The notes under the pieces were generated by a model that was given only the letters and a program-made list of their open reading frames with translations, had not been told where the DNA came from and searched no databases. From positions 1 through 64,000 of the forward strand of contig CAMAFY010000008.1 of the NCBI GenBank assembly GCA_945833885.1: a stretch of 64,000 bases of DNA. Reading direction: 5' to 3'. Numbering within the stretch: the stretch's first letter is position 1; every line of letters begins with the position of its first letter. The DNA comes from an uncultured Bacteroidales bacterium (GTDB taxonomy: Bacteria; Bacteroidota; Bacteroidia; Bacteroidales; Bacteroidaceae). Positions 1 to 64,000 of the stretch are shown here, piece after piece. The position numbers and the translations under genes were made by a program.

Positions 1-3000
1 AACAGCACCTTCATCATCAACGAAATCATGGTCGACAACACCGACATGTTTCTTGACCCTTCGGTGAACTACGGCTCATGGATTGAAATTTACAATCCTA
101 CAAACACCACTGTCGACCTCACGGACTATTATGTCAGCGATGATGCTACCAACCCCACCAAGTTCCACCTGCAGTCCGGAACGGTGAAGCCCCATGGCTT
201 TGCCAACATCTGGTTCGACCATTACGAGGCAAACCTGGAGACGCAGGTGAACTTCAAACTCAGCACCGAGGGCGGCACCGTCATGATTGCCGACAACAGC
301 GGCAAGATTGTGGCGCAGGCTGACTTCCCCGCCGCCATCAGCCGAGCAAGTTATGCCCGCACCACCGACGGCGGAGACACCTGGAAATGGACGGCGGAAC
401 CTACGCCCCAGGCATCGAACGCCACCAGCACCTTTGCCGACAGCCAACTGATGCCGCCCGAACTGGAGAGCGACGACCCGAGAATCTTCGACACCTCGGC
501 GGCACTCACCGTATATGCACCCGAAGACGGCGCCACACTCGTCTACACCACCGACGGTTCCACACCTACCCTGTCGAACGGTACGAAGATAAGCAGCGGA
601 AAAAAGATCTACGTCTACGAGACAACGCCCATCCGCGTCCGTGCTTTCAAGGACGGATACCTGCCCAGCACCGTCGTCACGCAGACGTTCATCGAAAACG
701 ACAAGGACTTCTCGCTCCCCATACTGTCCATCGCCACCGACGATGCCAACCTTTTCGACGACTACATGGGATGTTACGTCAAAGGCACCAACGGTCTCGC
801 CGGACGTGGCCAGACGACGGCATGCAACTGGAACAGGGATTGGGACCGCCCCGTCAACTTCGAATACTTCACCGCCGACGGAACGCCCTGCCTCAGCCAG
901 GAAACCGACTTCGCCGTCTGCGGAGGATGGAGCCGTGCCTTCGAACCCCGTTCCTTCAAGATCAAGGCCGGCAAACGCTACGAGGGCAAAAACACCCTTG
1001 ACTATCCGTTCTTTGAGCGCAAACCCTTCCAGAAATACAAGACCTTGCAGATGCGCGGCGGCGGAAACGACAACGGATGCCGCCTCAAGGACGCCGCTCT
1101 GCAAAGCATCGTCCTCACCTCCGGACTCGACGTGGAGGGACAGGAATACCAACCCGTGGTGTTCTACATCAACGGAAAGTACAAAGGCCTCATCAATATG
1201 CGCGAACCCAACAACAAGGATTACGCATATTCCAACTACGGACTCGGCAGCGACGAGATTGACCAGTTTGAAATCGGACCCGACTCCTGCTACTCCCAGA
1301 TGTGCGGAACGAAGGACATCTTCGACTATTGGGTGACACTTTCCGAGAATGCCGACGACGATACCTATTACGAAGAGATATGCTCTATCGTCGACATTGA
1401 CGAGTATATCAACTACATGGCCTCGGAAATGTACATGGGAGCAGTCGACTGGCCACGCAACAACGTCAAAGGTTTCCGCAAGATTGACGGCGGACGCTTC
1501 CGTTTTGTGCTCTTCGACCTCGACGGAACCCTCAGCACCACTTCACCCTTCTCGGTGCTCGAAGGCCAGGAATATGCCTATGGCGACGCCGACTGGAACA
1601 ATGGCGGCAACCGCCTTTACCTGCACAACGAGTTCGTGACCATCTTCCTCAATATGCTGAAGAACGCGGACTTCCGCAAGAAATATGTCGACACCTTCTG
1701 CCTCATCGGCGGCAGCGTATTCACAACGGATCGCGTGAACGCCATCGTCGACAGCCTGGCGGAACGCACGGCAGCCACGCTTTCCTATGAGGGAGCATCG
1801 CCCTATGGCACCGCTTACAGCATCAAAAACGCCTTCAGCGGCACCAGCCGCTACGACCAACTGCTGAGTTCGCTCAAAAGTTACACGAGATTCAAGATGA
1901 AGCAGAGCGTAGAGCAGAAAGTGAAACTGTCGTCGAACAACAGCAAAGCACGGATCTTTGTCAACGACATTCCCGTCCCCACGGGAAAATTCGACGGAAA
2001 ACTCTTCGCACCCGCTGAATTCAAGGCCGAAGCCCCCGGCGGTTTCCGATTCGCAGGATGGACGGGCACCGACACACAGATGAGCAATTTCACCGAATAC
2101 GGGGAAAACTGGAAATATTATGACCAAGGTTCGCTCGACGGAACCAAATGGTACAGCACCACCTACTCGGACTACGGATGGAGTCAAGGGCAGGCTCCCC
2201 TGGGATTTGCCTCTTATGCCGACATGTTGTCCCTCATCAAGAGCACACTTGACTACGGAACCGACGCGCAGAACAAACGTCCGACCTACTATTTCCGCAA
2301 GAAGTTCACCCTTTCCAGCGCACCCCTGGCAGGAACCGAGGTGAGACTCAACTACAAGGTCGACGATGGCATGGTCATCTACGTCAACGGCATCAAGGCC
2401 ACACAGTACAATATGCCCGAAAGCGGCGTCACCTACGACACGTATGCCCTGACTTATGCCGGAAACCTCCCCGACGAGGGCTACCTCACCATCAATTCCA
2501 ACCTGCTGAACGAGGGTGAGAACCTCATTGCTGTGGAGGTTCACAACAGCAGTGCCGGATCTTCCGACATCTTCTTCGACCTTCAGATTGTCGGAGCCGA
2601 GGCCGGCGAGTCAAATTTCGTAAGCACCGACCCCGTTTACACCATGCCTGCCTCGGGAGACGTGGAACTCTGCGCCATCTTCGAGCCCATCAGCGACGAG
2701 GAGCGCGAGGAGCAGAAGATTTATCCCGTGCGCATCAACGAGGTAAGTGCCGCAAACACCATCTATTGCTGCGAGTACTTCAAGCGCAACGACTGGGTGG
2801 AAATCTACAACACCACAGGTGAACCCGTGGACATCGCCGGAATGTATCTGAGCGACAACCGCGACAAACTGCAGAAATTCCAGATTCCCGAGGCGAAGGA
2901 GGGCGACGAATTCACCACCGTCATCCCGCCCTACGGACACTACATCATCTGGTGCGACAAACTCGAAACACAAAGCCAGATGCACGCTTCCTTCAAACTT

Positions 3001-3477
3001 GCCGCCGAGGGTGACACCCTTTACCTCACCTCAGCCGATGGAAAATGGACCGACATCTTCCCCTATCCCGAGCATGTCGGCGAGTATTCTGTAGGACGTT
3101 TCCCCGACGGTACCGACAATTTCTACGTCATGAGCAAGCCGACCTTCGCCGAGACGAACATCATCAACATGTACTGCGAGAACTTTGTGCCCGTCATCGA
3201 TGAAGTCCCCAACGGCATCGAGACCATCGAAACGCCGGAAAAGGACATCAAAGTCTTCTATGTTGACGGCAGACTGTGCGTACTTACGAAGCCCGGAACC
3301 CGCAGCGCCACCTTCAATATCTGCAACACCATGGGACAGCAACTGGTGTACGACGAGCAGACGCTTGACTACGACGGCTCAGGACGCGTGTACATAAACC
3401 TGGGACAAGGATGCTACGTGGCACGTGTTACCGACAGCAACGGCAAACATGCCCAAATCAAGTTTATCGTAAGATAA
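1..3477 (+). CDS. CotH-family/lamin-tail-domain secreted protein, 5' end outside window
   Basis: The reading frame is open to base 1, so the gene begins upstream; the first in-frame ATG (28) lies inside a lamin-tail domain (INEIMVDN..., EIYNPTN, DYYVSDD) and is not the real start. Domains in order, numbered from that ATG: LTD (1-100), a chitobiase-type C-terminal repeat (about 155-220, YTTDGSTPT), a CotH-like region (about 230-630, starting LSIATDDANLFDDY), an InlB-like repeat near 660-690 (FRFAGWTG), a jelly-roll-like region, a second LTD (about 905-1010) and a C-terminal tail (about 1080-1149, NICNTMGQQLVY... GCYVARV) of the type IX sorting kind. CotH homologues are atypical kinases in spores; in Bacteroidota such proteins are large secreted surface proteins of unknown substrate. 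Export by T9SS and surface location are inferred from the tail. Confidence 0.85.
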   Translation, partial: NSTFIINEIMVDNTDMFLDPSVNYGSWIEIYNPTNTTVDLTDYYVSDDATNPTKFHLQSGTVKPHGFANIWFDHYEANLETQVNFKLSTEGGTVMIADNSGKIVAQADFPAAISRASYARTTDGGDTWKWTAEPTPQASNATSTFADSQLMPPELESDDPRIFDTSAALTVYAPEDGATLVYTTDGSTPTLSNGTKISSGKKIYVYETTPIRVRAFKDGYLPSTVVTQTFIENDKDFSLPILSIATDDANLFDDYMGCYVKGTNGLAGRGQTTACNWNRDWDRPVNFEYFTADGTPCLSQETDFAVCGGWSRAFEPRSFKIKAGKRYEGKNTLDYPFFERKPFQKYKTLQMRGGGNDNGCRLKDAALQSIVLTSGLDVEGQEYQPVVFYINGKYKGLINMREPNNKDYAYSNYGLGSDEIDQFEIGPDSCYSQMCGTKDIFDYWVTLSENADDDTYYEEICSIVDIDEYINYMASEMYMGAVDWPRNNVKGFRKIDGGRFRFVLFDLDGTLSTTSPFSVLEGQEYAYGDADWNNGGNRLYLHNEFVTIFLNMLKNADFRKKYVDTFCLIGGSVFTTDRVNAIVDSLAERTAATLSYEGASPYGTAYSIKNAFSGTSRYDQLLSSLKSYTRFKMKQSVEQKVKLSSNNSKARIFVNDIPVPTGKFDGKLFAPAEFKAEAPGGFRFAGWTGTDTQMSNFTEYGENWKYYDQGSLDGTKWYSTTYSDYGWSQGQAPLGFASYADMLSLIKSTLDYGTDAQNKRPTYYFRKKFTLSSAPLAGTEVRLNYKVDDGMVIYVNGIKATQYNMPESGVTYDTYALTYAGNLPDEGYLTINSNLLNEGENLIAVEVHNSSAGSSDIFFDLQIVGAEAGESNFVSTDPVYTMPASGDVELCAIFEPISDEEREEQKIYPVRINEVSAANTIYCCEYFKRNDWVEIYNTTGEPVDIAGMYLSDNRDKLQKFQIPEAKEGDEFTTVIPPYGHYIIWCDKLETQSQMHASFKLAAEGDTLYLTSADGKWTDIFPYPEHVGEYSVGRFPDGTDNFYVMSKPTFAETNIINMYCENFVPVIDEVPNGIETIETPEKDIKVFYVDGRLCVLTKPGTRSATFNICNTMGQQLVYDEQTLDYDGSGRVYINLGQGCYVARVTDSNGKHAQIKFIVR

Positions 3478-3707
3478 GGGTTTGGGGCGTTCATCGCCAA
3501 CCATTATGACAGGGGGCTGTAAATATCCGCCGTGTCACCATTGCGGTATTTCCACCCCCTTTCAACAGAAAGCAACCTCAACATCCGACAAAACAGATTT
3601 GCAGACACACACCTTCAGCGTGCCTTGCCAGAAACCGGGATTTCCGTCTCCGGAGCCCTTCACGCCCCACTCCCCCGCCCTCGACGGAATCCTCAAGATA
3701 TTCTGAT

Positions 3708-3746
3708 ACGGGGGATTGTAGATGACACATGCAATTCCCCGTTTTT
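3708..3746 (+). terminator. Rho-independent terminator after CotH gene
   Basis: An 11-bp stem (ACGGGGGATTG with CAATTCCCCGT, one G-U pair) is followed by five T. It lies about 230 bp after the stop codon and 47 bp before the next gene. The rest of the gap 3478-3792 shows no gene. Confidence 0.6.
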
Positions 3747-3792
3747 GTTTCCCAAATTATTCGTGTCAAAGTCCAATCTTAACCTTAGTTTT

Positions 3793-6700
3793 ATGAGAAG
3801 AGCACTACACTTTTTCCTGCTTTTGATTGCGGGACTCGTGCTGAACGTCCAGGGCGCCAAGGCTCAGGATGCCAAGGAACCTCTGCTGCGCTTTGCATGC
3901 CTTAGCGACATCCACAGCGAATTGTCGATGATTTCGGCGATAAATCTCGACGACATCCGCATCCGCGAGGCTCTGAAGACGGCACTCGACAGCATCAGCC
4001 GCGACAACGCCGGCCTCATTGTTCTCGGAGGAGACTACACCAGCGACTGCACCATCGCCGAGGCCAACTGGAAGCAACACCGCAAAATCCTTGCCGAAGC
4101 CGTGGAAAACGCCATCACTCCCGATGCCGACGGCCGCAAGCCCGTAATCTACTGCAACGGTAACCACGAATATGAGGTGGCGAACTTCGACAACATTCCA
4201 AAGCCTTACAACGCCGGAGACTACTATACCTTCCCCATGAAGGACCAAACCGGCAAACTTTACGCCAACGAATGCTTCTACGAAGAGGCTGCCAACGGCG
4301 AACTGGGCACGATGAAACTCCTCGCAGCATACCACTATGTCATCGGAGGTTTTGACTTCGTGGTGCTCAACGCCGGAAAGTATTTCTTCAAAAGCGCATG
4401 GGACTACCAGTATTCCCTGGAAAGCGTAGAATGGGTTGACAAGAAACTCGACGAAATCTACGCCGACGACCCCAACAAGACGGTGTTCTTCATCTCGCAC
4501 CTCCCCCTCGACGGCAGCGTCGGTGCAACACCCAACAAGACGTTGCTCGCATCAGCAGCCTCCACAAAGGCGCTCCGCGCGGCTCTTCTCAAGCACCCCA
4601 ACCTCATCAACATCTACGGACACGACCATAGTTCAAAGGCCAACAGAAGTTTCTACGAGACCGACCTGACACAGCGTATCACACAATACGACACCAACGG
4701 CAACATCATCGAACTGGAAAACGAGGAAAAGCCCGAAACTCCCACCGAACTTGAGGTTGTTCTCAAGAGCACCGACAACGGTAAATATCTCGGTTTCGAC
4801 TCCTACAACATCACGGTTCTCGACGACCCGAACCGCTTCACCGTCACCAAATCCACGGCTGTCAGCGGTGCGTTGGCCTTCTTCGGCGACAATGCTCCCA
4901 CGAACAACAACGGCTACCTCTACTGCGGTTCAAACGGACGTTTCTCGGGAAATTCCGACCTGCTCGCAGCATCCAGCGTCCTCCTCTACGAAGCCGGTGC
5001 GGCTGATGCCGAAGGCAATTTCACCGCCACTCGCGTAGATTGGCCCGTATGCGGCAAGGAGTACGTCTTTGTCAACCTGTGTTCCAAGGGTGGATATTAC
5101 GCGCTCACCAACGAACCTTACAACCCCGGCAGCACAAGCCAGAGAATGGTAGGTCTGAAAGTCAGCGACGATGAACCCGCCGACCAACTCACCTTCAGCA
5201 CAACCACCGTACGCTGGTTCATCAACGACTACAACAATCCTGACGGAGGTGACGCCACCGAAGGCGGAGATTCCGAGGAAACCCCGACCGACGTCTTCTA
5301 TATCCAGGACCAGGACGGCAACTACTTCGACTATAAGGACAACATCAACATGTGCATCATTGGTGATGACGTCAGCCTTACCAAAGGTTTCCGCATCAGC
5401 AAGGCCACTGCCACCGCCAGTCCTTGGGCTGATTCCAAGAGCGTGCAACTCCTCAGCCTCTGCAGCGCCGATGGCCGCTACCTCTACTGCGGCTCAAGCG
5501 GCAAGTTCTCCGGCAATACCGCAGCCACCAACACCGGCACTTGCCTGTGGCTTTATCAGGTGGATGGCGACAAGGCTGTCCGCACCGACGAACCACAATC
5601 CGGAAAGAAATACCTCATCGTAGGCTACAAGAACGGCACCTACTATCAGATGCTCAACACCAACAACGGCGGTACCACCAACGACAACCTCCGCGAAGAG
5701 AGCGAGGCACTCAGCGTCACCGCACTCACCGATGAGATGACCTTCAACGGAAACACCGCCGCCCTCTGGACCCTCACCGCCGTTACCAGCGAACCGACCA
5801 CCGATCCAGTAGAGCCCGCAGAGCCCAGTTTCATGAGTATCTTCATGGGTTCCATGCGCTACAACAGCCTCGACACCAATGCCTCTCCCGGCGTTGAAGA
5901 CTCTCCCATCGTACAGGGTCTCATCGTCACGGTATACGAAGACAGAGTGGTATTCACCGTGAAGAACTACGGCGAAGTTGGAAAACTCCAGGGCTCTGCC
6001 GTAAGCACCGACCTCGCTAACCCGCTCCCCGACTACGTGGTTTACCGTACCGTCACCTGCACCGGCGGCAACGGCGAGGCTCCCCTCGACAGTTTCTGCT
6101 ACACAAAGGCCGATCCTAAGGACAAAGCATACGTGAGCGAACTCAGCCAAATCGTACTCACCTTCGACGAGGACGGCGACGCACCCGCATCGGTGGACGG
6201 CGAAAAGGCCATCGAAGTGACCGATGCCGACGGCAACCTCATCACAAACGCTTACCTCACCATGGGCGCTGACAACGGCGCTACCGAAAAGGATGTCGTG
6301 GTAACCCTCAAGGAAACCATCGAAAAGCCCGGAACCTACACCCTCACCTTCCCCGAATCCGTCGTTTACAGCACACTCCGTCCCGGAGCATACAACCCCG
6401 AATTCACCCTTACCTACGAGGTTGAGGAACCCACACTCCCGCTCGGAGAACCCATTTCCACCCTCAGCGAACTCGCAAACGACAAGGCTTACCTCCTCTA
6501 CAACCCCATTGATGTGGTGTATGCCGTGTACAATGCCGACTATGCTCCGCGCATCGGCGCCGCTAACCCCAAGGGCAGCACGCTCTTCAGCGCAGATATC
6601 CCCACAATCGACGTCACCGAACCCGGAAGCAGTTGGATGGCCATCCAGAAAGACGGAATGTTCTTCCTCTACAACCTCGGTGCCAAGATGTATTTGACCA

Positions 6701-7092
6701 CACCCGACTACAAGGGTACCGCTGTTTCGGCCGACTTCTCCGAGACTGCCACAGCCGTAACCGTTGAGAACCGTGCCAGCAACGGCTACTTCGCCTTCAC
6801 CACCGTGCCCGACAACTCCCTGTCGTACTTCTGCTCCGCAGCACAATTCCCCGAACGCTACATGACAAACTGGTCGAGCGACGACCACGGATGCGCATGG
6901 GTGCTCATCGAGAATCCCAACGTCGAGGCTGACCTCAACCTCTTCGACACCATCATCACCGGCATCAACGAGACCGTTATCCGTCAGGACAACACGGTCT
7001 ACACCCTCTCCGGCGTCAAGATGAACGGCAATGCCGCCCTGCTCCCCAAGGGCATCTACATCGTCAACGGCAAGAAGGTGATTGTCAAATAA
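3793..7092 (+). CDS. Secreted calcineurin-like metallophosphoesterase with C-terminal sorting tail
   Basis: The open frame runs back to 3532, but the start is placed at 3793 because a clear signal peptide follows (MRRALHFFLLLIAGLVLNVQG, then AKAQ). This gives 1099 aa. The metallophosphoesterase signature blocks are present in order: CLSDIHSE, GGDYTSD, CNGNHEYE, ISHLPLDGS and YGHDH, which bind two metal ions in this family. Two diverged internal repeats follow at roughly 325-450 and 500-650 (each with a GNxYLYCGSxGxFSGN-like stretch), then beta-rich regions, and a C-terminal tail (YTLSGVKMNG ... KGIYIVNGKKVIVK) typical of T9SS or surface-anchored proteins. The substrate is unknown. It lies downstream of another large secreted protein but has its own terminator on each side, so it is probably a separate transcript. 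Confidence 0.85.
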   Translation: MRRALHFFLLLIAGLVLNVQGAKAQDAKEPLLRFACLSDIHSELSMISAINLDDIRIREALKTALDSISRDNAGLIVLGGDYTSDCTIAEANWKQHRKILAEAVENAITPDADGRKPVIYCNGNHEYEVANFDNIPKPYNAGDYYTFPMKDQTGKLYANECFYEEAANGELGTMKLLAAYHYVIGGFDFVVLNAGKYFFKSAWDYQYSLESVEWVDKKLDEIYADDPNKTVFFISHLPLDGSVGATPNKTLLASAASTKALRAALLKHPNLINIYGHDHSSKANRSFYETDLTQRITQYDTNGNIIELENEEKPETPTELEVVLKSTDNGKYLGFDSYNITVLDDPNRFTVTKSTAVSGALAFFGDNAPTNNNGYLYCGSNGRFSGNSDLLAASSVLLYEAGAADAEGNFTATRVDWPVCGKEYVFVNLCSKGGYYALTNEPYNPGSTSQRMVGLKVSDDEPADQLTFSTTTVRWFINDYNNPDGGDATEGGDSEETPTDVFYIQDQDGNYFDYKDNINMCIIGDDVSLTKGFRISKATATASPWADSKSVQLLSLCSADGRYLYCGSSGKFSGNTAATNTGTCLWLYQVDGDKAVRTDEPQSGKKYLIVGYKNGTYYQMLNTNNGGTTNDNLREESEALSVTALTDEMTFNGNTAALWTLTAVTSEPTTDPVEPAEPSFMSIFMGSMRYNSLDTNASPGVEDSPIVQGLIVTVYEDRVVFTVKNYGEVGKLQGSAVSTDLANPLPDYVVYRTVTCTGGNGEAPLDSFCYTKADPKDKAYVSELSQIVLTFDEDGDAPASVDGEKAIEVTDADGNLITNAYLTMGADNGATEKDVVVTLKETIEKPGTYTLTFPESVVYSTLRPGAYNPEFTLTYEVEEPTLPLGEPISTLSELANDKAYLLYNPIDVVYAVYNADYAPRIGAANPKGSTLFSADIPTIDVTEPGSSWMAIQKDGMFFLYNLGAKMYLTTPDYKGTAVSADFSETATAVTVENRASNGYFAFTTVPDNSLSYFCSAAQFPERYMTNWSSDDHGCAWVLIENPNVEADLNLFDTIITGINETVIRQDNTVYTLSGVKMNGNAALLPKGIYIVNGKKVIVK

Positions 7093-7150
7093 CCACTCTC
7101 TAAGTAACCGATAAGCACTGCATGCCCACCAGCATGCGGTGAGACACAGG

Positions 7151-7191
7151 CAGGAGTCTTTCCCAATGGCGGAAAGACTCCTGCTCTTTTT
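7151..7191 (+). terminator. Strong Rho-independent terminator
   Basis: A perfect 13-bp stem (CAGGAGTCTTTCC with GGAAAGACTCCTG) with a 7-nt loop is followed by CTCTTTTT, 59 bp after the metallophosphoesterase stop. Confidence 0.9.
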
Positions 7192-7275
7192 GTACGCATC
7201 TTCTGACCCGTAAGGCATTGGAACCCGGTAGGTGAAAACTGAATTCCGGCATGTTGAACTGGTTTCCGGAACATT

Positions 7276-7325
7276 AAAGATGGGTTCTATAAATCATCGC
7301 CGAAAATTTGCTTGTTGTAAGTGGG
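7276..7325. repeat. Dispersed ~50-bp element, copy A
   Basis: This 50-bp stretch containing TCTATAAATCATC ... TTGTTGTAAGTGGG matches 11760-11810 over its whole length with few differences and one 1-bp gap. Neither copy lies in a gene. Function unknown. Confidence 0.5.
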
Positions 7326-7750
7326 GCGCGTTTGCTGGATTTCACCCGTTATTTCCGCACCCGTCATACATACATTTTTCCTGTGCTGTCGCTTAATGAA
7401 ACGCTCAAACTCCCCCGTACTTTCGGCATCGTCAAACCAGATTTTTAACCATCTCCTTCATCATTCGGTAAAATTTTGCATTCTCCTGAGCGGCATTCCC
7501 CCACCCCTTCCCCCCTTTTGCACGATGTTTCTCACGGAATTATCCCCGAAATGCAGAATCATCCTACACCTCCACCAGCATCCTTCACACCATCCTACAC
7601 CAAGAAATCCTCAATCACCATTACTCATCTCCCCCAAACGTGTAGGATATGTAGGAGAAATTCGCAAAAAAAATTTTAAGGAGGAGATGCATACCTACAA
7701 AATAGAGCGAATCTCTCGGTTTTTATTGCTATTTTTGCCGTACCTGTTAC
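7326..7750. other. Gene-free stretch, AT-rich, no convincing gene
   Basis: I see no conserved reading frame here. A 23-codon frame at 7687-7758 is preceded by AAGGAGGAG, which would be a good Shine-Dalgarno site elsewhere, but Bacteroidota rarely rely on one and the peptide shows no recognisable feature. A TATTTTTGC box lies near 7731-7739. Confidence 0.4.
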
Positions 7751-7947
7751 GTAAGTGAACAAAATAAATGTATGTAAACAACGCCGTTACTTTTAAGAAG
7801 TTCTTGTTTGCGGAGCGAAGAAGCATAGCGGACTATGCGACTGAATGACAAGAAAAAAACAGCCCAAAAGAACAAGTCGGATATATACAAGAACCACATC
7901 ATCACAGTATTGCAAGATAATATCGTTTAATTTTGTTCATTTACTTA
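7751..7947. mobile_element. Possible MITE with imperfect terminal inverted repeats
   Basis: The left end GTAAGTGAACAAAATAAA and the right end (reverse complement GTAAATGAACAAAATTAAA) match with one substitution and one 1-bp gap, 197 bp apart. Inside is a short hairpin (GCATAG, CGGA, CTATGC) and no reading frame. A transposase-less miniature element is the simplest reading. No clear target-site duplication is visible, so it could also be an unrelated inverted repeat. Confidence 0.4.
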
Positions 7948-8048
7948 ATACTGATTATAATTGTCTTATCAAACTTAGCGCTTATCAACAATAGCAAGGA
8001 CACAACACAAAAAGCACTTAAACTTCAATTTCTTTTTAATATTTTACG

Positions 8049-8057
8049 TATCTTTGC
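8049..8057 (+). promoter_or_regulatory. Bacteroidota -7 box TATCTTTGC
   Basis: This is an exact match to TAnnTTTGC, followed about 9 bp later by the 88-bp duplication. The -33 element is weak. It could start a long efp leader or a small transcript of its own. Confidence 0.5.
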
Positions 8058-8065
8058 GGCGAAAA

Positions 8066-8241
8066 CCAACGTTTTCGTTAAGCCAAATGAGCAGATTGTA
8101 AGCAGTTGAAAACTGTTTACGTTATGCCATGGCGAGAAAACGAAGGATGAAATCCAACGTTTTCGTTAAGCCAGATGAGCAGATTGTAAGCAGTTGAAAA
8201 CTGTTTACGTTATGACATGGCGAGAAAACGAAGGATGAAAT
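8066..8241. repeat. 88-bp tandem duplication (4 x 22 bp)
   Basis: Copy 1 (8066-8153) and copy 2 (8154-8241) are nearly identical, differing at a few bases; the first five bases of a third copy follow. Each copy contains a hairpin (GTAAGCAGTT, GAA, AACTGTTTAC; one mismatch). The period is exactly four times the 22-bp unit found in other gaps. Confidence 0.9.
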
Positions 8242-8369
8242 CCAACTCATCCTATGCAAAACTCGCCCTAAAAAAGTTGAGGAAGGGCATGACTTATTGC
8301 GGTAATTCACTCAGCGCCATTACCTTTTACCATAATAAGGTGAAGAGCATAGTTGGCATTTTCCGCTAA
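8217..8369 (+). CDS. Possible small basic protein, 50 aa
   Basis: ATG at 8217 opens a 50-codon frame beginning MARKRRMKSNSSYAKLALKK, with about a quarter Lys/Arg. The first ten codons also occur in the upstream duplication copy (ATG at 8129), where the frame diverges after MKSN and stops at 8197. This fits a small gene whose 5' end was duplicated, or chance. No family is recognised. The match of the start to the duplicated segment and the upstream TATCTTTGC box are the only support. Confidence 0.2.
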   Translation: MARKRRMKSNSSYAKLALKKLRKGMTYCGNSLSAITFYHNKVKSIVGIFR

Positions 8370-8429
8370 CACAGGGTTAAAGGTTGTCGCTTTTTGGGGG
8401 TTGAAAATGTAAAATTCGTAAAAATACAC

Positions 8430-8438
8430 TATATTTGC
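8430..8438 (+). promoter_or_regulatory. Probable efp promoter -7 box TATATTTGC
   Basis: An exact TAnnTTTGC match 234 bp before the efp start. The -33 region is poor. Transcription from here would put the five-unit 22-bp array (8518-8627) inside the efp 5' leader. Confidence 0.6.
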
Positions 8439-8517
8439 ACGCGCTAATGATGGGTACTTCTTGTTTGACGCGGCACAACAGTCTCCACCGGACGGCATTC
8501 CGGCGCTGGAACGTCAA

Positions 8518-8627
8518 AAACTTTGAACCTGCAACAACGTGGACTTTGAGCCTGTGAGGTCAAAACTCTGAGCCACAATCTCAAAACTCTGAGCCGGAAA
8601 CGACGAAACTTTGAACCTGCACGACAA
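8518..8627. repeat. 22-bp array in efp leader, 5 units
   Basis: Five units of 22, 22, 21, 23 and 22 bp (110 bp in total) each contain a core AACTYTGARCC. The array ends 44 bp before the efp start codon. Confidence 0.85.
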
Positions 8628-8671
8628 AGGAACCCATTAGAAACGACACATAAACAATAAGATATACCTAT

Positions 8672-9238
8672 ATGATTAAATCTCAGGACATTAAGAAGGG
8701 TGTTTGCATCCGCATGGATGGCAAACTCTACTTCTGCATCGACTTCCTCCATGTTAAGCCCGGTAAGGGAAACACCATCATGCGCACCACCCTCAAGGAC
8801 GTTGTTTCGGGCCGTGTTCTCGAAAAGCGCTTCAACATTGGTGAGAGCCTTGAGGACGTTCGCGTTGAACGTCGCCCCTATCAGTACCTCTATCTCGAGG
8901 GCGAAGACTACATCTTCATGAACAACGAGACCTTCGAACAGGTGCCCATCGCCAAAGAACTCATCACCGGCGTGGCATATATGAAGGAAGGCGACACCGT
9001 AGATGTAGTCAGCGATGCCGACACCGAGACCATCCTCTACGCGGAAATGCCCGTGAAGACCGTGGTACGCATCACCTACACCGAACCCGGACTCAAGGGT
9101 GATACCGCAACAAACACCCTCAAGCCTGCAACCATCGAGACCGGTGCCGAGGTGCGTGTCCCCCTCTTTATTGAGGAAGGTGAACTCATCGAAATCGACA
9201 CCCGCGACGGTAGTTACCAGAACCGCGTGAAGGAATAA
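8672..9238 (+). CDS. efp: Translation elongation factor P
   Basis: At 188 aa it has the standard length. EF-P binds between the P and E sites of stalled ribosomes and speeds peptide-bond formation at polyproline stretches. The N-terminal KOW-like domain carries the modification loop HVKPGKGNT, with a lysine at the position that is modified in E. coli. Two OB-fold domains follow; the C-terminus ends GELIEIDTRDGSYQNRVKE, as in the family. Start 8672 is the only one that gives the canonical MIKSQDIKKG. The gene stands alone between a promoter-bearing leader and a strong terminator. Confidence 0.98.
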   Translation: MIKSQDIKKGVCIRMDGKLYFCIDFLHVKPGKGNTIMRTTLKDVVSGRVLEKRFNIGESLEDVRVERRPYQYLYLEGEDYIFMNNETFEQVPIAKELITGVAYMKEGDTVDVVSDADTETILYAEMPVKTVVRITYTEPGLKGDTATNTLKPATIETGAEVRVPLFIEEGELIEIDTRDGSYQNRVKE

Positions 9239-9299
9239 TCCGACATTCACGACTCGGAAATCAAACGTTGTTTTCCGAATCTTCCCCCCAACACACATA

Positions 9300-9373
9300 A
9301 AACGAGCGAAATCAAGCAACATTCCTCTCCCGCATAAGGGGGAAAGGAGTGGCTTGTTTTCGCTCGTTTTTTT
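9300..9373 (+). terminator. efp terminator
   Basis: A long stem starts with AACGAGCGAAA and closes with TTTTCGCTCGTT, with inner pairing (CTCTCCC with GGGGGA), and ends in seven T. Confidence 0.9.
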
Positions 9374-9518
9374 GGCTTCTTACGGTACGTTGCAGGCGCA
9401 TTCCACCGACTGACATTGGATGTTTCCGGGCCTTATTGCCAAATAAAAGTCTATGAATAAGGGAATACCATTTCCCACACGATTATACCCTCAAGCTTTA
9501 TTTGCCGAAAGGAGAGCA

Positions 9519-9628
9519 TCAAAAAAAGATAAAGCATAATTCAAAAGAAGGACAAACACACCTCAAAAGAAGACAAAACATCATCCAGACAAAAGATAAG
9601 CGCAACCATCAAAAGTGGAATAGACATC
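9519..9628. repeat. 22-bp degenerate array, 5 units
   Basis: Five consecutive 22-bp units are anchored on TCAAAAGAAG-like A-rich starts; units 2 and 3 are the most alike. It lies in the gap between convergent efp and the minus-strand gene ending at 9851. Confidence 0.7.
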
Positions 9629-9739
9629 AGCCATTCCAAACTTTTTGAAACAGTATTTCAAAAGCCTGAAAAAGATGGAGAGGAATGACCTTGCCGTCTG
9701 AGCAAGACTTTCCGACAAATTGTCCCGCAACATCAAGGT

Positions 9740-9781
9740 AACGCCCCTGTCAACCTGAATGAAAAGGTCGGCAGGGGCGTT
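9740..9781 (-). terminator. Hairpin downstream of 9851-10624, likely terminator
   Basis: A GC-rich stem (AACGCCCCTG with CAGGGGCGTT, extended by ACC/GGT) lies 70 bp after the stop codon of the minus-strand gene. No run of T follows on either strand, so termination is inferred. Confidence 0.45.
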
Positions 9782-9850
9782 GAGTATGGATGTGCGCGAA
9801 AGGGAGAAACCTTTGGAGAACGGGGGGGATGGACAAGCGTACGGCGGGAA

Positions 9851-10624
9851 TCAGAGCGGAACTACCGGCTCGGTATAGAAGAAAATCTCCTCGTTGTTGC
9901 GCCACTTTCGGTTGATGACCAGGAAGCCGTCCTCAACAATGGGCGTAGGAATGGGGCGGCCATTGATGTGGAATGTCGGCAAAGGTCCGTCAGGGTGTTG
10001 CAGACGCAGGCGAAGTGTGAAGGGGATTTGTCCGTCGGGCAGACCGCCGACACGGAGTTTCACCATCGGTCCATCGGGAAATTCGCTGATGATGTCGAGC
10101 GACAGCCGGCAATCCTTAAGGGGGATGTTGACGGTGGCATTCTCGTAAAGCATGACGTACACCGTGCTTTTCCCGTCGGTAGCGGCGATGTTTCCGATGG
10201 TGTTGAGGAAACGTTGTGCGGCATCGTGCCGGACATTCATCGGCAAAGAATCGTTGCGGATGATGCCGGGCAGGGTGCGGAAGTAGGCATTCTCAATGGA
10301 ATCGTAGCGCAACGCCTGGCCTGTAAGGAGGAAATACTCCTGAGGCGACACTCCGGAAACGGCAGACGTCGCCGCGATGTCCGACCTGCGGATCAGTTTT
10401 CTCAGGCTACGGCAGTCCGATTCCTTCAACACGCAGGGCGAAGGTGCCAGGAACTGGTCCACCGCCATGATGTCAAAAATGATGTTTTGCTGGTCACGCG
10501 GCAGCACCAACACCTGCTCTGCCGGAACGAAACTGAGGGGACGGCGGAGGAATTTCACCCCAGACGCTTCCACCAACAAGGCGAAAAGGAAGAGGAGAAG
10601 GGGGAACAGACGCTTGAAAATCAT
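9851..10624 (-). CDS. Secreted protein of unknown function, 257 aa
   Basis: A signal peptide (MIFKRLFPLLLFLFALLVEA) is followed by a mixed N-terminal part and a C-terminal beta-rich part. The stretch LRLRLQHPDG, FHINGRPIPTPI, FLVINRKWRNNEEIFF resembles the beta-sandwich at the end of GH127-like glycosidases (LRIPxW, VNG, GYLxIxRxW). No catalytic domain is visible, so this is only a fold-level hint. It follows prmA by 41 bp on the same strand and is probably co-transcribed. Confidence 0.6.
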   Translation of the reverse strand: MIFKRLFPLLLFLFALLVEASGVKFLRRPLSFVPAEQVLVLPRDQQNIIFDIMAVDQFLAPSPCVLKESDCRSLRKLIRRSDIAATSAVSGVSPQEYFLLTGQALRYDSIENAYFRTLPGIIRNDSLPMNVRHDAAQRFLNTIGNIAATDGKSTVYVMLYENATVNIPLKDCRLSLDIISEFPDGPMVKLRVGGLPDGQIPFTLRLRLQHPDGPLPTFHINGRPIPTPIVEDGFLVINRKWRNNEEIFFYTEPVVPL

Positions 10625-10665
10625 GGAATATTTTTACTTGGCAAGTAGATTATGGCACGCGGATT

Positions 10666-11604
10666 TCAGGCTTTCAGGCGCATTTTCATGCACGCCCAGT
10701 TGTCGAGACTGCGGACGTCGACAAGTTCAAGTCCCAAGGTTTGGGCATGCTGCTGCAGACGTTCCACGTCCTCAACATAGAATCCGCTCATGTAGATGTC
10801 GGCTCCCGGCTTCATCGCCTGCACGTAAGCGGCAAGGTCGGCAAGGAGGATGTTGCGGTTGATGTTGGCGATGACGAGGTCGAAATGCCGCGGAAAAGGT
10901 TCGAGCGCCGAGGCGTCGCCGTGGATGACGTCGATACCGTCGAGGCCATTGATGGCAATGTTTTCATCGGAGTTCCGCACGCACCACTCGTCGAAGTCGA
11001 TTGCCACGCAGTGACGGGCGCCCCGCTGACGGGCAAGTATCGCCAGAATGCTGGTGCCGCATCCCATGTCGAGGACTTCAAGACCGCTGATGTCGTCGTC
11101 AAGAAGCCGTCCGATCATCTGCGCGGTCGTCTGGTGATGCCCCGTTCCAAAGGACATCTGGGGATTGATGCGCACATTATACTCCGCATCGGGCACATCC
11201 TTGTGGAAGGTTGCGGCGATGACGCAGCGGGGATGCTCGGCAGGACCGATGACGATGGGCTGGAAATAGTTCTTCTCCCACTCCTCGTTCCAGTCGCGGT
11301 CCTCCGCCTCCGCCATCTCATACGTGATGGTTACCCCGGGAATGGGGAAGCCTTCGAGGGCGCTTTTGAGGAGGTTCTCGTCGTAAAGTGCCGTCTGTAT
11401 ATATGCTTTGAAGGTGTCCTCGTCGGATTTGTCGGCAAAAATGGGTGCCTCAGGGAAATTATCGACCGACCCTACGCGGGGAAGGTCGAGTTCATTGGTG
11501 TGGATAAACGATTCGAATCCCACCTCTGCGAGCACCATACTGAGGACATCGCTCACGGCTTCATCGGAAGGCTTGGTGGTAAAGATGAATTCAAGGTATT
11601 TCAT
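10666..11604 (-). CDS. prmA: Ribosomal protein L11 methyltransferase
   Basis: The enzyme transfers methyl groups from S-adenosylmethionine to ribosomal protein L11. The 312-aa protein has an N-terminal substrate-binding part (1-120) and a class I methyltransferase domain with motif I VLDMGCGTSILAI, an acidic residue in CVAIDFDEW and the family motif VIANINRNILL. The start at 11604 gives the typical MKYLEFIFTT. It is the first gene of a likely two-gene unit with the secreted protein at 9851-10624. The upstream gap contains a dispersed 50-bp element (11760-11810). Confidence 0.93.
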   Translation of the reverse strand: MKYLEFIFTTKPSDEAVSDVLSMVLAEVGFESFIHTNELDLPRVGSVDNFPEAPIFADKSDEDTFKAYIQTALYDENLLKSALEGFPIPGVTITYEMAEAEDRDWNEEWEKNYFQPIVIGPAEHPRCVIAATFHKDVPDAEYNVRINPQMSFGTGHHQTTAQMIGRLLDDDISGLEVLDMGCGTSILAILARQRGARHCVAIDFDEWCVRNSDENIAINGLDGIDVIHGDASALEPFPRHFDLVIANINRNILLADLAAYVQAMKPGADIYMSGFYVEDVERLQQHAQTLGLELVDVRSLDNWACMKMRLKA

Positions 11605-11759
11605 GGAACGGGAATTTAGCGGTTAAAGGTGGGGCTGTAGCATGACCACCACCTATGCTTTCTGGTTGTTTTGCGGCTTGCAGTTTATCGTCAAACTTAT
11701 ATACACTCAAAATCATCTGATTTTCCGAGCGCGGAAAGACGCTGGAAACGACAGCGTTT

Positions 11760-11810
11760 TAAGATGGAATCTATAAATCATCACTGCAAATTTTGTTTGT
11801 TATAAGTGGG
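11760..11810. repeat. Dispersed ~50-bp element, copy B
   Basis: This is the second copy of the element at 7276-7325 in the same orientation, lying between the rsmF-like gene's 3' end and prmA's 5' end. Confidence 0.5.
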
Positions 11811-11849
11811 AATCCGATTATCGCCCACGAACTTTTGATCTAAAAAAAA

Positions 11850-13241
11850 TCAGTCCTTCGGCACCTGTATGCGGATTTTCCAGGCATCGGGATAGAGGTT
11901 GTTGGCACGTTGTCCGAGATTGTTGACGAATCCCAACGGCACTCCCTGATAGGTGACGACGACATATCCGCGGGGGACATCGGAAGAAAGCGTGATGCTT
12001 TCGCGCCGGAGATATGCCAGAGCGTCGGTACGCGGGAGTTCGGCACGGGGAAAAGCCTCGTCGGAGAGCGCCTCGGAGAGTGCCAAAGCGTGCTGCGGAA
12101 CGAGTTTCGGTCCCTTTTCCTCCGCCATCAAGATGCCCGCCGTGAGCACGTGAAGACGGGAAGAAAGGGCGGCGGCATCGTCGGAAAACGCTTTGGGAAT
12201 GGCAGCGAGATGGGTCTCCGACGGACGGAAGATGCGGAAACCATCGCTGTTGCGGAGCCATTTCACCACCTGTCCGGAGTTTTTCACGGCAGGCATCTTG
12301 CCCTCTTTCGCCTTTTTGCCCTTTCGGGGTCTGACGTTCTCCACCGGAGCCTCGGCATCCCCATCGTCGTTCTTCCGCAAAAGCGCCAGGAAGAAGCCCT
12401 CGCCCTCGGCACGATGGGGATAGAAATGGTAATGACCGACGATGCCCCACGCCGGGAGGACGGGGATTTCCACCACCGTCGCCCCCAATTCGCGGCAGAT
12501 GCGCCCCACCATCTCCTCGTCCTCGCGGGGATTGAAGGTGCAGGTTGAGTAAACCAACCAACCTCCGGGCCGCAATGTGGGCCAGATGTCGCTGACAATC
12601 TGCCACTGGCGCTCGGCACAATGCTCCACCGCCTCCGGACTCCATTCGGCGCGGGCGCCCTCATCCTTGCGGAACATTCCCTCGCCGGAACACGGAACAT
12701 CCGCTCCGATGATGTCGAAATATCCGTGGAACGGGGCGAACTCCTCGGGATATGCCATGGTGACGACCGTGGCGGGATGGCCCCATTTCGTAAGGTTCTC
12801 CGCCAGAATCTGCGCACGTTGGCGGATAGGTTCGTTGGCGACAAGGAGTGTTTCGTCGGGAAGGAGCGAACGCCACAGGGTGCTTTTGCCACCGGGTGCG
12901 GCACAAAGGTCGAGCACGCGCCGTGGTTCGCCGCCACCGTGCGCCACAATCGTCCGCCACGCCTGCTCAATGAACATCGATGACGCCTCCTGCACGTAAT
13001 AAACACCGGCATGCAGGAGCGGATCGAGCGTGAACGCCGGACGTTCCGCCAGATAATAGCCGGCAGAACACCATGGAACGGGCCGCAACGTCGCTGCCCC
13101 GAAGGGCAAAGTGTGGGCTTTCCGCCCGTTTATGCGGATACTTGTGGGGGATGTTGTGGCAGTAAGCGCACGACAGAGCGCCCCGGCCTCTTCAGGACCA
13201 AGACACTCTGTCATGAGAGTTTGGAATGCCGGATGGAGCAT
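11850..13241 (-). CDS. RsmF/NOL1-NOP2-Sun family rRNA (cytosine-5) methyltransferase
   Basis: The frame is open to 13331; the start is placed at 13241 (MLHPAFQTLMTECLG), giving 463 aa, because the first 30 residues upstream are low-complexity and unlike the family. The SAM-binding motif VLDLCAAPGGKSTLW and both cysteines of the RCMT family are present: the PCS motif in DVPCSGEGMFRKDEGARA and the second in STCTFNPREDEE. The C-terminal third is a PUA-like RNA-binding extension, as in RsmF (target m5C1407 of 16S rRNA in E. coli). Which base this protein methylates cannot be told. It stands alone on the minus strand. Confidence 0.9.
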   Translation of the reverse strand: MLHPAFQTLMTECLGPEEAGALCRALTATTSPTSIRINGRKAHTLPFGAATLRPVPWCSAGYYLAERPAFTLDPLLHAGVYYVQEASSMFIEQAWRTIVAHGGGEPRRVLDLCAAPGGKSTLWRSLLPDETLLVANEPIRQRAQILAENLTKWGHPATVVTMAYPEEFAPFHGYFDIIGADVPCSGEGMFRKDEGARAEWSPEAVEHCAERQWQIVSDIWPTLRPGGWLVYSTCTFNPREDEEMVGRICRELGATVVEIPVLPAWGIVGHYHFYPHRAEGEGFFLALLRKNDDGDAEAPVENVRPRKGKKAKEGKMPAVKNSGQVVKWLRNSDGFRIFRPSETHLAAIPKAFSDDAAALSSRLHVLTAGILMAEEKGPKLVPQHALALSEALSDEAFPRAELPRTDALAYLRRESITLSSDVPRGYVVVTYQGVPLGFVNNLGQRANNLYPDAWKIRIQVPKD

Positions 13242-13395
13242 ACGCGGAAAGGGGGATGGAAACCTGCGGCAGTTTCCGCCGTCGGAGGGACGCAGTTGCC
13301 GGCTTCGCGGTTGGAGAAAGGCGACCGGCATTGCGGAGCAGGAGGGGAGAAAGCGCCGTTATTCCATCGTGTTTTAGGGATGATTTTGATAATGT

Positions 13396-13450
13396 CACCT
13401 GAGCGTTTCAGGTGCAATGTCCCCACTCTAAAAAGGGGAATGGGGACATT
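13396..13450. other. Two adjacent perfect hairpins between S46 peptidase and rsmF-like gene
   Basis: CACCTGA and TCAGGTG pair over a 5-nt loop. Immediately after, AATGTCCCC and GGGGACATT pair around a C/G-rich loop. No T run follows. The pair lies about 150 bp upstream of the rsmF-like start, so it could be a leader structure or a terminator of the S46 gene. Confidence 0.5.
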
Positions 13451-13520
13451 CTGATTCATTTTACGTTGTCATTCCGCCGGATAACTGCGGAACGGTTGGT
13501 GGAAATCCACAAAAGATGTT

Positions 13521-13745
13521 TCCGGAAAGCCCGAAGTATTTTCCAAACACCTTCAAAGGAGTTCTCCGGAAATTTCGGAAACCCTGGAAACTATCTTCAA
13601 GAGCCTTTCCGGACATCTGCAAAAACCCTGGCAAAGCATGCGGAAACGATGGCGGAAAAAGTGCGGAAGTTTCAAAGGAAAAGTTCCGATGTTCCCGCGT
13701 CAAAGTTCCGATGTTTCCATACGAAAGTTCCGATGTATTTCCGAA
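13521..13745. repeat. 22/44-bp array downstream of S46 peptidase
   Basis: 13521-13657 has a 44-bp (one 43-bp) period anchored on TCCGGA. 13658-13745 holds four exact 22-bp units starting AAAGTGCGGAAGTTT or AAAGTTCCGATGTTT. The array ends 31 bp beyond the S46 stop codon. Confidence 0.85.
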
Positions 13746-13776
13746 GTACCTTTGAGGCCGTGGATTTCCCGTGCCA

Positions 13777-15915
13777 TCATTCTACAATCGTCATCTCGTC
13801 GACGGCATAAGTGGAGCCGCCATAAAGGTCGCAGATGAACAGGACATAGCGGATGTCGACGCAGATGCAGCGCTGCAAGGCAGGGTTGAAACGGAGGTCG
13901 CTCGACAGGCTTTCGATGTTGCCGTCGAAGGCAAGTCCCACGAGTTCTCCCTGAGCATTGAGGACGGCACTTCCGGAGTTTCCGCCGGTGATGTCGTTGT
14001 TCGTCAGGAAGCAGGTGGGAAGTTCGCCGTCAGCACCGGCGTAGCGCCCGTAGTTCTTTTCGAGATAAAACTTGCGCAAAGGTTCGTCGATGACGTAGTC
14101 AGGGTCCTTGGGATTTTCCTTTTCCATCATACCCTTGAGGTTGGTCTTCCAATCATAGTATACCGCATCGCGGGGTTTGTAGCCGCCGACGTGGCCATAC
14201 GTCATACGGAGTGTGAAGTTTGCGTCCGGACTCTTTGCCCAATCATACATCTCACACAGTCCGCGCACGTAGATTCTGCTGAGGTTTTTGTTCTCCACGC
14301 TGTAACGCTTGGCCATTTCATTGTACGTGGCGTCGCAGAAGCGGAAGATTTCGCGCATGTGTACAACAAACGGCTCGGCATCAAAGGCGGCAAGCGAGCA
14401 GGTGTCAATGAACTCCTCGAGGGTCTTGCGGCGTGCGAATACGGAATTGTGGTACAACTCGTGGTAATATGCCTTGAAATCCTCCAACGTCTTCCCTTCC
14501 GCGAAGGCAGGTTGCGCCTGCAGACGGTGGTGTTTTACCCAATAAGGTACGAGGATGTTCATCTTCTGTTCATCGTAAACCAGGTCGACCTTGCCGATTT
14601 TCTCGGTATAGGCGTTGAGGAACTCCTTACGTGCGCGCTCCAGATCCTTACCTTCCTTCAAGGCATTGCGGAAGGCGCGGAGGTCGCTGCGCCTCATTCC
14701 CATGCTCTGTGCCGCGAAAACATAGTCGAAAAGGTTCCTGTCGAAGATGGAATCCTTGTAGGTCTTCACGCAATTCTCAATACGGTCGATGATGTCGGCG
14801 TAGTCAGCGTCGGCGGATTGTGCGGCAAATTGGCGGAAAGCCTCCTCCTCGCGGCTCTTGATATCAAGGAGCCCTGTGGTGCGGACACTGGCGTTCATGC
14901 CGCCGAAGTTCTTGACGACATTACCCAAAGACATGTAGTCATCGGCATATTTCAGGGCAAGTTCGGGGTCGGAATCCATCTGTTGCTTCATGAAGTTCAG
15001 TTCTGCCTCTCCCGCCATGTTGATGGGTTCGTTGACAGATTCGCAACGCATCTCCACCTGTGCCCGCGTAAGGTAGCGGCTTGTGCTGCCCGGGAAGCCC
15101 ATAATCATGGTATAATCGTCTTTTTCTACGCCTTTCAGACTCACGTTCAGCCACTTCTTGCATTGGAGAGGCACGTTTTCCTCGCAGAAGTCCGAAGGTT
15201 TGCCCTCGGAATCGCCGTAGATTCGGAACAAAGCAAAGTCACAATTATGACGAGGCCAAATCCAATTATCCTGATTAAAGCCATATTGACCTATCTGCAT
15301 CGGAGGATTGACCACCAAACGTACGTCGGTGTACTGCTGTTCGTAGAAGGCGTAGAACTGATTGCCGCCGAAATAGGGGACGATGCGGAGGTTCATGTTC
15401 TTTTCCTTTGCCAGTCCGCTCTTCTTCATCAGGCGTTCCTCAATCTTTCCGAGGAAATCGCCGCTCTGCATGGTGAAGGCATCGACCTTTTCCTTGCGCG
15501 CCACACGCTCCACTTCAGCGGTGACGTCGACGATACGTACGACGAAGGTGAAGGTAAGTCCGGGACACGGCACTTCCTCCTCCTGCGATTTGGCGAAGAA
15601 ACCTTCGTAGAGATAATTGTGGTCCATGGTGGAAATCTCATGGACATAGGAGAAACCGCAGTGGTTGTTCGTCATGACGAGTCCCTTGCTGCTGACCAAT
15701 TCTCCGGTACATCCGTTTCCGAAGATGCCGATAACGTCACGCAACGACGGAGAGTTCTCATTATAGAGTTGCTCTACCGGCATTTTTAGACCGGCTTTCC
15801 GGAGAGAGTCTACGAGATGCTGCTGTTCCATGAGTTTCAACAGCCACATTCCCTCATCGGCCCGTGCGCCCATCGGGGCAAGAAGAACGAGAAGGGCGAG
15901 AAGAATTTTTTTCAT
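13777..15915 (-). CDS. S46 family dipeptidyl-peptidase, DPP7-like
   Basis: A periplasmic or surface serine exopeptidase that removes dipeptides from the N-terminus of peptides; these enzymes feed amino-acid fermentation. At 712 aa it is of normal length and starts with a signal peptide (MKKILLALLVLLAPMGARA). The chymotrypsin-like catalytic residues are seen as the His in MTNNHCGFSY and the Ser in TGGNSGSAVLNAQGELVG. Eighteen residues after that Ser the sequence reads FDGN; a Gly at this place is associated with hydrophobic P1 specificity (DPP7), while DPP11 has Arg. Its 5' flank is one of the longest 22-bp arrays, starting at the start codon itself. Confidence 0.92.
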   Translation of the reverse strand: MKKILLALLVLLAPMGARADEGMWLLKLMEQQHLVDSLRKAGLKMPVEQLYNENSPSLRDVIGIFGNGCTGELVSSKGLVMTNNHCGFSYVHEISTMDHNYLYEGFFAKSQEEEVPCPGLTFTFVVRIVDVTAEVERVARKEKVDAFTMQSGDFLGKIEERLMKKSGLAKEKNMNLRIVPYFGGNQFYAFYEQQYTDVRLVVNPPMQIGQYGFNQDNWIWPRHNCDFALFRIYGDSEGKPSDFCEENVPLQCKKWLNVSLKGVEKDDYTMIMGFPGSTSRYLTRAQVEMRCESVNEPINMAGEAELNFMKQQMDSDPELALKYADDYMSLGNVVKNFGGMNASVRTTGLLDIKSREEEAFRQFAAQSADADYADIIDRIENCVKTYKDSIFDRNLFDYVFAAQSMGMRRSDLRAFRNALKEGKDLERARKEFLNAYTEKIGKVDLVYDEQKMNILVPYWVKHHRLQAQPAFAEGKTLEDFKAYYHELYHNSVFARRKTLEEFIDTCSLAAFDAEPFVVHMREIFRFCDATYNEMAKRYSVENKNLSRIYVRGLCEMYDWAKSPDANFTLRMTYGHVGGYKPRDAVYYDWKTNLKGMMEKENPKDPDYVIDEPLRKFYLEKNYGRYAGADGELPTCFLTNNDITGGNSGSAVLNAQGELVGLAFDGNIESLSSDLRFNPALQRCICVDIRYVLFICDLYGGSTYAVDEMTIVE

Positions 15916-16217
15916 ATTCCTTGAAAATGCTTTGAATAATCCTAATATATGTTTTGAATGTTCCTGATAAATGGCCTGAATGCGTTTTATCGATGTTTTG
16001 AATGCACCCTATCCATGTATCGTACGCGCGCCTGTTACGCTTTGAACGCGCCCTGTCTGTGTTCAGGTAACGAATCTGTTACGCTTTGAACGCGCTTTAT
16101 GGATGCTTGGGGAAATCCTCGCGAATGCTTTGGATATCCTCCGTGAATGTCGGGAAAAGGCCTTTATGTATGTTGGGGATTTCCTTTACAGATATTGGAG
16201 GATATACCTGAAAACAC
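15908..16217. repeat. 22-bp array upstream of DPP7-like gene, ~14 units
   Basis: About 14 units of 22 bp (two or three of 23) run from the start-codon region of the peptidase to near the DUF2027 gene. Most contain TTTGAA or TTGG near the start and end in ATG or ACG. Units at 16040 and 16084 are close copies (CTTTGAACGCG). Confidence 0.85.
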
Positions 16218-16287
16218 TGGCGTTTCCATACGGTTTTCCGGCAAAAAGAAAGGGAGAAGAGCCGCCTGCCACGGGGAGGAGTGCGGC

Positions 16288-17433
16288 TTAATGGATAGTG
16301 ACCATCGTAGCGCCGAAGCCGTATTCCTGGAAGGAGGCGTCCTGATGGGTGCAGTTGCGGTAACGGTTTTTGAGGAGTTTCAGGAGTTCGCTGCGGAGCA
16401 CGCCGTCGCCTTTGCCGTGGATGAAGACGATGCGACGCGCCTTTTCCTTGAGATGAGCGTCGAGGGTCTTGCGGACTACTCCGAGTTGGTAGTCGAGAAT
16501 TTCCGCAGCCGTCATGCCATCGGTGCGGTCAAGGAGTTGGTCGATGTGGAGGTCTACCTCGATGATGCCGTTCCTGTCGGTCCCTTTGAAGCCTGGCAGA
16601 GCGCCCTTTTTGCGTGCCGGCGCCGTTAGGGGTGCGGACTTCGGGCTCTGGAGTGCCGCTTGCAGGCTGTCGGCCTCAACGTGCACATGGTCGGCAGGGC
16701 GGTCATTGCGCACGAGTTCGCAGATGTATGCCGCCTCATCGAAGAACTCCGAAGGCTGGAAGGTGTGGAGTTTGTAGAACTTTGTGCCGTCGAGGCGCAC
16801 GGTGATGCACATGGGTTGCTTGAGGGCGAAGGCACGTTCGCGCTTATAGGCCAAAAGAACGAGGGTCAGACGTTCGAGGGCGGGAAGGGCATCGCGGTCG
16901 AACGTCTCGAGATACACCTTCATATTGGGCTCCGCCTCCCCATCATATTTCAAATGGTACAAGGTTCCTTCCTGCGTAAGTACGAGGTACCGGACGAAAT
17001 AATTGGAATCGTTGATGAAATATGCCTCGAAATCCGTCGACGACAGCGTAGTTCTGTGCGTCGGAAGGAAGCCTAAATAGAGGTTTAGTTCGTCAGCACC
17101 GCGGCGTTCTACGGGACGTGCATGGAACGTCATCGGACGGTCGGCAATGTCCGTCTCGTCCTCTTCGGCGTTATCTCCCACATGTGCCGACAGCATGGCC
17201 TTGAGACTTGTGGGGGGAGTTTCCGGAGTCTGGGTCTCCTTCGACGGGGTGTGGGTGGTGGTTTTGCGCACGAAATTATACTGATCTGTCTCGATGACGA
17301 CCACCTCGCTGCGCATACAGGGAATCTCAAATCCGGTCTCGTCCTCCACAAGGACGATGTCCTTTCCCTGGAATCCCGTAATTTTACCGCCTCCTGTTGC
17401 GTTCAGGAAGCGCACTTTATCTCCTATGTTCAT
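16288..17433 (-). CDS. DUF2027/Smr-domain protein
   Basis: The frame extends to 17478, but 17433 (MNIGDKVRFLNATGGGKITG) gives the usual start of this family and 381 aa. The N-terminus is a small SH3/KOW-like module. The middle part is the DUF2027 beta region. The C-terminus is an Smr domain with DLH (EVDLHIDQL) and HGKGDGVLR, the residues linked to nuclease activity in MutS2/Smr proteins. The family is widespread in Bacteroidota. A role in nucleic-acid or ribosome rescue is inferred from the Smr domain only. Confidence 0.85.
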   Translation of the reverse strand: MNIGDKVRFLNATGGGKITGFQGKDIVLVEDETGFEIPCMRSEVVVIETDQYNFVRKTTTHTPSKETQTPETPPTSLKAMLSAHVGDNAEEDETDIADRPMTFHARPVERRGADELNLYLGFLPTHRTTLSSTDFEAYFINDSNYFVRYLVLTQEGTLYHLKYDGEAEPNMKVYLETFDRDALPALERLTLVLLAYKRERAFALKQPMCITVRLDGTKFYKLHTFQPSEFFDEAAYICELVRNDRPADHVHVEADSLQAALQSPKSAPLTAPARKKGALPGFKGTDRNGIIEVDLHIDQLLDRTDGMTAAEILDYQLGVVRKTLDAHLKEKARRIVFIHGKGDGVLRSELLKLLKNRYRNCTHQDASFQEYGFGATMVTIH

Positions 17434-17561
17434 GTGTTTATGCTGTAGTTTTCTCACCGTTTTCCGCGAAAATCTCACGAATAATCGAAGCGTTTTTGGA
17501 GGAAGAACGGTTGTATCTTACCAGATTTCACGCCTGTTTTTTAGAAAAAATATGACGATTT

Positions 17562-17801
17562 TTCACGAGAAAAGCAGTAATTTTCAACCTATTCTTGCGT
17601 TAATTCTCACGAAAAATGCGGATTTTTTCAACCATATTTCACGTCTTTTTTCACGATAAACGTGGTGATTTCACGGAAAAATCTGCTTGTTTTTTTACGA
17701 AAAACAGGACAATTTTCGCAGAAAAACGCAGTGATTTCCCCAGAAATGCGTGGTGATTTTCGCAGAAAAAAGCGGTGACATTCGCGGAAACGCGTGGTGT
17801 A
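17562..17801. repeat. 22-bp array between DUF2027 and DUF349 genes
   Basis: From 17670 to 17801 six units are exactly 22 bp, anchored on TTTCGCAGAAA or TTCACGGAAA and ending in GTGGTGAT-like sequence. 17562-17669 is a more degenerate continuation (20-35 bp between TTCACG anchors). Confidence 0.75.
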
Positions 17802-17809
17802 TTTTACTT

Positions 17810-17845
17810 AAAAGAAGGAGCCAACTGCCGTCAACTCCTTCTTTT
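17810..17845 (-). terminator. Terminator of the DUF349 gene
   Basis: An 11-bp stem AAAAGAAGGAG with CTCCTTCTTTT lies 120 bp after the stop codon; the minus-strand 3' side is T-rich. The 22-bp array begins 9 bp beyond it. Confidence 0.7.
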
Positions 17846-17965
17846 CATATAGATGAATCTTGTATTCTTGTGGAATGATAGCGGCATTATCCCCTACGGA
17901 TTTCGGAGAAATGCCCCCACGACGCTCGGAATCCGGGTATGCGGCATCCGAACGGTCGGCATCGT

Positions 17966-19768
17966 TTATTCGGCGCTTGTCTGAGAAAGTTTCTCTTGCA
18001 GTTCGGCAAGTTCCTGCTTCAGGCGCTCGATGCGGCGCTCAACGTCAGCGACAAGACTGTTTCCGCTCTTCGATTTTGTGGAGAGGAAGGTAAGATTCGT
18101 CTCGTAATTCTTGATCTCCGTGCGCTTTTCCTCTATCATTTTTTGGAGGCGCTGCTGGGGAGAGACATTCTTACCACCCTGACGCATGGCATTGTCGATG
18201 CGCGAACGCGATGCCGTGCGGTGGATTGTGTCGTAGAGGGTGTCGCAAACCTCGCGGTAACGGCGGTTGAGTTTGTCCTTCTTGCGGAAGGGGACATGGC
18301 CGGTCTCGTTCCATTCTGCCTGCAATGCGCGGACATCCTGCAACAGATTGGCGCTGCCTTCCTCGACAAGGGCTTCAAGACGTGCGACGATGTCGAGTTT
18401 TTTCTGCAGGTTTGCCTCCTCTTCGCTCCGCTGTTCCTTGTTGGCAGCGTTCTTTGCGTTGAAGAAAGCGTTGCATGCTGTGTTGAAACGTTTCCAAATA
18501 CTCTCGCTCGCCTTCTGAGGAACGGGACCGATAGTCTTCCATTCTGCCTGGAGCGCCACGAGTTCATTGGTGGTGGTTGCCCAATCTGTGCTGTCCTGGA
18601 GTTTCTCTGCGCGTTCGCAAAGTGCGGTCTTGAGTTTCAGATTCTCGGACTGCGATTCGCGGATGCCGCGGAAATGGGTGGTCTTGGCATTGAAGAATCG
18701 GTCGCAAGCCGTGCGGAAACGCTCGAAAATCTCCTGGTTCACCTTACGGGGAGCATAGCCGATGCTCTTCCATTGTGCCTGAAGGGCGATGATATTCTTT
18801 GTAGCCTCTTCCCATTCTGCCGGCTTTCTGATGGCGTCGAGGTCGATGTTCTCAACGATTTCGCAGAGGGTCTGCTTCTGTTTCAGGTTGTCTTCCTCGT
18901 CAGCCTTGATGGTCAGGAAGTGCTCCTGGTGACGTTTATTGATCAAAGTGCTGGCACTCTTGAAGCGCGTCCAAATCTCCTCGCGGAGTTCTTTGGCGAC
19001 AGGACCCGTTTCGCGGAACTCCTGATGTAGTTTCTGCAACTGATGGAATGCGCTGATGACGTCTTCGAGTTCCACAAGTTTCTCAGCAGCCTCACAAATG
19101 CGCGTCTTTATCTCAAGGTTTTTCTTGAAGTCGTAGGCACGCATCTCGTGGTTGATGCGGAGCAAATCATAGAACTGTTCACGCTGATGCTGGAAACTTT
19201 TCCAGGTTTCTGTCGTGTTTTCGGCAGGGATAGGACCGATGGTTCTCCACTCGGTTTCCAAAGCCTTGAAGTTCTCATAGTTCTTGTCTATGCCGTCAGG
19301 ATTTGCAACCATCTCCTTAATCTTCTCGATAATATCGAGTTTTTTCTGGAGGTTTTCCTTACGTTCAGCGTCTGCTTCCGCCGCTTGTTCGGCACGTTTT
19401 TCCTTGATGGTTGCCATCAGGGTCTTGAATTCCGCCTCCAAGGGGTCTTCAGCGGGCGTGAAGTCCTCAGCGTTACCGCCGGCTTCGACAAAAGCCTGGC
19501 GTGCGGCGGCTACCTCTTCGTTGTGCATCTTGTAGAAACTTACGCGAAGATGGTCGCAAAGGTTACGGTCGGTGTTGCCGGTTTCGGCAAGTTCCTTGAG
19601 TTGAGCAACCACTTCTTCCTTCGAAGATGGCGTGGCTTCTGCGGTTTCCGTTGCCTGCACGCATTCCTCTTCTACGGGAGTTTCAGTGGCCGCTTCGGCA
19701 GCAAGTTCCACGTTCTGCTGGAGTTCTTCGGCTGCCTTGTGCTGGGTTTCTTCAATTTCACTCATCAT
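17966..19768 (-). CDS. DUF349 repeat protein
   Basis: A 600-aa acidic, largely helical protein with an N-terminal low-complexity Glu/Ala-rich region (1-60). About five DUF349 repeats follow, recognised by their W/F-x-RF-x-x-A/C-D-x-F-F motifs (FERFRTACDRFFNAK, WKRFNTACNAFFNAK and three more diverged). The last 60 residues form a coiled coil. DUF349 proteins have no agreed biochemical role in bacteria. Two adjacent ATG codons are available at 19768 and 19765. No operon partner is seen. Confidence 0.88.
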   Translation of the reverse strand: MMSEIEETQHKAAEELQQNVELAAEAATETPVEEECVQATETAEATPSSKEEVVAQLKELAETGNTDRNLCDHLRVSFYKMHNEEVAAARQAFVEAGGNAEDFTPAEDPLEAEFKTLMATIKEKRAEQAAEADAERKENLQKKLDIIEKIKEMVANPDGIDKNYENFKALETEWRTIGPIPAENTTETWKSFQHQREQFYDLLRINHEMRAYDFKKNLEIKTRICEAAEKLVELEDVISAFHQLQKLHQEFRETGPVAKELREEIWTRFKSASTLINKRHQEHFLTIKADEEDNLKQKQTLCEIVENIDLDAIRKPAEWEEATKNIIALQAQWKSIGYAPRKVNQEIFERFRTACDRFFNAKTTHFRGIRESQSENLKLKTALCERAEKLQDSTDWATTTNELVALQAEWKTIGPVPQKASESIWKRFNTACNAFFNAKNAANKEQRSEEEANLQKKLDIVARLEALVEEGSANLLQDVRALQAEWNETGHVPFRKKDKLNRRYREVCDTLYDTIHRTASRSRIDNAMRQGGKNVSPQQRLQKMIEEKRTEIKNYETNLTFLSTKSKSGNSLVADVERRIERLKQELAELQEKLSQTSAE

Positions 19769-19862
19769 ATTGAGTGTCTTTCATTAAGGTTATGGTATAA
19801 ATATTTAGATGTGTGCGGCAGAAACCGTTGCGCTATGGCAGAGAGATTCGCCGCTATACAAG

Positions 19863-19895
19863 GTGCAAAGAAAAGTAAAAAAGTGCAATCGGCAA
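19863..19895 (-). promoter_or_regulatory. Probable DUF349 gene promoter
   Basis: On the minus strand CTTTG is followed after 18-19 bp by TTTCTTTGC, one base off the TAnnTTTGC box, about 95 bp before the start codon. Confidence 0.4.
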
Positions 19896-20280
19896 AGTTT
19901 TTTATCGAAAAAAACGCCATATTTCTCATCTTTTGCCAATCGGATACGCTTTTTCATCCCCTTTCGCCTGCATTTTCGCCCTCTTTCTTGCCCGGAAAAG
20001 GCAAACGGAGACATTGGGAATTGCCGGAATGCCGTGAAAAAACAACGTTTTCCTTAAAGGTCATCCGTGCAGAACCGCCGTGCCGACCACCGCAGGACGA
20101 ACCACGGAACTTTGGGCGCGGAATGCTCCCCGGCGGCATACCGCACACGAAAAAACAGAGGGGACACCGCGGAATGTTTGGTTAATATTTGTAAAAAATG
20201 CAGCGGCTTTCCGGAGCATTCCCGACGATGTGCCCGAATGGATTTGAGGTATGGGGGAAAGGGGGCAAGGACGAGGGGAA
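19896..20280. other. Gene-free stretch, nothing recognised
   Basis: No convincing frame, RNA or repeat is visible between the DUF349 promoter region and the first 22-bp array at 20281. Confidence 0.5.
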
Positions 20281-20368
20281 AAAGTGCCGCACTTTGATGC
20301 CGGAAGTTCCGAACTTTGAAGGGGAAAGTTCCGAGGTTTTCAACGGAAAGTGCCGCACTTTCCAGCGG
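20281..20368. repeat. 22-bp palindromic-core array, 4 units
   Basis: Four exact 22-bp units have cores AAAGTGCCGCACTTT, GAAGTTCCGAACTTT, AAAGTTCCGAGGTTT and AAAGTGCCGCACTTT, each followed by a different 7-bp linker. Confidence 0.9.
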
Positions 20369-20510
20369 CGCCGTCCGAGGGCTTTGCATGAAGCGCCGGC
20401 ACCCTGCAAACGATGGGCGGAAGAGTATGGAAAAACGGATGGAATTCTGCATGGGCGACAACAGGAATCCGCATGAGAAATGCCTGAAATCCGTATACGG
20501 AATTTCGTGA

Positions 20511-20666
20511 CCGTACTGGAAATATTCAGAAAGATTCCGAAGGATATATAAACGGTTTCCAGAGGGTACAGAAATGGTTTCCGGAGGATATCCAAACTTT
20601 TTTTTCGACGGATACCATCAATGTCCCCCAAAGATATACAAAGCGTTTCCGCAGGCCGTCCTCACT
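20511..20666. repeat. 22-bp array, 7 units, upstream part of corA 3' gap
   Basis: The units are anchored on GTTTCC/GATTCC plus GAGGRTA. All are 22 bp except one of 24 bp that contains a T8 run. The unit sequence is unrelated to the palindromic array 150 bp away. Confidence 0.75.
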
Positions 20667-20747
20667 TTCATAGACATCCGCCGAAAAAACAGACAACAGG
20701 CATCCGTGCATCTTGGCGGAAACGACGGGCAACGGAACGCGCGGACA

Positions 20748-20799
20748 CAAAAATTGCCTGCAAACCGTGAGGCAGGACTTCACAAATTTGCAGGCAATC
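20748..20799 (-). terminator. corA terminator
   Basis: On the minus strand ATTGCCTGCAAA pairs with TTTGCAGGCAAT, followed by TTTTTG, directly after the corA stop codon. Confidence 0.85.
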
Positions 20800-20807
20800 C
20801 GGAGGGG

Positions 20808-21734
20808 CTACATCCACTTGATGCGGCGGAAATAGCGGTAGAAAAGAAGCGTGATGATGATGCTTCCGACAATGACACTACCGAAACCGAAGACGGAAGT
20901 CTCCATCCCGTTCAGGAGATTCATGCCGAAGAAACTGGCAATCAACGTGGGAAGCATGAGGATGATGCTGACCGACGTCATGGTTTTCATGGTCTTCGCC
21001 ATATTATTGTTGATGATGCTGGCGTAAGTTTCCATAGTAGAGTCGAGAATGTTCGAATAGATGCTGGTGGTTTCCCTTGCCTGACTCATCTCGATGTTCA
21101 CGTCTTCAATCAGGTCGGCGTCGAGTTCGTCGATGGGAAGTTTCATCTTCAGTTTCGAAAGGAGCGTCTCATTGCCACGGATAGAGGTGACGAAATAGGT
21201 CAGAGAGTCCTGCAAACGCGACAGCGCAATCAGGTCGACGTTGTCGATAGGATGGTCAAGTTCGCGCTTGGCCTTCTCAATCAGGGCACTGATTTGCTTC
21301 AATCGTTTCAGATACCACACGGCACTGGAAAGGAAAATGCGGAAGACGAAGTCGATGCTGTCGGTAAAACCGAGCCCGCGCTTCTGCTGATAACTCACGA
21401 AATCAATCATCATGTTCGTCTCATAGTTGCAGACGGTGATGCAGACTCCCTTGTTGAGGATGATACCCAACGGGATGGTGGTGTGGGGAGTGCGGCTCTG
21501 TGCCTCCTTGACATAAGGTATACGGAGGATGATGAGCGTCCACCCTTCGTCGTAATCATAACGGGCACGCTCGTCTTTATCTCGAATGTCGTCAATGAAA
21601 TAATCGGGGATTTTCAGGTCGTTGATCAGAAATTCCTCATCGTCGCGGCTGGGACAAGTTACCTGTACCCAGCAGTTGGGCTGCCAATCTTCAAGAGTTC
21701 GCAGTCCCTGGTTGTAGTTCCAGAATGTACGCAT
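20808..21734 (-). CDS. corA: CorA-family divalent cation transporter
   Basis: A 308-aa inner-membrane protein expected to form a pentameric Mg2+ (or Co2+/Ni2+/Zn2+) channel. The long cytoplasmic N-terminal part (1-240) ends in the stalk helix. Two membrane helices lie near 247-267 and 280-300, separated by the signature loop FFGMNLLNG, which contains the GMN ion-selectivity motif. The basic C-terminus is RYFRRIKWM. The start at 21734 is supported by MRTFWNYNQG. A folded leader (21841-21916) precedes it. Confidence 0.92.
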   Translation of the reverse strand: MRTFWNYNQGLRTLEDWQPNCWVQVTCPSRDDEEFLINDLKIPDYFIDDIRDKDERARYDYDEGWTLIILRIPYVKEAQSRTPHTTIPLGIILNKGVCITVCNYETNMMIDFVSYQQKRGLGFTDSIDFVFRIFLSSAVWYLKRLKQISALIEKAKRELDHPIDNVDLIALSRLQDSLTYFVTSIRGNETLLSKLKMKLPIDELDADLIEDVNIEMSQARETTSIYSNILDSTMETYASIINNNMAKTMKTMTSVSIILMLPTLIASFFGMNLLNGMETSVFGFGSVIVGSIIITLLFYRYFRRIKWM

Positions 21735-21840
21735 GCTGTTTCTTCCTTTTGAATGAAAGACACATTAGGCTTTCAGGAGGCGCAGATTGTGGGCGGAACG
21801 CCGGAGGAAAAGAAATGCCGTTGCCGGAAAGCCGTAAAAG

Positions 21841-21916
21841 ATATAGGAAGAAAGCGCCTGCGGAAATGGAATGATTTTGCTCGGGAAAACGGAGCAGAAT
21901 GGGCTTCTTCCTATAC
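21841..21916 (-). promoter_or_regulatory. Folded element upstream of corA
   Basis: An outer stem ATAGGAAGAAAGC with GCTTCTTCCTAT (one bulge) encloses an inner stem ATTTTGCTC with GAGCAGAAT. It lies 107 bp before the corA start. I do not see the conserved core of the Mg2+ M-box riboswitch, so this is a candidate leader structure only. Confidence 0.4.
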
Positions 21917-22072
21917 GTGGTAAACCGTAGTTTCCGCGTGATAGTCGTCCATTATTTGATGTTTAGGTGAATAATAGGGGCGCAGGACCTGATGGACCGT
22001 TGTCCCGTTGTCTGGGGGTGGCGGGAGATGCGGTGGGAATGCGCCACATGCTCCATAAGAATTGCCGGAAAT

Positions 22073-22104
22073 AAAAAAATCCGCGACCCGAAAGGGCTGC
22101 GGAC
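22073..22104 (-). terminator. Terminator of tRNA-Thr
   Basis: On the minus strand GTCCGCAGCCC, TTTC, GGGTCGCGGAT forms a stem (one mismatch) followed by seven T, just downstream of the tRNA. Confidence 0.85.
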
Positions 22105-22114
22105 TTTTTCAGAG

Positions 22115-22187
<73 letters not shown>

Positions 22188-22344
22188 AGCAAGATTTCGG
22201 TAACCGGGTGCAAAAATACGGCAGTTTTCCGAAACGACAAAGCATTTTCAACATTTTTTGCACCAAAAACGGTCATTTTCCTCCCAATATAGGGCTGAAA
22301 ATGCCGAATTATTAGTGCCACTTTGCAGGATAGCGCCACAAAAT

Positions 22345-22410
22345 TGGCGCTGAAAACCGTATAAAGCGCGCTGAAAACCGTAAAAAAAATGCCGAAAACC
22401 CGGAGTGGAT
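22345..22410. repeat. 22-bp array, 3 units, behind the tRNA promoter side
   Basis: Three 22-bp units carry CGCTGAAAACCGTA or GCCGAAAACCCGG at the same phase. A further loose pair (GCTTACCCGCGCGT twice, 21 bp apart) lies at about 22515-22555. Confidence 0.65.
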
Positions 22411-22622
22411 TTACGGCATTCCGTTTCTGAGCGTGTCGGCGGAACGAATCTCTTACCCGGCATTCCGTGCGTTCTCCCGCGCTCACCCCATCCGCTTTTG
22501 CCGGAGCATCGCGGCTTACCCGCGCGTGAAATTTGCTTACCCGCGCGTAATATTATAAAGAGGAGTGGCGGACAAGGCAAGGCGCGACGGGCTGGATTCC
22601 GACAGGGAGTATGGGCATTAAC

Positions 22623-22754
22623 GATGGCATCATAAAGGTAATCCATCACGTCAAGAAAGGATATCCGATGGCATCGTAAGACCATTCCAACGGCATTTTG
22701 TGGAATTCCCGATGCGTTTAGAAGGGATATCCGATGGCAAAATGGTAGGCCATG
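22623..22754. repeat. 22-bp array overlapping the 3' end of tamL, 6 units
   Basis: Six units of exactly 22 bp start GATGGCA (or a variant) and mostly end in ATATCC or ATTCC. The fifth unit contains the tamL stop codon and last codons, and the sixth is wholly coding, so the array runs from the gene end outwards. Confidence 0.8.
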
Positions 22755-25078
22755 CCATCGCGGAAGCGCTCGAAATTGTAGAATCCTCCGCGGTTGGTGG
22801 TGTAAGGGGCGTGAAGTCCGATGCCGACATCAAAGCGCAGGACGAGAAAGTCGAGGTCGTAGCGGATGCCGGCTCCGGTGCCGAGGGCGATGCGACGGAG
22901 GTTGCGGGCGGAAAGTTCGGCATCGGGGCGCAGGGCGTCGCGCTTCATCAGCCAGACATTGCCGGCATCGAGGAAGAGGGCGCCGTGAAGTCCGCCGAAA
23001 AGATGGGCACGAAGTTCCACATTCCCCTCCAATTTGAAGTCACCGGTCTGGTCGATATAGGAATATCTGCTGTTCGGCGAGCGGTAACCTCCGGGACCTG
23101 CCGTCCTCACCGTAAAGGCTCTGATGGAGTTTGCTCCGCCGATGTAGAACTGTTCGGCGTAGGGCGCGCTCTCATTGTCGCCATAATTGTAGATAATTCC
23201 GGCAAAAGCGCGGGTGGCGACCTTGAAACGCTGGTTGAGAAGATGGGTATAATGCACCTCGGCCGTGGCTTTCACGAACTGTGCGAAGCGGCTTCCGAAG
23301 ATTCTTCGCGGCATATTCTTGTCGTGATGCGGATAAACGAGGCAGTGAATGCCGTCGAAGATGTTGCCCGCCTCCTTAACCGTACCCTGAAACCACAGCG
23401 AACGCTGCTGGCGGGCGGGAGGTGAATAGGTGAAAACATAACTCATGGAGGGGACAAAGACGTTGCGCGTCGTGGCATAGATGGCAGGATTTGCCTGACT
23501 GATGGAGTCGAACGTGGCGGTAGTGCTGAGCAATTTGTAATAACTCAGGTCAATCAACGTCCATTCATGTTGGACTTTTCCGGCACTTCCTGCGGAAACG
23601 GCACGCGGTTGCCAGGCATAAACCACACTGCCACCGAAGTCGAGCATACGGAAAAATCCGGAACGGTTCTTCATATTCGCCTCAACCTCGAAGCGCGTGG
23701 TCGCAGGAAAGCGCAGACGACGTTTGGAAACGAAGGGGAAGACAAAGCGTGGAATCTCGAAATTCAACGCCGAACCGACCTCGAAACTGTTGAGCATGCT
23801 GTTGCCACCTTTGCGATGTCGGCCCAGTTGCCACTCATAACTTCCGAAAATGTTCCATGCTACGGTCTCGCCACCTCGGAAGGCGTTGCGTTTTGCAAGT
23901 TCATATTTCACGCCAGGACCAATCTGTTGGTTCGATTTCAGCGTAGCATTCACCTCGAACGACGAATCATAGGGCTTGCCAAGCCGCGCATTGATGTAGA
24001 CATCAAGGGTGTCGCAGCCGGGAATGCTGTCGTGTGGGACGTAATTGATGTCGATTGACGAGAGGATTCCCATAGCCGAGAGTTTGGAAACCGTGTTCTT
24101 CTGGTCGGAAAGCGTGTAAAGATGTCCCGGACGATGCAGGATGGCGGAACGCCACAGACGGGGTTTCAGGGGGATTTCCTCCGCGCCTTTCCACAAATAG
24201 GTCGTGCCACGCCGCTTCATGCTCCGCGGTTCAAGGTCGAGGGAATCGCTCTTGTCGGCAGAACCTCCGATATTTATATAGGTGTGTCCGATGTACCAGG
24301 GTCGGCGTGCGGCGGTTTCCACCTCGCCACGCGGCAAAACGCGCAACTGCACCTTGCCCGGCTGCATCAAAGTGTCGGCCTGGAAGGTGGCATAGGCGGG
24401 ATTCCAATAGAAATATCCGTTCTCGCGGAGGAGATTTCCCAGACGTTCCTGCTCGGCATTGAGGGAGATGACGCTGAAAGGCATGCCGCGCCGGAGGAGG
24501 CGCTCCGCAGAATGGACGGCAAAGATGGAATCGGGACCGGTGCCGAAACTGCGGTATTCCACACTATCAAGGGTAAAAAGGGGACCGGTATGCACGTCAT
24601 AGGCAAGACGAGCCTTCTTCGGATGGGAGGTTTCCACGACACTATACCCCACACTACCCCGGAAAAAACCATAATTTCGCAGGGTGTTGCCCGCCACCTT
24701 CACGCGGGTTTCGGGTACAACTGTGGAAATCAGCACCGGAGGTTCGCTGAAATGTTTGAACATCCAGCGGCCAAACCGGCTCTCGCTGTCGGCATAACGG
24801 TTGTAGATTCTCAGCCGCAGTTTGAAAGGTTGCGTGATGGACGAACTGCCAAAGAGCGAGCCGTTGGGGGCATAGGCCAAAGCGGCGTCCACCTCTTCTT
24901 TGGCAGTCTGGTAGGCAACCTGCGCAGTCTTGTCCTTTTCCTCAGCGGCCTCGCGATGATATGCCGTACTCTTGATGCCCAGATACAGTTGTTCGCCGTC
25001 GGAAATCTTTTCCGTCGTCGAGCAACCTCCCAGGATAAGGACGGCAAGCATAAGCAGGATGATGGTGAAACTACGCAT
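22718..25078 (-). CDS. TamL, lipoprotein BamA/TamA-family outer membrane protein
   Basis: A 786-aa Omp85-superfamily protein with a lipoprotein signal: MRSFTIILLMLAVLILGGCS, with the lipid-modified Cys at 19. POTRA-like modules follow (about 100-370). The last 400 residues form a 16-strand beta-barrel ending in Phe (HFAIGYPF), the usual C-terminal signal for barrel assembly. A TamA with a lipidated N-terminus is characteristic of Bacteroidota (TamL). It lies downstream of tamB on the same strand and should work with it in moving or inserting envelope components (phospholipid transport and barrel assembly are both proposed for TAM). Both gene ends blend into 22-bp arrays. Confidence 0.88.
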   Translation of the reverse strand: MRSFTIILLMLAVLILGGCSTTEKISDGEQLYLGIKSTAYHREAAEEKDKTAQVAYQTAKEEVDAALAYAPNGSLFGSSSITQPFKLRLRIYNRYADSESRFGRWMFKHFSEPPVLISTVVPETRVKVAGNTLRNYGFFRGSVGYSVVETSHPKKARLAYDVHTGPLFTLDSVEYRSFGTGPDSIFAVHSAERLLRRGMPFSVISLNAEQERLGNLLRENGYFYWNPAYATFQADTLMQPGKVQLRVLPRGEVETAARRPWYIGHTYINIGGSADKSDSLDLEPRSMKRRGTTYLWKGAEEIPLKPRLWRSAILHRPGHLYTLSDQKNTVSKLSAMGILSSIDINYVPHDSIPGCDTLDVYINARLGKPYDSSFEVNATLKSNQQIGPGVKYELAKRNAFRGGETVAWNIFGSYEWQLGRHRKGGNSMLNSFEVGSALNFEIPRFVFPFVSKRRLRFPATTRFEVEANMKNRSGFFRMLDFGGSVVYAWQPRAVSAGSAGKVQHEWTLIDLSYYKLLSTTATFDSISQANPAIYATTRNVFVPSMSYVFTYSPPARQQRSLWFQGTVKEAGNIFDGIHCLVYPHHDKNMPRRIFGSRFAQFVKATAEVHYTHLLNQRFKVATRAFAGIIYNYGDNESAPYAEQFYIGGANSIRAFTVRTAGPGGYRSPNSRYSYIDQTGDFKLEGNVELRAHLFGGLHGALFLDAGNVWLMKRDALRPDAELSARNLRRIALGTGAGIRYDLDFLVLRFDVGIGLHAPYTTNRGGFYNFERFRDGMAYHFAIGYPF

Positions 25079-25242
25079 ATATAAAGGAGGAACTATGGAC
25101 GTATGATGGGGAAACTATGGACGTTTGATGAAGAAATTATGGGTGTATGATGGGGAAACTGCGGGAACAAAAAAGGAAACACAAAAATAATGAGGCTGAA
25201 CTGCGGATATATGATGGCGGAACCACGCATAAACGTAAGTAA
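25069..25242. repeat. 22-bp array at the tamL start codon
   Basis: Unit 0 (25069-25090) holds the tamL start codon region. Three close 22-bp units follow (AACTATGGACGTATGATGGG-like), then a 42-bp diverged stretch and two more units (25199, 25221) back in register. Confidence 0.75.
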
Positions 25243-25264
25243 GGAGAGCAAGGAGGTGAAGGGC

Positions 25265-28200
25265 TTACTTCCGACGTCGGAAGAGGAAAAGTTCGCCCAG
25301 GCGGTCGGTCTTGCGGCGGAGGACGAGACCGGCACCGGTCTTCATCATCGTGCCTTCCAACGGATCGTGTGCCGCACGGTCGTAGAAAATGCGGACATAG
25401 CGGGTCCCGCTCTTGTCGAGACGGTATTCCAGACTGATATTGTCAATGAACGATGCCGCGGAGTTCTGGGCATCGGCACCGGACTGCACGCTTCCGCCAA
25501 TCTTCACACTGATGCGGTCGTCGAGGAAACGCTTGGAAAACTGGAAGGAATAGTCGGTCGTTGCGGCACCGGTTTCCGAAGTTCCGTTCTCCAGACCAAA
25601 ACTTACATCGATGGTGGACAATGCTTTTCCGGCAATGTTCTGGATTTCGCTTTGCAGGAAGGCGTTCAGGGCGTTCGAAGCCTTGATGCCCGAGGTCAGA
25701 TTGTCCGTCACATACATGCCGGTGGTCAGAAGTGCCACCGCCGTCTTGTTGCGGTCTTCGGCACTCATCGACATCAATTCGTTCTGGACACTCAGGTCTT
25801 CGGGGGCCTCAATGGTAAATGCCAGCCCCATATCTTGCAGCGTTCTCGATATCTCCACTCCGACGTTGAAGTTCACTTTCCGCTGCACATCGTTCTCCGT
25901 CACCACGGCCCGCGTCTTCTCAACCGCGCGAATGGAGAGGGTAGGATTCAGCATATCGCCGGTAAATTCGGCGTAACTTCCCTGCTCCAACTGGAAGGTT
26001 TTGAGGGGAATCACCGGCAATTCGTAGTTCATCTCGCCCTCCTCGATGGTGTAACGTCCCGTCAAACGTGTCACACCCTGCTGCGTCATGCGCAGGGTAA
26101 GGTCGCCTCCTCCGCGCAGATCGACGTAACTTTCGCCATTGCGCGACAGCAAACAATGGAACTTTGCGCCCTGGTCGATGTGGATTCCAAAGGACATGTC
26201 GATGCTCATTCCCGTAGTCGCCACCTCAGGTTCCGGCACATAGGTGGTGTCTTCAAAACTGGTAAAGGTGACAAGGTCCGACAAACGGTCCTCGACGGTA
26301 AGGGGAGAGTCGGCGAGAATATACGTGGCATCGGTGCCGGCAAGCAGACCTATGTCGCCGCGGACACTGAGGTTTGTGAGCGAACCTCGGGCGGTACCGT
26401 TGAAATCCGCCAGCACCTTTCCGTAGATCAGCGATGTTTTCTGCCGCTCGCTGTTGATGACCTCAAAGTCGGTGGCGCGTAAATCGAAGTCGAGGAGTAT
26501 GTTTTCGAGGTCGGCAATATCGATGTTTCCATTCAGTTTCAGCGACGTCTTTCCAGACGTCAGGAGGTAATCCGCGAAATTCAGCCGCGAATCGGCAAAG
26601 GTGATGGGGCGTTCGTCCATCAGGAAGTCGATGCCGTAGACCGGACTGTACAGATGTGCCTCGTTGAGGTCGAGGGTTCCGCTGAGCCGGGGTTTGCTGT
26701 CTGTGCCTTCAAGTGCAAAGTCGCCCGCCACGAATCCGCGGAGTCCGAAGCCGGTGTCCGCCAGAAAAGCGTTGAGAGGTTCGAGGGGGAAGCCGTCAAG
26801 ATTGGCGTTTCCCTGATAATGTCCGTCACGGTCGTTGTAGACTACCGAACATGTTCCCACATCCTTGCCGTCGAAATTGATGAAGGCATCGGCATAATGC
26901 TCGCCGCCAGCCTTGGGAAGATAGATGATTTCCGCACCCACGTTGCCGATGCGTTGGCCTTCGTAGGTCAAATCACGGACGTTGACGGTGGCCATGGCGG
27001 ACAATCCGAGCGAATCGCCGTGCTCCTCGGTCACGTGTACGTCACCCTCCGCCACGCCTTCCAATCTTGGCATGTAAGGCAGCACGTCGCAGAGTGCCGA
27101 AAGGTCGATGGAAGTGAGGGAAAGTGTGATGTCGTTCTGCGTCTCATCGGCAGGAACGCTATAAATGGCAAGGCCCATTCCCATGCTGTCGACAAGTTGC
27201 ACGTTGGCGTTTATCATACCTTTGCGGTTGATGCTGACGCCATTGTCGTCGTTGACGGTGAAGGAATGATAGGCAATGGTCGGATTTTCGGGGCGGATAC
27301 TGAAACGCACGCCCTCGTCGTCGCCCATCAACTCGCCCCGAAGTGCAAGGTCTATACCCGTGCGGCCCGCCTCATCGGTGAAGAGGAGCGATGCCAGGGC
27401 CTCCTCCTCACGGATATGCGCGTTGAGTTGTGCCGTAAAACGATGGGGATTGCTCTTACGGAAATTATGGAATGTGGTGAGGAAATTCAGTCCGTCATCG
27501 TCATGTGTCACCACACAGGATACGGTGTCGAGTTGGAGCGCCTCCGTGGTTACGGTGCCCATCGTCGCCAATCCGTGTAGTCCGTTCGCGCTGTCGGTCT
27601 GCAGTTGTACGGCTATTCCGGAGAGATTCGTGCCTTTCAGCGCCAGAAATTTCGACAACGGGTTGTCCGTTCCTGCGTGGAATGCCAGGGAGGTTACGGG
27701 CAAAAGGTGGCGGAGGGTGTCGTTCTCGAACTTACGGTTCTGCATTTGCCGCGACATTTCGCGACCGAACAGACTGACGGCGCCCGACAAGCGGCGCCAA
27801 TCGCCGGCACCCTGGAAGTCGAAGTGCAGGTCGCCGGTGGAAAGGTTCGCCGTGGTGGCGGTGGAAGACGAGGATGCGGCGAAGGAAATGTCGCGGAACA
27901 TGGCGGAGCGTGTCTCGGACGTCAGGTAATTGTCCACGATGTTTCCGTCGATTTCAAAGGCATTGAAGTCCTTGCTGGCACGGCCTTTCAGGCTCAACAT
28001 GGTGTGGAGTTTCAGCAGTTTCTCCGTATTCGCCAACTGTTGGAGGTCGATTTCGTCGCCAATGACCGTTGCTTCCACGTTGTAAACGCTGTCGACGATG
28101 GCGCGGACATCGGCACTGACACCGCCAATGGGGCTTGCCACATCGAGCAGGGCGCGGCCCTTTCCCTGGGAGAGCGTGGCGGAAAGGCGTAGGGAATCCA

Positions 28201-29725
28201 AGGGATAGCCGGCGGCATCGAGGTGTTCGGCATCGAGTGCGGCCTGGAAAGCGGTTTGGGGTGCGGTGAAATCGAAGCCGTTTCCCGAAACATCGAAGCG
28301 GCAGGTGAGGGGACCGACGGGGGCGGAGGGCACAAACCGCGACACGGGGAACGCGGCAACGGAGCCCCGGAGGCTGTATTTTTCACGCGGACGATCGGCC
28401 GCCATCCGTGCCGACACCTGACCTCCCGCCACGTTTGCCGTGAGGTTTGCCTGCAGACGTTCGGCATCGTCGTAGGCGATACCGCTGGCCTTCAACCTCA
28501 AAATCCGCGCCATCCGCAGGTCGATGTTCCGGAAATGGAGTTGCTGGCGGTTGCCCTCGATATCGGCATCGAGCGCAATATCGCCCCTCAGGAACGGCGC
28601 GACGGCGGAAGACCTCAGCAAAGCGGCATCGGCCATGCCCTTCCTGACAAGCATTTTCGTGACTTCCGCCACATCGGGACGCCCGAGACGGGCCTGCAAC
28701 GACAGCGACATCCGGCCGTTTCCACGGGCCTCCAAGGCACTCCAATCCACCGATGCCACCGCATCGATGCGCGAATTGGGGGTGAGAAGGGCGAGGTCTG
28801 GCAGGCGGATGCCGAGGGTGTCGAGGGAAATGGCGCCATGGGCATCGGAAACGTCCACACCATAGACGTCCTCGTGCAACGCCAACGTGCGGAGAAGGGC
28901 GCAGACCTGCATCTTTTCATCGCAACGGAGGGAGTCGATTGCCGTGGAAAAGCGCGAGACAGCAGCAATCGTGTCCGCCTTCATCCGCGCAAATGTACCG
29001 AGCGTCAGGTCGCAACGGTCCAATCCTACGTGTCCGGCCTCATAAACAGCGGTACCAAGATTGAAAACGCCCCGCTTGAGATGGGCACCGGCAAGGCGCG
29101 CATCGACAAAAAGCCGGCTCTGAAGAGAGTCAGCAGGCAAAAGAATCTTCAAATGTGAACGGTTGATTCGGGCATCGCGCGCGACGATCTTCCACATTAC
29201 AGGCTGCGAAACGCTGTCCTTTGCCGCCGTGTCCGTAAGCACAACATTGAGGTCGGCACCCTCCAACGTCGCATGTCGGACATCGACAGTCTGGCGCTCC
29301 CACGCCACACCTTCCACATCCGCCACAAGGCTTTCCACGACACCGTCGATGGCACAATCGGAAATCAGCGACTTGGTGTGCAGGCGTGTGCCAGAGAGTT
29401 CGAAGGACTTTATGTCGGCCTGTGCGCCGAAAAGGGGCTGCAAAGGTACGCGGAACTGCAACGCGGAGGCGTGAATCAGCGTGTCGCCATCCTGGTCAAC
29501 GGCCGCAAGACCTCCGGCCTTCAAATCAAAAAACGGGGTTATCGCCACGGATTCCACGCTCACCTTCATCCCCAATGTCTGCGACATCTCCCCGCCTACC
29601 TTGTTGATGGCCCAACGTTGTACGGGCGGCAGGTAGATCAACACGCAGAGCAGACACACCAAAATCAGCGGTACCAGTATCAAGGCACCGAAGAATTTCA
29701 GGATATGTCTGGCTTTCAGTCGCAT
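25265..29725 (-). CDS. tamB: TamB, translocation and assembly module protein
   Basis: A 1486-aa protein with one N-terminal membrane anchor (about 8-32, ILKFFGALILVPLILVCLLC). A very long beta-rich middle, as in AsmA-like bridge proteins, precedes the C-terminal DUF490 domain (last ~350 aa, with the LNPTLSIRAVEKTRAVV and VALLTTGMYV regions). TamB spans the periplasm and pairs with TamA/TamL; AsmA-like proteins are thought to conduct phospholipids along a hydrophobic groove. The tamL gene follows 186 bp downstream on the same strand, and the gap is filled with a 22-bp array. Confidence 0.9.
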   Translation of the reverse strand: MRLKARHILKFFGALILVPLILVCLLCVLIYLPPVQRWAINKVGGEMSQTLGMKVSVESVAITPFFDLKAGGLAAVDQDGDTLIHASALQFRVPLQPLFGAQADIKSFELSGTRLHTKSLISDCAIDGVVESLVADVEGVAWERQTVDVRHATLEGADLNVVLTDTAAKDSVSQPVMWKIVARDARINRSHLKILLPADSLQSRLFVDARLAGAHLKRGVFNLGTAVYEAGHVGLDRCDLTLGTFARMKADTIAAVSRFSTAIDSLRCDEKMQVCALLRTLALHEDVYGVDVSDAHGAISLDTLGIRLPDLALLTPNSRIDAVASVDWSALEARGNGRMSLSLQARLGRPDVAEVTKMLVRKGMADAALLRSSAVAPFLRGDIALDADIEGNRQQLHFRNIDLRMARILRLKASGIAYDDAERLQANLTANVAGGQVSARMAADRPREKYSLRGSVAAFPVSRFVPSAPVGPLTCRFDVSGNGFDFTAPQTAFQAALDAEHLDAAGYPLDSLRLSATLSQGKGRALLDVASPIGGVSADVRAIVDSVYNVEATVIGDEIDLQQLANTEKLLKLHTMLSLKGRASKDFNAFEIDGNIVDNYLTSETRSAMFRDISFAASSSSTATTANLSTGDLHFDFQGAGDWRRLSGAVSLFGREMSRQMQNRKFENDTLRHLLPVTSLAFHAGTDNPLSKFLALKGTNLSGIAVQLQTDSANGLHGLATMGTVTTEALQLDTVSCVVTHDDDGLNFLTTFHNFRKSNPHRFTAQLNAHIREEEALASLLFTDEAGRTGIDLALRGELMGDDEGVRFSIRPENPTIAYHSFTVNDDNGVSINRKGMINANVQLVDSMGMGLAIYSVPADETQNDITLSLTSIDLSALCDVLPYMPRLEGVAEGDVHVTEEHGDSLGLSAMATVNVRDLTYEGQRIGNVGAEIIYLPKAGGEHYADAFINFDGKDVGTCSVVYNDRDGHYQGNANLDGFPLEPLNAFLADTGFGLRGFVAGDFALEGTDSKPRLSGTLDLNEAHLYSPVYGIDFLMDERPITFADSRLNFADYLLTSGKTSLKLNGNIDIADLENILLDFDLRATDFEVINSERQKTSLIYGKVLADFNGTARGSLTNLSVRGDIGLLAGTDATYILADSPLTVEDRLSDLVTFTSFEDTTYVPEPEVATTGMSIDMSFGIHIDQGAKFHCLLSRNGESYVDLRGGGDLTLRMTQQGVTRLTGRYTIEEGEMNYELPVIPLKTFQLEQGSYAEFTGDMLNPTLSIRAVEKTRAVVTENDVQRKVNFNVGVEISRTLQDMGLAFTIEAPEDLSVQNELMSMSAEDRNKTAVALLTTGMYVTDNLTSGIKASNALNAFLQSEIQNIAGKALSTIDVSFGLENGTSETGAATTDYSFQFSKRFLDDRISVKIGGSVQSGADAQNSAASFIDNISLEYRLDKSGTRYVRIFYDRAAHDPLEGTMMKTGAGLVLRRKTDRLGELFLFRRRK

Positions 29726-29810
29726 AAGTATTAAAAATAAAAGAATAGGAATTCAGAAAAACGGTGGGGATTTTTCTGAAAAAAACATCATTTCGTGCGA
29801 CGGGAACCGG

Positions 29811-30227
29811 TCACCCGTTCCGTTTCCAGCGCAGCATAAGGCTGTTCTTCCCGACGAATTCGCCGGCGATGTGGAGGTCGTAATCGAGTGTCAGCCTTCC
29901 GCCCTCCGCATCATATTCACACGAAAAGCGGTGCGTGCGTACCGAAATGTCGATGATTCCCGCCGGAGTGCGGTAGAAAGCGTCCGTCATCTTCGACACT
30001 TCGAAGGTCATTCGGCTGTCCACCTGCCCGGAACGTCGGAGGAAAATCCTTGAAGGCGTGCCTCCGAGAACGGTCTCGCCGTGGTTTTCCGGGTCGAAGT
30101 ACCTCACATTCCAATCCCCATCGTCGCGGATTGAGACGATGGCTTGGGCGGTATGCGCTATCTTGTCGCGAAGTCCGTCGGCGGTGACGCTGCGCAACTC
30201 CGATTGCAATGTGGCTTTATAGAGCAT
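29811..30227 (-). CDS. DUF1934 (YwiB-like) calycin-type beta-barrel protein
   Basis: At 138 aa it has the length of the YwiB family. The pattern is IFLRRSG, MTFEVSKMTDAFYRTPAGIIDISVRTHRF, and GGRLTLDYDLHIAGEFVGKNSLMLRWK, matching the beta-barrel signature of DUF1934. The biochemical role is unknown. It is 86 bp upstream of tamB on the same strand and may be co-transcribed. Confidence 0.65.
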   Translation of the reverse strand: MLYKATLQSELRSVTADGLRDKIAHTAQAIVSIRDDGDWNVRYFDPENHGETVLGGTPSRIFLRRSGQVDSRMTFEVSKMTDAFYRTPAGIIDISVRTHRFSCEYDAEGGRLTLDYDLHIAGEFVGKNSLMLRWKRNG

Positions 30228-30272
30228 TTATTATAGAATTTAATTAGGGAAACCGCGGTGTTTCACGCAAAA

Positions 30273-30448
30273 AAAGTACGGAACTTTCTGCAAGAAACAT
30301 CGGAACTTTCTATGGAAAAGTGCGGAACTTCTTGAAGGAAAATGCGGCACTTTCTACAAGAATCCTCGGCACCCTGTGAAGAGGGCTATGGCACCCTGTG
30401 AAGAGGGCTACGGCACCCTATGAAGAGGGCTACGGCACCTCAGCACGG
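30273..30448. repeat. 22-bp array, 8 units, grading from palindromic to non-palindromic
   Basis: Eight consecutive exact 22-bp units. Units 1-4 have the AAAGTGCGGAACTTT-type core, unit 5 (AATCCTCGGCACCCT) is intermediate, and units 6-8 are near-identical GGGCTAYGGCACCC units. It ends 8 bp from the C10 protease stop codon. Confidence 0.92.
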
Positions 30449-30455
30449 AAAGACA

Positions 30456-32120
30456 TCAGCGTGGCTGCAGGATCTTGCGGCCGTTATGGATGAGCAGGCC
30501 GCCCTTTTCGCGACGGACGCCGCGTCCGAGGAAGTCGTAATAGGAATTGTCGTCGTCAGTCTGCGGCATTACGGCATCGATTCCCGTGGAGGGAGTCAGG
30601 TTGAACGGGTATTCCGCATAGATAATCCACGGCCATCTGAGGGCGAAAATGTAGTCGGCGTGCGGTTCAAGTTCCTTGAAGGTGACGTTCAACCACTCCG
30701 TTTCGCCGGGGGCGATGTAGACATAGTCGTAGTGTCTCCAGTCGGTATCCGTCTTTTTTTCCGTTCCCGGGAAGAGAGAGTACACCACTCTGCTTCCGCT
30801 GACCTCGCTTCCCTCGTTCTTTACGGGGATGTTGAAGGTGGCGGATTCGGTGTTTCCCGTGAATTCTATGGCACCGAAAGAGAGTTTGTCGGTTGGCGCC
30901 GAACGGAAAGTGACGGACTTGTTGCCGAAAATATTGACGTCGTCGGGCGAAAGCCGCAACGTTCGCTTACCCGTATTGGAGAATTTGCAGTGTACAGTGA
31001 TGGTCTGCACCTCTCCAGGGTCCATGGTTACGCCGAAAAGCGCGCCATAGTCACCCTGCCGGAACGGCTCGGTGTCGGTCGAAGCATTGGTGAAAATCTC
31101 GAAAGGCGAGGTTATCCGCTGGTCGGAAACGTTGCGGAGGGTGATTTTTACCGGAACATATTTGCTCACCGGCAACACATCGTCCACCTCAATGTCGTCA
31201 ACGGCAATCTCAAATCCCGTCCTTGGCTGCAAATCTTCCGCAAAACTGGTGTCAACCTCGTCTGGACAGAGGATAATTGCCTGATGATTGCAGAAAAAGC
31301 CCTGCATAATTCCCAAAGACGTCGGATCTTTCGGGTTCTCAAAGGCGCTTAATCCGAGAATATCATAGTAGTTTCCGTCGTAAGCGCCGCCATATCCCCA
31401 ATTTACATGGAACTTTCCGTCGGAATCATAGCCATCTATGACGAAAGCGTGCCCTGCAATGTTCATAGTGTACCCTGTATAGAGGATAGGATGCCCTGCT
31501 TTCAACTCGTTTTTCAGGAGTTCCACCCACTGTTCTGGGGAATAATTGTAGGAATCGAGGAACATTGCCGTCTTCCATCCAAAGACTTCCTTGAGGGGCT
31601 CCACAAGATTCTGCGCGTCGGCTCCGCTTTCGCTGACGCCATAGTTCATCTTTGCCATCAGCCCACACGCCAAAGAGAGTTTCGCCACCTCGTCGACGGC
31701 ATGCCGATATTCCGCCTCGTCGCATCCGATGCTCTGTGCTGTGCCGTCGCCATAGTCGGGAAGAATGGCGGAAGCGTCGATGACGGTGCCGGCGGGAAGG
31801 GACTCTACGGTGTAATTTGACGTTGACCAACCTTCAAGTTTCTGCTGAAGGGTGATCTCACGTCCGTAATACGAGACGATGGTCTCCAAAGCCGTCGCCA
31901 CACATCCCACAAGACAACGGTTGCCACTCGGCACTCCCTTCTCAATCCACTGCGGACAGCGGTTGTTGAATGGGGCTGACTGGTGACGAACCCAACCGTC
32001 GAGGAGCGGTTCCACGCTGTCGGCGGAGGCGGGCACGGCACAACAAGTGGCAAAGAGCAGCAGAAGGAGCGCGGGAAACCGGAGGCCGGGAAGGAGAGAC
32101 GGGGTTTTCAGGGCTATCAT
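30456..32120 (-). CDS. C10 family (streptopain-like) cysteine protease
   Basis: A secreted papain-fold protease of 554 aa. The signal region runs to about residue 33 (LLLLLFATCCAVPASA). The catalytic Cys is Cys73 (CLVGCVATAL) and the catalytic His is His224 (IAGHAFVIDGYD), followed by FHVNWGYGGAYDGNYYDI as in SpeB and the Prevotella and Porphyromonas relatives. The last 300 residues are beta-rich domains. Unlike SpeB there is almost nothing between signal peptide and catalytic domain, so no N-terminal inhibitory propeptide. The start codon overlaps the rsmA stop (ATGA), implying translational coupling. Confidence 0.9.
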   Translation of the reverse strand: MIALKTPSLLPGLRFPALLLLLFATCCAVPASADSVEPLLDGWVRHQSAPFNNRCPQWIEKGVPSGNRCLVGCVATALETIVSYYGREITLQQKLEGWSTSNYTVESLPAGTVIDASAILPDYGDGTAQSIGCDEAEYRHAVDEVAKLSLACGLMAKMNYGVSESGADAQNLVEPLKEVFGWKTAMFLDSYNYSPEQWVELLKNELKAGHPILYTGYTMNIAGHAFVIDGYDSDGKFHVNWGYGGAYDGNYYDILGLSAFENPKDPTSLGIMQGFFCNHQAIILCPDEVDTSFAEDLQPRTGFEIAVDDIEVDDVLPVSKYVPVKITLRNVSDQRITSPFEIFTNASTDTEPFRQGDYGALFGVTMDPGEVQTITVHCKFSNTGKRTLRLSPDDVNIFGNKSVTFRSAPTDKLSFGAIEFTGNTESATFNIPVKNEGSEVSGSRVVYSLFPGTEKKTDTDWRHYDYVYIAPGETEWLNVTFKELEPHADYIFALRWPWIIYAEYPFNLTPSTGIDAVMPQTDDDNSYYDFLGRGVRREKGGLLIHNGRKILQPR

Positions 32121-32887
32121 AGTCGGGATGCGATGTCGTTTGTAAGGCGGATGAAGTCCGTCACACTGAGTTGTTCAGGACGTTTTGTTGCAAATTCGTG
32201 GTTTTCGGGCATCATTCCGCGCAGACTTCCACGGAGCATTTTGCGCCGTTGTTGGAAAGCTTGCTTCACGATACGCGTGAGCAGAGCGGTATCGCAGCCC
32301 GGATCGGTGGTCGAATTGCGGGTCATTCTCACGACGGCGCTCTGGACTTTTGGCGGAGGGTTGAACACTCCGGGTGGAACCGTGAAGAGATACTCCACAT
32401 CGTACCACAGTTGCACCAGCACGGTCAGTATTCCGAAAGCCTTAGTGCCGGGCTTTGCCGCCAGACGTTCCGCCACCTCGCGCTGAATCATGCCAGTACA
32501 ACATGGAATGTACTCCTTAAAGTCGAGCATCTTAAAGAAAATCTGCGACGAAATGTTGTACGGATAATTGCCAGTAAGGACAAATTGGCGGCCGTTGAAC
32601 GTCTTGCTGAGGTCCATCTTCAGGAAATCGGCACCGATGATGCTGTCATCGCTCCCGAAAGCGTCGAAATTCTCGCGGAGATATTCCACACTTTCGCGGT
32701 CAATCTCCACAACTCTCAGTTCGCGACCCTTGCGTGCGAGGTACTGAGTAAGGACTCCCATGCCCGGTCCGACCTCAAGAATTGGCAATTCAGGTGCGGC
32801 ATCTACGGTATCGGCAATGGCTTCCGCTATACGTAAATCCCGCAAAAAGTGCTGACCAAGGCGCTTTTTTGGCCTAACATATTCCAT
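32117..32887 (-). CDS. rsmA: 16S rRNA (adenine1518/1519-N6)-dimethyltransferase
   Basis: RsmA (KsgA) dimethylates two adenines in helix 45 late in 30S assembly. The frame is open to 32932, but the start is taken at 32887 (MEYVRPKKRLGQHFLRD), giving 256 aa, because LGQHFL is the conserved N-terminus and the promoter box at 32919-32927 lies inside the longer version. Motif I is LEVGPGMGVLTQYL and motif IV is TGNYPYNISS. It overlaps the C10 protease start by 4 bp, so the two form an operon. Confidence 0.95.
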   Translation of the reverse strand: MEYVRPKKRLGQHFLRDLRIAEAIADTVDAAPELPILEVGPGMGVLTQYLARKGRELRVVEIDRESVEYLRENFDAFGSDDSIIGADFLKMDLSKTFNGRQFVLTGNYPYNISSQIFFKMLDFKEYIPCCTGMIQREVAERLAAKPGTKAFGILTVLVQLWYDVEYLFTVPPGVFNPPPKVQSAVVRMTRNSTTDPGCDTALLTRIVKQAFQQRRKMLRGSLRGMMPENHEFATKRPEQLSVTDFIRLTNDIASRL

Positions 32888-32905
32888 ATAAATAAAAAAA
32901 TGTCG

Positions 32906-32927
32906 TATTTTTGCGACCGCAAAAGTA
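32906..32927. promoter_or_regulatory. Overlapping divergent promoters
   Basis: TATTTTTGC on the plus strand (32906-32914) faces the LPG-synthase-like gene, and TACTTTTGC on the minus strand (32919-32927) faces rsmA. Both match TAnnTTTGC and their GC ends are only 4 bp apart, forming an inverted repeat TTTTGCGACCGCAAAA. Confidence 0.75.
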
Positions 32928-32945
32928 AACATTTTCCATGAATCC

Positions 32946-34070
32946 GTGAAGAAGTTTCTTTATTTTCTCAAGATACTTGCTCCATTTGTGCTGATGGCCG
33001 GCATCCTATGGTGGATGTACCGCGGGACAGACGTCAGACATCTTTTCCAGGAAGGCTGCTCCAGCCTCAACTGGTGGTGGATGTCGCTGAGTCTGCTCTT
33101 CGGTATCGTGCCCTTAGTGTTCCGCTCCCTCCGGTGGCGCATGGCGCTGAAACCGTTGGGCGAGACGATGTCCGTCCGCACGGCCAACAATGTCATTTAC
33201 GTCAGTTATGCGGCAAGTCTCGTCATTCCCCGCGTCGGTGAGGTGGCACGCTGCGGCATGTTGAAGCGCTTTGCCGGGGTTTCCTTCTCGAAATCCCTCG
33301 GCACCGTCGTCAGCGAACGCGTGGTCGACAGCATCCTGATGTTGCTTCTTGCCCTCTTTTCCTTTGTAAGCCAGTTGCCACAGTTCATGGTTTTTCTGCG
33401 AACGACGGGATTTGATGCCCACGCCCTCGTAGGTCGGTTTACGACAACGGGATGGTGGGTCACCATTCTCTGCGCTGTTTTCGGCATTGGTTTCGCCATT
33501 TACGTACTCTTTCGTCTGAGGTTGCTCAAGCAAACGCGCGTCCGGCTGCAGGGATTTTGGGATGGTCTGGTATCGCTCCGCCGTCTTCGCCACCCGATTC
33601 TCTATATATTTTATAGCATAGGTATATGGATTGGCTATTTTCTGCACTTCTACATTGCCTTTTTTGCCTTTTCCTTTACCTCGGACATCGGCATTCTCCC
33701 TGCTCTTCTTATCTTCAGCGTGGGCTCGTTTGCCGTGCTTGTGCCCACTCCCAACGGCGCCGGCCCCTGGCATTTCGCGGTGAAGACGATGCTGATTCTC
33801 TATGGTGTCGCCGAAGCCCCCGCCATTCTCTTTGCCCTTTTGGTGCACACCATCCAGACTTTGCTCATTGCTGTCCTCGGCGTCATCGGATGGGCCGACC
33901 TGCTTTGGTTCACCACTCCGCCCGAAAACGCCGTAGAAAATGCTGAAAATGCCGTAAAAATTGCTGGAAACACTGCAGAAAATGCCGGAAACACCACGGA
34001 AAATGCTGAAAACACCGCGAAAAATGCTGAAAACACCGCGGGAAATGCCGGCGACACCCGGCAGTCCTGA
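32946..34070 (+). CDS. LPG-synthase-like membrane protein (UPF0104) with heptad C-terminal repeat
   Basis: A 374-aa polytopic inner-membrane protein of the lysylphosphatidylglycerol-synthase TM family, starting at GTG (32946) about 30 bp after the -7 box. Family features are FRSLRWRMALKPLG, NNVIYVSYAASLVIPRVGEVARC and PTPNGAGPWHFAVK; eight or so membrane helices can be drawn. Only the membrane part is present; there is no aminoacyl-transferase domain, so the substrate is unknown. Residues 329-370 are six copies of a 7-residue repeat (such as TAENAGN) encoded by 21-bp DNA units, a tail I would not expect in this family. Confidence 0.85.
   Translation: MKKFLYFLKILAPFVLMAGILWWMYRGTDVRHLFQEGCSSLNWWWMSLSLLFGIVPLVFRSLRWRMALKPLGETMSVRTANNVIYVSYAASLVIPRVGEVARCGMLKRFAGVSFSKSLGTVVSERVVDSILMLLLALFSFVSQLPQFMVFLRTTGFDAHALVGRFTTTGWWVTILCAVFGIGFAIYVLFRLRLLKQTRVRLQGFWDGLVSLRRLRHPILYIFYSIGIWIGYFLHFYIAFFAFSFTSDIGILPALLIFSVGSFAVLVPTPNGAGPWHFAVKTMLILYGVAEAPAILFALLVHTIQTLLIAVLGVIGWADLLWFTTPPENAVENAENAVKIAGNTAENAGNTTENAENTAKNAENTAGNAGDTRQS
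33930..34055 (+). repeat. 21-bp in-frame tandem repeat, 6 units, inside a gene
   Basis: Six exact 21-bp units encode AVENAEN, AVKIAGN, TAENAGN, TTENAEN, TAKNAEN and TAGNAGD. This is the only tandem array in the window wholly inside a gene, and its period is one base shorter than the intergenic 22 bp. Confidence 0.95.
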
Positions 34071-34110
34071 TGCCGTACTACCGTCAATCAATAACCAAAT
34101 ACCACATATT

Positions 34111-35571
34111 ATGTCTGCAATTTCAGAACTTCAACCCCGTGCCATTTGGCATAACTTCGACCTTCTCACGCAAATTCCGCGCCCAAGTGGGCACCTTGAG
34201 AAGGTTCAGCGCTTCCTTCTTGACTGGGCTGCCGAAAGAAACATCGACGCCCGCATGGATCAGGCAGGCAATATTCTGATGTATAAGGCCGCAGCCCCCG
34301 GATATGAGGACCTCAAATGCGTCACTCTCCAGGGACACATGGACATGGTGCCCCAGAAGACTCCGGACTCTACGCATAATTTCGAGACAGATCCCATCGT
34401 AACACGCATTGATGGCGAATGGGTAAAGGCGACCGGCACCACACTTGGTGCGGACGATGGCATGGCAGTTGCCACCATCATGGCCATCTTCGAGGACAAC
34501 ACCCTGCCCCATGGTCCGCTCGAGGCGTTCATCACCACCGACGAAGAGACCACCATGTACGGCGTAAACAACATGGAAGACGGGCTGCTGAAGGGCGAAA
34601 TCCTCCTGAATCTCGACAACGAGACTCACGGTGAGATGGTGACAGGTAGCGCAGGCGGCATCAACCTTACCGCAGAATTGGAGTACAAACCCGTGGAGGT
34701 CGAGGAAGGCGACGCCGCAGTAAAGGTGGTTCTCACCGGACTCCGTGGCGGACACTCCGGACTGGAAATCAACGAAGGCCGCGCCAACGCCAACAAATGT
34801 ATGGCACGCATCGTGGAAGATGCCATCGTCAACTTTGCCGGACGCCTGTCAACATGGTGCGGAGGCAACATGCGCAACGCCATTCCACGGCACTGCGAGG
34901 TGGTTCTTACCCTTCCCGCACAGAATGTTGCCGAATTCTGCGACACCGTAAACGGCGAATGGGCTGAAACCCTCCGCGATGAATACGGCTACATCGAGCA
35001 CGCCCTCAGCCTCAATGCCGCACCCACCGAGATGCCTGCTGAACTTGTTCCCGAGGAAGTGCAGGACGCTCTCGTCGGAGCCCTCATGGCCTGCCACAAC
35101 GGTGTGCTGCGTTTCATCCCCCATCTCCCCACCATTGTGGAGACTTCCGCCAACCTTGCCATCGTGGAGATTGGCAACGGCAAGGCATTCTTCAAAGACC
35201 TCGTGCGCTCGTCCAGCGACAGCCAGCGACAATGCTGCTGCGACACCATCGAAGCCGCGTTCGCCCTGGCAGGAATGAAGGTGGAATTCGACGGAGCATA
35301 CCCTGCTTGGCAGCCCAGCCCCGAAAGTCCGATCGTAGAACTTATGCGAAATGTCTACAAAGAGTTGTTCAACGAGGAGGCACATGTGCAGGTTTGCCAC
35401 GCAGGACTTGAATGTAGCGTCATCCTCAGCCATTGTCCTGGCATGGATGTCGTAAGTTTCGGCCCCACACTCCGCTCGCCCCACACCCCCGACGAGCGTC
35501 TGCTCATCGACTCTGTCGGCAAATACTACAACTTCGTGCTTGAAACCCTCAAGCGGATTCCCAAGAAATAA
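34111..35571 (+). CDS. pepD: Aminoacyl-histidine dipeptidase (M20 family)
   Basis: A cytosolic zinc dipeptidase of 486 aa with broad Xaa-His specificity in this family. The frame is open far upstream through the preceding gene's repeat; the start is set at 34111 (MSAISELQPRAIWHNFDLLTQIPRPS), the standard PepD opening, 40 bp after the previous stop. Metal-site motifs are LQGHMDMVPQK, LGADDGMAVA, TDEETTMYG and CHAGLECSV. It may be co-transcribed with the membrane protein upstream, and ends at a strong terminator. Confidence 0.95.
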   Translation: MSAISELQPRAIWHNFDLLTQIPRPSGHLEKVQRFLLDWAAERNIDARMDQAGNILMYKAAAPGYEDLKCVTLQGHMDMVPQKTPDSTHNFETDPIVTRIDGEWVKATGTTLGADDGMAVATIMAIFEDNTLPHGPLEAFITTDEETTMYGVNNMEDGLLKGEILLNLDNETHGEMVTGSAGGINLTAELEYKPVEVEEGDAAVKVVLTGLRGGHSGLEINEGRANANKCMARIVEDAIVNFAGRLSTWCGGNMRNAIPRHCEVVLTLPAQNVAEFCDTVNGEWAETLRDEYGYIEHALSLNAAPTEMPAELVPEEVQDALVGALMACHNGVLRFIPHLPTIVETSANLAIVEIGNGKAFFKDLVRSSSDSQRQCCCDTIEAAFALAGMKVEFDGAYPAWQPSPESPIVELMRNVYKELFNEEAHVQVCHAGLECSVILSHCPGMDVVSFGPTLRSPHTPDERLLIDSVGKYYNFVLETLKRIPKK

Positions 35572-35684
35572 CGCCAGGACTTCAATACCTGCCGCTTAGA
35601 AAGGCCGAAGATTCAGCGGAAACCGCCGTCTACGCCATGGCGCGATGACGCACTTCCCGACCTTTCCGACGCACACCGACAAGC

Positions 35685-35724
35685 GTCCCCGCCGACATCA
35701 CCATCATGTCGGCGGGGACTTTTT
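35685..35724 (+). terminator. pepD terminator
   Basis: GTCCCCGCCGACAT pairs perfectly with ATGTCGGCGGGGAC and is followed by TTTTT. Confidence 0.93.
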
Positions 35725-35730
35725 CATGCC

Positions 35731-35796
35731 TTTTGCAAACACTTTTTATACCTGTTGCAAACGCCTTTTATACCTGTTGCAAAGCATCGTCATAGA
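35731..35796. repeat. 22-bp array, 3 units, after pepD
   Basis: Three units of exactly 22 bp with TTGCAAA and TTTTATACC at fixed phase begin 6 bp after the terminator T-run. Confidence 0.8.
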
Positions 35797-35808
35797 AAAC
35801 TGAAATCC

Positions 35809-35832
35809 GCATATCGTAAATTAACGATATGC
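35809..35832. other. Perfect 8-bp inverted repeat
   Basis: GCATATCG and CGATATGC flank an 8-bp AT-rich spacer. It could be a protein-binding site or a small hairpin; no gene is adjacent. Confidence 0.4.
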
Positions 35833-36234
35833 CAAAACGTCAATTCCTTGAAACCTTCTGTTTTTACAAGGTATCATAACACAAATTAACAAAACATCAA
35901 TTTACGTTTTATCAAAAACACCGTCGCAAATTGCGGAAGGAATTAACAAGACGCGGAGGAAAAGAAGACCTGCCACACCATAGTCCGAACCCTTCACCTC
36001 CGAGCATCAGGAAGGGAACTTGGGCGAAACGGGTGAAAGGGGATGCCATCCGCCCGTGGGATGATTCGAAAACCGCCATTGCAAGTTCAGCACAAAAAAG
36101 GTCATGCCATGGTGAGACAGGAGAAAACGGCGGAGGATTTGCCCGAAACGGCTTGGAATCGGGGAAACGAAGGTTTTGGATGTCGCGAAGAGGGGGCAAA
36201 TGTCGCAGAAAAAGGCATTGAAGGTGTGCTGAGA

Positions 36235-36322
36235 AAAGTGCGGATGTTTGCAGGAAAAAATGCGGAACTTTCGACTGCAAAATGCGGCACTTCATGCTGA
36301 AAACCTCCGTGGTTTTCATCGC
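36235..36322. repeat. 22-bp palindromic-core array, 4 units
   Basis: Four exact 22-bp units: AAAGTGCGGATGTTT, AAAATGCGGAACTTT, AAAATGCGGCACTTC and AAACCTCCGTGGTTT, each plus a 7-bp linker. It sits in the 1.2-kb gap between convergent pepD and the beta-galactosidase gene; 35833-36234 shows nothing else recognisable. Confidence 0.88.
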
Positions 36323-36446
36323 GTTTTTCAGGATTCCCCACAGGGCATTTCGAAGCATGTGCAAAAGCCGTGCGAGGAGGATTAGAAAGCGGTGGCTGAC
36401 TTTTACGCAAGGAACGATGGGATGGCAGGGGGGAAATGAACGAAAT

Positions 36447-36666
36447 GTACAAGGAAAACGAACGGACTGTACTGCGAAGGTAAACGCATTATGACGGAGA
36501 TAGGGTTGGAGGATAGAAAGAATACTGAAGCGTTTTGTGGAAGAAACGATTAAAGCGTACAAGGAAAACAAGTGGACTGTACTGCGAAAGTAAACGCATT
36601 ATGACGGAGATAGGCTTGGAGGACACAAAGAATACTGAAGCGTTTTGTGGGAAAACGCGGGAAGTT
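36447..36666. repeat. 110-bp tandem duplication (5 x 22 bp)
   Basis: Copy 1 starts at 36447 and copy 2 at 36557. They agree at all but a handful of positions over the first 100 bp. No reading frame or known element is recognised in the unit. Confidence 0.92.
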
Positions 36667-36697
36667 ACGAGGGGGAGGATTCCGCTCCCCGTATGCA

Positions 36698-36744
36698 GAA
36701 AAAAGAATGCCGCGCCTGCCCATGACGGACAAACGCGGCATTTT
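36698..36744 (-). terminator. Beta-galactosidase gene terminator
   Basis: On the minus strand AATGCCGCG pairs with CGCGGCATT and is followed by CTTTTTTC, 55 bp after the stop codon. Confidence 0.85.
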
Positions 36745-36798
36745 CTATGGTTCTTTCACGATGGACGATTGCCAGACGGCAGTCGTCGGACGGAAGAT

Positions 36799-40144
<3,346 letters not shown>

Positions 40145-40156
40145 ACATTACCTGGA

Positions 40157-41242
40157 TTAGGAGCGTCCGAACAGATGGCGTCTGAAGAAAGGCGATATGC
40201 GAAGGACGGCACTTGCAGCCAGACACACCGCCACCACCAGCGCCGCTCCCGCAAGAGAGGCGGTAAGATCGAGGACAAAATTCGGTCGGCATGCCTTGAT
40301 CCATGGACCGAGCATCGGGATATTGACGATGAAAAGGAAGTGGAGGAGATAGACATCGAGCGTGCGTACACCAATGTATTGCAGCGTTCTGCCCGCCAAA
40401 GTACGGCTGCTGAAGACCGAAGCATAGTGGCGGAAGACGAGGATGACCGTGAGCATCAGGGTGTACATGGCAAAGGTTCGCGGAAGATTTGCCCACTGTC
40501 GCCGCAGTTCATGCCAGCGGAAATGCTCGCAAACCGCCACGATGGCAATCGTCATGACCAAAGGGGCGAACCACGATGTGTCGAAAAGACGCTGGAAACG
40601 CTCCCAATAACGGTGTACGATGTTTCCGGCAACGAAAAAATGGAAGAAGATGATGACCTGGCTGACACTGGACCATTGTAGCCATTCCTGCTTCTGATAA
40701 TGGAACCATGAAGGCATGTACCAGGTGGCATATACCGACAATGCTCCCAACCATAGCAGCGTTATGGGTAGCCAACGCAGGCGCAAACGCTCCAGACGTT
40801 CGGTGAAAAAGTGCTCGATATACGCGAAAAGGTAGTAGATGATGAACATCTGAAGGAGGACAATCGTAAACCAATATCCTCCTTTTGTGTCGCGCTGGAG
40901 CAGGGAAACCGCCTCGTCCCAACTGCTGCGATGCAACATTATGATAAAGAGAGAGAAGAAGATGACGGTGGGAATGACCTGTATCCGTATCTTTTTCCAC
41001 AACGAATTGCCCAGCGTTCTCAGGTTCCAAAGGGTACGGGAACCGTAGGCAAAGAAGCCACTGATAAAGAAAAAGAGTGGCATACGAAAGAGCACACAGA
41101 GGCTAAGATACGACGAATCCTTAGGATTTTCGCCATATCCCATCATGCTGACGTGGTATGCCACCACAAGAATCATGGTAAAGCCTCGCATAGAATCTAT
41201 CCATTCCATACGAGGCTTTGATGTTTTTGGTATTCCGCTCAT
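40157..41242 (-). CDS. Acyltransferase family 3 membrane protein
   Basis: A 361-aa polytopic protein; the start at 41242 (MSGIPKTSKPRMEWIDSMRG) is preferred over 41275. The family opening WIDSMRGFTMILVVAYHVSMM contains the conserved His of acyltransferase-3 proteins, and about ten membrane helices follow (for example LFRMPLFFFISGFFAYG and FFHFFVAGNIVHRYW). Such enzymes O-acetylate or otherwise acylate sugars in the envelope. The acceptor is not known. It is followed by the beta-galactosidase gene's repeat-filled 5' flank. Confidence 0.85.
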   Translation of the reverse strand: MSGIPKTSKPRMEWIDSMRGFTMILVVAYHVSMMGYGENPKDSSYLSLCVLFRMPLFFFISGFFAYGSRTLWNLRTLGNSLWKKIRIQVIPTVIFFSLFIIMLHRSSWDEAVSLLQRDTKGGYWFTIVLLQMFIIYYLFAYIEHFFTERLERLRLRWLPITLLWLGALSVYATWYMPSWFHYQKQEWLQWSSVSQVIIFFHFFVAGNIVHRYWERFQRLFDTSWFAPLVMTIAIVAVCEHFRWHELRRQWANLPRTFAMYTLMLTVILVFRHYASVFSSRTLAGRTLQYIGVRTLDVYLLHFLFIVNIPMLGPWIKACRPNFVLDLTASLAGAALVVAVCLAASAVLRISPFFRRHLFGRS

Positions 41243-41339
41243 TAGATAGCAGCGGCAAAGACAGGGATTTCCCATCGGATGTGCGCCGTCGGCACCATCA
41301 TTTCGCGGTGATTTCCCTGCCGATACCGGAGAAAATGTA

Positions 41340-42254
41340 TTAGAACATTTCAGAAGGATACTGTCCAGCCTCGTGAAGTGCGGCCAATTTTGCCACTACC
41401 TCAGGACGGTCCTCGGGATATGTCACACCGAACCACTTGCTTGTGGTGTCGAGAACCTCGCAGGTTGCAGCCCCGGTCTTAATGAGATGGTCGACCATAA
41501 GTGGGATGAAAAACTCGCTTTTGAGGTTGGTTTGGTTCTTGGGATCAGCGAGGAATTGCTTGAAATATTCCTTGCTATGCTGGAAATAGTCGGGAGTAAA
41601 TCCCCAGAAATTCATGGAAACGGGGGTAGTATCAGGGATGCTTACCCACTCATCGTTCTCGTCAAGATACTGGACAACGCCGTCATGACGCTCGATTTTC
41701 GTGCGCTCCACCACTCCAGTAAGCAGATGTGTGGCATCGTTTGTCTCGCAAACGCCGCGGCTAACTGTTCCACTTTCGGAAAGCGTGTTGCCGACACGGA
41801 AACCTACCATGGCGTACTTTCCGGTAGAACCCTCGGGAAGATCGCTCAGGAACTTTGCCATTACCTTGAAAGCATCGCGGTCATAGAAGTCATCACAGTT
41901 GAGAACTGCGAAAGGTTCATTGACAATTCCGTCTCCCATCATCACAGCATGGTTCGTTCCCCACGGCTTTGTGCGTCCCTCAGGTACGGAAAATCCCTCA
42001 GGAAGTGCGTCAAGCGCCTGGAAACATAGGTCACATGGCACGTGACCTTCGTAGCGTGCGAGGATCTGTTCGCGGAACTGCTGTTCGAAATCACGGCGGA
42101 TTACCCATACAATCTTGCCGAATCCGGCCTCGATTGCGTCATAAATGCTGTAATCCATGATGCTTTGTCCCTGAGGGCCGAGAGTGTCTAACTGCTTAAG
42201 ACCGCCATAACGGCTGCCCATACCTGCAGCAAGGAGGAAAAGTGTTGGTTTCAT
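41340..42254 (-). CDS. Nucleotidyltransferase of the sugar-phosphate type
   Basis: A 304-aa cytosolic protein. The NTP-binding signature LLAAGMGSRYGGLKQLDTLG and the metal-binding LNCDDFYDRDAF are those of NTP-transferase (Rossmann-like) enzymes that make NDP-sugars; the usual PxGxxxMDY segment is present (LGPQGQSIMDYSIYD). The exact sugar cannot be assigned. It lies 98 bp upstream of the acyltransferase on the same strand, so both may serve surface glycan synthesis. Its own 5' flank holds the most uniform 22-bp array in the window. Confidence 0.85.
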   Translation of the reverse strand: MKPTLFLLAAGMGSRYGGLKQLDTLGPQGQSIMDYSIYDAIEAGFGKIVWVIRRDFEQQFREQILARYEGHVPCDLCFQALDALPEGFSVPEGRTKPWGTNHAVMMGDGIVNEPFAVLNCDDFYDRDAFKVMAKFLSDLPEGSTGKYAMVGFRVGNTLSESGTVSRGVCETNDATHLLTGVVERTKIERHDGVVQYLDENDEWVSIPDTTPVSMNFWGFTPDYFQHSKEYFKQFLADPKNQTNLKSEFFIPLMVDHLIKTGAATCEVLDTTSKWFGVTYPEDRPEVVAKLAALHEAGQYPSEMF

Positions 42255-42309
42255 AGTTGAATATTTTTGTAGATTGTTTTGGTAACGATGAATGATGTAA
42301 GGAAATCCT

Positions 42310-42485
42310 CAAAGGTTTACACCCAGAAGTGCAATGGTTTGCAATGGAAAAACCAAAGGTTTGCAATGGAAAGACCAAAGGTTTGCAATGGAAAGACCAA
42401 AGGTTTGCAACGGAAAGACCAAAGGTTTGCAATGGAAAGGCCAAAGGTTTGCAATGGAAAAACCAAAGGTTTGCTACGGGGGTAT
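42310..42485. repeat. 22-bp array, 8 units, highly uniform
   Basis: Eight exact 22-bp units with consensus start CAAAGGTTTGCAATGGAAAG; units 3 and 4 are identical and others differ by 1-3 bases. The outer units are diverged. The array starts 56 bp upstream of the nucleotidyltransferase start codon. Confidence 0.97.
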
Positions 42486-42604
42486 ACGCCAAGATATAGG
42501 CGAAGGAAAGTATAATCTTAGGTGGATTGCGACAAACTCATATACGAATTACGACAGAATCACACCTAAGCCACAAGGACATTTCAGATAATATCCATTG
42601 AATA

Positions 42605-42758
42605 CTCCTCGAAACACGTGATAACTCTTTCGGCATGCGCGATGACTTTTCCACGAAACACGCGATTGTACTCCTCGATACACGCCATCGCTTATCTTCG
42701 AAACACGCGGTTGCGTTCCCGAAATGCGGAAGGATGCGTGTCCGGTTTCCGAAATATC
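42605..42758. repeat. 22-bp array, 7 units, abutting a stop codon
   Basis: Seven exact 22-bp units with CGAAACACG at constant phase. The last ends 5 bp from the stop codon of the lipoprotein gene at 42764. Confidence 0.88.
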
Positions 42759-42763
42759 AGGAA

Positions 42764-43486
42764 TCAACGACGGCCGAGGTAAGTGCCGGACGTGCGGATT
42801 TTGAAAGATTTCGAGGGGTCGGTGGTGTAGCCTTTCTGGGCAAATCCTATGCGGAATGTGGTGACTCCGGAACGTAGTTTGCGCTTTGCATTGACGACAC
42901 AGCGGTAACGGATGCCCTGACCACTGCGGATGCACGAGATCGTTGCGGTAGATGAAATGCGAATCCGCTCATTATCGCAGGTGACAATCGGGGCTACGTT
43001 ATAGATGGGACGGCCGCTACGGTTGTAGATGTCAAGACTGATGTATGCCGTCTCCTCAGGTTCGAGATAACGGTTGCCGTTGTCGTCGGTGAAAACGATG
43101 TTGCGGATTTCAAGATAGTCGGCAGGATTGGTAGGCGGAGCATAGTCATAATCGCCGCCATTGCCGTAGTTGATGCTGTTGTCGTAGCCGTAATCGGAGT
43201 AACCGTTGCCGTAGTCGTAGCCATAATCGTCGCCACGGTTGCCGCCAGTGTTGCCATGCCGTTCCTGCTGGGCTTTGGCACTTGCCACTCCTGCCGCCGC
43301 TCCTGCCACGCCGCCAACCAGGGCACCGACGTTGGAACCATGGTATCCACCGACGATGTCGCCGATGATGGAGCCGAACACGGAGCCCACATAAGCACCG
43401 GTAACGCCGCGGTGCCACTCTGTATTGGTGGTACAACTGCTGATGACAAACAGCAATGCGACCATTAAAGTCAGATGTTTTCTCAT
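42764..43486 (-). CDS. Glycine-zipper lipoprotein
   Basis: The frame is open to 43708; the start at 43486 (MRKHLTLMVALLFVISSCTTN) gives a lipoprotein signal with lipobox ISSC and 240 aa in total. Residues 25-65 form a glycine zipper (VGSVFGSIIGDIVGGYHGSNVG ... GGVAGAAAG, interrupted here for length). A Tyr/Gly/Asn-rich stretch (80-110) follows, then a beta-rich C-terminal domain (YLEIRNIVFTDDN ... SFKIRTSGTYLGRR). Glycine-zipper lipoproteins sit in the outer membrane; the function is unknown. Confidence 0.75.
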   Translation of the reverse strand: MRKHLTLMVALLFVISSCTTNTEWHRGVTGAYVGSVFGSIIGDIVGGYHGSNVGALVGGVAGAAAGVASAKAQQERHGNTGGNRGDDYGYDYGNGYSDYGYDNSINYGNGGDYDYAPPTNPADYLEIRNIVFTDDNGNRYLEPEETAYISLDIYNRSGRPIYNVAPIVTCDNERIRISSTATISCIRSGQGIRYRCVVNAKRKLRSGVTTFRIGFAQKGYTTDPSKSFKIRTSGTYLGRR

Positions 43487-43602
43487 TTTCGTTTCTGTGT
43501 TTTTGGGTAAATAAGTGAACAAAACCAAGCGGTTTCCATTGCTTGTGAGCATAAATGATTTTGCACACTTAGTTTTATAGAATCGGTAACCACCCAACCA
43601 TT

Positions 43603-43778
43603 CGCCGCACCCGTCGGCAGTCGTCGCCGAACCCGCACCCATAGTCCGCCCCACTCCTATATTTATATATAAGGAGTCGGGGGCTGATTTTGGGGACATC
43701 GGCGGCACACACTAAGGTTGTCGGCGACCAAGACATTGGAGGTCGGACGCTGATGCTGGGGACATCGGCAAGCAAAAT
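43603..43778. repeat. 22-bp array, ~8 units, with TCGG anchor
   Basis: Two units (43603, 43625) share CGCCGMACCCG. After a hairpin-rich unit (ACTCC ... GGAGT around a TATA-rich loop) come five units (43669-43778) with TCGG at exactly the same phase. Confidence 0.75.
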
Positions 43779-43794
43779 CCGGAAAAAGTCCGTC

Positions 43795-44676
43795 CTATTT
43801 AACGACGATGACCAGATATTTGCTGACACTCCAGAACTTATCGGGGTCAGTTATGCGCAGGATGTACTGGCCTTGGGCATCCTTGTCGAGGCGGTATGAA
43901 CCGGCAGGATGCGTGGTCATCAACGTTGCGCTCTTGCTATAAAGGCGGATAACCTTGTCGATGCGGATGTCAATCTTGGTGAAATAGTCCTTATTGAAGT
44001 TCTCTTTCTGCAAGACTTCTCCGCTTTCGAGGATGTGTTCGTTCTTCAATTCCTTCTTGGTACCGAAGACATAGTATGCCGTATGCAGGTCTTTGTCCTG
44101 CGCACTGATGGTACGTGCGCGGCTATCATTCTCAGCCGTGAGGTTGCCGACATTGGTCTTCAGTTCGCCAATCTGCGTCTCCTGTTCGGCAATGACAATA
44201 TCTTTTGCCGCCAACTGTTGGCGAAGGTCATCGATTTGTCCCTTCAATTCATCCATCTGCGCGGTCATTGTGCTGATGGTGTTCTCCAAAGTTGCCTTCA
44301 ACTGCGAATTGCTGACGTTCGCTTGCTTGAGTTGCTGGCGGAGATTGTTGATAAGTTCGTTGTTAAGGTTGACACTTTGCTGGATAGTTCGCATATCTTC
44401 GAGTATCGCCTGCTTCTGATTGGCCTCACCATTGCGGCGTTCTACGTTGATACGTCCCTGTGCCTCGTTGATTTTTCTGAAACCCTCCTGGATTTCATTC
44501 ATGGTGCTCAACATATCGTTCAACTCATTCTCCTTCTGAGTCAGTACATTCTGCAGAGAATCTTCTGTGGTGATGGCGTTCATTGCCTGTTCTTTCTTCG
44601 TTTCGCATGAGAAGATCAGCATCATAGCCGTGATGATAGCGATGAACGATGCCATGGCAAAAAGAATCTTTTTCAT
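43795..44676 (-). CDS. Coiled-coil lipoprotein
   Basis: A 293-aa protein with signal MKKILFAMASFIAIITAMML and lipobox IFSC (Cys24). Residues 40-190 are a long coiled coil rich in Gln, Glu and Leu (ELINNLRQQLKQANVSNSQ, LKGQIDDLRQQLAAKD). The last 100 residues form a compact domain (TAYYVFGTKKELK ... YRLDKDAQGQYILRI) found at the end of several Bacteroidota coiled-coil surface proteins. Some relatives are annotated as adhesins, which I cannot support from sequence alone. Confidence 0.75.
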   Translation of the reverse strand: MKKILFAMASFIAIITAMMLIFSCETKKEQAMNAITTEDSLQNVLTQKENELNDMLSTMNEIQEGFRKINEAQGRINVERRNGEANQKQAILEDMRTIQQSVNLNNELINNLRQQLKQANVSNSQLKATLENTISTMTAQMDELKGQIDDLRQQLAAKDIVIAEQETQIGELKTNVGNLTAENDSRARTISAQDKDLHTAYYVFGTKKELKNEHILESGEVLQKENFNKDYFTKIDIRIDKVIRLYSKSATLMTTHPAGSYRLDKDAQGQYILRITDPDKFWSVSKYLVIVVK

Positions 44677-44803
44677 AGGAAGATAGTATTAAGTAGGGAA
44701 TTTTAAGGTGGGCGTTTCTGCATTCCACCATTGTTTTTACGTGAGTTCTATAAATCACCTCCGTGATTTTCCATTGTACGTTGCGGGGGATTTCACATTA
44801 TTT

Positions 44804-44943
44804 ACAAGATGGCCTCAACTTGTTCACAAGATTTCTTCACCTTTTTATATAAGATATTTTCGCCTTGTTCACATGATTGTCCCAACTCATGTACAAGATA
44901 ATTTTACCTTATATACAAGATGCTTTCGCCTTGTTTACAATGG
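44804..44943. repeat. 22-bp array, 6 units, AT-rich
   Basis: Six units (one of 23 bp) start ACAAGAT or ATAAGAT and end in CTTGTTC-like sequence, so ACAAG and CTTGT form short inverted repeats across unit borders. It lies between the rsmI 3' end and the coiled-coil lipoprotein's 5' end. Confidence 0.88.
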
Positions 44944-44977
44944 AACTATTGGGAAATCGCCGGGAAAGACCTCCGTG

Positions 44978-45715
44978 CTATTCGTAGATGGGCTGTCCGG
45001 TGATGGGGTCTTTCGCGATGGGTTTCCGCTTTTCGCGTGCCGTTGCGGCGTCGGTCTTGCCGGCAACCACAATGACAAACTCTCCGCGGGGCTCGTTTTC
45101 CTCGAAATGCGCTGCGACGTCCACGAGACTTCCCCTGACACTTTCCTCGTGGATTTTCGATATTTCCCGACAGGCGCTGCACAGTCTTTCAGCCCCGAAG
45201 ACCTCAGCCATCTCATGCAAAGCCTTGACCACGCGGTGCGGACTTTCGTAGAAAATCATGGTGCGTTCCTCGTCTTTGAGTGCGGCAAGCCTTGTTGCCC
45301 TACCCTTTTTCTGCGGCAGGAAGCCTTCGAAACAGAAGCGGTCGCAGGGGAGACCACTGCTGACAATGGCCGGAACGAACGCTGTGGCGCCGGGCAAACA
45401 TTGGACCTCCACACCCTGCGCTACGGCAGCCCTGACGAGCATAAATCCGGGGTCGGAGATGCCAGGTGTGCCAGCATCGCTCACCAAAGCCATTGTTTCG
45501 CCGGCAGCCATACGGGCGGCGAAGGCCTCGGCCGTGGCATGTTCGTTGAACTTATGGTGACTTACGAGGCGCGCACTGATGTCATAATGCTTGAGAAGTA
45601 CGCCCGTTGTGCGGGTGTCTTCGGCAAGAACGACATCGGCTTCCTTGAGGATTCGCAGGGCACGCAGGGTGATGTCCTCCAAATTGCCAACAGGTGTAGG
45701 TACGAGATACAGCAT
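44978..45715 (-). CDS. rsmI: 16S rRNA (cytidine1402-2'-O)-methyltransferase
   Basis: RsmI methylates the 2'-OH of C1402 in the decoding centre. The 245-aa protein is slightly shorter than E. coli RsmI. It starts MLYLVPTPVGNLEDITLRAL and carries the tetrapyrrole-methylase-fold motifs AEDTRTTGVLLKHY, LVSDAGTPGISDPG, CLPGATAFVPA and EGFLPQKKGR. A clear promoter (45848-45880) lies 133 bp upstream. Confidence 0.96.
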   Translation of the reverse strand: MLYLVPTPVGNLEDITLRALRILKEADVVLAEDTRTTGVLLKHYDISARLVSHHKFNEHATAEAFAARMAAGETMALVSDAGTPGISDPGFMLVRAAVAQGVEVQCLPGATAFVPAIVSSGLPCDRFCFEGFLPQKKGRATRLAALKDEERTMIFYESPHRVVKALHEMAEVFGAERLCSACREISKIHEESVRGSLVDVAAHFEENEPRGEFVIVVAGKTDAATAREKRKPIAKDPITGQPIYE

Positions 45716-45847
45716 TTCCGACGGGGGGATGGTAGGTTTTCAGGTGGGTTCCACAATTTTCCTCCGCAAACTCATCCGTTGTTTTTACGGGGATGTTTCG
45801 CCACCTCATATCGATTTTGCCCTTGAATGTCAAGCGCACTTTATGCT

Positions 45848-45880
45848 GCAAAAATAGAAAAAACCTGTGGGTTGGGCAAA
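45848..45880 (-). promoter_or_regulatory. rsmI promoter, full Bacteroidota consensus
   Basis: On the minus strand TTTG, exactly 20 bp, then TATTTTTGC. The remainder of 45716-46086 shows no gene. Confidence 0.85.
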
Positions 45881-46086
45881 GAAAAGCCTCTTTTTTCTCC
45901 TTTTTTATACCTTTTTGGCAATTACAACGCCACGGAATGCAGGAATATACCTCATATAATGAGGTTCGGAAATCAGCATAACGGATAGTTGTTTCCGCTT
46001 GAAAATCCATCGGGGAACGGTGGAAACGCGCGGAAACATCCACTAATGAGCGTCGGAATTTCGGAGCGGAGCATCCGGCAAGGGCA

Positions 46087-46123
46087 CAAAAAAAGGGACC
46101 AACTTCTGAAGTCGGTCCCTTTA
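46087..46123 (-). terminator. rplU-rpmA operon terminator
   Basis: On the minus strand AAAGGGACCGACTTC pairs with GAAGTTGGTCCCTTT and seven T follow, 47 bp after the rpmA stop. Confidence 0.92.
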
Positions 46124-46169
46124 TCGTAGTTCCTTTTTTCCTAAAATTGAAGTCGTTGGAAATGGAAAG

Positions 46170-46433
46170 TTATGCTTCAGCCTCGGTAACTACCGAAACA
46201 ACGCTGCGGTCGCGGTTGCCACGCTTGAAGATAACAGTGCCATCAGCGAGAGCATAGAGGGTATGATCGCTACCCATACCTACGTTCTTGCCGGGGTAAT
46301 GAACGGTACCACGCTGGCGAACGATGATGTTTCCAGCCTGGCAAGTCTGGCCACCCCAAATCTTAACGCCTAATCTTTGTGAAGCCGATTCACGGCCGTT
46401 CTTAGAACTACCTACACCTTTCTTGTGTGCCAT
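46170..46433 (-). CDS. rpmA: 50S ribosomal protein L27
   Basis: The frame is open to 46460, but [20 protein letters not shown] at 46433 is the universal L27 start, giving 87 aa. L27 reaches toward the peptidyl-transferase centre. There is no Firmicutes-type cleavable N-terminal extension. It follows rplU by 19 bp and is co-transcribed. Confidence 0.98.
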
Positions 46434-46452
46434 GTTTTCTAAATTTAATGGA

Positions 46453-46770
46453 TTAAGCAATTACTTCCTTTACGGAAACTTCAGTGAACTGGTGACGATA
46501 GCCGTTGAGTTTGCGGTATCCCTTGCGACGCTTCTTGTGGAAGATCAGCACTTTGTCGCCCTTTACGAGGGGGGAAACCACCTCACATACTACCTTTGCG
46601 CCCTCTACTGCGGGAGCGCCGACGGTGATAGTACCGTCGTTGTCGACGAGGAGAACCTTGTCGAACTCAACAGTCTGTCCGGCTTCTGCAGCCTGGATGT
46701 GGTTAACGAAGAGTTTTTTTCCTGCTTCTACCTTAAACTGTTGACCGTTAATCTCTACGATTGCGTACAT
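46453..46770 (-). CDS. rplU: 50S ribosomal protein L21
   Basis: A 105-aa protein starting [20 protein letters not shown], with the C-terminal signature [19 protein letters not shown]. It is the first gene of the rplU-rpmA operon, with a consensus promoter at 46891-46923. The ~115-nt leader between the two is G/C-rich and may fold, as r-protein leaders often do; no known motif is recognised. Confidence 0.98.
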
Positions 46771-46890
46771 TTAATTTATGAAAATTATTGTATAAAACGG
46801 TTTTTTCCGGGAGGCGGCATCTCGCATTTTCCGGCATTGCCGATGATGGATAAGCGCTTTTTCTGCCCCGTCGGACTCTACAAATCGGCT

Positions 46891-46923
46891 GCAAAATTAC
46901 GACTTTCCGCGACGTTTTACAAA
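46891..46923 (-). promoter_or_regulatory. rplU promoter, full Bacteroidota consensus
   Basis: On the minus strand TTTG, exactly 20 bp, then TAATTTTGC. Confidence 0.88.
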
Positions 46924-47088
46924 TTTTCGTCCTCTTTTTTCCAATTTTCTCCTGTTTTTTCGTCGTTCTTCGCTCAATATTAGCCGTTTATGCTATCCGA
47001 ACTTGACGCATTTCACTATCCGCAAATCCGGCACTTGCGTTCTGAAGGCTCGTGGACTTGTGAAAGTATGTTCCGAAGTTTGCTGGAA

Positions 47089-47242
47089 AAAGTGCGGAAC
47101 TTTTTGATGTAAAGTGCGGAAGTTTACGATGCAAAGTGCGGAACTTTTTAACGCAAAATACGGAGGTTTTTAATGCAAAGCACGGAGGTTTACGGTGCAA
47201 AGCACGGAAGTTTTCGATGCAAAGTGCAGCAGCGTGTGCGGA
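47089..47242. repeat. 22-bp palindromic-core array, 7 units
   Basis: Seven exact 22-bp units with cores such as AAAGTGCGGAACTTT, AAAGTGCGGAAGTTT, AAAATACGGAGGTTT and AAAGCACGGAGGTTT, and linkers often ending in GATGC or AATGC. The array starts about 125 bp after the stop of the gene at 47367. The gap 46924-47088 shows nothing else. Confidence 0.95.
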
Positions 47243-47366
47243 AGACTACGAAAAAGAGCAGCACAGAAAAGGGATTTCCCTCCTATGCCGCTCTTGAAGA
47301 AATTATGAAAAGCAGTATGTTTTTTTTGCGTATCTTCCGGCGCTTCGTCCCGGAAAACACGACGGA

Positions 47367-48209
47367 TTACCTGAACGAACGCCCGGATTCCGGCCTACCG
47401 TTGACGGGCATTCCCGGACGCGTGCCGTAGTCGGGGGCCTGAATCCTGCGTTTTCCTTCGCCATTGCCCCCAGGTTGTGCGGGATTATAGCCCGGAACGC
47501 CGTGGGAAACATCGAAGAAGCCGGGCTGATTGTCGTAGAAATCGTGCTCAACCGCCACACTGATGGAGGCATTCCGCCCGATTTTGAACTCGGCGGCCGC
47601 GCCGATTCTGCCACGGAAGTTGGCATACGGGTCGAAAGGATAGGCATCCCACCCGCTTCCCCACGGACCTCCGTAGCCGCCATAACAGCCATAATAGGGG
47701 TAACGTCCGCAGTACGAATCGCCGGGAACAAAATTATAGGACCCGTAAAGGTAAAGATTGCACCAGTCGGCGGCGCGGTATCCCAGTATTCCTGCAATTC
47801 CCGCTTCCGTCTGATGCCATGTTCCCCAGTCCATCCGCGCGCCATAGACGCCGATTGCTCCCAGCCAGCGCTTGTCTTTTCCAAAAGGCATGGCATAGGC
47901 CAGCGCCAGATGCTCGCCGAATCCCGCGCCCTTCCGGCGGTTTTTGCCGAAACTTGCCGACACGCTCACGCCCACTTCGGCATTGACACCCTCGTGAAGG
48001 CGCCAAGGATAACGGCCGGGCGACCAGGGCAATGCAATGCTTTCGCCGTCCGACACCGAAAGCGTATCGGCCGATGCCGCGAGGATTTCGTGGGTCAGCA
48101 GGGGACGCCGACGCAAACTGTCGCCCGATGTGGGGACCGTCTCCTGGGCATGGGCACAGAAAGGCACAAAGGATGTCAGTAATAATATTATATGAATGAG
48201 GCGCATCAT
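47367..48209 (-). CDS. Secreted protein of unknown function, 280 aa
   Basis: The signal peptide is MMRLIHIILLLTSFVPFCAHA (the second Met, 48206, may be the real start). The mature part looks like a small outer-membrane barrel: alternating stretches such as GVNAEVGVSVSASFGK, LALAYAMPFGKDKRWLGAIGVYG, NLYLYGSYNF and ISVAVEHDFYDNQ. A Tyr/Gly/Pro-rich loop (about 165-190) and a Pro/Gly-rich tail are also present. No family is recognised. It diverges from the amidase gene 280 bp away. Confidence 0.65.
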   Translation of the reverse strand: MMRLIHIILLLTSFVPFCAHAQETVPTSGDSLRRRPLLTHEILAASADTLSVSDGESIALPWSPGRYPWRLHEGVNAEVGVSVSASFGKNRRKGAGFGEHLALAYAMPFGKDKRWLGAIGVYGARMDWGTWHQTEAGIAGILGYRAADWCNLYLYGSYNFVPGDSYCGRYPYYGCYGGYGGPWGSGWDAYPFDPYANFRGRIGAAAEFKIGRNASISVAVEHDFYDNQPGFFDVSHGVPGYNPAQPGGNGEGKRRIQAPDYGTRPGMPVNGRPESGRSFR

Positions 48210-48475
48210 ACGGCTTGGGGGATATGATAGTTCTGTCGATATAGTCCTGTTGGCGGGAATTTCCTGCCGGGGGCTGAGGAAATTCCTGCCGCCATGTGCC
48301 GCACGCGGGGCATCGGAGCACGGCTCTGCGACACGATGGACAACGCTGCAAATTTACAACAATTCCGCCAAAAGTTCAGCGATTACAGACATCAAAATCC
48401 CATTGTTTAACTCCTTTATACATATCTTTTCGCAAAAACTTACGCTTTCCACAAGGTTTTGTGAAAAAAAACTCG

Positions 48476-48484
48476 TATTTTTGC
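48476..48484 (+). promoter_or_regulatory. Amidase gene -7 box TATTTTTGC
   Basis: An exact TAnnTTTGC match 9 bp before the amidase start codon, which implies a very short leader. The TTTTG upstream is closer than the usual 20 bp. Confidence 0.6.
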
Positions 48485-48492
48485 GCATCGTT

Positions 48493-50358
48493 ATGAAGCA
48501 CTTTTTCTATTTCAACATACCATCTTTCTACGTTTTACTCGTGGCAATCGTCATGGGTAGCACGGGTAGTCTTGTATGCGAAGCCGCGCCAAACGCCAAA
48601 ACTTTCACGCTCGTCATCGACGCCGGACACGGCGGAAAGGATGCCGGAGCCGTGGGAAAAGTGACGAAAGAAAAGGTAATCAACCTCAACGTCGCCCTTG
48701 CTTTCGGACGTCTGGTGGAGCGGAACTGCCCCGACATCAAGGTAGTCTACACCCGAAAGACCGACGTCTTCGTACCCCTTGAGGAGCGTGCGAACATCGC
48801 AAACAAGGCAAAAGCCGACCTGTTCATCAGCATCCACACCAACGCCGTGGCGTCGAACAAGGCGAATGTCAGCGGTGCCGAGACCTACACCCTCGGTATG
48901 CACCGCGCGGCAGACAACCTTGAGGTGGCCAAACGTGAGAACAGTGTCATCACGTATGAAAGCGATTACAAGACGAAGTACCAGGGTTTCGACCCCAACA
49001 AGACGGAAAGTTACATCATTTTCGAGTTGATGCAGGACCGATACCTCTCAGAAAGCATCAAAATTGCCAAGGACATCCAGCAGCAATATTCCAATGCCGG
49101 ACGCCGCAACAAGGGTGTCCATCAGGCGGGATTCCTGGTCCTTCGCGAGACATCCATGCCGTCTGTCCTCACAGAGTTGGGATTCATCTCCAACGCCAAC
49201 GAGGAACAGTACCTGAATTCACAGGCTGGCGTCGACGCACTTGCCGAATGTCTGTTCCGCGGACTGCAAGCCTACCGCAAGCGGCTCACCGCCAACGCTC
49301 CGGAAAGCGCCGCACCCTCCGACGCCAACGCCGTGGCTTCAAACGGCCAGAACCTGCCTCCCGTCTACGTCGCTCCCGATGGCGAACCCAGCATCCGCCC
49401 CGTCGCCACCACGCCATACCTGGCAATGACGGAGACTCCGCAGGAACAACGCACCGTTTCCTCGCCAGCCGACGTCGCCGACAACGGACGTGGCAGCGGA
49501 AAACGCCAACAGACCTCCACCTCCGACACTGGAGAAAAACTGCCGCCTCTCGCATCATCGCTCAACATGCCGCCCGAAAAGGAGGAGAAACCTGCGACGG
49601 TCCGGCATGAGGAAGCCGCACCCCGCCAGCACGAAGAGCCGACAACGGCTGCCAATGCTCCGTCGACGGCCGCCAAAGTGCAGAAGGAGAAGGCGCAGAC
49701 CACGGCACCCCGCGAGGAGAAATCGCCCGCCGGACAACCACAGACACAGAAGCCGGCACCGGCCAGAAGCGCAGAACCGGAGATTGACCCGCGCACCGGA
49801 CAGAAACTTCCTCCGCTGGCGTCGTCGCTAAATCTGCCGCCAGAGAACGGAAACGCCCCGTCCCAGCCTCAAAAAACCGCGACAAAACCGGCTGAGAACA
49901 AGGCACAGGCGCCACAAGGCACCACAGAAAACGCTAAGGCTGCGCCAAAAGTGACCACACCGAAGGCGGAGAAAAAGGCCGAAACCACCGAGAAAAAACA
50001 ACAGCAGACACCGGAGACGAAGAGCAACACTCCGCAAAAGACGGAAAAGAAGACGGACAACGCCGCGCAAACCGCGGAGAAAAACACCGAAGACCACCGT
50101 CCCATCTTCAAAATCCAACTGTTCACAAGCAGCAAAGCACTGAAAAACAACGACCCAAGACTGAAAGGTCTGAAAGCCGACTGCTACAACGAAAACGGAG
50201 TTTATAAATACACTTACGGCGAAACAACGGACTATCAGGAAATACAACGCCTGAAAAAGGATATCGCAGACAAGTTCCACGGCACGTTCATCGTGGCTTT
50301 CGTTGATGGGAAACGCACGGATTTGAACCAAGCCATCCAGAACAGCAAGAAGAAATGA
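48493..50358 (+). CDS. N-acetylmuramoyl-L-alanine amidase with SPOR-like C-terminus
   Basis: A zinc amidase that cuts the peptide stem from peptidoglycan, usually in daughter-cell separation. Start 48493 (MKHFFYFNIPSFYVLLVAIV) gives a signal peptide and 621 aa; the frame is open upstream. The Amidase_3 domain (35-270) has Zn ligands in VIDAGHGGKDAG, a Glu after it (KEKVINLNVA), and SIHTNA, plus VLTELGFISN with the catalytic Glu. A 240-residue Pro/Ala/Glu/Lys-rich linker contains two copies of KLPPLASSLN. The last 80 residues (FKIQLFTSS ... FHGTFIVAFVDGKR) look like a SPOR domain, which binds stem-less septal glycan. Confidence 0.92.
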   Translation: MKHFFYFNIPSFYVLLVAIVMGSTGSLVCEAAPNAKTFTLVIDAGHGGKDAGAVGKVTKEKVINLNVALAFGRLVERNCPDIKVVYTRKTDVFVPLEERANIANKAKADLFISIHTNAVASNKANVSGAETYTLGMHRAADNLEVAKRENSVITYESDYKTKYQGFDPNKTESYIIFELMQDRYLSESIKIAKDIQQQYSNAGRRNKGVHQAGFLVLRETSMPSVLTELGFISNANEEQYLNSQAGVDALAECLFRGLQAYRKRLTANAPESAAPSDANAVASNGQNLPPVYVAPDGEPSIRPVATTPYLAMTETPQEQRTVSSPADVADNGRGSGKRQQTSTSDTGEKLPPLASSLNMPPEKEEKPATVRHEEAAPRQHEEPTTAANAPSTAAKVQKEKAQTTAPREEKSPAGQPQTQKPAPARSAEPEIDPRTGQKLPPLASSLNLPPENGNAPSQPQKTATKPAENKAQAPQGTTENAKAAPKVTTPKAEKKAETTEKKQQQTPETKSNTPQKTEKKTDNAAQTAEKNTEDHRPIFKIQLFTSSKALKNNDPRLKGLKADCYNENGVYKYTYGETTDYQEIQRLKKDIADKFHGTFIVAFVDGKRTDLNQAIQNSKKK

Positions 50359-50482
50359 TGCCCTTCGGCAGAGGGGGACTCCCCACATTTCCGCAACAAT
50401 GCCCTGACCTTTCCAGAAGGAAGGGCTCCGTTTCCACCGTAATACCACACATTACAGAACCCACACTTACAGATTCCTCATC

Positions 50483-51379
50483 ATGAAAAACGAAATCAAG
50501 ATTGCACTGACTGCCATAGTCTGCATCGCAATACTCATTGTCGGCATCAATTTTCTTAAAGGCATCAACATATTCAATGCGACAAATTCCTATTACGTTA
50601 AATTGAAGAATGCCAAGCAACTTGCCGTGTCGAACATGGTATACGCCAACGGTTATCCCATCGGAAGTATCCGCGAAATCGACTATCAGTACGAAGATAA
50701 CTCCTCGGTTGTCGTACTTATTGAACTCGATGACCAGATCCGCGTGCCCAAAGGTACAACGGCTTCGCTGGAATCTCCCCTGATGGGAGGCGTCATCATG
50801 CACCTCGTCCTGGGTCCGAATCCCGCAGATGTGATGTCGCCGCTCGACACTATCATCGGCACAGAGACGCTCGGCGCCATGGACCAATTGGGTGCCATGA
50901 TACCCGCCATCGAGAAGATGCTGCCGAAACTCGACAGCATTCTGGACAACATCAACCGCATTACCGGTGACCCCGCGCTGCAACAGACCCTGGCAAATGC
51001 GGCAGAAATCACCGACAACCTCAAGCACACCTCCGAAAGTCTCGACAAACTGATGTCGAATCAGTTGACAGGAACGCTCAACAATGTGGAGGTTCTCAGC
51101 GGAAACCTTGCGAAGGTGGACGTTGATGCTACGGTCAACAACCTCAATTCCACCCTTACCGATGCCCGCTGCCTCGTGGGACAACTGCAGAAGACCATGG
51201 AGGATGTCGACCGCCAACTCAACGGAACGGAAGGCACACTCGGGGCGTTGATGAACGACCGTGCGCTCTACGACAACCTGAACCACACGATTCAGAGTGC
51301 CGACAGCCTGGTAACCGACCTCAAAGCACACCCGAAACGCTACGTCCACTTCTCGGTTTTCGGCAAGAAGGACAAGTGA
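50483..51379 (+). CDS. MCE (MlaD-like) lipid transport protein
   Basis: A 298-aa protein with an N-terminal membrane helix (7-27, IALTAIVCIAILIVGINFLKG) and one MCE domain (38-115: YYVKLKNAKQLAVSNMVYANGYPIG, shortened here). A long helical C-terminal part (140-285) contains repeated Leu/Asn/Asp heptads. MCE proteins form hexameric rings that carry phospholipids between inner and outer membranes together with an ABC permease (MlaE) and ATPase (MlaF), whose genes are not in this window. It follows the amidase by 124 bp, an arrangement suggesting one transcript. Confidence 0.88.
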   Translation: MKNEIKIALTAIVCIAILIVGINFLKGINIFNATNSYYVKLKNAKQLAVSNMVYANGYPIGSIREIDYQYEDNSSVVVLIELDDQIRVPKGTTASLESPLMGGVIMHLVLGPNPADVMSPLDTIIGTETLGAMDQLGAMIPAIEKMLPKLDSILDNINRITGDPALQQTLANAAEITDNLKHTSESLDKLMSNQLTGTLNNVEVLSGNLAKVDVDATVNNLNSTLTDARCLVGQLQKTMEDVDRQLNGTEGTLGALMNDRALYDNLNHTIQSADSLVTDLKAHPKRYVHFSVFGKKDK

Positions 51380-51448
51380 TTTCAGCGACGGATGCCGCAC
51401 CCCGCAACGCGGACATCCGCTCCCGCACCCCCATTCCACAACATATCG

Positions 51449-51484
51449 GACAGTGGCTCTGGCAGATGAGCCGCTGTCTTTTTT
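51449..51484 (+). terminator. Terminator after the MCE gene
   Basis: ACAGTGGCTC pairs with GAGCCGCTGT (one mismatch) over an 8-nt loop and is followed by CTTTTTT. Confidence 0.88.
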
Positions 51485-51522
51485 GTACTTCCGCAGAAAA
51501 ACAAGCCTGAAAGACACCGAAG

Positions 51523-53412
51523 ATGTTTGAAAAACAGATATTACTCATCAAACAAGAACAAGAATACGAGCGGAACGAATTCCGGAAAGAGATGGAAATC
51601 CGGGGCATAGAGCACCGCATCCGCCGCGGAAACTGCTGGGCTCCCATCAAATTCGGCAGGAGTTATTACAATTCCCTCGACAGAATGGTGGTGGAAGTCT
51701 TCAACGAAAACCATGCGGCGACGGCAGAAAAGGACGCCACCATCCCCGAACACAACTTCGAATACGGGAAGAGCGTCTGCTTTTTCTCCACCGACGGCAA
51801 CGGCACACCCCACTTCACCGACATCATCTGCTGCGTTTCCTATGCCGAAGACTCGCGGATGGTGGTGACACTGCCGAACGAGAAGGCCCTAAGCAGGCTG
51901 CTTGCGCTCGAACGTCCCGGTGTTGCGCTGCATTTCGACGAGACAACCTACCGGCTGATGCTGGAAGCGCTGCAACAAGTGGAGAAGGCGCGCGGCAACC
52001 GCTTGGCAGAACTGCGCGACATCTTCCACACTTCAGCCCCGCTGCACTGGGGAAGCCGGCCGAATGTGTTGCCACAATACCCTTGGCTCAACGCGTCGCA
52101 GCAGGAAGCCGTCCACGAAGTCCTGCGGGCGAACGACGTTCTCGTCGTGCATGGTCCGCCGGGGACGGGTAAAACCACGACACTCGTCGAGGCGATTGAC
52201 GAGGTTCTGCGCCGGGAGTCCCAAGTTATGGTCTGCGCACAGAGCAATACGGCTGTCGATTGGATAAGTAAACAACTCGCAGACCGGGGGATTCAGGTGC
52301 TACGTGTGGGAAATCCCACGCGCGTCACCGATGAAATGCTCTCATTCTGCTACGAAAGGCGCTTCGAGGCCCATTCCGACTACCCCCAACTATGGCAGAT
52401 CCGCCGCGACATACGGCATCTTTACAGTCAGCCCCGCAAAGGTCGGGGCGAGAACTTCCACCAGAAAATCGCCAGGCTCCGCGAAAAGAGCGAGGAACTC
52501 GAAATCCGCATACGCGAAGACCTGTTCAACATGACTCGGGTGGTTGCCTGCACACTGGCGGGCGCGGCACATCCCGTCCTCAAAGGCTGGCATTGCCACA
52601 CCCTTTTCATCGACGAGGCGGCGCAAGCCCTTGAAGCCGCATGCTGGATCGCCATACCAAAGGCCGACAAAGTGGTGTTCGCCGGCGACCATTGTCAGTT
52701 ACCTCCAACCATCAAGAACCCCGAATGCCTGAAAGGAGGTTTGGGAAAGACCCTCATGGAGACCATTGTCGAGCGTAAGCCCGAGGCTGTCCGTCTGCTC
52801 AATGTGCAGTACCGCATGAACGAAGAACTGATGAAATTCTCATCGGAATGGTTCTATGGCGGTCAGTTACAGGCGGCTCCGGGGGTGAAACACCGGAGCA
52901 TCATCGAGGAAGTCGACGCACCTTTGGTGTGGATCAACGTCAGCGGAGAGTCGGAGAACGACACTTCCGTCGGCGAAGACCGCGACGGCGACTCGCTTTT
53001 CAACCGCGAAGAGGCGGAATACACCGTAGCCGCCCTCCACTTATATATAGAAAAGGTGAGCGGAAGACGCGTGAAATCCGAGAACATCGACTTTGGAATC
53101 ATCTCGCCTTACAAGGCTCAGGTGCGCCTTCTGCGGCAGTTGCTGAAGCGCGACCCGTTTCTCAAACCCTTCCGCCGCCACATTTCCGTCAACACCGTCG
53201 ACGCTTTCCAGGGTCAGGAACGCGACGTGATGATACTTTCCATGGTACGCGCCAACGAGAAGGGCCGCATCGGCTTCCTTTCCGACCTGCGCCGCATGAA
53301 CGTAGCCATCACCCGTGCACGCTACAAGGTCGTCATTGTGGGCAACGCGGATACGCTCTGCCGCCACCGTTTCTACCGCAGCCTCTACCAGCGGTGCCAC
53401 CATATCGGCTGA
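51523..53412 (+). CDS. SF1B DNA/RNA helicase, IGHMBP2-like
   Basis: A 629-aa ATP-dependent helicase of the Upf1/IGHMBP2 type. The N-terminal part (1-190) is a beta-barrel-like region. Helicase motifs in order: I VVHGPPGTGKTTT, II FIDEAAQALE, III FAGDHCQLPPT, IV LNVQYRMNEELM, V VNTVDAFQGQERDV, VI MNVAITRARYKVVI. Polarity is expected to be 5'-to-3' from family knowledge. The cellular role is unknown. A terminator precedes it, so it has its own promoter or depends on read-through. Confidence 0.92.
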   Translation: MFEKQILLIKQEQEYERNEFRKEMEIRGIEHRIRRGNCWAPIKFGRSYYNSLDRMVVEVFNENHAATAEKDATIPEHNFEYGKSVCFFSTDGNGTPHFTDIICCVSYAEDSRMVVTLPNEKALSRLLALERPGVALHFDETTYRLMLEALQQVEKARGNRLAELRDIFHTSAPLHWGSRPNVLPQYPWLNASQQEAVHEVLRANDVLVVHGPPGTGKTTTLVEAIDEVLRRESQVMVCAQSNTAVDWISKQLADRGIQVLRVGNPTRVTDEMLSFCYERRFEAHSDYPQLWQIRRDIRHLYSQPRKGRGENFHQKIARLREKSEELEIRIREDLFNMTRVVACTLAGAAHPVLKGWHCHTLFIDEAAQALEAACWIAIPKADKVVFAGDHCQLPPTIKNPECLKGGLGKTLMETIVERKPEAVRLLNVQYRMNEELMKFSSEWFYGGQLQAAPGVKHRSIIEEVDAPLVWINVSGESENDTSVGEDRDGDSLFNREEAEYTVAALHLYIEKVSGRRVKSENIDFGIISPYKAQVRLLRQLLKRDPFLKPFRRHISVNTVDAFQGQERDVMILSMVRANEKGRIGFLSDLRRMNVAITRARYKVVIVGNADTLCRHRFYRSLYQRCHHIG

Positions 53413-53539
53413 AAAGTGCGGCACTCCCCCACCCGACTTCCGGCACGAAAACCGAAATCCGCCGCAGGCTTTTGCCCCAAGTTTCCGCCAACCGCCCTGT
53501 TTTTGCCGCATCGTATCCCACAAGTTCGGGAAAAATGAT

Positions 53540-53548
53540 TAAATTTGC
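53540..53548 (+). promoter_or_regulatory. merR-type gene -7 box TAAATTTGC
   Basis: An exact TAnnTTTGC match 23 bp before the start at 53571. Confidence 0.6.
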
Positions 53549-53570
53549 ACGCACAAAATTCCCTCATCCT

Positions 53571-53918
53571 ATGACACTCTCCAAGGAAAAAGAACTAAAA
53601 TTGTTTTACTCCATCGGCGAAGTCGCCGAGAAGTTCGGAGTAAACGACACGTTGCTCCGCTTTTGGGAGAAGGAATTCCCGCAACTGCGGCCGAAAAAGG
53701 GGTCACGCGGCACACGACAGTACACAAAAGAGGACATTGAAGTGGTACGTGTCATCTACAACCTCGTCAAAGTCCGCGGACTTCGCATTGATGCCGCACG
53801 CGAACTGCTGAAACGCAACCGCGAGGGAGTGGAGCAACAGACCGAAGTGGTGGACCGTCTGAGGGCCATACGTCAGGAACTCGTCAGTATGAAAAAGGAA
53901 CTTGGCGACATGGTGTAG
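53571..53918 (+). CDS. MerR-family transcriptional regulator, short
   Basis: The start at 53571 (MTLSKEKELKLFYSIGEVAE) gives 115 aa; longer in-frame starts would run into the promoter or the helicase gene. The winged-helix DNA-binding part (10-85) reads FYSIGEVAEKFGVNDTLLRF, then WEKEFPQLRPKKGSRGTRQYTKEDIEVVRVI (given in pieces), followed by a coiled coil (90-112). There is no sensor domain. It belongs to the small MerR proteins conserved across Bacteroidota; the target is unknown. Confidence 0.88.
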   Translation: MTLSKEKELKLFYSIGEVAEKFGVNDTLLRFWEKEFPQLRPKKGSRGTRQYTKEDIEVVRVIYNLVKVRGLRIDAARELLKRNREGVEQQTEVVDRLRAIRQELVSMKKELGDMV

Positions 53919-53980
53919 GCGGAAAACCGGCAGAAAGGACTGAGCCTGCCACCAAAAGGCGCGTATGACCTTACAGGAAC

Positions 53981-54156
53981 TTTCCGGACCGTCCGCGAAA
54001 AGGCATAAACGATTTCGTGAAGAATTTCCGGACATTCCGCGAAAAGGCATAAACGATTTCGTGAAGGCTTTCCGGACCGTCCGCGAAAAAGTATAAACGA
54101 TTTCGAGAAGAATTTCCGGACATTCCGCGAAAAGGGTGCGGATGCCTTTGCGGCAA
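53981..54156. repeat. 44-bp tandem repeat (2 x 22 bp), 4 units
   Basis: Units start at 53981, 54025, 54069 and 54113, exactly 44 bp apart. Each has TTTCCGGACCGTCCGCGAAA (or ATTCCG variant) followed by a 22-mer with ATAAACGATTTCGTGAAG. Units 1/3 and 2/4 share variants, suggesting an 88-bp step. Confidence 0.95.
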
Positions 54157-54199
54157 TGTTCCGGGCCCTCCATAAAACCACACGGAAAAGCCGTGTGAA

Positions 54200-54287
54200 A
54201 AAGTGCCGCACTTTCCGCGAGAAAGTTCCGATGTTTCAAGGGGAAAGTTCCGATGTTTCCATGCCAAAGTGCGGAGGTTTTCCACAC
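54200..54287. repeat. 22-bp palindromic-core array, 4 units
   Basis: Four exact 22-bp units: AAAGTGCCGCACTTT, AAAGTTCCGATGTTT (twice) and AAAGTGCGGAGGTTT, each with a 7-bp linker. It lies 44 bp after the 44-bp array, 178 bp before radA. Confidence 0.92.
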
Positions 54288-54464
54288 CCCCTGCGGGAAC
54301 GGCCGGAAGCGGGCAGGGCCACAACCACGACCGCCTGCGGAACCATGCCGGCAGAAACGTTGCGCACGGCTGCCGCAAGCCCCGTTCCCGACGCCCTCCA
54401 CCTCAAACATCCCCCTAAGCAAACGGCGCACATTCCCGCTACCACAGCAACACATTCAAGAAAA

Positions 54465-55844
54465 ATGGCAAAGACAAAAACCGCCTACGTCTGCGACTCC
54501 TGCGGCTTCGAATCCACAAAATGGCTGGGACGATGCCCCGCCTGCAACCAGTGGAACACGTTCAAGGAGTTCACGGTTGCCGCAAGCACCCCCCGAAACA
54601 CCGCCACCCGCCATGGGCAGGCGCAGACATCGCGGCCACAGAAACTGAGCGAAATCGACGCCACCGCCGAACAACGCATCGACACGGGCGACGCCGAGTT
54701 CAACAGAGTGCTGGGCGGCGGCATCGTTCCGGGGTCATTGGTGCTGTTAGGTGGCGAGCCCGGCATCGGAAAGTCCACACTTCTGCTACAGACCATCCTG
54801 CAGATGCGCCATGCAAGCATCCTCTATGTCAGCGGCGAGGAGAGCGAACGGCAGATAAAACTCCGTGCCAACCGCATGCAACAGCAGCCGGAAGCCGGAC
54901 ACGAGCCGCTGCTCTACTGCGAAAGCAACATCGATAAGGTGCTGGAATACGCCACAACGCTAAGGCCGACGTTGCTCGTCATCGACTCCATACAGACGAT
55001 GTCGACGGAAATGGTGGAATCTTCGCCCGGAAGTGTCACACAAATCCGGGAATGTACCAGCACGCTGCTGAAATTCGCCAAACAAAACGGGGTGGCGGTG
55101 CTGCTCATCGGACATATTACGAAGGAAGGCAGCATAGCCGGACCAAAGGTTCTGGAGCATATTGTGGACTGCGTGCTGCAATTTGAGGGAGATCGACACT
55201 ACATGTACCGCATTCTCCGCGGAATCAAGAACCGTTTCGGCTCGACATCCGAGATCGGCATCTATGAAATGCTGTCGTCCGGCCTCCGACCTGTGGCAAA
55301 TCCTTCGGAAATGCTCCTCTCCCAGAACAACGGAGACTTCTCCGGCATTGCCATTTCCGCGGCGATGGAGGGCGTACGTCCCTTCCTTATCGAGACGCAG
55401 GCCCTTGTTTCCAGCGCGGCATACGGCACTCCGCAACGCTCAGCCACAGGTTTCGACCTGCGACGCCTGAACATGCTGCTCGCCGTACTTGAGAAACGCG
55501 TAGGATTCAAACTCGGTGCGAAGGACGTCTTCCTGAACATCGCCGGCGGCATCCGCGTCACCGACCCCGCCATGGACCTCAGCATCATTGCGGCGGTGCT
55601 GTCGTCGAACGTCGACACACCCATAGAACAAGGCACGGTGATGGCGGGAGAATGCGGACTCTCCGGAGAAATCCGCCCCGTAACACGCATCACGCAGCGC
55701 ATAGCCGAGGCACAAAAACTGGGATTCCGCCGATTCCTGCTCCCCGAACAGAACATGCACGGCATCGATGTGAGGAACTATCCGGGCATAGAACTCGTGC
55801 CCGTCTCCCGAGTGGAGCAGGCATTGCGTGAAATCTTCGGGTAA
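54465..55844 (+). CDS. radA: DNA repair protein RadA
   Basis: A RecA-related branch-migration ATPase of 459 aa. The open frame goes back to 54156, through the repeats; 54465 (MAKTKTAYVCDSCGFESTKW) is the canonical start. The N-terminal C4 zinc finger is CDSCGFESTKWLGRCPAC. Walker A is GGEPGIGKSTLLLQ, Walker B LLVIDSIQTM, the RadA-specific motif IKNRFGSTSEIGIYEM, and the C-terminal third is the Lon-like domain (SSNVDTPIEQGTVMAGECGL). It is followed 76 bp later by the sulfotransferase gene. Confidence 0.97.
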   Translation: MAKTKTAYVCDSCGFESTKWLGRCPACNQWNTFKEFTVAASTPRNTATRHGQAQTSRPQKLSEIDATAEQRIDTGDAEFNRVLGGGIVPGSLVLLGGEPGIGKSTLLLQTILQMRHASILYVSGEESERQIKLRANRMQQQPEAGHEPLLYCESNIDKVLEYATTLRPTLLVIDSIQTMSTEMVESSPGSVTQIRECTSTLLKFAKQNGVAVLLIGHITKEGSIAGPKVLEHIVDCVLQFEGDRHYMYRILRGIKNRFGSTSEIGIYEMLSSGLRPVANPSEMLLSQNNGDFSGIAISAAMEGVRPFLIETQALVSSAAYGTPQRSATGFDLRRLNMLLAVLEKRVGFKLGAKDVFLNIAGGIRVTDPAMDLSIIAAVLSSNVDTPIEQGTVMAGECGLSGEIRPVTRITQRIAEAQKLGFRRFLLPEQNMHGIDVRNYPGIELVPVSRVEQALREIFG

Positions 55845-55920
55845 ATCATTCATCAGAAAACGGCGGAGGCCGTCAGTTTCCACCGCAATTCATCATCAGC
55901 AATACGAACAAACACACAAT

Positions 55921-57030
55921 ATGGGATTATTAGAATTCTCAAAACTTCCCGTCAACACCCTCGTCGGTGCCGACTGGAAAACCTTCAAGACACTGACCAA
56001 AGACCAGGAAATCGCTGCTGACAAGCGCACGAAGTTCTTCCTCACGAAGGCCATCTGCCGCCTTCTCTCCACACTTTCCTTTGTCCAGGAGCGCCGTTTC
56101 CGCAAGACACTGGCCAACGAACCTCTGCAACACGACCCCGTTTTCATCCTCGGACACTGGCGTAGTGGCACGACTTTCGTACACAATGTCCTGTCCTGCG
56201 ACAAGCATTTCGGCTTCTGCACCACCTATCAGACCGTATTTCCACACTTCATCATGTTCGGTCAGGGCTTCTTCAAGCCGACCATGGGATGGCTGATGCC
56301 CGACAAACGACCCACCGACAACATGGAACTCGCCCCCGACCTTCCGCAGGAAGAGGAGTTCGCACTCCAAAACACGTGCCCCTACACATACTACAACTTC
56401 TGGATTTTCCCCAAACGGATGATGGAATTCGCCCGTCGTTACCTCACCTTCGAGACGGCAACCGAGGAGGAGAAAGGGGCATTCCGCAAGGCATTCGACC
56501 GAATGGTGCGCATCGCACTTTGGAACACCGGAGGCACACAGTTCCTGTCGAAGAACCCGCCACACACAGGAAGGATCAGGGAAATTCTGAAGATGTACCC
56601 CAATGCCAAGTTCATTTACCTCGTCAGAAACCCCTATACCGTATTCAACAGTACGCGCTCCTTCTACAGCAACACCATCAAACCCCTCGAACTCCAGCAC
56701 ATCAGCGATGAGGATATGCAGCAGAACATCCTCGACGTCTACTCACTCCTCTACGAAAGTTACCAACAGGACAAGCATCTTATCCCCGCCGGCAACCTCA
56801 TAGAAGTGAAGTTTGAGGACTTCGAAGCCGATGCCATGGGCATGACCGAGCGCATTTACAACGAACTTTCGCTGCCCGGATTCGAGGAAGCACGGCCCGC
56901 CATCGAGCAATATGTGGGCAAAAAGCGCGGATACAAAAAGAACAAGTACAACTATCCTCAGGAAATCATCGACCTCGTCAACGCACATTGGGGGAAAACC
57001 ATTGAGGATTTCGGCTACGAGCGCCTATAA
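55921..57030 (+). CDS. Sulfotransferase-family protein
   Basis: A 369-aa protein; the start at 55921 (MGLLEFSKLPVNTLVGADWK) avoids overlap with radA. The PAPS-binding 5'-phosphosulfate loop FILGHWRSGTTFVHNVLSC and the 3'-phosphate motif FIYLVRNPYTVFNSTRSFY are both present. The acceptor is unknown; in gut Bacteroidota relatives act on lipids or glycans. It is likely in one transcript with radA, although the functions have no obvious link. Confidence 0.88.
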   Translation: MGLLEFSKLPVNTLVGADWKTFKTLTKDQEIAADKRTKFFLTKAICRLLSTLSFVQERRFRKTLANEPLQHDPVFILGHWRSGTTFVHNVLSCDKHFGFCTTYQTVFPHFIMFGQGFFKPTMGWLMPDKRPTDNMELAPDLPQEEEFALQNTCPYTYYNFWIFPKRMMEFARRYLTFETATEEEKGAFRKAFDRMVRIALWNTGGTQFLSKNPPHTGRIREILKMYPNAKFIYLVRNPYTVFNSTRSFYSNTIKPLELQHISDEDMQQNILDVYSLLYESYQQDKHLIPAGNLIEVKFEDFEADAMGMTERIYNELSLPGFEEARPAIEQYVGKKRGYKKNKYNYPQEIIDLVNAHWGKTIEDFGYERL

Positions 57031-57098
57031 TTCTCCGCCCACATCGGGGAAAAAGCAGGTAAGACACCATATATTGCCACGTTTTCCACAAAGAAAAT

Positions 57099-57131
57099 TT
57101 GGCAGAATTAAATCTTTGCCGTACATTTGCA
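57099..57131 (+). promoter_or_regulatory. Ferredoxin promoter, full Bacteroidota consensus
   Basis: TTTG, exactly 20 bp, then TACATTTGC, 53 bp before the start codon. Confidence 0.92.
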
Positions 57132-57183
57132 CAATCAATTCCAATTAAATATCACATTATTCACATCTAAAACATCTATAACT

Positions 57184-57351
57184 ATGGCTTACGTTATTGG
57201 TGACGACTGCGTTGCATGCGGAACTTGCATCGACTCTTGCCCCGCTGGCGCTATCAGCGAAGGCGAAAAGTACTCCATCGATCCCGATCTTTGCGTTTCC
57301 TGTGGCACGTGCGCTGACTCTTGCCCCAGCGGTGCTATCACTGAGGGATAA
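57184..57351 (+). CDS. 2[4Fe-4S] ferredoxin
   Basis: A 55-aa clostridial-type ferredoxin for low-potential electron transfer. Two cluster motifs are visible: CVACGTCIDSCPAGAI (residues 10-25) and CVSCGTCADSCPSGAI (37-52), each CxxCxxCxxxCP. It is monocistronic, with a consensus promoter and a strong terminator, as expected for an abundant protein. Confidence 0.97.
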   Translation: MAYVIGDDCVACGTCIDSCPAGAISEGEKYSIDPDLCVSCGTCADSCPSGAITEG

Positions 57352-57395
57352 GGAGCATTAACCCCCAAAAGACAACAACCCGTAAAGGTTTTATC

Positions 57396-57432
57396 GACTT
57401 GCCCTCACTCATTGTGGGCAAGTCTTTTTTTT
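57396..57432 (+). terminator. Ferredoxin terminator
   Basis: ACTTGCCC pairs with GGGCAAGT over an 11-nt loop and is followed by C and eight T. Confidence 0.93.
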
Positions 57433-57703
57433 ATTGTCCGCCATTAGCCGCCCGAAGCGCGCCAACATCCACACCACACGTCACACCTTTGCGCGCCAGA
57501 CAGCGGTCCGCCGATGGCGGAAGCATCAGGGAAAAGCGGCGGGAACCGCCAGCAAGGAATCGCCTATTTCGGAAAAAGCATGGAAACATTCCAATGCTTC
57601 GGAAATGCTTCCACGGATATTGACAATCCACCCGTGGGAACACAGGATAAACATCCCCGCAACGTGAGGGTACAAACCTACTCCAAGCCCCACCACTCAT
57701 ACC
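57433..57703. other. Gene-free stretch, nothing recognised
   Basis: No frame, RNA or clear 22-bp periodicity; a small inverted repeat (AAGCAT ... ATGCTT) is the only structure seen. Confidence 0.4.
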
Positions 57704-58728
57704 ATGAAAACACATCTAATATTATGTCAAGCGCAACGGAAAGCACAGTCCCTTGCGCTTCGGATTGTTGCATGCTGCGTGCCCTTCTTCTGCCTGCATG
57801 CACCGGACATCCACGCACAAAATCCACAAGAAAACGTCAAAAAGGTCTACGTCGTCTTCAAAACCCACCTCGATGTGGGGTTCACCGACCTCAGTTCTAC
57901 CGTCACCGACCGCTATCTCCACGAATTTATCCCGAAGGCACTTTCGGTGTCTAAGCAACTGGAAGCCGACGGTTCGGGCGAAACCTACGTATGAACCACC
58001 GGCTCATGGCTGATAGACAAATACCTCCGCGAGGCTTCTCCTGCTGAAGTCGCGCGCATGGAACGTGCCATTTCCCAAGGCTATATCGTGTGGAATGCCG
58101 TACCCTATACCGTAGAGAGCGGAACTATGAGTGCCGACCTCTTCCGCACCTGCCTGCAACTCTCCGCACGCCTCGACCGGCGCTTCGGGAAAACCACCCG
58201 CACAGCCAAGATGACTGACGTGCCGGGACACACAAGAAGCATCGTCACTCCCCTGCACGATGCCGGCATACGTCTCCTGCATGTCGGTGTGAACCCCGCA
58301 TCGCCCATCCCCGAAGTTCCGGACTTCTGCCGCTGGCACGACGTCAACGGCAAGGAAATCATCCTCGTTTACCAGCGCGACTACGGCACGGAGAGCCTCC
58401 TTCCTGACGGAAAGACAGTGGTAAGCATCCATTTTACCGGCGACGGCGATGAGGTCGTTCAACTCTACGTTCAGCGTCAGAAAGACGGCAACACCACCAT
58501 TCCGAACTGTGCCTTGAAGGGATTCCGGAGGGTGCATCTCAAACGTGGAGAGACAAAAATGTGGTGTTTGAACTGACACCACAAGACCTTTTGCTGACCA
58601 CACCTCAAGGCAACTGGGTGGAGAACAGCGGCAACGTACAGATTTTCGTCGGAGGCGGCCAGCCCGGATACGCCAAAGGACTGCGCCATAGTATGAACCT
58701 CACGGGCGAAAACTACCAGACTTATTGA
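57704..58728 (+). pseudogene. Broken chimeric glycosidase: DUF5054-like N-part joined to GH3 C-terminal domain
   Basis: The N-part has a signal region and KVYVVFKTHLDVGFTDLSST, typical of DUF5054/GH38-like proteins. The frame stops at TGA (57992-57994) where a Trp is expected (YV*TTGSWLIDKYL). It resumes to about 58410, then changes abruptly to a Fn3-like domain as at the end of GH3 enzymes (GDGDEVVQLYV, LKGFRRVHLKRGETK). A one-base frameshift follows (TGA at 58574-58576), after which the expected continuation FELTPQDLLLTTPQGNW runs in another frame to 58728. A large internal deletion or recombination between two genes plus two point lesions is the simplest explanation. The catalytic middle is missing. 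Confidence 0.85.
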
Positions 58729-58800
58729 CAGATGGTACGATATATCGCATAAAAAAAAACTGAATCTCACGGGCGAAGACTACCGCACTTATTGACAGCC
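58696..58800. repeat. 67-bp tandem duplication of the pseudogene's 3' end
   Basis: CTCACGGGCGAAAACTACC and the following stop codon recur 67 bp later (58763). The period is 66 + 1, the extra base lying in an A9 run. Confidence 0.85.
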
Positions 58801-58860
58801 GGCACGATATGCCGCAACGGTGACAGCATAGAATGCCCGCACAAATTTCCAGACTATTAC

Positions 58861-58912
58861 AGGAAATCCGTCAGCACTCCGTATGGGTGCCGGCGGATTT
58901 CCTTTTCTTTTC
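58861..58912 (+). terminator. Terminator after the pseudogene
   Basis: GGAAATCCG pairs with CGGATTTCC, with an inner AGCAC/GTGC stem, and TTTTCTTTT follows. Confidence 0.75.
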
Positions 58913-59138
58913 TCCCGACTTCGTCATTCTCCTCTCCCGGAAAATCACACTCCACTCTCCCCATCCTCTTTCCACAACGCACCGTCTCCTCGGCAACAAT
59001 CCCTATGCCATCGTGCAGAAAATTCAGACAACGTTTGAAGAAATTGTGCATGACGCCGGCCGTTAGCCCAACGACACTATGCCTTGCTTGCCACAAACAC
59101 ACACGGCATCGGCAACAAGGCAAAAAAGGATTCGCAAC

Positions 59139-59257
59139 AAAACCGTAAAGGAATTGCTGCGAAAAGTACAGGGAACTTCCGGGAAATGTACAGGAAAGTT
59201 CCAAGAAACGTATAGCGAAATGCCGAGAAAATTATAGGAAAAATGCCGAGAAAGAGG
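59139..59257. repeat. 22-bp array, 5 units, abutting the comF-like stop codon
   Basis: Units at 59139, 59161, 59183, 59205 and 59227 (the last of 23 bp) start GAAAAGTACAGG or a variant; a further partial unit runs into the stop codon at 59258. Confidence 0.82.
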
Positions 59258-60106
59258 TTATGACAACGGACGATGCTGGGAATTCAGGAAGTCTTCGTTG
59301 CTGCAGGTGGCGTCGTCAAGATGAAGTTTCTCGGGGGTGACTACGCCCATCGGCGAACGTCCGGAGATGGCCAATGAGACAACCGTGAAGGTAATCTCGC
59401 CGGCACGCTCGGGAACTGCCTGCAGAATGGCACGCGCACAGTTGATGACGCTGGCGCCAGTGGTGATGACGTCGTCGACAATGGCAATGTTCAGCGTCGC
59501 CTTTCCCCGACGGTCCTTCTCCGCAAGCGCCTTCAGAATGGCACGACGGCGGCCCTTGAAGGCACCGACAACGTTCTCCCGACGCTCGGAAGCCTGAAGG
59601 CGGGTCTGCGAACAGGTGTATTTGTGGCGCCGGACAAGGTTGGAAATGGGGATGCCTGTGCGCGCTTCGATGCCGCGGACGAGGAGGTCGCTCTGGTTGT
59701 ATGTGCGGCGAAGGTGGCGCAAGATGTGGATGGGCATGGGCTGAAGCAGGTCAACATCATCGAAAAGTCCGCACGATTGGGCATCGTCGGCGATGAAAGT
59801 GCCTGCCCAGATGCCGAGGGCGCGCGCCCGACGATACTTGATGCTGGTGATGATGTGCTGCGACCCCTCACCCTTTATATAATAAAATAAGGAGTAGGCG
59901 CGGCAGATGGGGATGGAACCTTCAAACCTCAGGCATATCTTGTTCCAAGGAAGCAGCCGCTCCTCCACGTAGGGAAGCCCCAACAGACAGCGCGAACAGA
60001 CGAACTCTGAGGCGGTGATTTCGCCACAAATCTCGCAGCGCCCCCCGACAATGATGGAGAGCGCCAACCTGAAATAGTACGATAAAGGGCGGTCGAGGAA
60101 CGGCAT
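59258..60106 (-). CDS. ComF-family phosphoribosyltransferase-like protein
   Basis: A 282-aa protein with an N-terminal zinc-binding double-Cys motif (CEICGEITASEFVCSRC) and a type I phosphoribosyltransferase fold with the PRPP loop IAIVDDVITTGASV. ComF proteins are linked to natural transformation in several phyla; in Bacteroidota the role is not established. It is longer than the usual ~240 aa because of an extended C-terminus. It follows purA by 78 bp on the same strand, separated by a hairpin. Confidence 0.9.
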   Translation of the reverse strand: MPFLDRPLSYYFRLALSIIVGGRCEICGEITASEFVCSRCLLGLPYVEERLLPWNKICLRFEGSIPICRAYSLFYYIKGEGSQHIITSIKYRRARALGIWAGTFIADDAQSCGLFDDVDLLQPMPIHILRHLRRTYNQSDLLVRGIEARTGIPISNLVRRHKYTCSQTRLQASERRENVVGAFKGRRRAILKALAEKDRRGKATLNIAIVDDVITTGASVINCARAILQAVPERAGEITFTVVSLAISGRSPMGVVTPEKLHLDDATCSNEDFLNSQHRPLS

Positions 60107-60142
60107 GGTGTTTCAGGAAGTCCTGCACGGACAGACAAAGAC

Positions 60143-60175
60143 AAAGGGAGGAGGACAGAACGCCCTCCTCCCTTT
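60143..60175 (-). terminator. Hairpin after purA
   Basis: A perfect 12-bp stem AAAGGGAGGAGG with CCTCCTCCCTTT lies just after the purA stop; there is no long T run on the minus strand, so termination may be partial, allowing read-through to the comF-like gene. Confidence 0.65.
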
Positions 60176-60184
60176 ATGGTGGAA

Positions 60185-61453
60185 TTATCGGATGATGGTA
60201 GCCTCGCGGTCAGGACTTACGCTGACAATGCTGATGCGGCATCCGGTCTTTTCTTCGAGATAGTCGATGTAACTCTTGAAGGCTGCGGGGAAATCCGCCT
60301 CACAACGCACCTCGGTGAGCGGTGTTTTCCATCCGGGAATGTCCTCATAAACGGCTTCCCAGCCCTCGGTGTCGTAAGGCATATCCGTGGTCTGCACGCC
60401 ATTCTTCTGATAAGCGACACAAGCCTTGATGGTGTCGAAGCCGTCAAGCACGTCACCTTTCATCATAACCAGGTCAGTTACACCGTTAATCATTATGGCA
60501 TAGCGCAGAGCGACCAAGTCAACCCAACCGCAACGGCGGTCACGTCCGGTGACGGCACCGTACTCATGACCGATGCGACGCAACTCATTGCCGGTCTCAT
60601 CGAAGAGTTCTACGGGGAAGGGACCGGAACCCACGCGGGTGGAATAGGCCTTGAAGATACCCCAAACGCGGTCAATCTTGTTGGGAGCCACGCCAAGTCC
60701 GGTGCAGACACCTCCGGCAGTGGTGCTGGAAGAACTGACAAACGGATAGGTACCATGGTCGATATCGAGGAGCGAGCCCTGGGCACCTTCCGCCAAAACG
60801 CTCTTGCCTTCGGCGAGGGCCTTGTTGATTTCGAACTCGGTGTCCGTAAGATGGAACTTGCGCATATAGTCGATTCCCTCGAGCCATGCGCGTTCTTCCT
60901 CGGCGATGTCGTAGTCGGTGAAGTGGAGGTCGCGGAGAATCTGCTCGTGACGTTCCTTCAAACGATAGTATTTCTCCAGGAAATTGTCCTGAATATCTCC
61001 GACGCGGAGGCCCACACGTGCGGCTTTGTCGGAATAGGTGGGACCGATTCCCTTACCGGTAGTTCCCACCTTGTCCTTGCCTTTTGCGGCCTCGTAGGCA
61101 CGGTCGAGCACACGATGGGTGGGAAGTATCAGATGTGCGCGGCGGCTGATGTGGAGACGTTCGGTCAGAGAATAGCCTGCCGCCTCAAGTTCATGCGCCT
61201 CCTTCATGAAAAGGTCGGGAGCAATGACGCAACCGTTGCCGATAATGTTCAACTTGCCTTCGTCGAAAATTCCGGAAGGAATGCTGCGAAGCACAAACTT
61301 TTTGCCTTCAAAGATGATGGTATGTCCGGCATTAGGACCACCGGCGAAACGGGCTACCACATCATAACGTGGGGTAAAATAGTCGACGACCTTTCCTTTT
61401 CCTTCGTCGCCAAACACGATGCCGAGCAGGGCATCGACCTTTCCTTTTGACAT
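60185..61453 (-). CDS. purA: Adenylosuccinate synthetase
   Basis: It catalyses IMP + Asp + GTP to adenylosuccinate, the first committed step to AMP. The start at 61453 (MSKGKVDALLGIVFGDEGKG) is chosen over 61507, giving 422 aa. The P-loop GDEGKGK with the catalytic Asp, GPNAGHTIIFEG with the catalytic His, and the IMP/GTP-binding segments (GTTGKGIGPTYSDK, TTAGGVCTGLG, TGRDRRCGW) are all present. It is preceded by an AGGTGG ... CCACCT hairpin and a uniform 22-bp array. Confidence 0.97.
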   Translation of the reverse strand: MSKGKVDALLGIVFGDEGKGKVVDYFTPRYDVVARFAGGPNAGHTIIFEGKKFVLRSIPSGIFDEGKLNIIGNGCVIAPDLFMKEAHELEAAGYSLTERLHISRRAHLILPTHRVLDRAYEAAKGKDKVGTTGKGIGPTYSDKAARVGLRVGDIQDNFLEKYYRLKERHEQILRDLHFTDYDIAEEERAWLEGIDYMRKFHLTDTEFEINKALAEGKSVLAEGAQGSLLDIDHGTYPFVSSSSTTAGGVCTGLGVAPNKIDRVWGIFKAYSTRVGSGPFPVELFDETGNELRRIGHEYGAVTGRDRRCGWVDLVALRYAIMINGVTDLVMMKGDVLDGFDTIKACVAYQKNGVQTTDMPYDTEGWEAVYEDIPGWKTPLTEVRCEADFPAAFKSYIDYLEEKTGCRISIVSVSPDREATIIR

Positions 61454-61658
61454 AACTCTCTGTTGATTGTATGTTAGGATTTTGCAGGTGGTGCTGTAAA
61501 TCGCCACCTAAAACTCTGATTATGCTTTATTCTTTTGGGAAGTTTCCCGATTGTTGTAGCGGCTGTCCGTGGCATATTCCCCGATGTTGCGGGGGACGCT
61601 TGTGGCGGAAATGCGGGGATTGCCGCCGGAACACGCCCCACCCAGAATTCATTTTCCG

Positions 61659-61834
61659 GATGTACGGACTGGCGTGAACGGATGTACGGACTGTCGTGAA
61701 CGGATGTACGGACTGTCGTGAACAAGTGTACGGACTGCCATGAACGGACAAACGGACTGCCAAGAACGGGTGTACGGACTGTCGTGAACAAGTGTACAGA
61801 CTGCCATGAACGGACGTACGAATTGTCGCGATCA
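61659..61834. repeat. 22-bp array, 8 units, uniform
   Basis: Eight exact 22-bp units with consensus GATGTACGGACTGTCGTGAA, differing by 1-6 bases. It fills the gap between divergent purA and the FAD oxidoreductase gene. Confidence 0.97.
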
Positions 61835-61934
61835 ATGCTGATGCTGCGAAAGCCCGCACAAAGGCAACAGGACTTTTGCGCACATTTTCGCCACAAAATT
61901 ACACTTTTATCGCAGAATATGCAAAAAAACTTTG

Positions 61935-61943
61935 TACTTTTGC
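61935..61943 (+). promoter_or_regulatory. FAD oxidoreductase gene -7 box TACTTTTGC
   Basis: An exact TAnnTTTGC match 77 bp before the start codon. Confidence 0.6.
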
Positions 61944-62019
61944 GTGTCAAACGACCAGAATGCACCCGAAGTGGGCATCAAGGTCGGCGATTTCACAGGA
62001 AAAACCTCAACAGTTCAGC

Positions 62020-63645
62020 ATGTATACCTCTCTCCAACTCCGCGTGACACCCGACATCGCATACGATGACGCCCGCCTGCGCTCACACGTTTCGCAACAA
62101 CTTCAGGTGCCGGCTTCCGCCATCCACGCCCTGCGACTCCAACGTCGGAGCATTGATGCACGCCAACGTACCATCTTCGTCAACCTTACTTTGGAGGTAT
62201 GGCTCGACGAAGATCCGCCCGAATACACCTTCACTCCCATACAATATCCTTCGGTAACGAATGCTCCGCAAGCCGTTGTCGTCGGCGCGGGACCCGGAGG
62301 ATTGTTCGCCGCACTCCGGCTGATTGAGGCGGGAATTAAGCCCGTCGTACTCGAACGTGGCCGCAATGTGCGCGACAGAAAACGGGACATCGCACGCATC
62401 AGCCGCGAACATATCGTCGACGCCGAGAGCAATTACTCCTTCGGAGAAGGGGGAGCGGGGGCTTACAGCGACGGAAAACTCTACACGCGCTCCAAGAAAC
62501 GCGGCAACGTGGACCGCATTCTGAGGATATTTTGCCAGCATGGAGCCTCGACGGATATCCTTGCCGACGCCCATCCGCACATAGGAACCGACCGACTTCC
62601 CGGCATCATCGAGGCCATGCGCCGCACGATTATCGACTGCGGAGGCGAGGTTTATTTTGAGCATCGTGTGGACGCGCTCATCCTGAAAGGCGACCTTGTG
62701 GCCGGCGTTGTCACACAAAACGGCAAGGAATTCCAAGGCCCCGTCATCCTCGCCACAGGACATTCCGCACGCGACGTCTACCGTTACCTCCGGAAATCGG
62801 GGATAGAGATTGAACAAAAAGGCATCGCCGTGGGCGTACGACTTGAACATCCGTCCGCGCTCATCGACCAAATCCAATACCATCGCCGCGAAGGACGCGG
62901 AAAATATCTGCCCGCCGCGGAATACAGTATGGTACAACAGGTGGAGGGACGCGGCGTCTACTCCTTCTGCATGTGCCCCGGCGGCTTCGTTGTACCGGCC
63001 GCCAGCGGTCCCGGACAGGTGGTTGTCAACGGAATGAGCCCCTCCCACCGTGGCAGCAAGTGGTCGAACAGCGGAATGGTGGTGGAGACCCGCCCCGAAG
63101 ACCTTGACGATGGACTCAAAAACTTCCTTGTCGAGGCGATGAACGACAGCGAATTCGCTGATTCCCACAGCGATATCGACGACGCGTCCAACCCTTTGCG
63201 CATGATGTATCTGCAAGAAGCGCTGGAACGTGCCACATGGATTCAGGGCGGACGCCGACAGACGGCACCGGCACAGCGTATGGCGGACTTCGTCAATGGC
63301 CGACTTTCCGACTCCCTGCCCTCCACTTCCTACATCCCGGGACTGATACCTTCGCCCCTACACTTCTGGATGCCGAAGTTCGTCACCCAACGTCTGCAAG
63401 AGGGCTTCCGCGCTTTCGGGCGGAAAAGCCGGAACTTCCTGACGAACGAGGCCATCCTCATCGCCAGCGAGACAAGGACTTCCGCTCCCGTACGCATACT
63501 TCGTCACGACGAAAACCTGCAACACGTGCGCATAGCAGGACTCTTCCCCTGCGGTGAAGGCGCAGGTTACGCCGGAGGCATCGTCAGTGCCGCCATCGAT
63601 GGCGAACGTTGTGCCGAAGCCCTTGCGGAATGGCTGCGCCGATGA
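62020..63645 (+). CDS. FAD-dependent oxidoreductase (YtfJ/BaiN-like, uncharacterised)
   Basis: A 541-aa flavoprotein; the start at 62020 (MYTSLQLRVTPDIAYDDARL) excludes a low-quality extension. An N-terminal ~80-residue domain with a KxRxIDAR-like segment precedes the FAD-binding Rossmann motif VVVGAGPGGLFAALRLIEAG, the second motif LERGRNVRDRKRD, SYSFGEGGAGAYSDGKLYTR-like sequence (here NYSFGEGGAGAYSDGK), and the C-terminal GEGAGYAGGIVSAAIDGERC. It belongs to a widespread family often just called FAD-dependent dehydrogenase; the substrate is unknown. It overlaps the next gene by 4 bp. Confidence 0.88.
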   Translation: MYTSLQLRVTPDIAYDDARLRSHVSQQLQVPASAIHALRLQRRSIDARQRTIFVNLTLEVWLDEDPPEYTFTPIQYPSVTNAPQAVVVGAGPGGLFAALRLIEAGIKPVVLERGRNVRDRKRDIARISREHIVDAESNYSFGEGGAGAYSDGKLYTRSKKRGNVDRILRIFCQHGASTDILADAHPHIGTDRLPGIIEAMRRTIIDCGGEVYFEHRVDALILKGDLVAGVVTQNGKEFQGPVILATGHSARDVYRYLRKSGIEIEQKGIAVGVRLEHPSALIDQIQYHRREGRGKYLPAAEYSMVQQVEGRGVYSFCMCPGGFVVPAASGPGQVVVNGMSPSHRGSKWSNSGMVVETRPEDLDDGLKNFLVEAMNDSEFADSHSDIDDASNPLRMMYLQEALERATWIQGGRRQTAPAQRMADFVNGRLSDSLPSTSYIPGLIPSPLHFWMPKFVTQRLQEGFRAFGRKSRNFLTNEAILIASETRTSAPVRILRHDENLQHVRIAGLFPCGEGAGYAGGIVSAAIDGERCAEALAEWLRR

Positions 63646-64000
63646 CCCGTACTTTGCGCATCTGCGTGCTGCGCCATGGCGAGACGGAAGAGAACATCGC
63701 ACGCATCCTGCAAGGACATTTGCCTGGAAAACTCACAGAAAACGGACGGCAAGCGGCGCTGGCGGCGGCAAAAGACCTGCCACTCCACACCTTCGATGCC
63801 GTGGTGAGCAGCGACCTCCAACGTGTTGTCGACACCGTACACCTGCTCTTCGGCGGTGAACCGCCCGTACCATGGGAACAGAACCTGGCGTTCCGCGAAA
63901 TAAATTGGGGGAGCATGACGGGCAGATATATCCCCGAAACCGACATGAAGCACCTGGCACCGGATGTGGAGACGCGCGAACAACTCTACGAACGTGCCGG
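63642..64000 (+). CDS. Histidine phosphatase family protein, 3' end outside window
   Basis: The start ATG overlaps the upstream stop (ATGA), so the two genes are translationally coupled. The visible 119 residues carry the phosphoglycerate-mutase-type motif VLRHGETEENIARILQG with the catalytic His, SSDLQRVVDTV and FREINWGSMTG. The reading frame is open to the last base. The substrate (for example alpha-ribazole phosphate, 2-phosphoglycolate-like compounds or sugar phosphates) cannot be told. Confidence 0.92.
   Translation, partial: MTRTLRICVLRHGETEENIARILQGHLPGKLTENGRQAALAAAKDLPLHTFDAVVSSDLQRVVDTVHLLFGGEPPVPWEQNLAFREINWGSMTGRYIPETDMKHLAPDVETREQLYERA

Follow-up and report, generated by a model that had tools for sequence, protein, structure and literature searches.

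Tandem arrays of 22-bp period between the genes of a Bacteroidales genome, in part rows of dyad sites spaced by 22 or 21 bp according to species

Iterons and operator arrays, to which dimeric proteins bind, place directly repeated dyad sites about two helical turns apart, and REP/BIME elements with their RAYT transposases are species-specific extragenic palindromes. Bacterial tandem repeats of constant length and variable sequence were reportedly described by Subirana & Messeguer (J Bacteriol 2020). Their further paper on such satellites records constant-size, variable-sequence repeats of 20-23 nt in many groups, already proposes two-turn, protein-polymerisation and nucleoid-protein ideas for them, and does not settle what holds the length constant when the sequence can vary (Int J Mol Sci 2021, PMC8161180). 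The paper on BrickBuilt cites 22-nt repeats in Porphyromonas gingivalis strain W83 (PMC4596501).

The window, i.e. the whole stretch of 64,000 nucleotides analysed here, was combined with 20 stretches of 20 kb each into a 464-kb sample of the 3.1-Mb genome (G000). A lag scan of this sample gave 89 arrays with a period of 22 or 44 bp (score of at least 18; arrays with lower scores or other lags were left out), 17 of which fall in the window (Table 1) and two of which abut the start of a sampled stretch. There were 77 segments at lag 22, 65 at lag 44 and 36 at lag 66. All other lags between 10 and 70 had 0-10 segments each, the largest being 21 (10), 12 and 45 (7 each) and 23 and 65 (6 each). 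The lock on 22 bp that a first-pass annotation of the window had claimed is therefore real. When autocorrelation was computed separately for coding and noncoding DNA, the top-ranked noncoding lags were 22, 44, 66, 88 and 110, and genes showed only a small lag-22 excess (z 2.0 among the lags that are not multiples of 3). Tandem Repeats Finder assigned a period of 22, 44, 66, 88 or 110 to 29 of its 40 rows in the window. Of the 20 positions the annotation had listed, 16 fall on window arrays, but 8518, 22623, 42605 and 43669 only have lag 44-88 segments with scores of 14-20. The placement between genes was borne out: no array midpoint (0/89) lies inside a called gene, and 3 arrays overlap a gene end by 12-24 bp. 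The noncoding location rests on the calls of our own simple caller, and gap counts are thus approximate.

Table 1. Tandem arrays and long tandem duplications in the window
Position	Strand	Feature	Remarks
8061..8246	.	88-bp (4x22) tandem duplication	96% matches; outside the 89
9519..9604	.	22-bp array, non-core	
13657..13736	.	22-bp array, core dyad (AAAGTTCCGATGTTT and similar)	
15904..16095	.	22-bp array	starts at start codon of Dpp7-like gene (13777-15915, -)
17560..17813	.	22/44-bp array, TTTTCNCNGAAAA-like units	
20281..20380	.	22-bp array, core dyad AAAGTTCCGAACTTT / AAAGTGCCGCACTTT	
20522..20602	.	22-bp array, non-core	end 20590 in array set
25059..25165	.	22-bp array	units like first codons of tamL (22718-25078, -)
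30270..30439	.	22/44-bp array	core dyads grading into second unit type
35721..35783	.	22-bp array, non-core	
36224..36303	.	22-bp array, core dyad	
36447..36650	.	110-bp (5x22) tandem duplication	outside the 89
39991..40137	.	66-bp (3x22) tandem duplication	no internal 22-bp similarity; outside the 89
42310..42479	.	22-bp array, near-alike units, non-core	
44793..44940	.	22-bp array, CTTGTNNACAAG-like units	
47070..47227	.	22/44-bp array, core dyad AAAGTGCGGAACTTT and similar	
53980..54135	.	44-bp array	
54197..54280	.	22-bp array, core dyad	upstream of radA
59112..59242	.	22-bp array, degenerate	
61657..61835	.	22/66-bp array	purA to next gene

A degenerate 15-bp dyad, AAANNNCNGNNNTTT, followed by a 7-bp spacer is repeated in 38 of the 89 arrays; the other 51 keep the period without this core. 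The earlier view that units differ and only length is kept thus stands for the variable sequences, but not for the arrays that share the dyad. The strict core was matched 118 times, 115 of them in noncoding DNA (0.15 expected after mononucleotide shuffling of the noncoding DNA), core discovery and counting having used the same G000 data. Spacings of 8-120 bp, counted between core sites and not between repeats, were multiples of 22 in 98 of 99 cases, or in 170 of 253 when one mismatch was allowed. Forward tandem pairs stood 22 bp apart in 38 of the 39 listed, of 293 counted. In the 41 arrays that have a site, one anchor site per array was set aside; the remaining 141 units matched the eight core letters at 0.82-0.96, and 84 pairs of neighbouring units agreed at 0.67-0.93 in core columns versus 0.42-0.70 elsewhere. 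Column heterogeneity was equally high in core and non-core arrays and thus cannot tell selection apart from common ancestry of the units, which inflates it; this test was set aside. Spacer identity was 0.49 within arrays, 0.28 between arrays and 0.25 by chance. The best array pairs share spacers at up to 0.52, and a few arrays may thus be related by spread.

Array-bearing gaps are enlarged several-fold relative to related species, with a median of 532 bp in G000 versus 94 bp in syntenic relatives (19 comparisons, 12 gaps), while array-free gaps have medians of 122.5 and 91.5 bp (44 comparisons, 36 gaps); since gene ends outside the alignment were counted at full length, some of the relatives' gaps have negative values, down to -98 bp. 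The gap that holds the array at 13657 measures 562 bp in G000, its counterparts in G143 and G161 27 and 46 bp, and the gap of the tamL array is 14 bp long in G161.

The same period with different sequence was indeed found in related genomes, in which either a different dyad recurs every 22 bp, or the G000 core or its reversed form recurs every 21 bp. In G007, 14 of 15 arrays are anchored on one motif, and with this motif 18 of 18 spacings are multiples of 22; motifs foreign to a genome have almost no sites there. Tandem pairs are spaced by 22 bp in G161 (6/6) and by 21 bp in G140 (23/26), G142 (7/9) and, for the reversed pattern, G083 (24/24). The lag segments of G083 are about equally frequent at lags 21 (6) and 22 (8), and among the eight short spacings in the sampled DNA of G140 there is one of 64. 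A length of 22 bp throughout the group does not hold: G140 and G142 have 21 bp almost throughout, as does the main dyad of G083. G000 and G140 have the same core but spacings of 22 and 21 almost throughout. Among 101 family genomes, the 47070-47227 array was matched in its own genome only. Period-21 arrays in relatives were matched to Prevotellaceae bacterium Marseille-P2826 and Alloprevotella sp. oral taxon 473 str. F0040. These two records, the motif, its half-site variants and the one-base difference in spacing between species offer a direct means of searching for what sets the length.

The exact spacing, the dyad with its half-site variants, the gap growth and the 21/22 difference can be read from the DNA itself. 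On this basis we give about even chances to the reading that core arrays are rows of sites for a putative dimeric DNA-binding protein whose half-site drifts between species. The unit would join a dyad of 14-15 bp, made up of two 7-bp half-sites, to a spacer setting the centre-to-centre distance, 22 bp in G000 and 21 bp in some other species, so that successive dimers would lie about two turns apart and be able to pack side by side. Arrays would be born locally through tandem duplication of gap sequence, grow in unit steps and be retained where sites and spacing suit the putative protein, whose likely role would be architectural (nucleoid, gap insulation) rather than promoter control. The units that resemble the first codons of the tamL and Dpp7-like genes count in favour of this reading as well as of the ruler discussed below. 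We infer the protein itself, its cooperativity, the selection, which way copying runs and what the arrays do. A single protein that recognises one sequence cannot account for every array, as those without the core are periodic too. A wider proposal, that a fast-evolving dimeric chromosomal protein of the genus sets both motif and unit length of the satellites in trans, is tentative and falls clearly short of even chances; under it, the one-base difference in spacing between G000 and G140 would call for a trans-acting ruler together with rapid birth and death of arrays. Copies of AsnC and of HU-HIG do not track array density across genomes, which leaves both unsupported as array partners. The earlier interpretation, a cause that measures two helical turns, is partly supported. 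Among the classes of cause, an architectural protein has the best support, but simple counting of two turns agrees better with the 21-bp species than with G000, because at 10.5 bp per turn the longer duplications of 44, 66, 88 and 110 bp do not come out as whole turns. What makes the cause of the arrays testable is their layout in paired sites together with the species-wise switch between 21 and 22.

A rather doubtful alternative is a sequence-blind copying ruler: replication or repair would duplicate DNA 22 bp at a time, or in lengths set by a 22-bp protein footprint, leaving arrays as neutral by-products. This would suit the 51 arrays without the core and the units that resemble arbitrary gene starts (in two arrays, the first codons of the adjoining tamL and Dpp7-like genes), but leaves unexplained both the dyad core common to 38 arrays with mostly unrelated spacers and the near-lack of indels between sites (98/99) at a spacer identity of about 0.5. 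Long noncoding tandem duplications with periods of 30-400 bp also speak for such a ruler, since among 36 of them 28 have a period that is exactly a multiple of 22, 7 miss by one and one has 63, as do three 66-bp duplications without internal 22-bp similarity (39991, L112:709 and L128:963). However, in two of these three the copy is incomplete, covering 36 and 40 of 66 bp. Internal similarity at 44 bp persists in three 88-bp units, which may be old arrays, so that only the 66-bp cases stand as quantised without such similarity. At 80 purA loci, moreover, only 2 of 34 noncoding duplications of at least 30 bp were exact multiples of 22, with 7 more one off.

We consider it improbable that the arrays act at the RNA level, as rows of small hairpins or as a source of small RNAs. 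The dyads could fold, and in codirectional gaps the arrays lie away from the downstream start (3/60 within the last fifth); 52-nt satellites are reported to be transcribed in B. coagulans (PMC8161180). Against this, adjacent positions within a half covary strongly in 143 core-like units (z 20.9 and 19.4; 87 of 230 extracted units were dropped as unlike the core) and mirror pairs less so (z -0.4 to 5.1), G-T mismatches on the transcript strand (29) are not favoured over A-C (27), and a tRNA was the only Rfam family at threshold in the window. The halves are not strictly independent, as some opposite-half positions covary in G000 (-5 with 1, z 12.3) and mirror-position covariation in G007 has a mean z of 2.2 versus 0.7 for neighbours. 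Covariation and mismatch types in the core units thus leave the hairpin reading unsupported; half-site variants and mismatch types fit DNA sites of a dimeric protein better, less clearly in G007, where hairpins may also fit.

A MITE or REP-type mobile element carrying a minisatellite is less probable still. Its precedent is BrickBuilt, an intergenic 23-nt minisatellite in a P. gingivalis MITE (PMC4596501). No common leader or tail was found among 161 array flanks: of the 14 flank pairs that matched across arrays with E no higher than 1e-3, 8 are overlapping flanks of one gap, 3 match at 7e-4, and 3 (E 1e-7 to 2e-5) involve three flanks, two reaching into a neighbouring core array. Common MITE ends are thus unsupported, spacers are mostly unrelated between arrays, and RAYT is unsupported with one partial Y1 transposase match in G000 (87% complete). 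The first-pass statement that this is not one dispersed repeat holds in that there is no single family, but the 88-bp unit at 8061 looks dispersed because by eye it resembles the reverse complement of the unit at G000:C1:1-143; this duplication is probably a dispersed element. A search for inverted repeats in 8000-8320 gave none.

CRISPR-adaptation-like duplication by Cas1 is very improbable: G000 has one cas1 match, but Cas1 was found in 9 of 14 genomes, including G004 and G104, whose samples showed no array, and not in array-bearing G010, G024, G143 and G168 (71-87% complete), which leaves it unsupported as a partner tracking array density, and the head-to-tail 22-bp units lack unique spacers of like length, so that CRISPR was rightly ruled out by layout.

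Compared with iterons and operator arrays, the sites preferred here as those of a dimeric protein lie at many dispersed chromosomal loci, with a species-specific motif and no known cognate gene. With REP/BIME they share the species-specific, extragenic palindrome, but differ in their fixed tandem period. BrickBuilt is likewise an intergenic minisatellite of near length, but has 23 nt, one sequence family, 19 loci and a leader and tail (PMC4596501); the G000 arrays have neither period 23, nor a single family, nor common ends. That such arrays lacked a description is true of Bacteroidales among the literature matches listed, but the class and the two-turn idea are already in PMC8161180. The G000 arrays show the 20-23 nt unit, the variable, species-specific sequence and the noncoding location of constant-length repeats; they thus extend a known kind and are not wholly new. 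The characteristic short sequence that most such repeats of a species keep has its counterpart in 38 of the 89 arrays, and more clearly in G007 (14/15). The repeats of Subirana & Messeguer have constant unit size, several families per species, species specificity, noncoding location and a short kept motif, but the Bacillus units measure 20-21 or 52 nt, unlike the 22 or 21 by species found here (PMC8161180). What is new relative to that paper is the resolved dyad, the half-site variants, the growth of syntenic gaps and the group, Bacteroidales.

The first-pass annotation had claimed that intergenic arrays in this DNA are fixed at 22 bp. In a scan of 464 kb of the source genome (G000; the window, bases 1-64000 of contig 8, plus 20 stretches of 20 kb, with a coding fraction of 0.75 according to our own gene caller), there were 77 self-similar segments at lag 22, 65 at lag 44 and 36 at lag 66, and each remaining lag between 10 and 70 gave 0-10. 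The strongest noncoding autocorrelation lags were, in order, 22, 44, 66, 88 and 110, and with repeats masked to a score of 12, lag 22 still came first (0.2885; baseline 0.2587), with lags 10 and 11 next in rank. The claimed period was thus borne out. The sample, from an assembly of 3.11 Mb in 89 contigs that is 87% complete, holds 89 arrays with a total length of 10.9 kb. Of the gaps of at least 150 bp delimited by the same gene caller, 148 were codirectional, 28 convergent and 28 divergent, and arrays were present in 53, 14 and 7 of these, respectively. Proteins encoded in the window include TamL, TamB, a Dpp7-like peptidase and a T9SS sorting domain; together with the genes around purA they assign the DNA to Bacteroidales.

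The unit sequences had been described as differing from gap to gap. This holds only in part: 38 of the 89 arrays share a core, with at least two in-phase AAANNNCNGNNNTTT sites each, and the other 51 lack it. A stricter form of the core occurs 118 times, 115 of them noncoding, where mononucleotide shuffles predict 0.15, and in 70 of 71 cases its spacing, counted up to 400 bp, is a multiple of 22. An eight-letter form yielded 186 sites (176 noncoding) with 98/99 spacings of 8-120 bp at multiples of 22, or 170/253 spacings when one mismatch was allowed. Genome-wide, 293 tandem core pairs with a 4-10 bp spacer were found vs. 2 for the reversed pattern; among the 39 forward pairs listed, the spacing was 22 in 38 and 23 in one. 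When one anchor site per array was left out, the other units matched the core letters at 0.82-0.96. Adjacent units agreed at 0.67-0.93 in core columns and at 0.42-0.70 in other columns. Spacer identity was 0.49 inside arrays vs. 0.28 across arrays (chance 0.25), and 0.52 for the most similar pair of arrays. By permutation, a dyad was detected in 40/89 arrays at p <= 0.05 and in 29/89 at p <= 0.01.

Such a dyad could be a dimer site or a hairpin. After 87 of 230 extracted G000 units had been set aside, covariation was analyzed in 143 core-like units. It was strong inside the halves (z 20.9 for positions 3-4, 19.4 for -4 to -3) and reached only z -0.4 to 5.1 for mirror pairs; one cross-centre pair, -5 with 1, covaries too (z 12.3), and the z of one further listed pair is meaningless since its column is nearly invariant. 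Half-sites occurring on both sides include AAAGTGC, AAAGTTC, AAACATC and AAACCTC, and mismatches on the transcript strand were G-T in 29 and A-C in 27 cases. Judged from sequence, the G000 core units suit putative dimer sites better than hairpins. The generality of this argument is weakened by the related genome G007, because its mean mirror covariation (z 2.2) exceeds that of adjacent positions (z 0.7); the variants of its dyad are largely alike on the two sides.

Arrays and dyads in the source genome and its relatives (G numbers)
Genome	Arrays per 100 kb sampled	Dyad of arrays	Arrays with dyad z >= 2
G000	19.2		
G007	12.5	TAACCCT-AGGGTTA	11/15
G161	5.5	AAAaTGAccACTTT	5/11
G024	5.3	TTCCAAGGCCTTGGAA-like	3/3
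G083	5.0 (one array in 20 kb)		0/1
G020	3.3		1/2
G010	3.0	ACAACCTAGGTTGT	3/3
G143	1.9	ATTCGTCC..GGACGAAT	2/3
G168	0.9		1/1
G004	0 (200 kb)		
G016	0 (80 kb)		
G022	0 (45 kb)		
G104	0 (41 kb)		

Lag-22 segments were absent from 200 kb of G004 (same genus) and from a pooled 185 kb of G005, G016, G022 (same genus) and G026 (other family); there were six in 20 further same-genus samples (336 kb) and one in 16 samples of other families (197 kb). In eighty purA loci of related species (1.27 Mb), the counts for lags 22, 21 and 14 were 50, 54 and 45 segments; the excess at lag 14 suggests heptamer-based repeats in some of these species. In 25 further purA loci, 17/42 arrays had a dyad at p <= 0.05 vs. 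11% of 108 control pieces, and arrays resembled each other at 0.49 within vs. 0.40 between species; 20 arrays drawn from G000 reached only 0.42 among themselves. The expectation that relatives would keep the period with other sequence held in part: period 22 recurs with other dyads, but G140 and G142 mostly use 21 (23/26 and 7/9 pairs; noncoding counts at lags 21 vs. 22 of 7 vs. 2 and 8 vs. 0). G083 has a reversed pattern spaced 21 in 24/24 pairs, and both lags are present (6 vs. 8). This genome also has 30 HU-HIG family matches vs. 3-10 in 13 other genomes searched.

The same core with a one-base difference in spacing between species points to a trans-acting measuring factor, and the simplest such ruler would be a protein whose dimers pack roughly two turns apart. 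It leaves the 51 core-less arrays unexplained; these need other proteins, or a same-length copying step ahead of selection. Longer noncoding duplications in G000 are exact multiples of 22 in 28 of 36 cases, and three 66-bp duplications of this genome lack internal similarity; this quantisation is particular to G000, because the 80 purA loci gave only 2/34.

In the relatives examined, the gaps corresponding to those with arrays are mostly array-free, which points to fast gain and loss. Compared with G161, G143, G168 and G022, array-bearing syntenic gaps had a median of 532 bp in G000 vs. 94 bp (19 comparisons, 12 gaps), array-free ones 122.5 vs. 91.5 bp (44 comparisons, 36 gaps). Between alignment ends, the gap ahead of radA measures ~540-580 bp in the window and 18, 39 and 234 bp in purA loci L002, L003 and L001; in the opposite case, L002 has ~396 bp with a 22-bp array vs. 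~32 bp in the window. Two arrays begin inside genes (see the table below), and L002 carries repeats of the Dpp7 start itself at 23- and 21-bp steps, as counted by eye; the order of copying between gene start and array unit is one that we infer.

Coordinates of arrays and neighbouring features
Position	Feature	Reading
Window 8061-8246	88-bp tandem unit similar (by eye) to the reverse complement of the unit at G000:C1:1-143	looks like a dispersed element, because a similar reverse-complement unit starts another contig
Window 15904	array starting within first codons of Dpp7	
Window 22718-30227	TamL, TamB and DUF1934 protein, consecutive	
Window 25059	array starting within first codons of tamL, separating TamL from TamB	
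Window 30270	array past the DUF1934 gene	
Window 33924-34058	21-bp repeat within ORF 32946-34070	probably reflects repetition in the protein and has no relation to the 22-bp arrays
G012:C44:7200-7324 and C101:3-105 (another genome)	period-22 units, dyad TTTAGTGCCATTAAA, identical in the pairs listed	perhaps a young array

No description of such arrays in Bacteroidales was found in the open-licence literature, and the names Bacteroid, Prevotella and Porphyromonas are absent from the available main text of a 2019 survey by the authors of PMC8161180. For P. gingivalis, PMC4596501 reports BrickBuilt as well as repeats of 22, 23 and 41 nt. Many bacterial groups are known to have tandem repeats whose size is constant (20-23 nt) while the sequence varies; the authors of PMC8161180 remarked on two helical turns and proposed that proteins polymerise on such repeats, that the nucleoid is stabilised or that small RNAs are involved.
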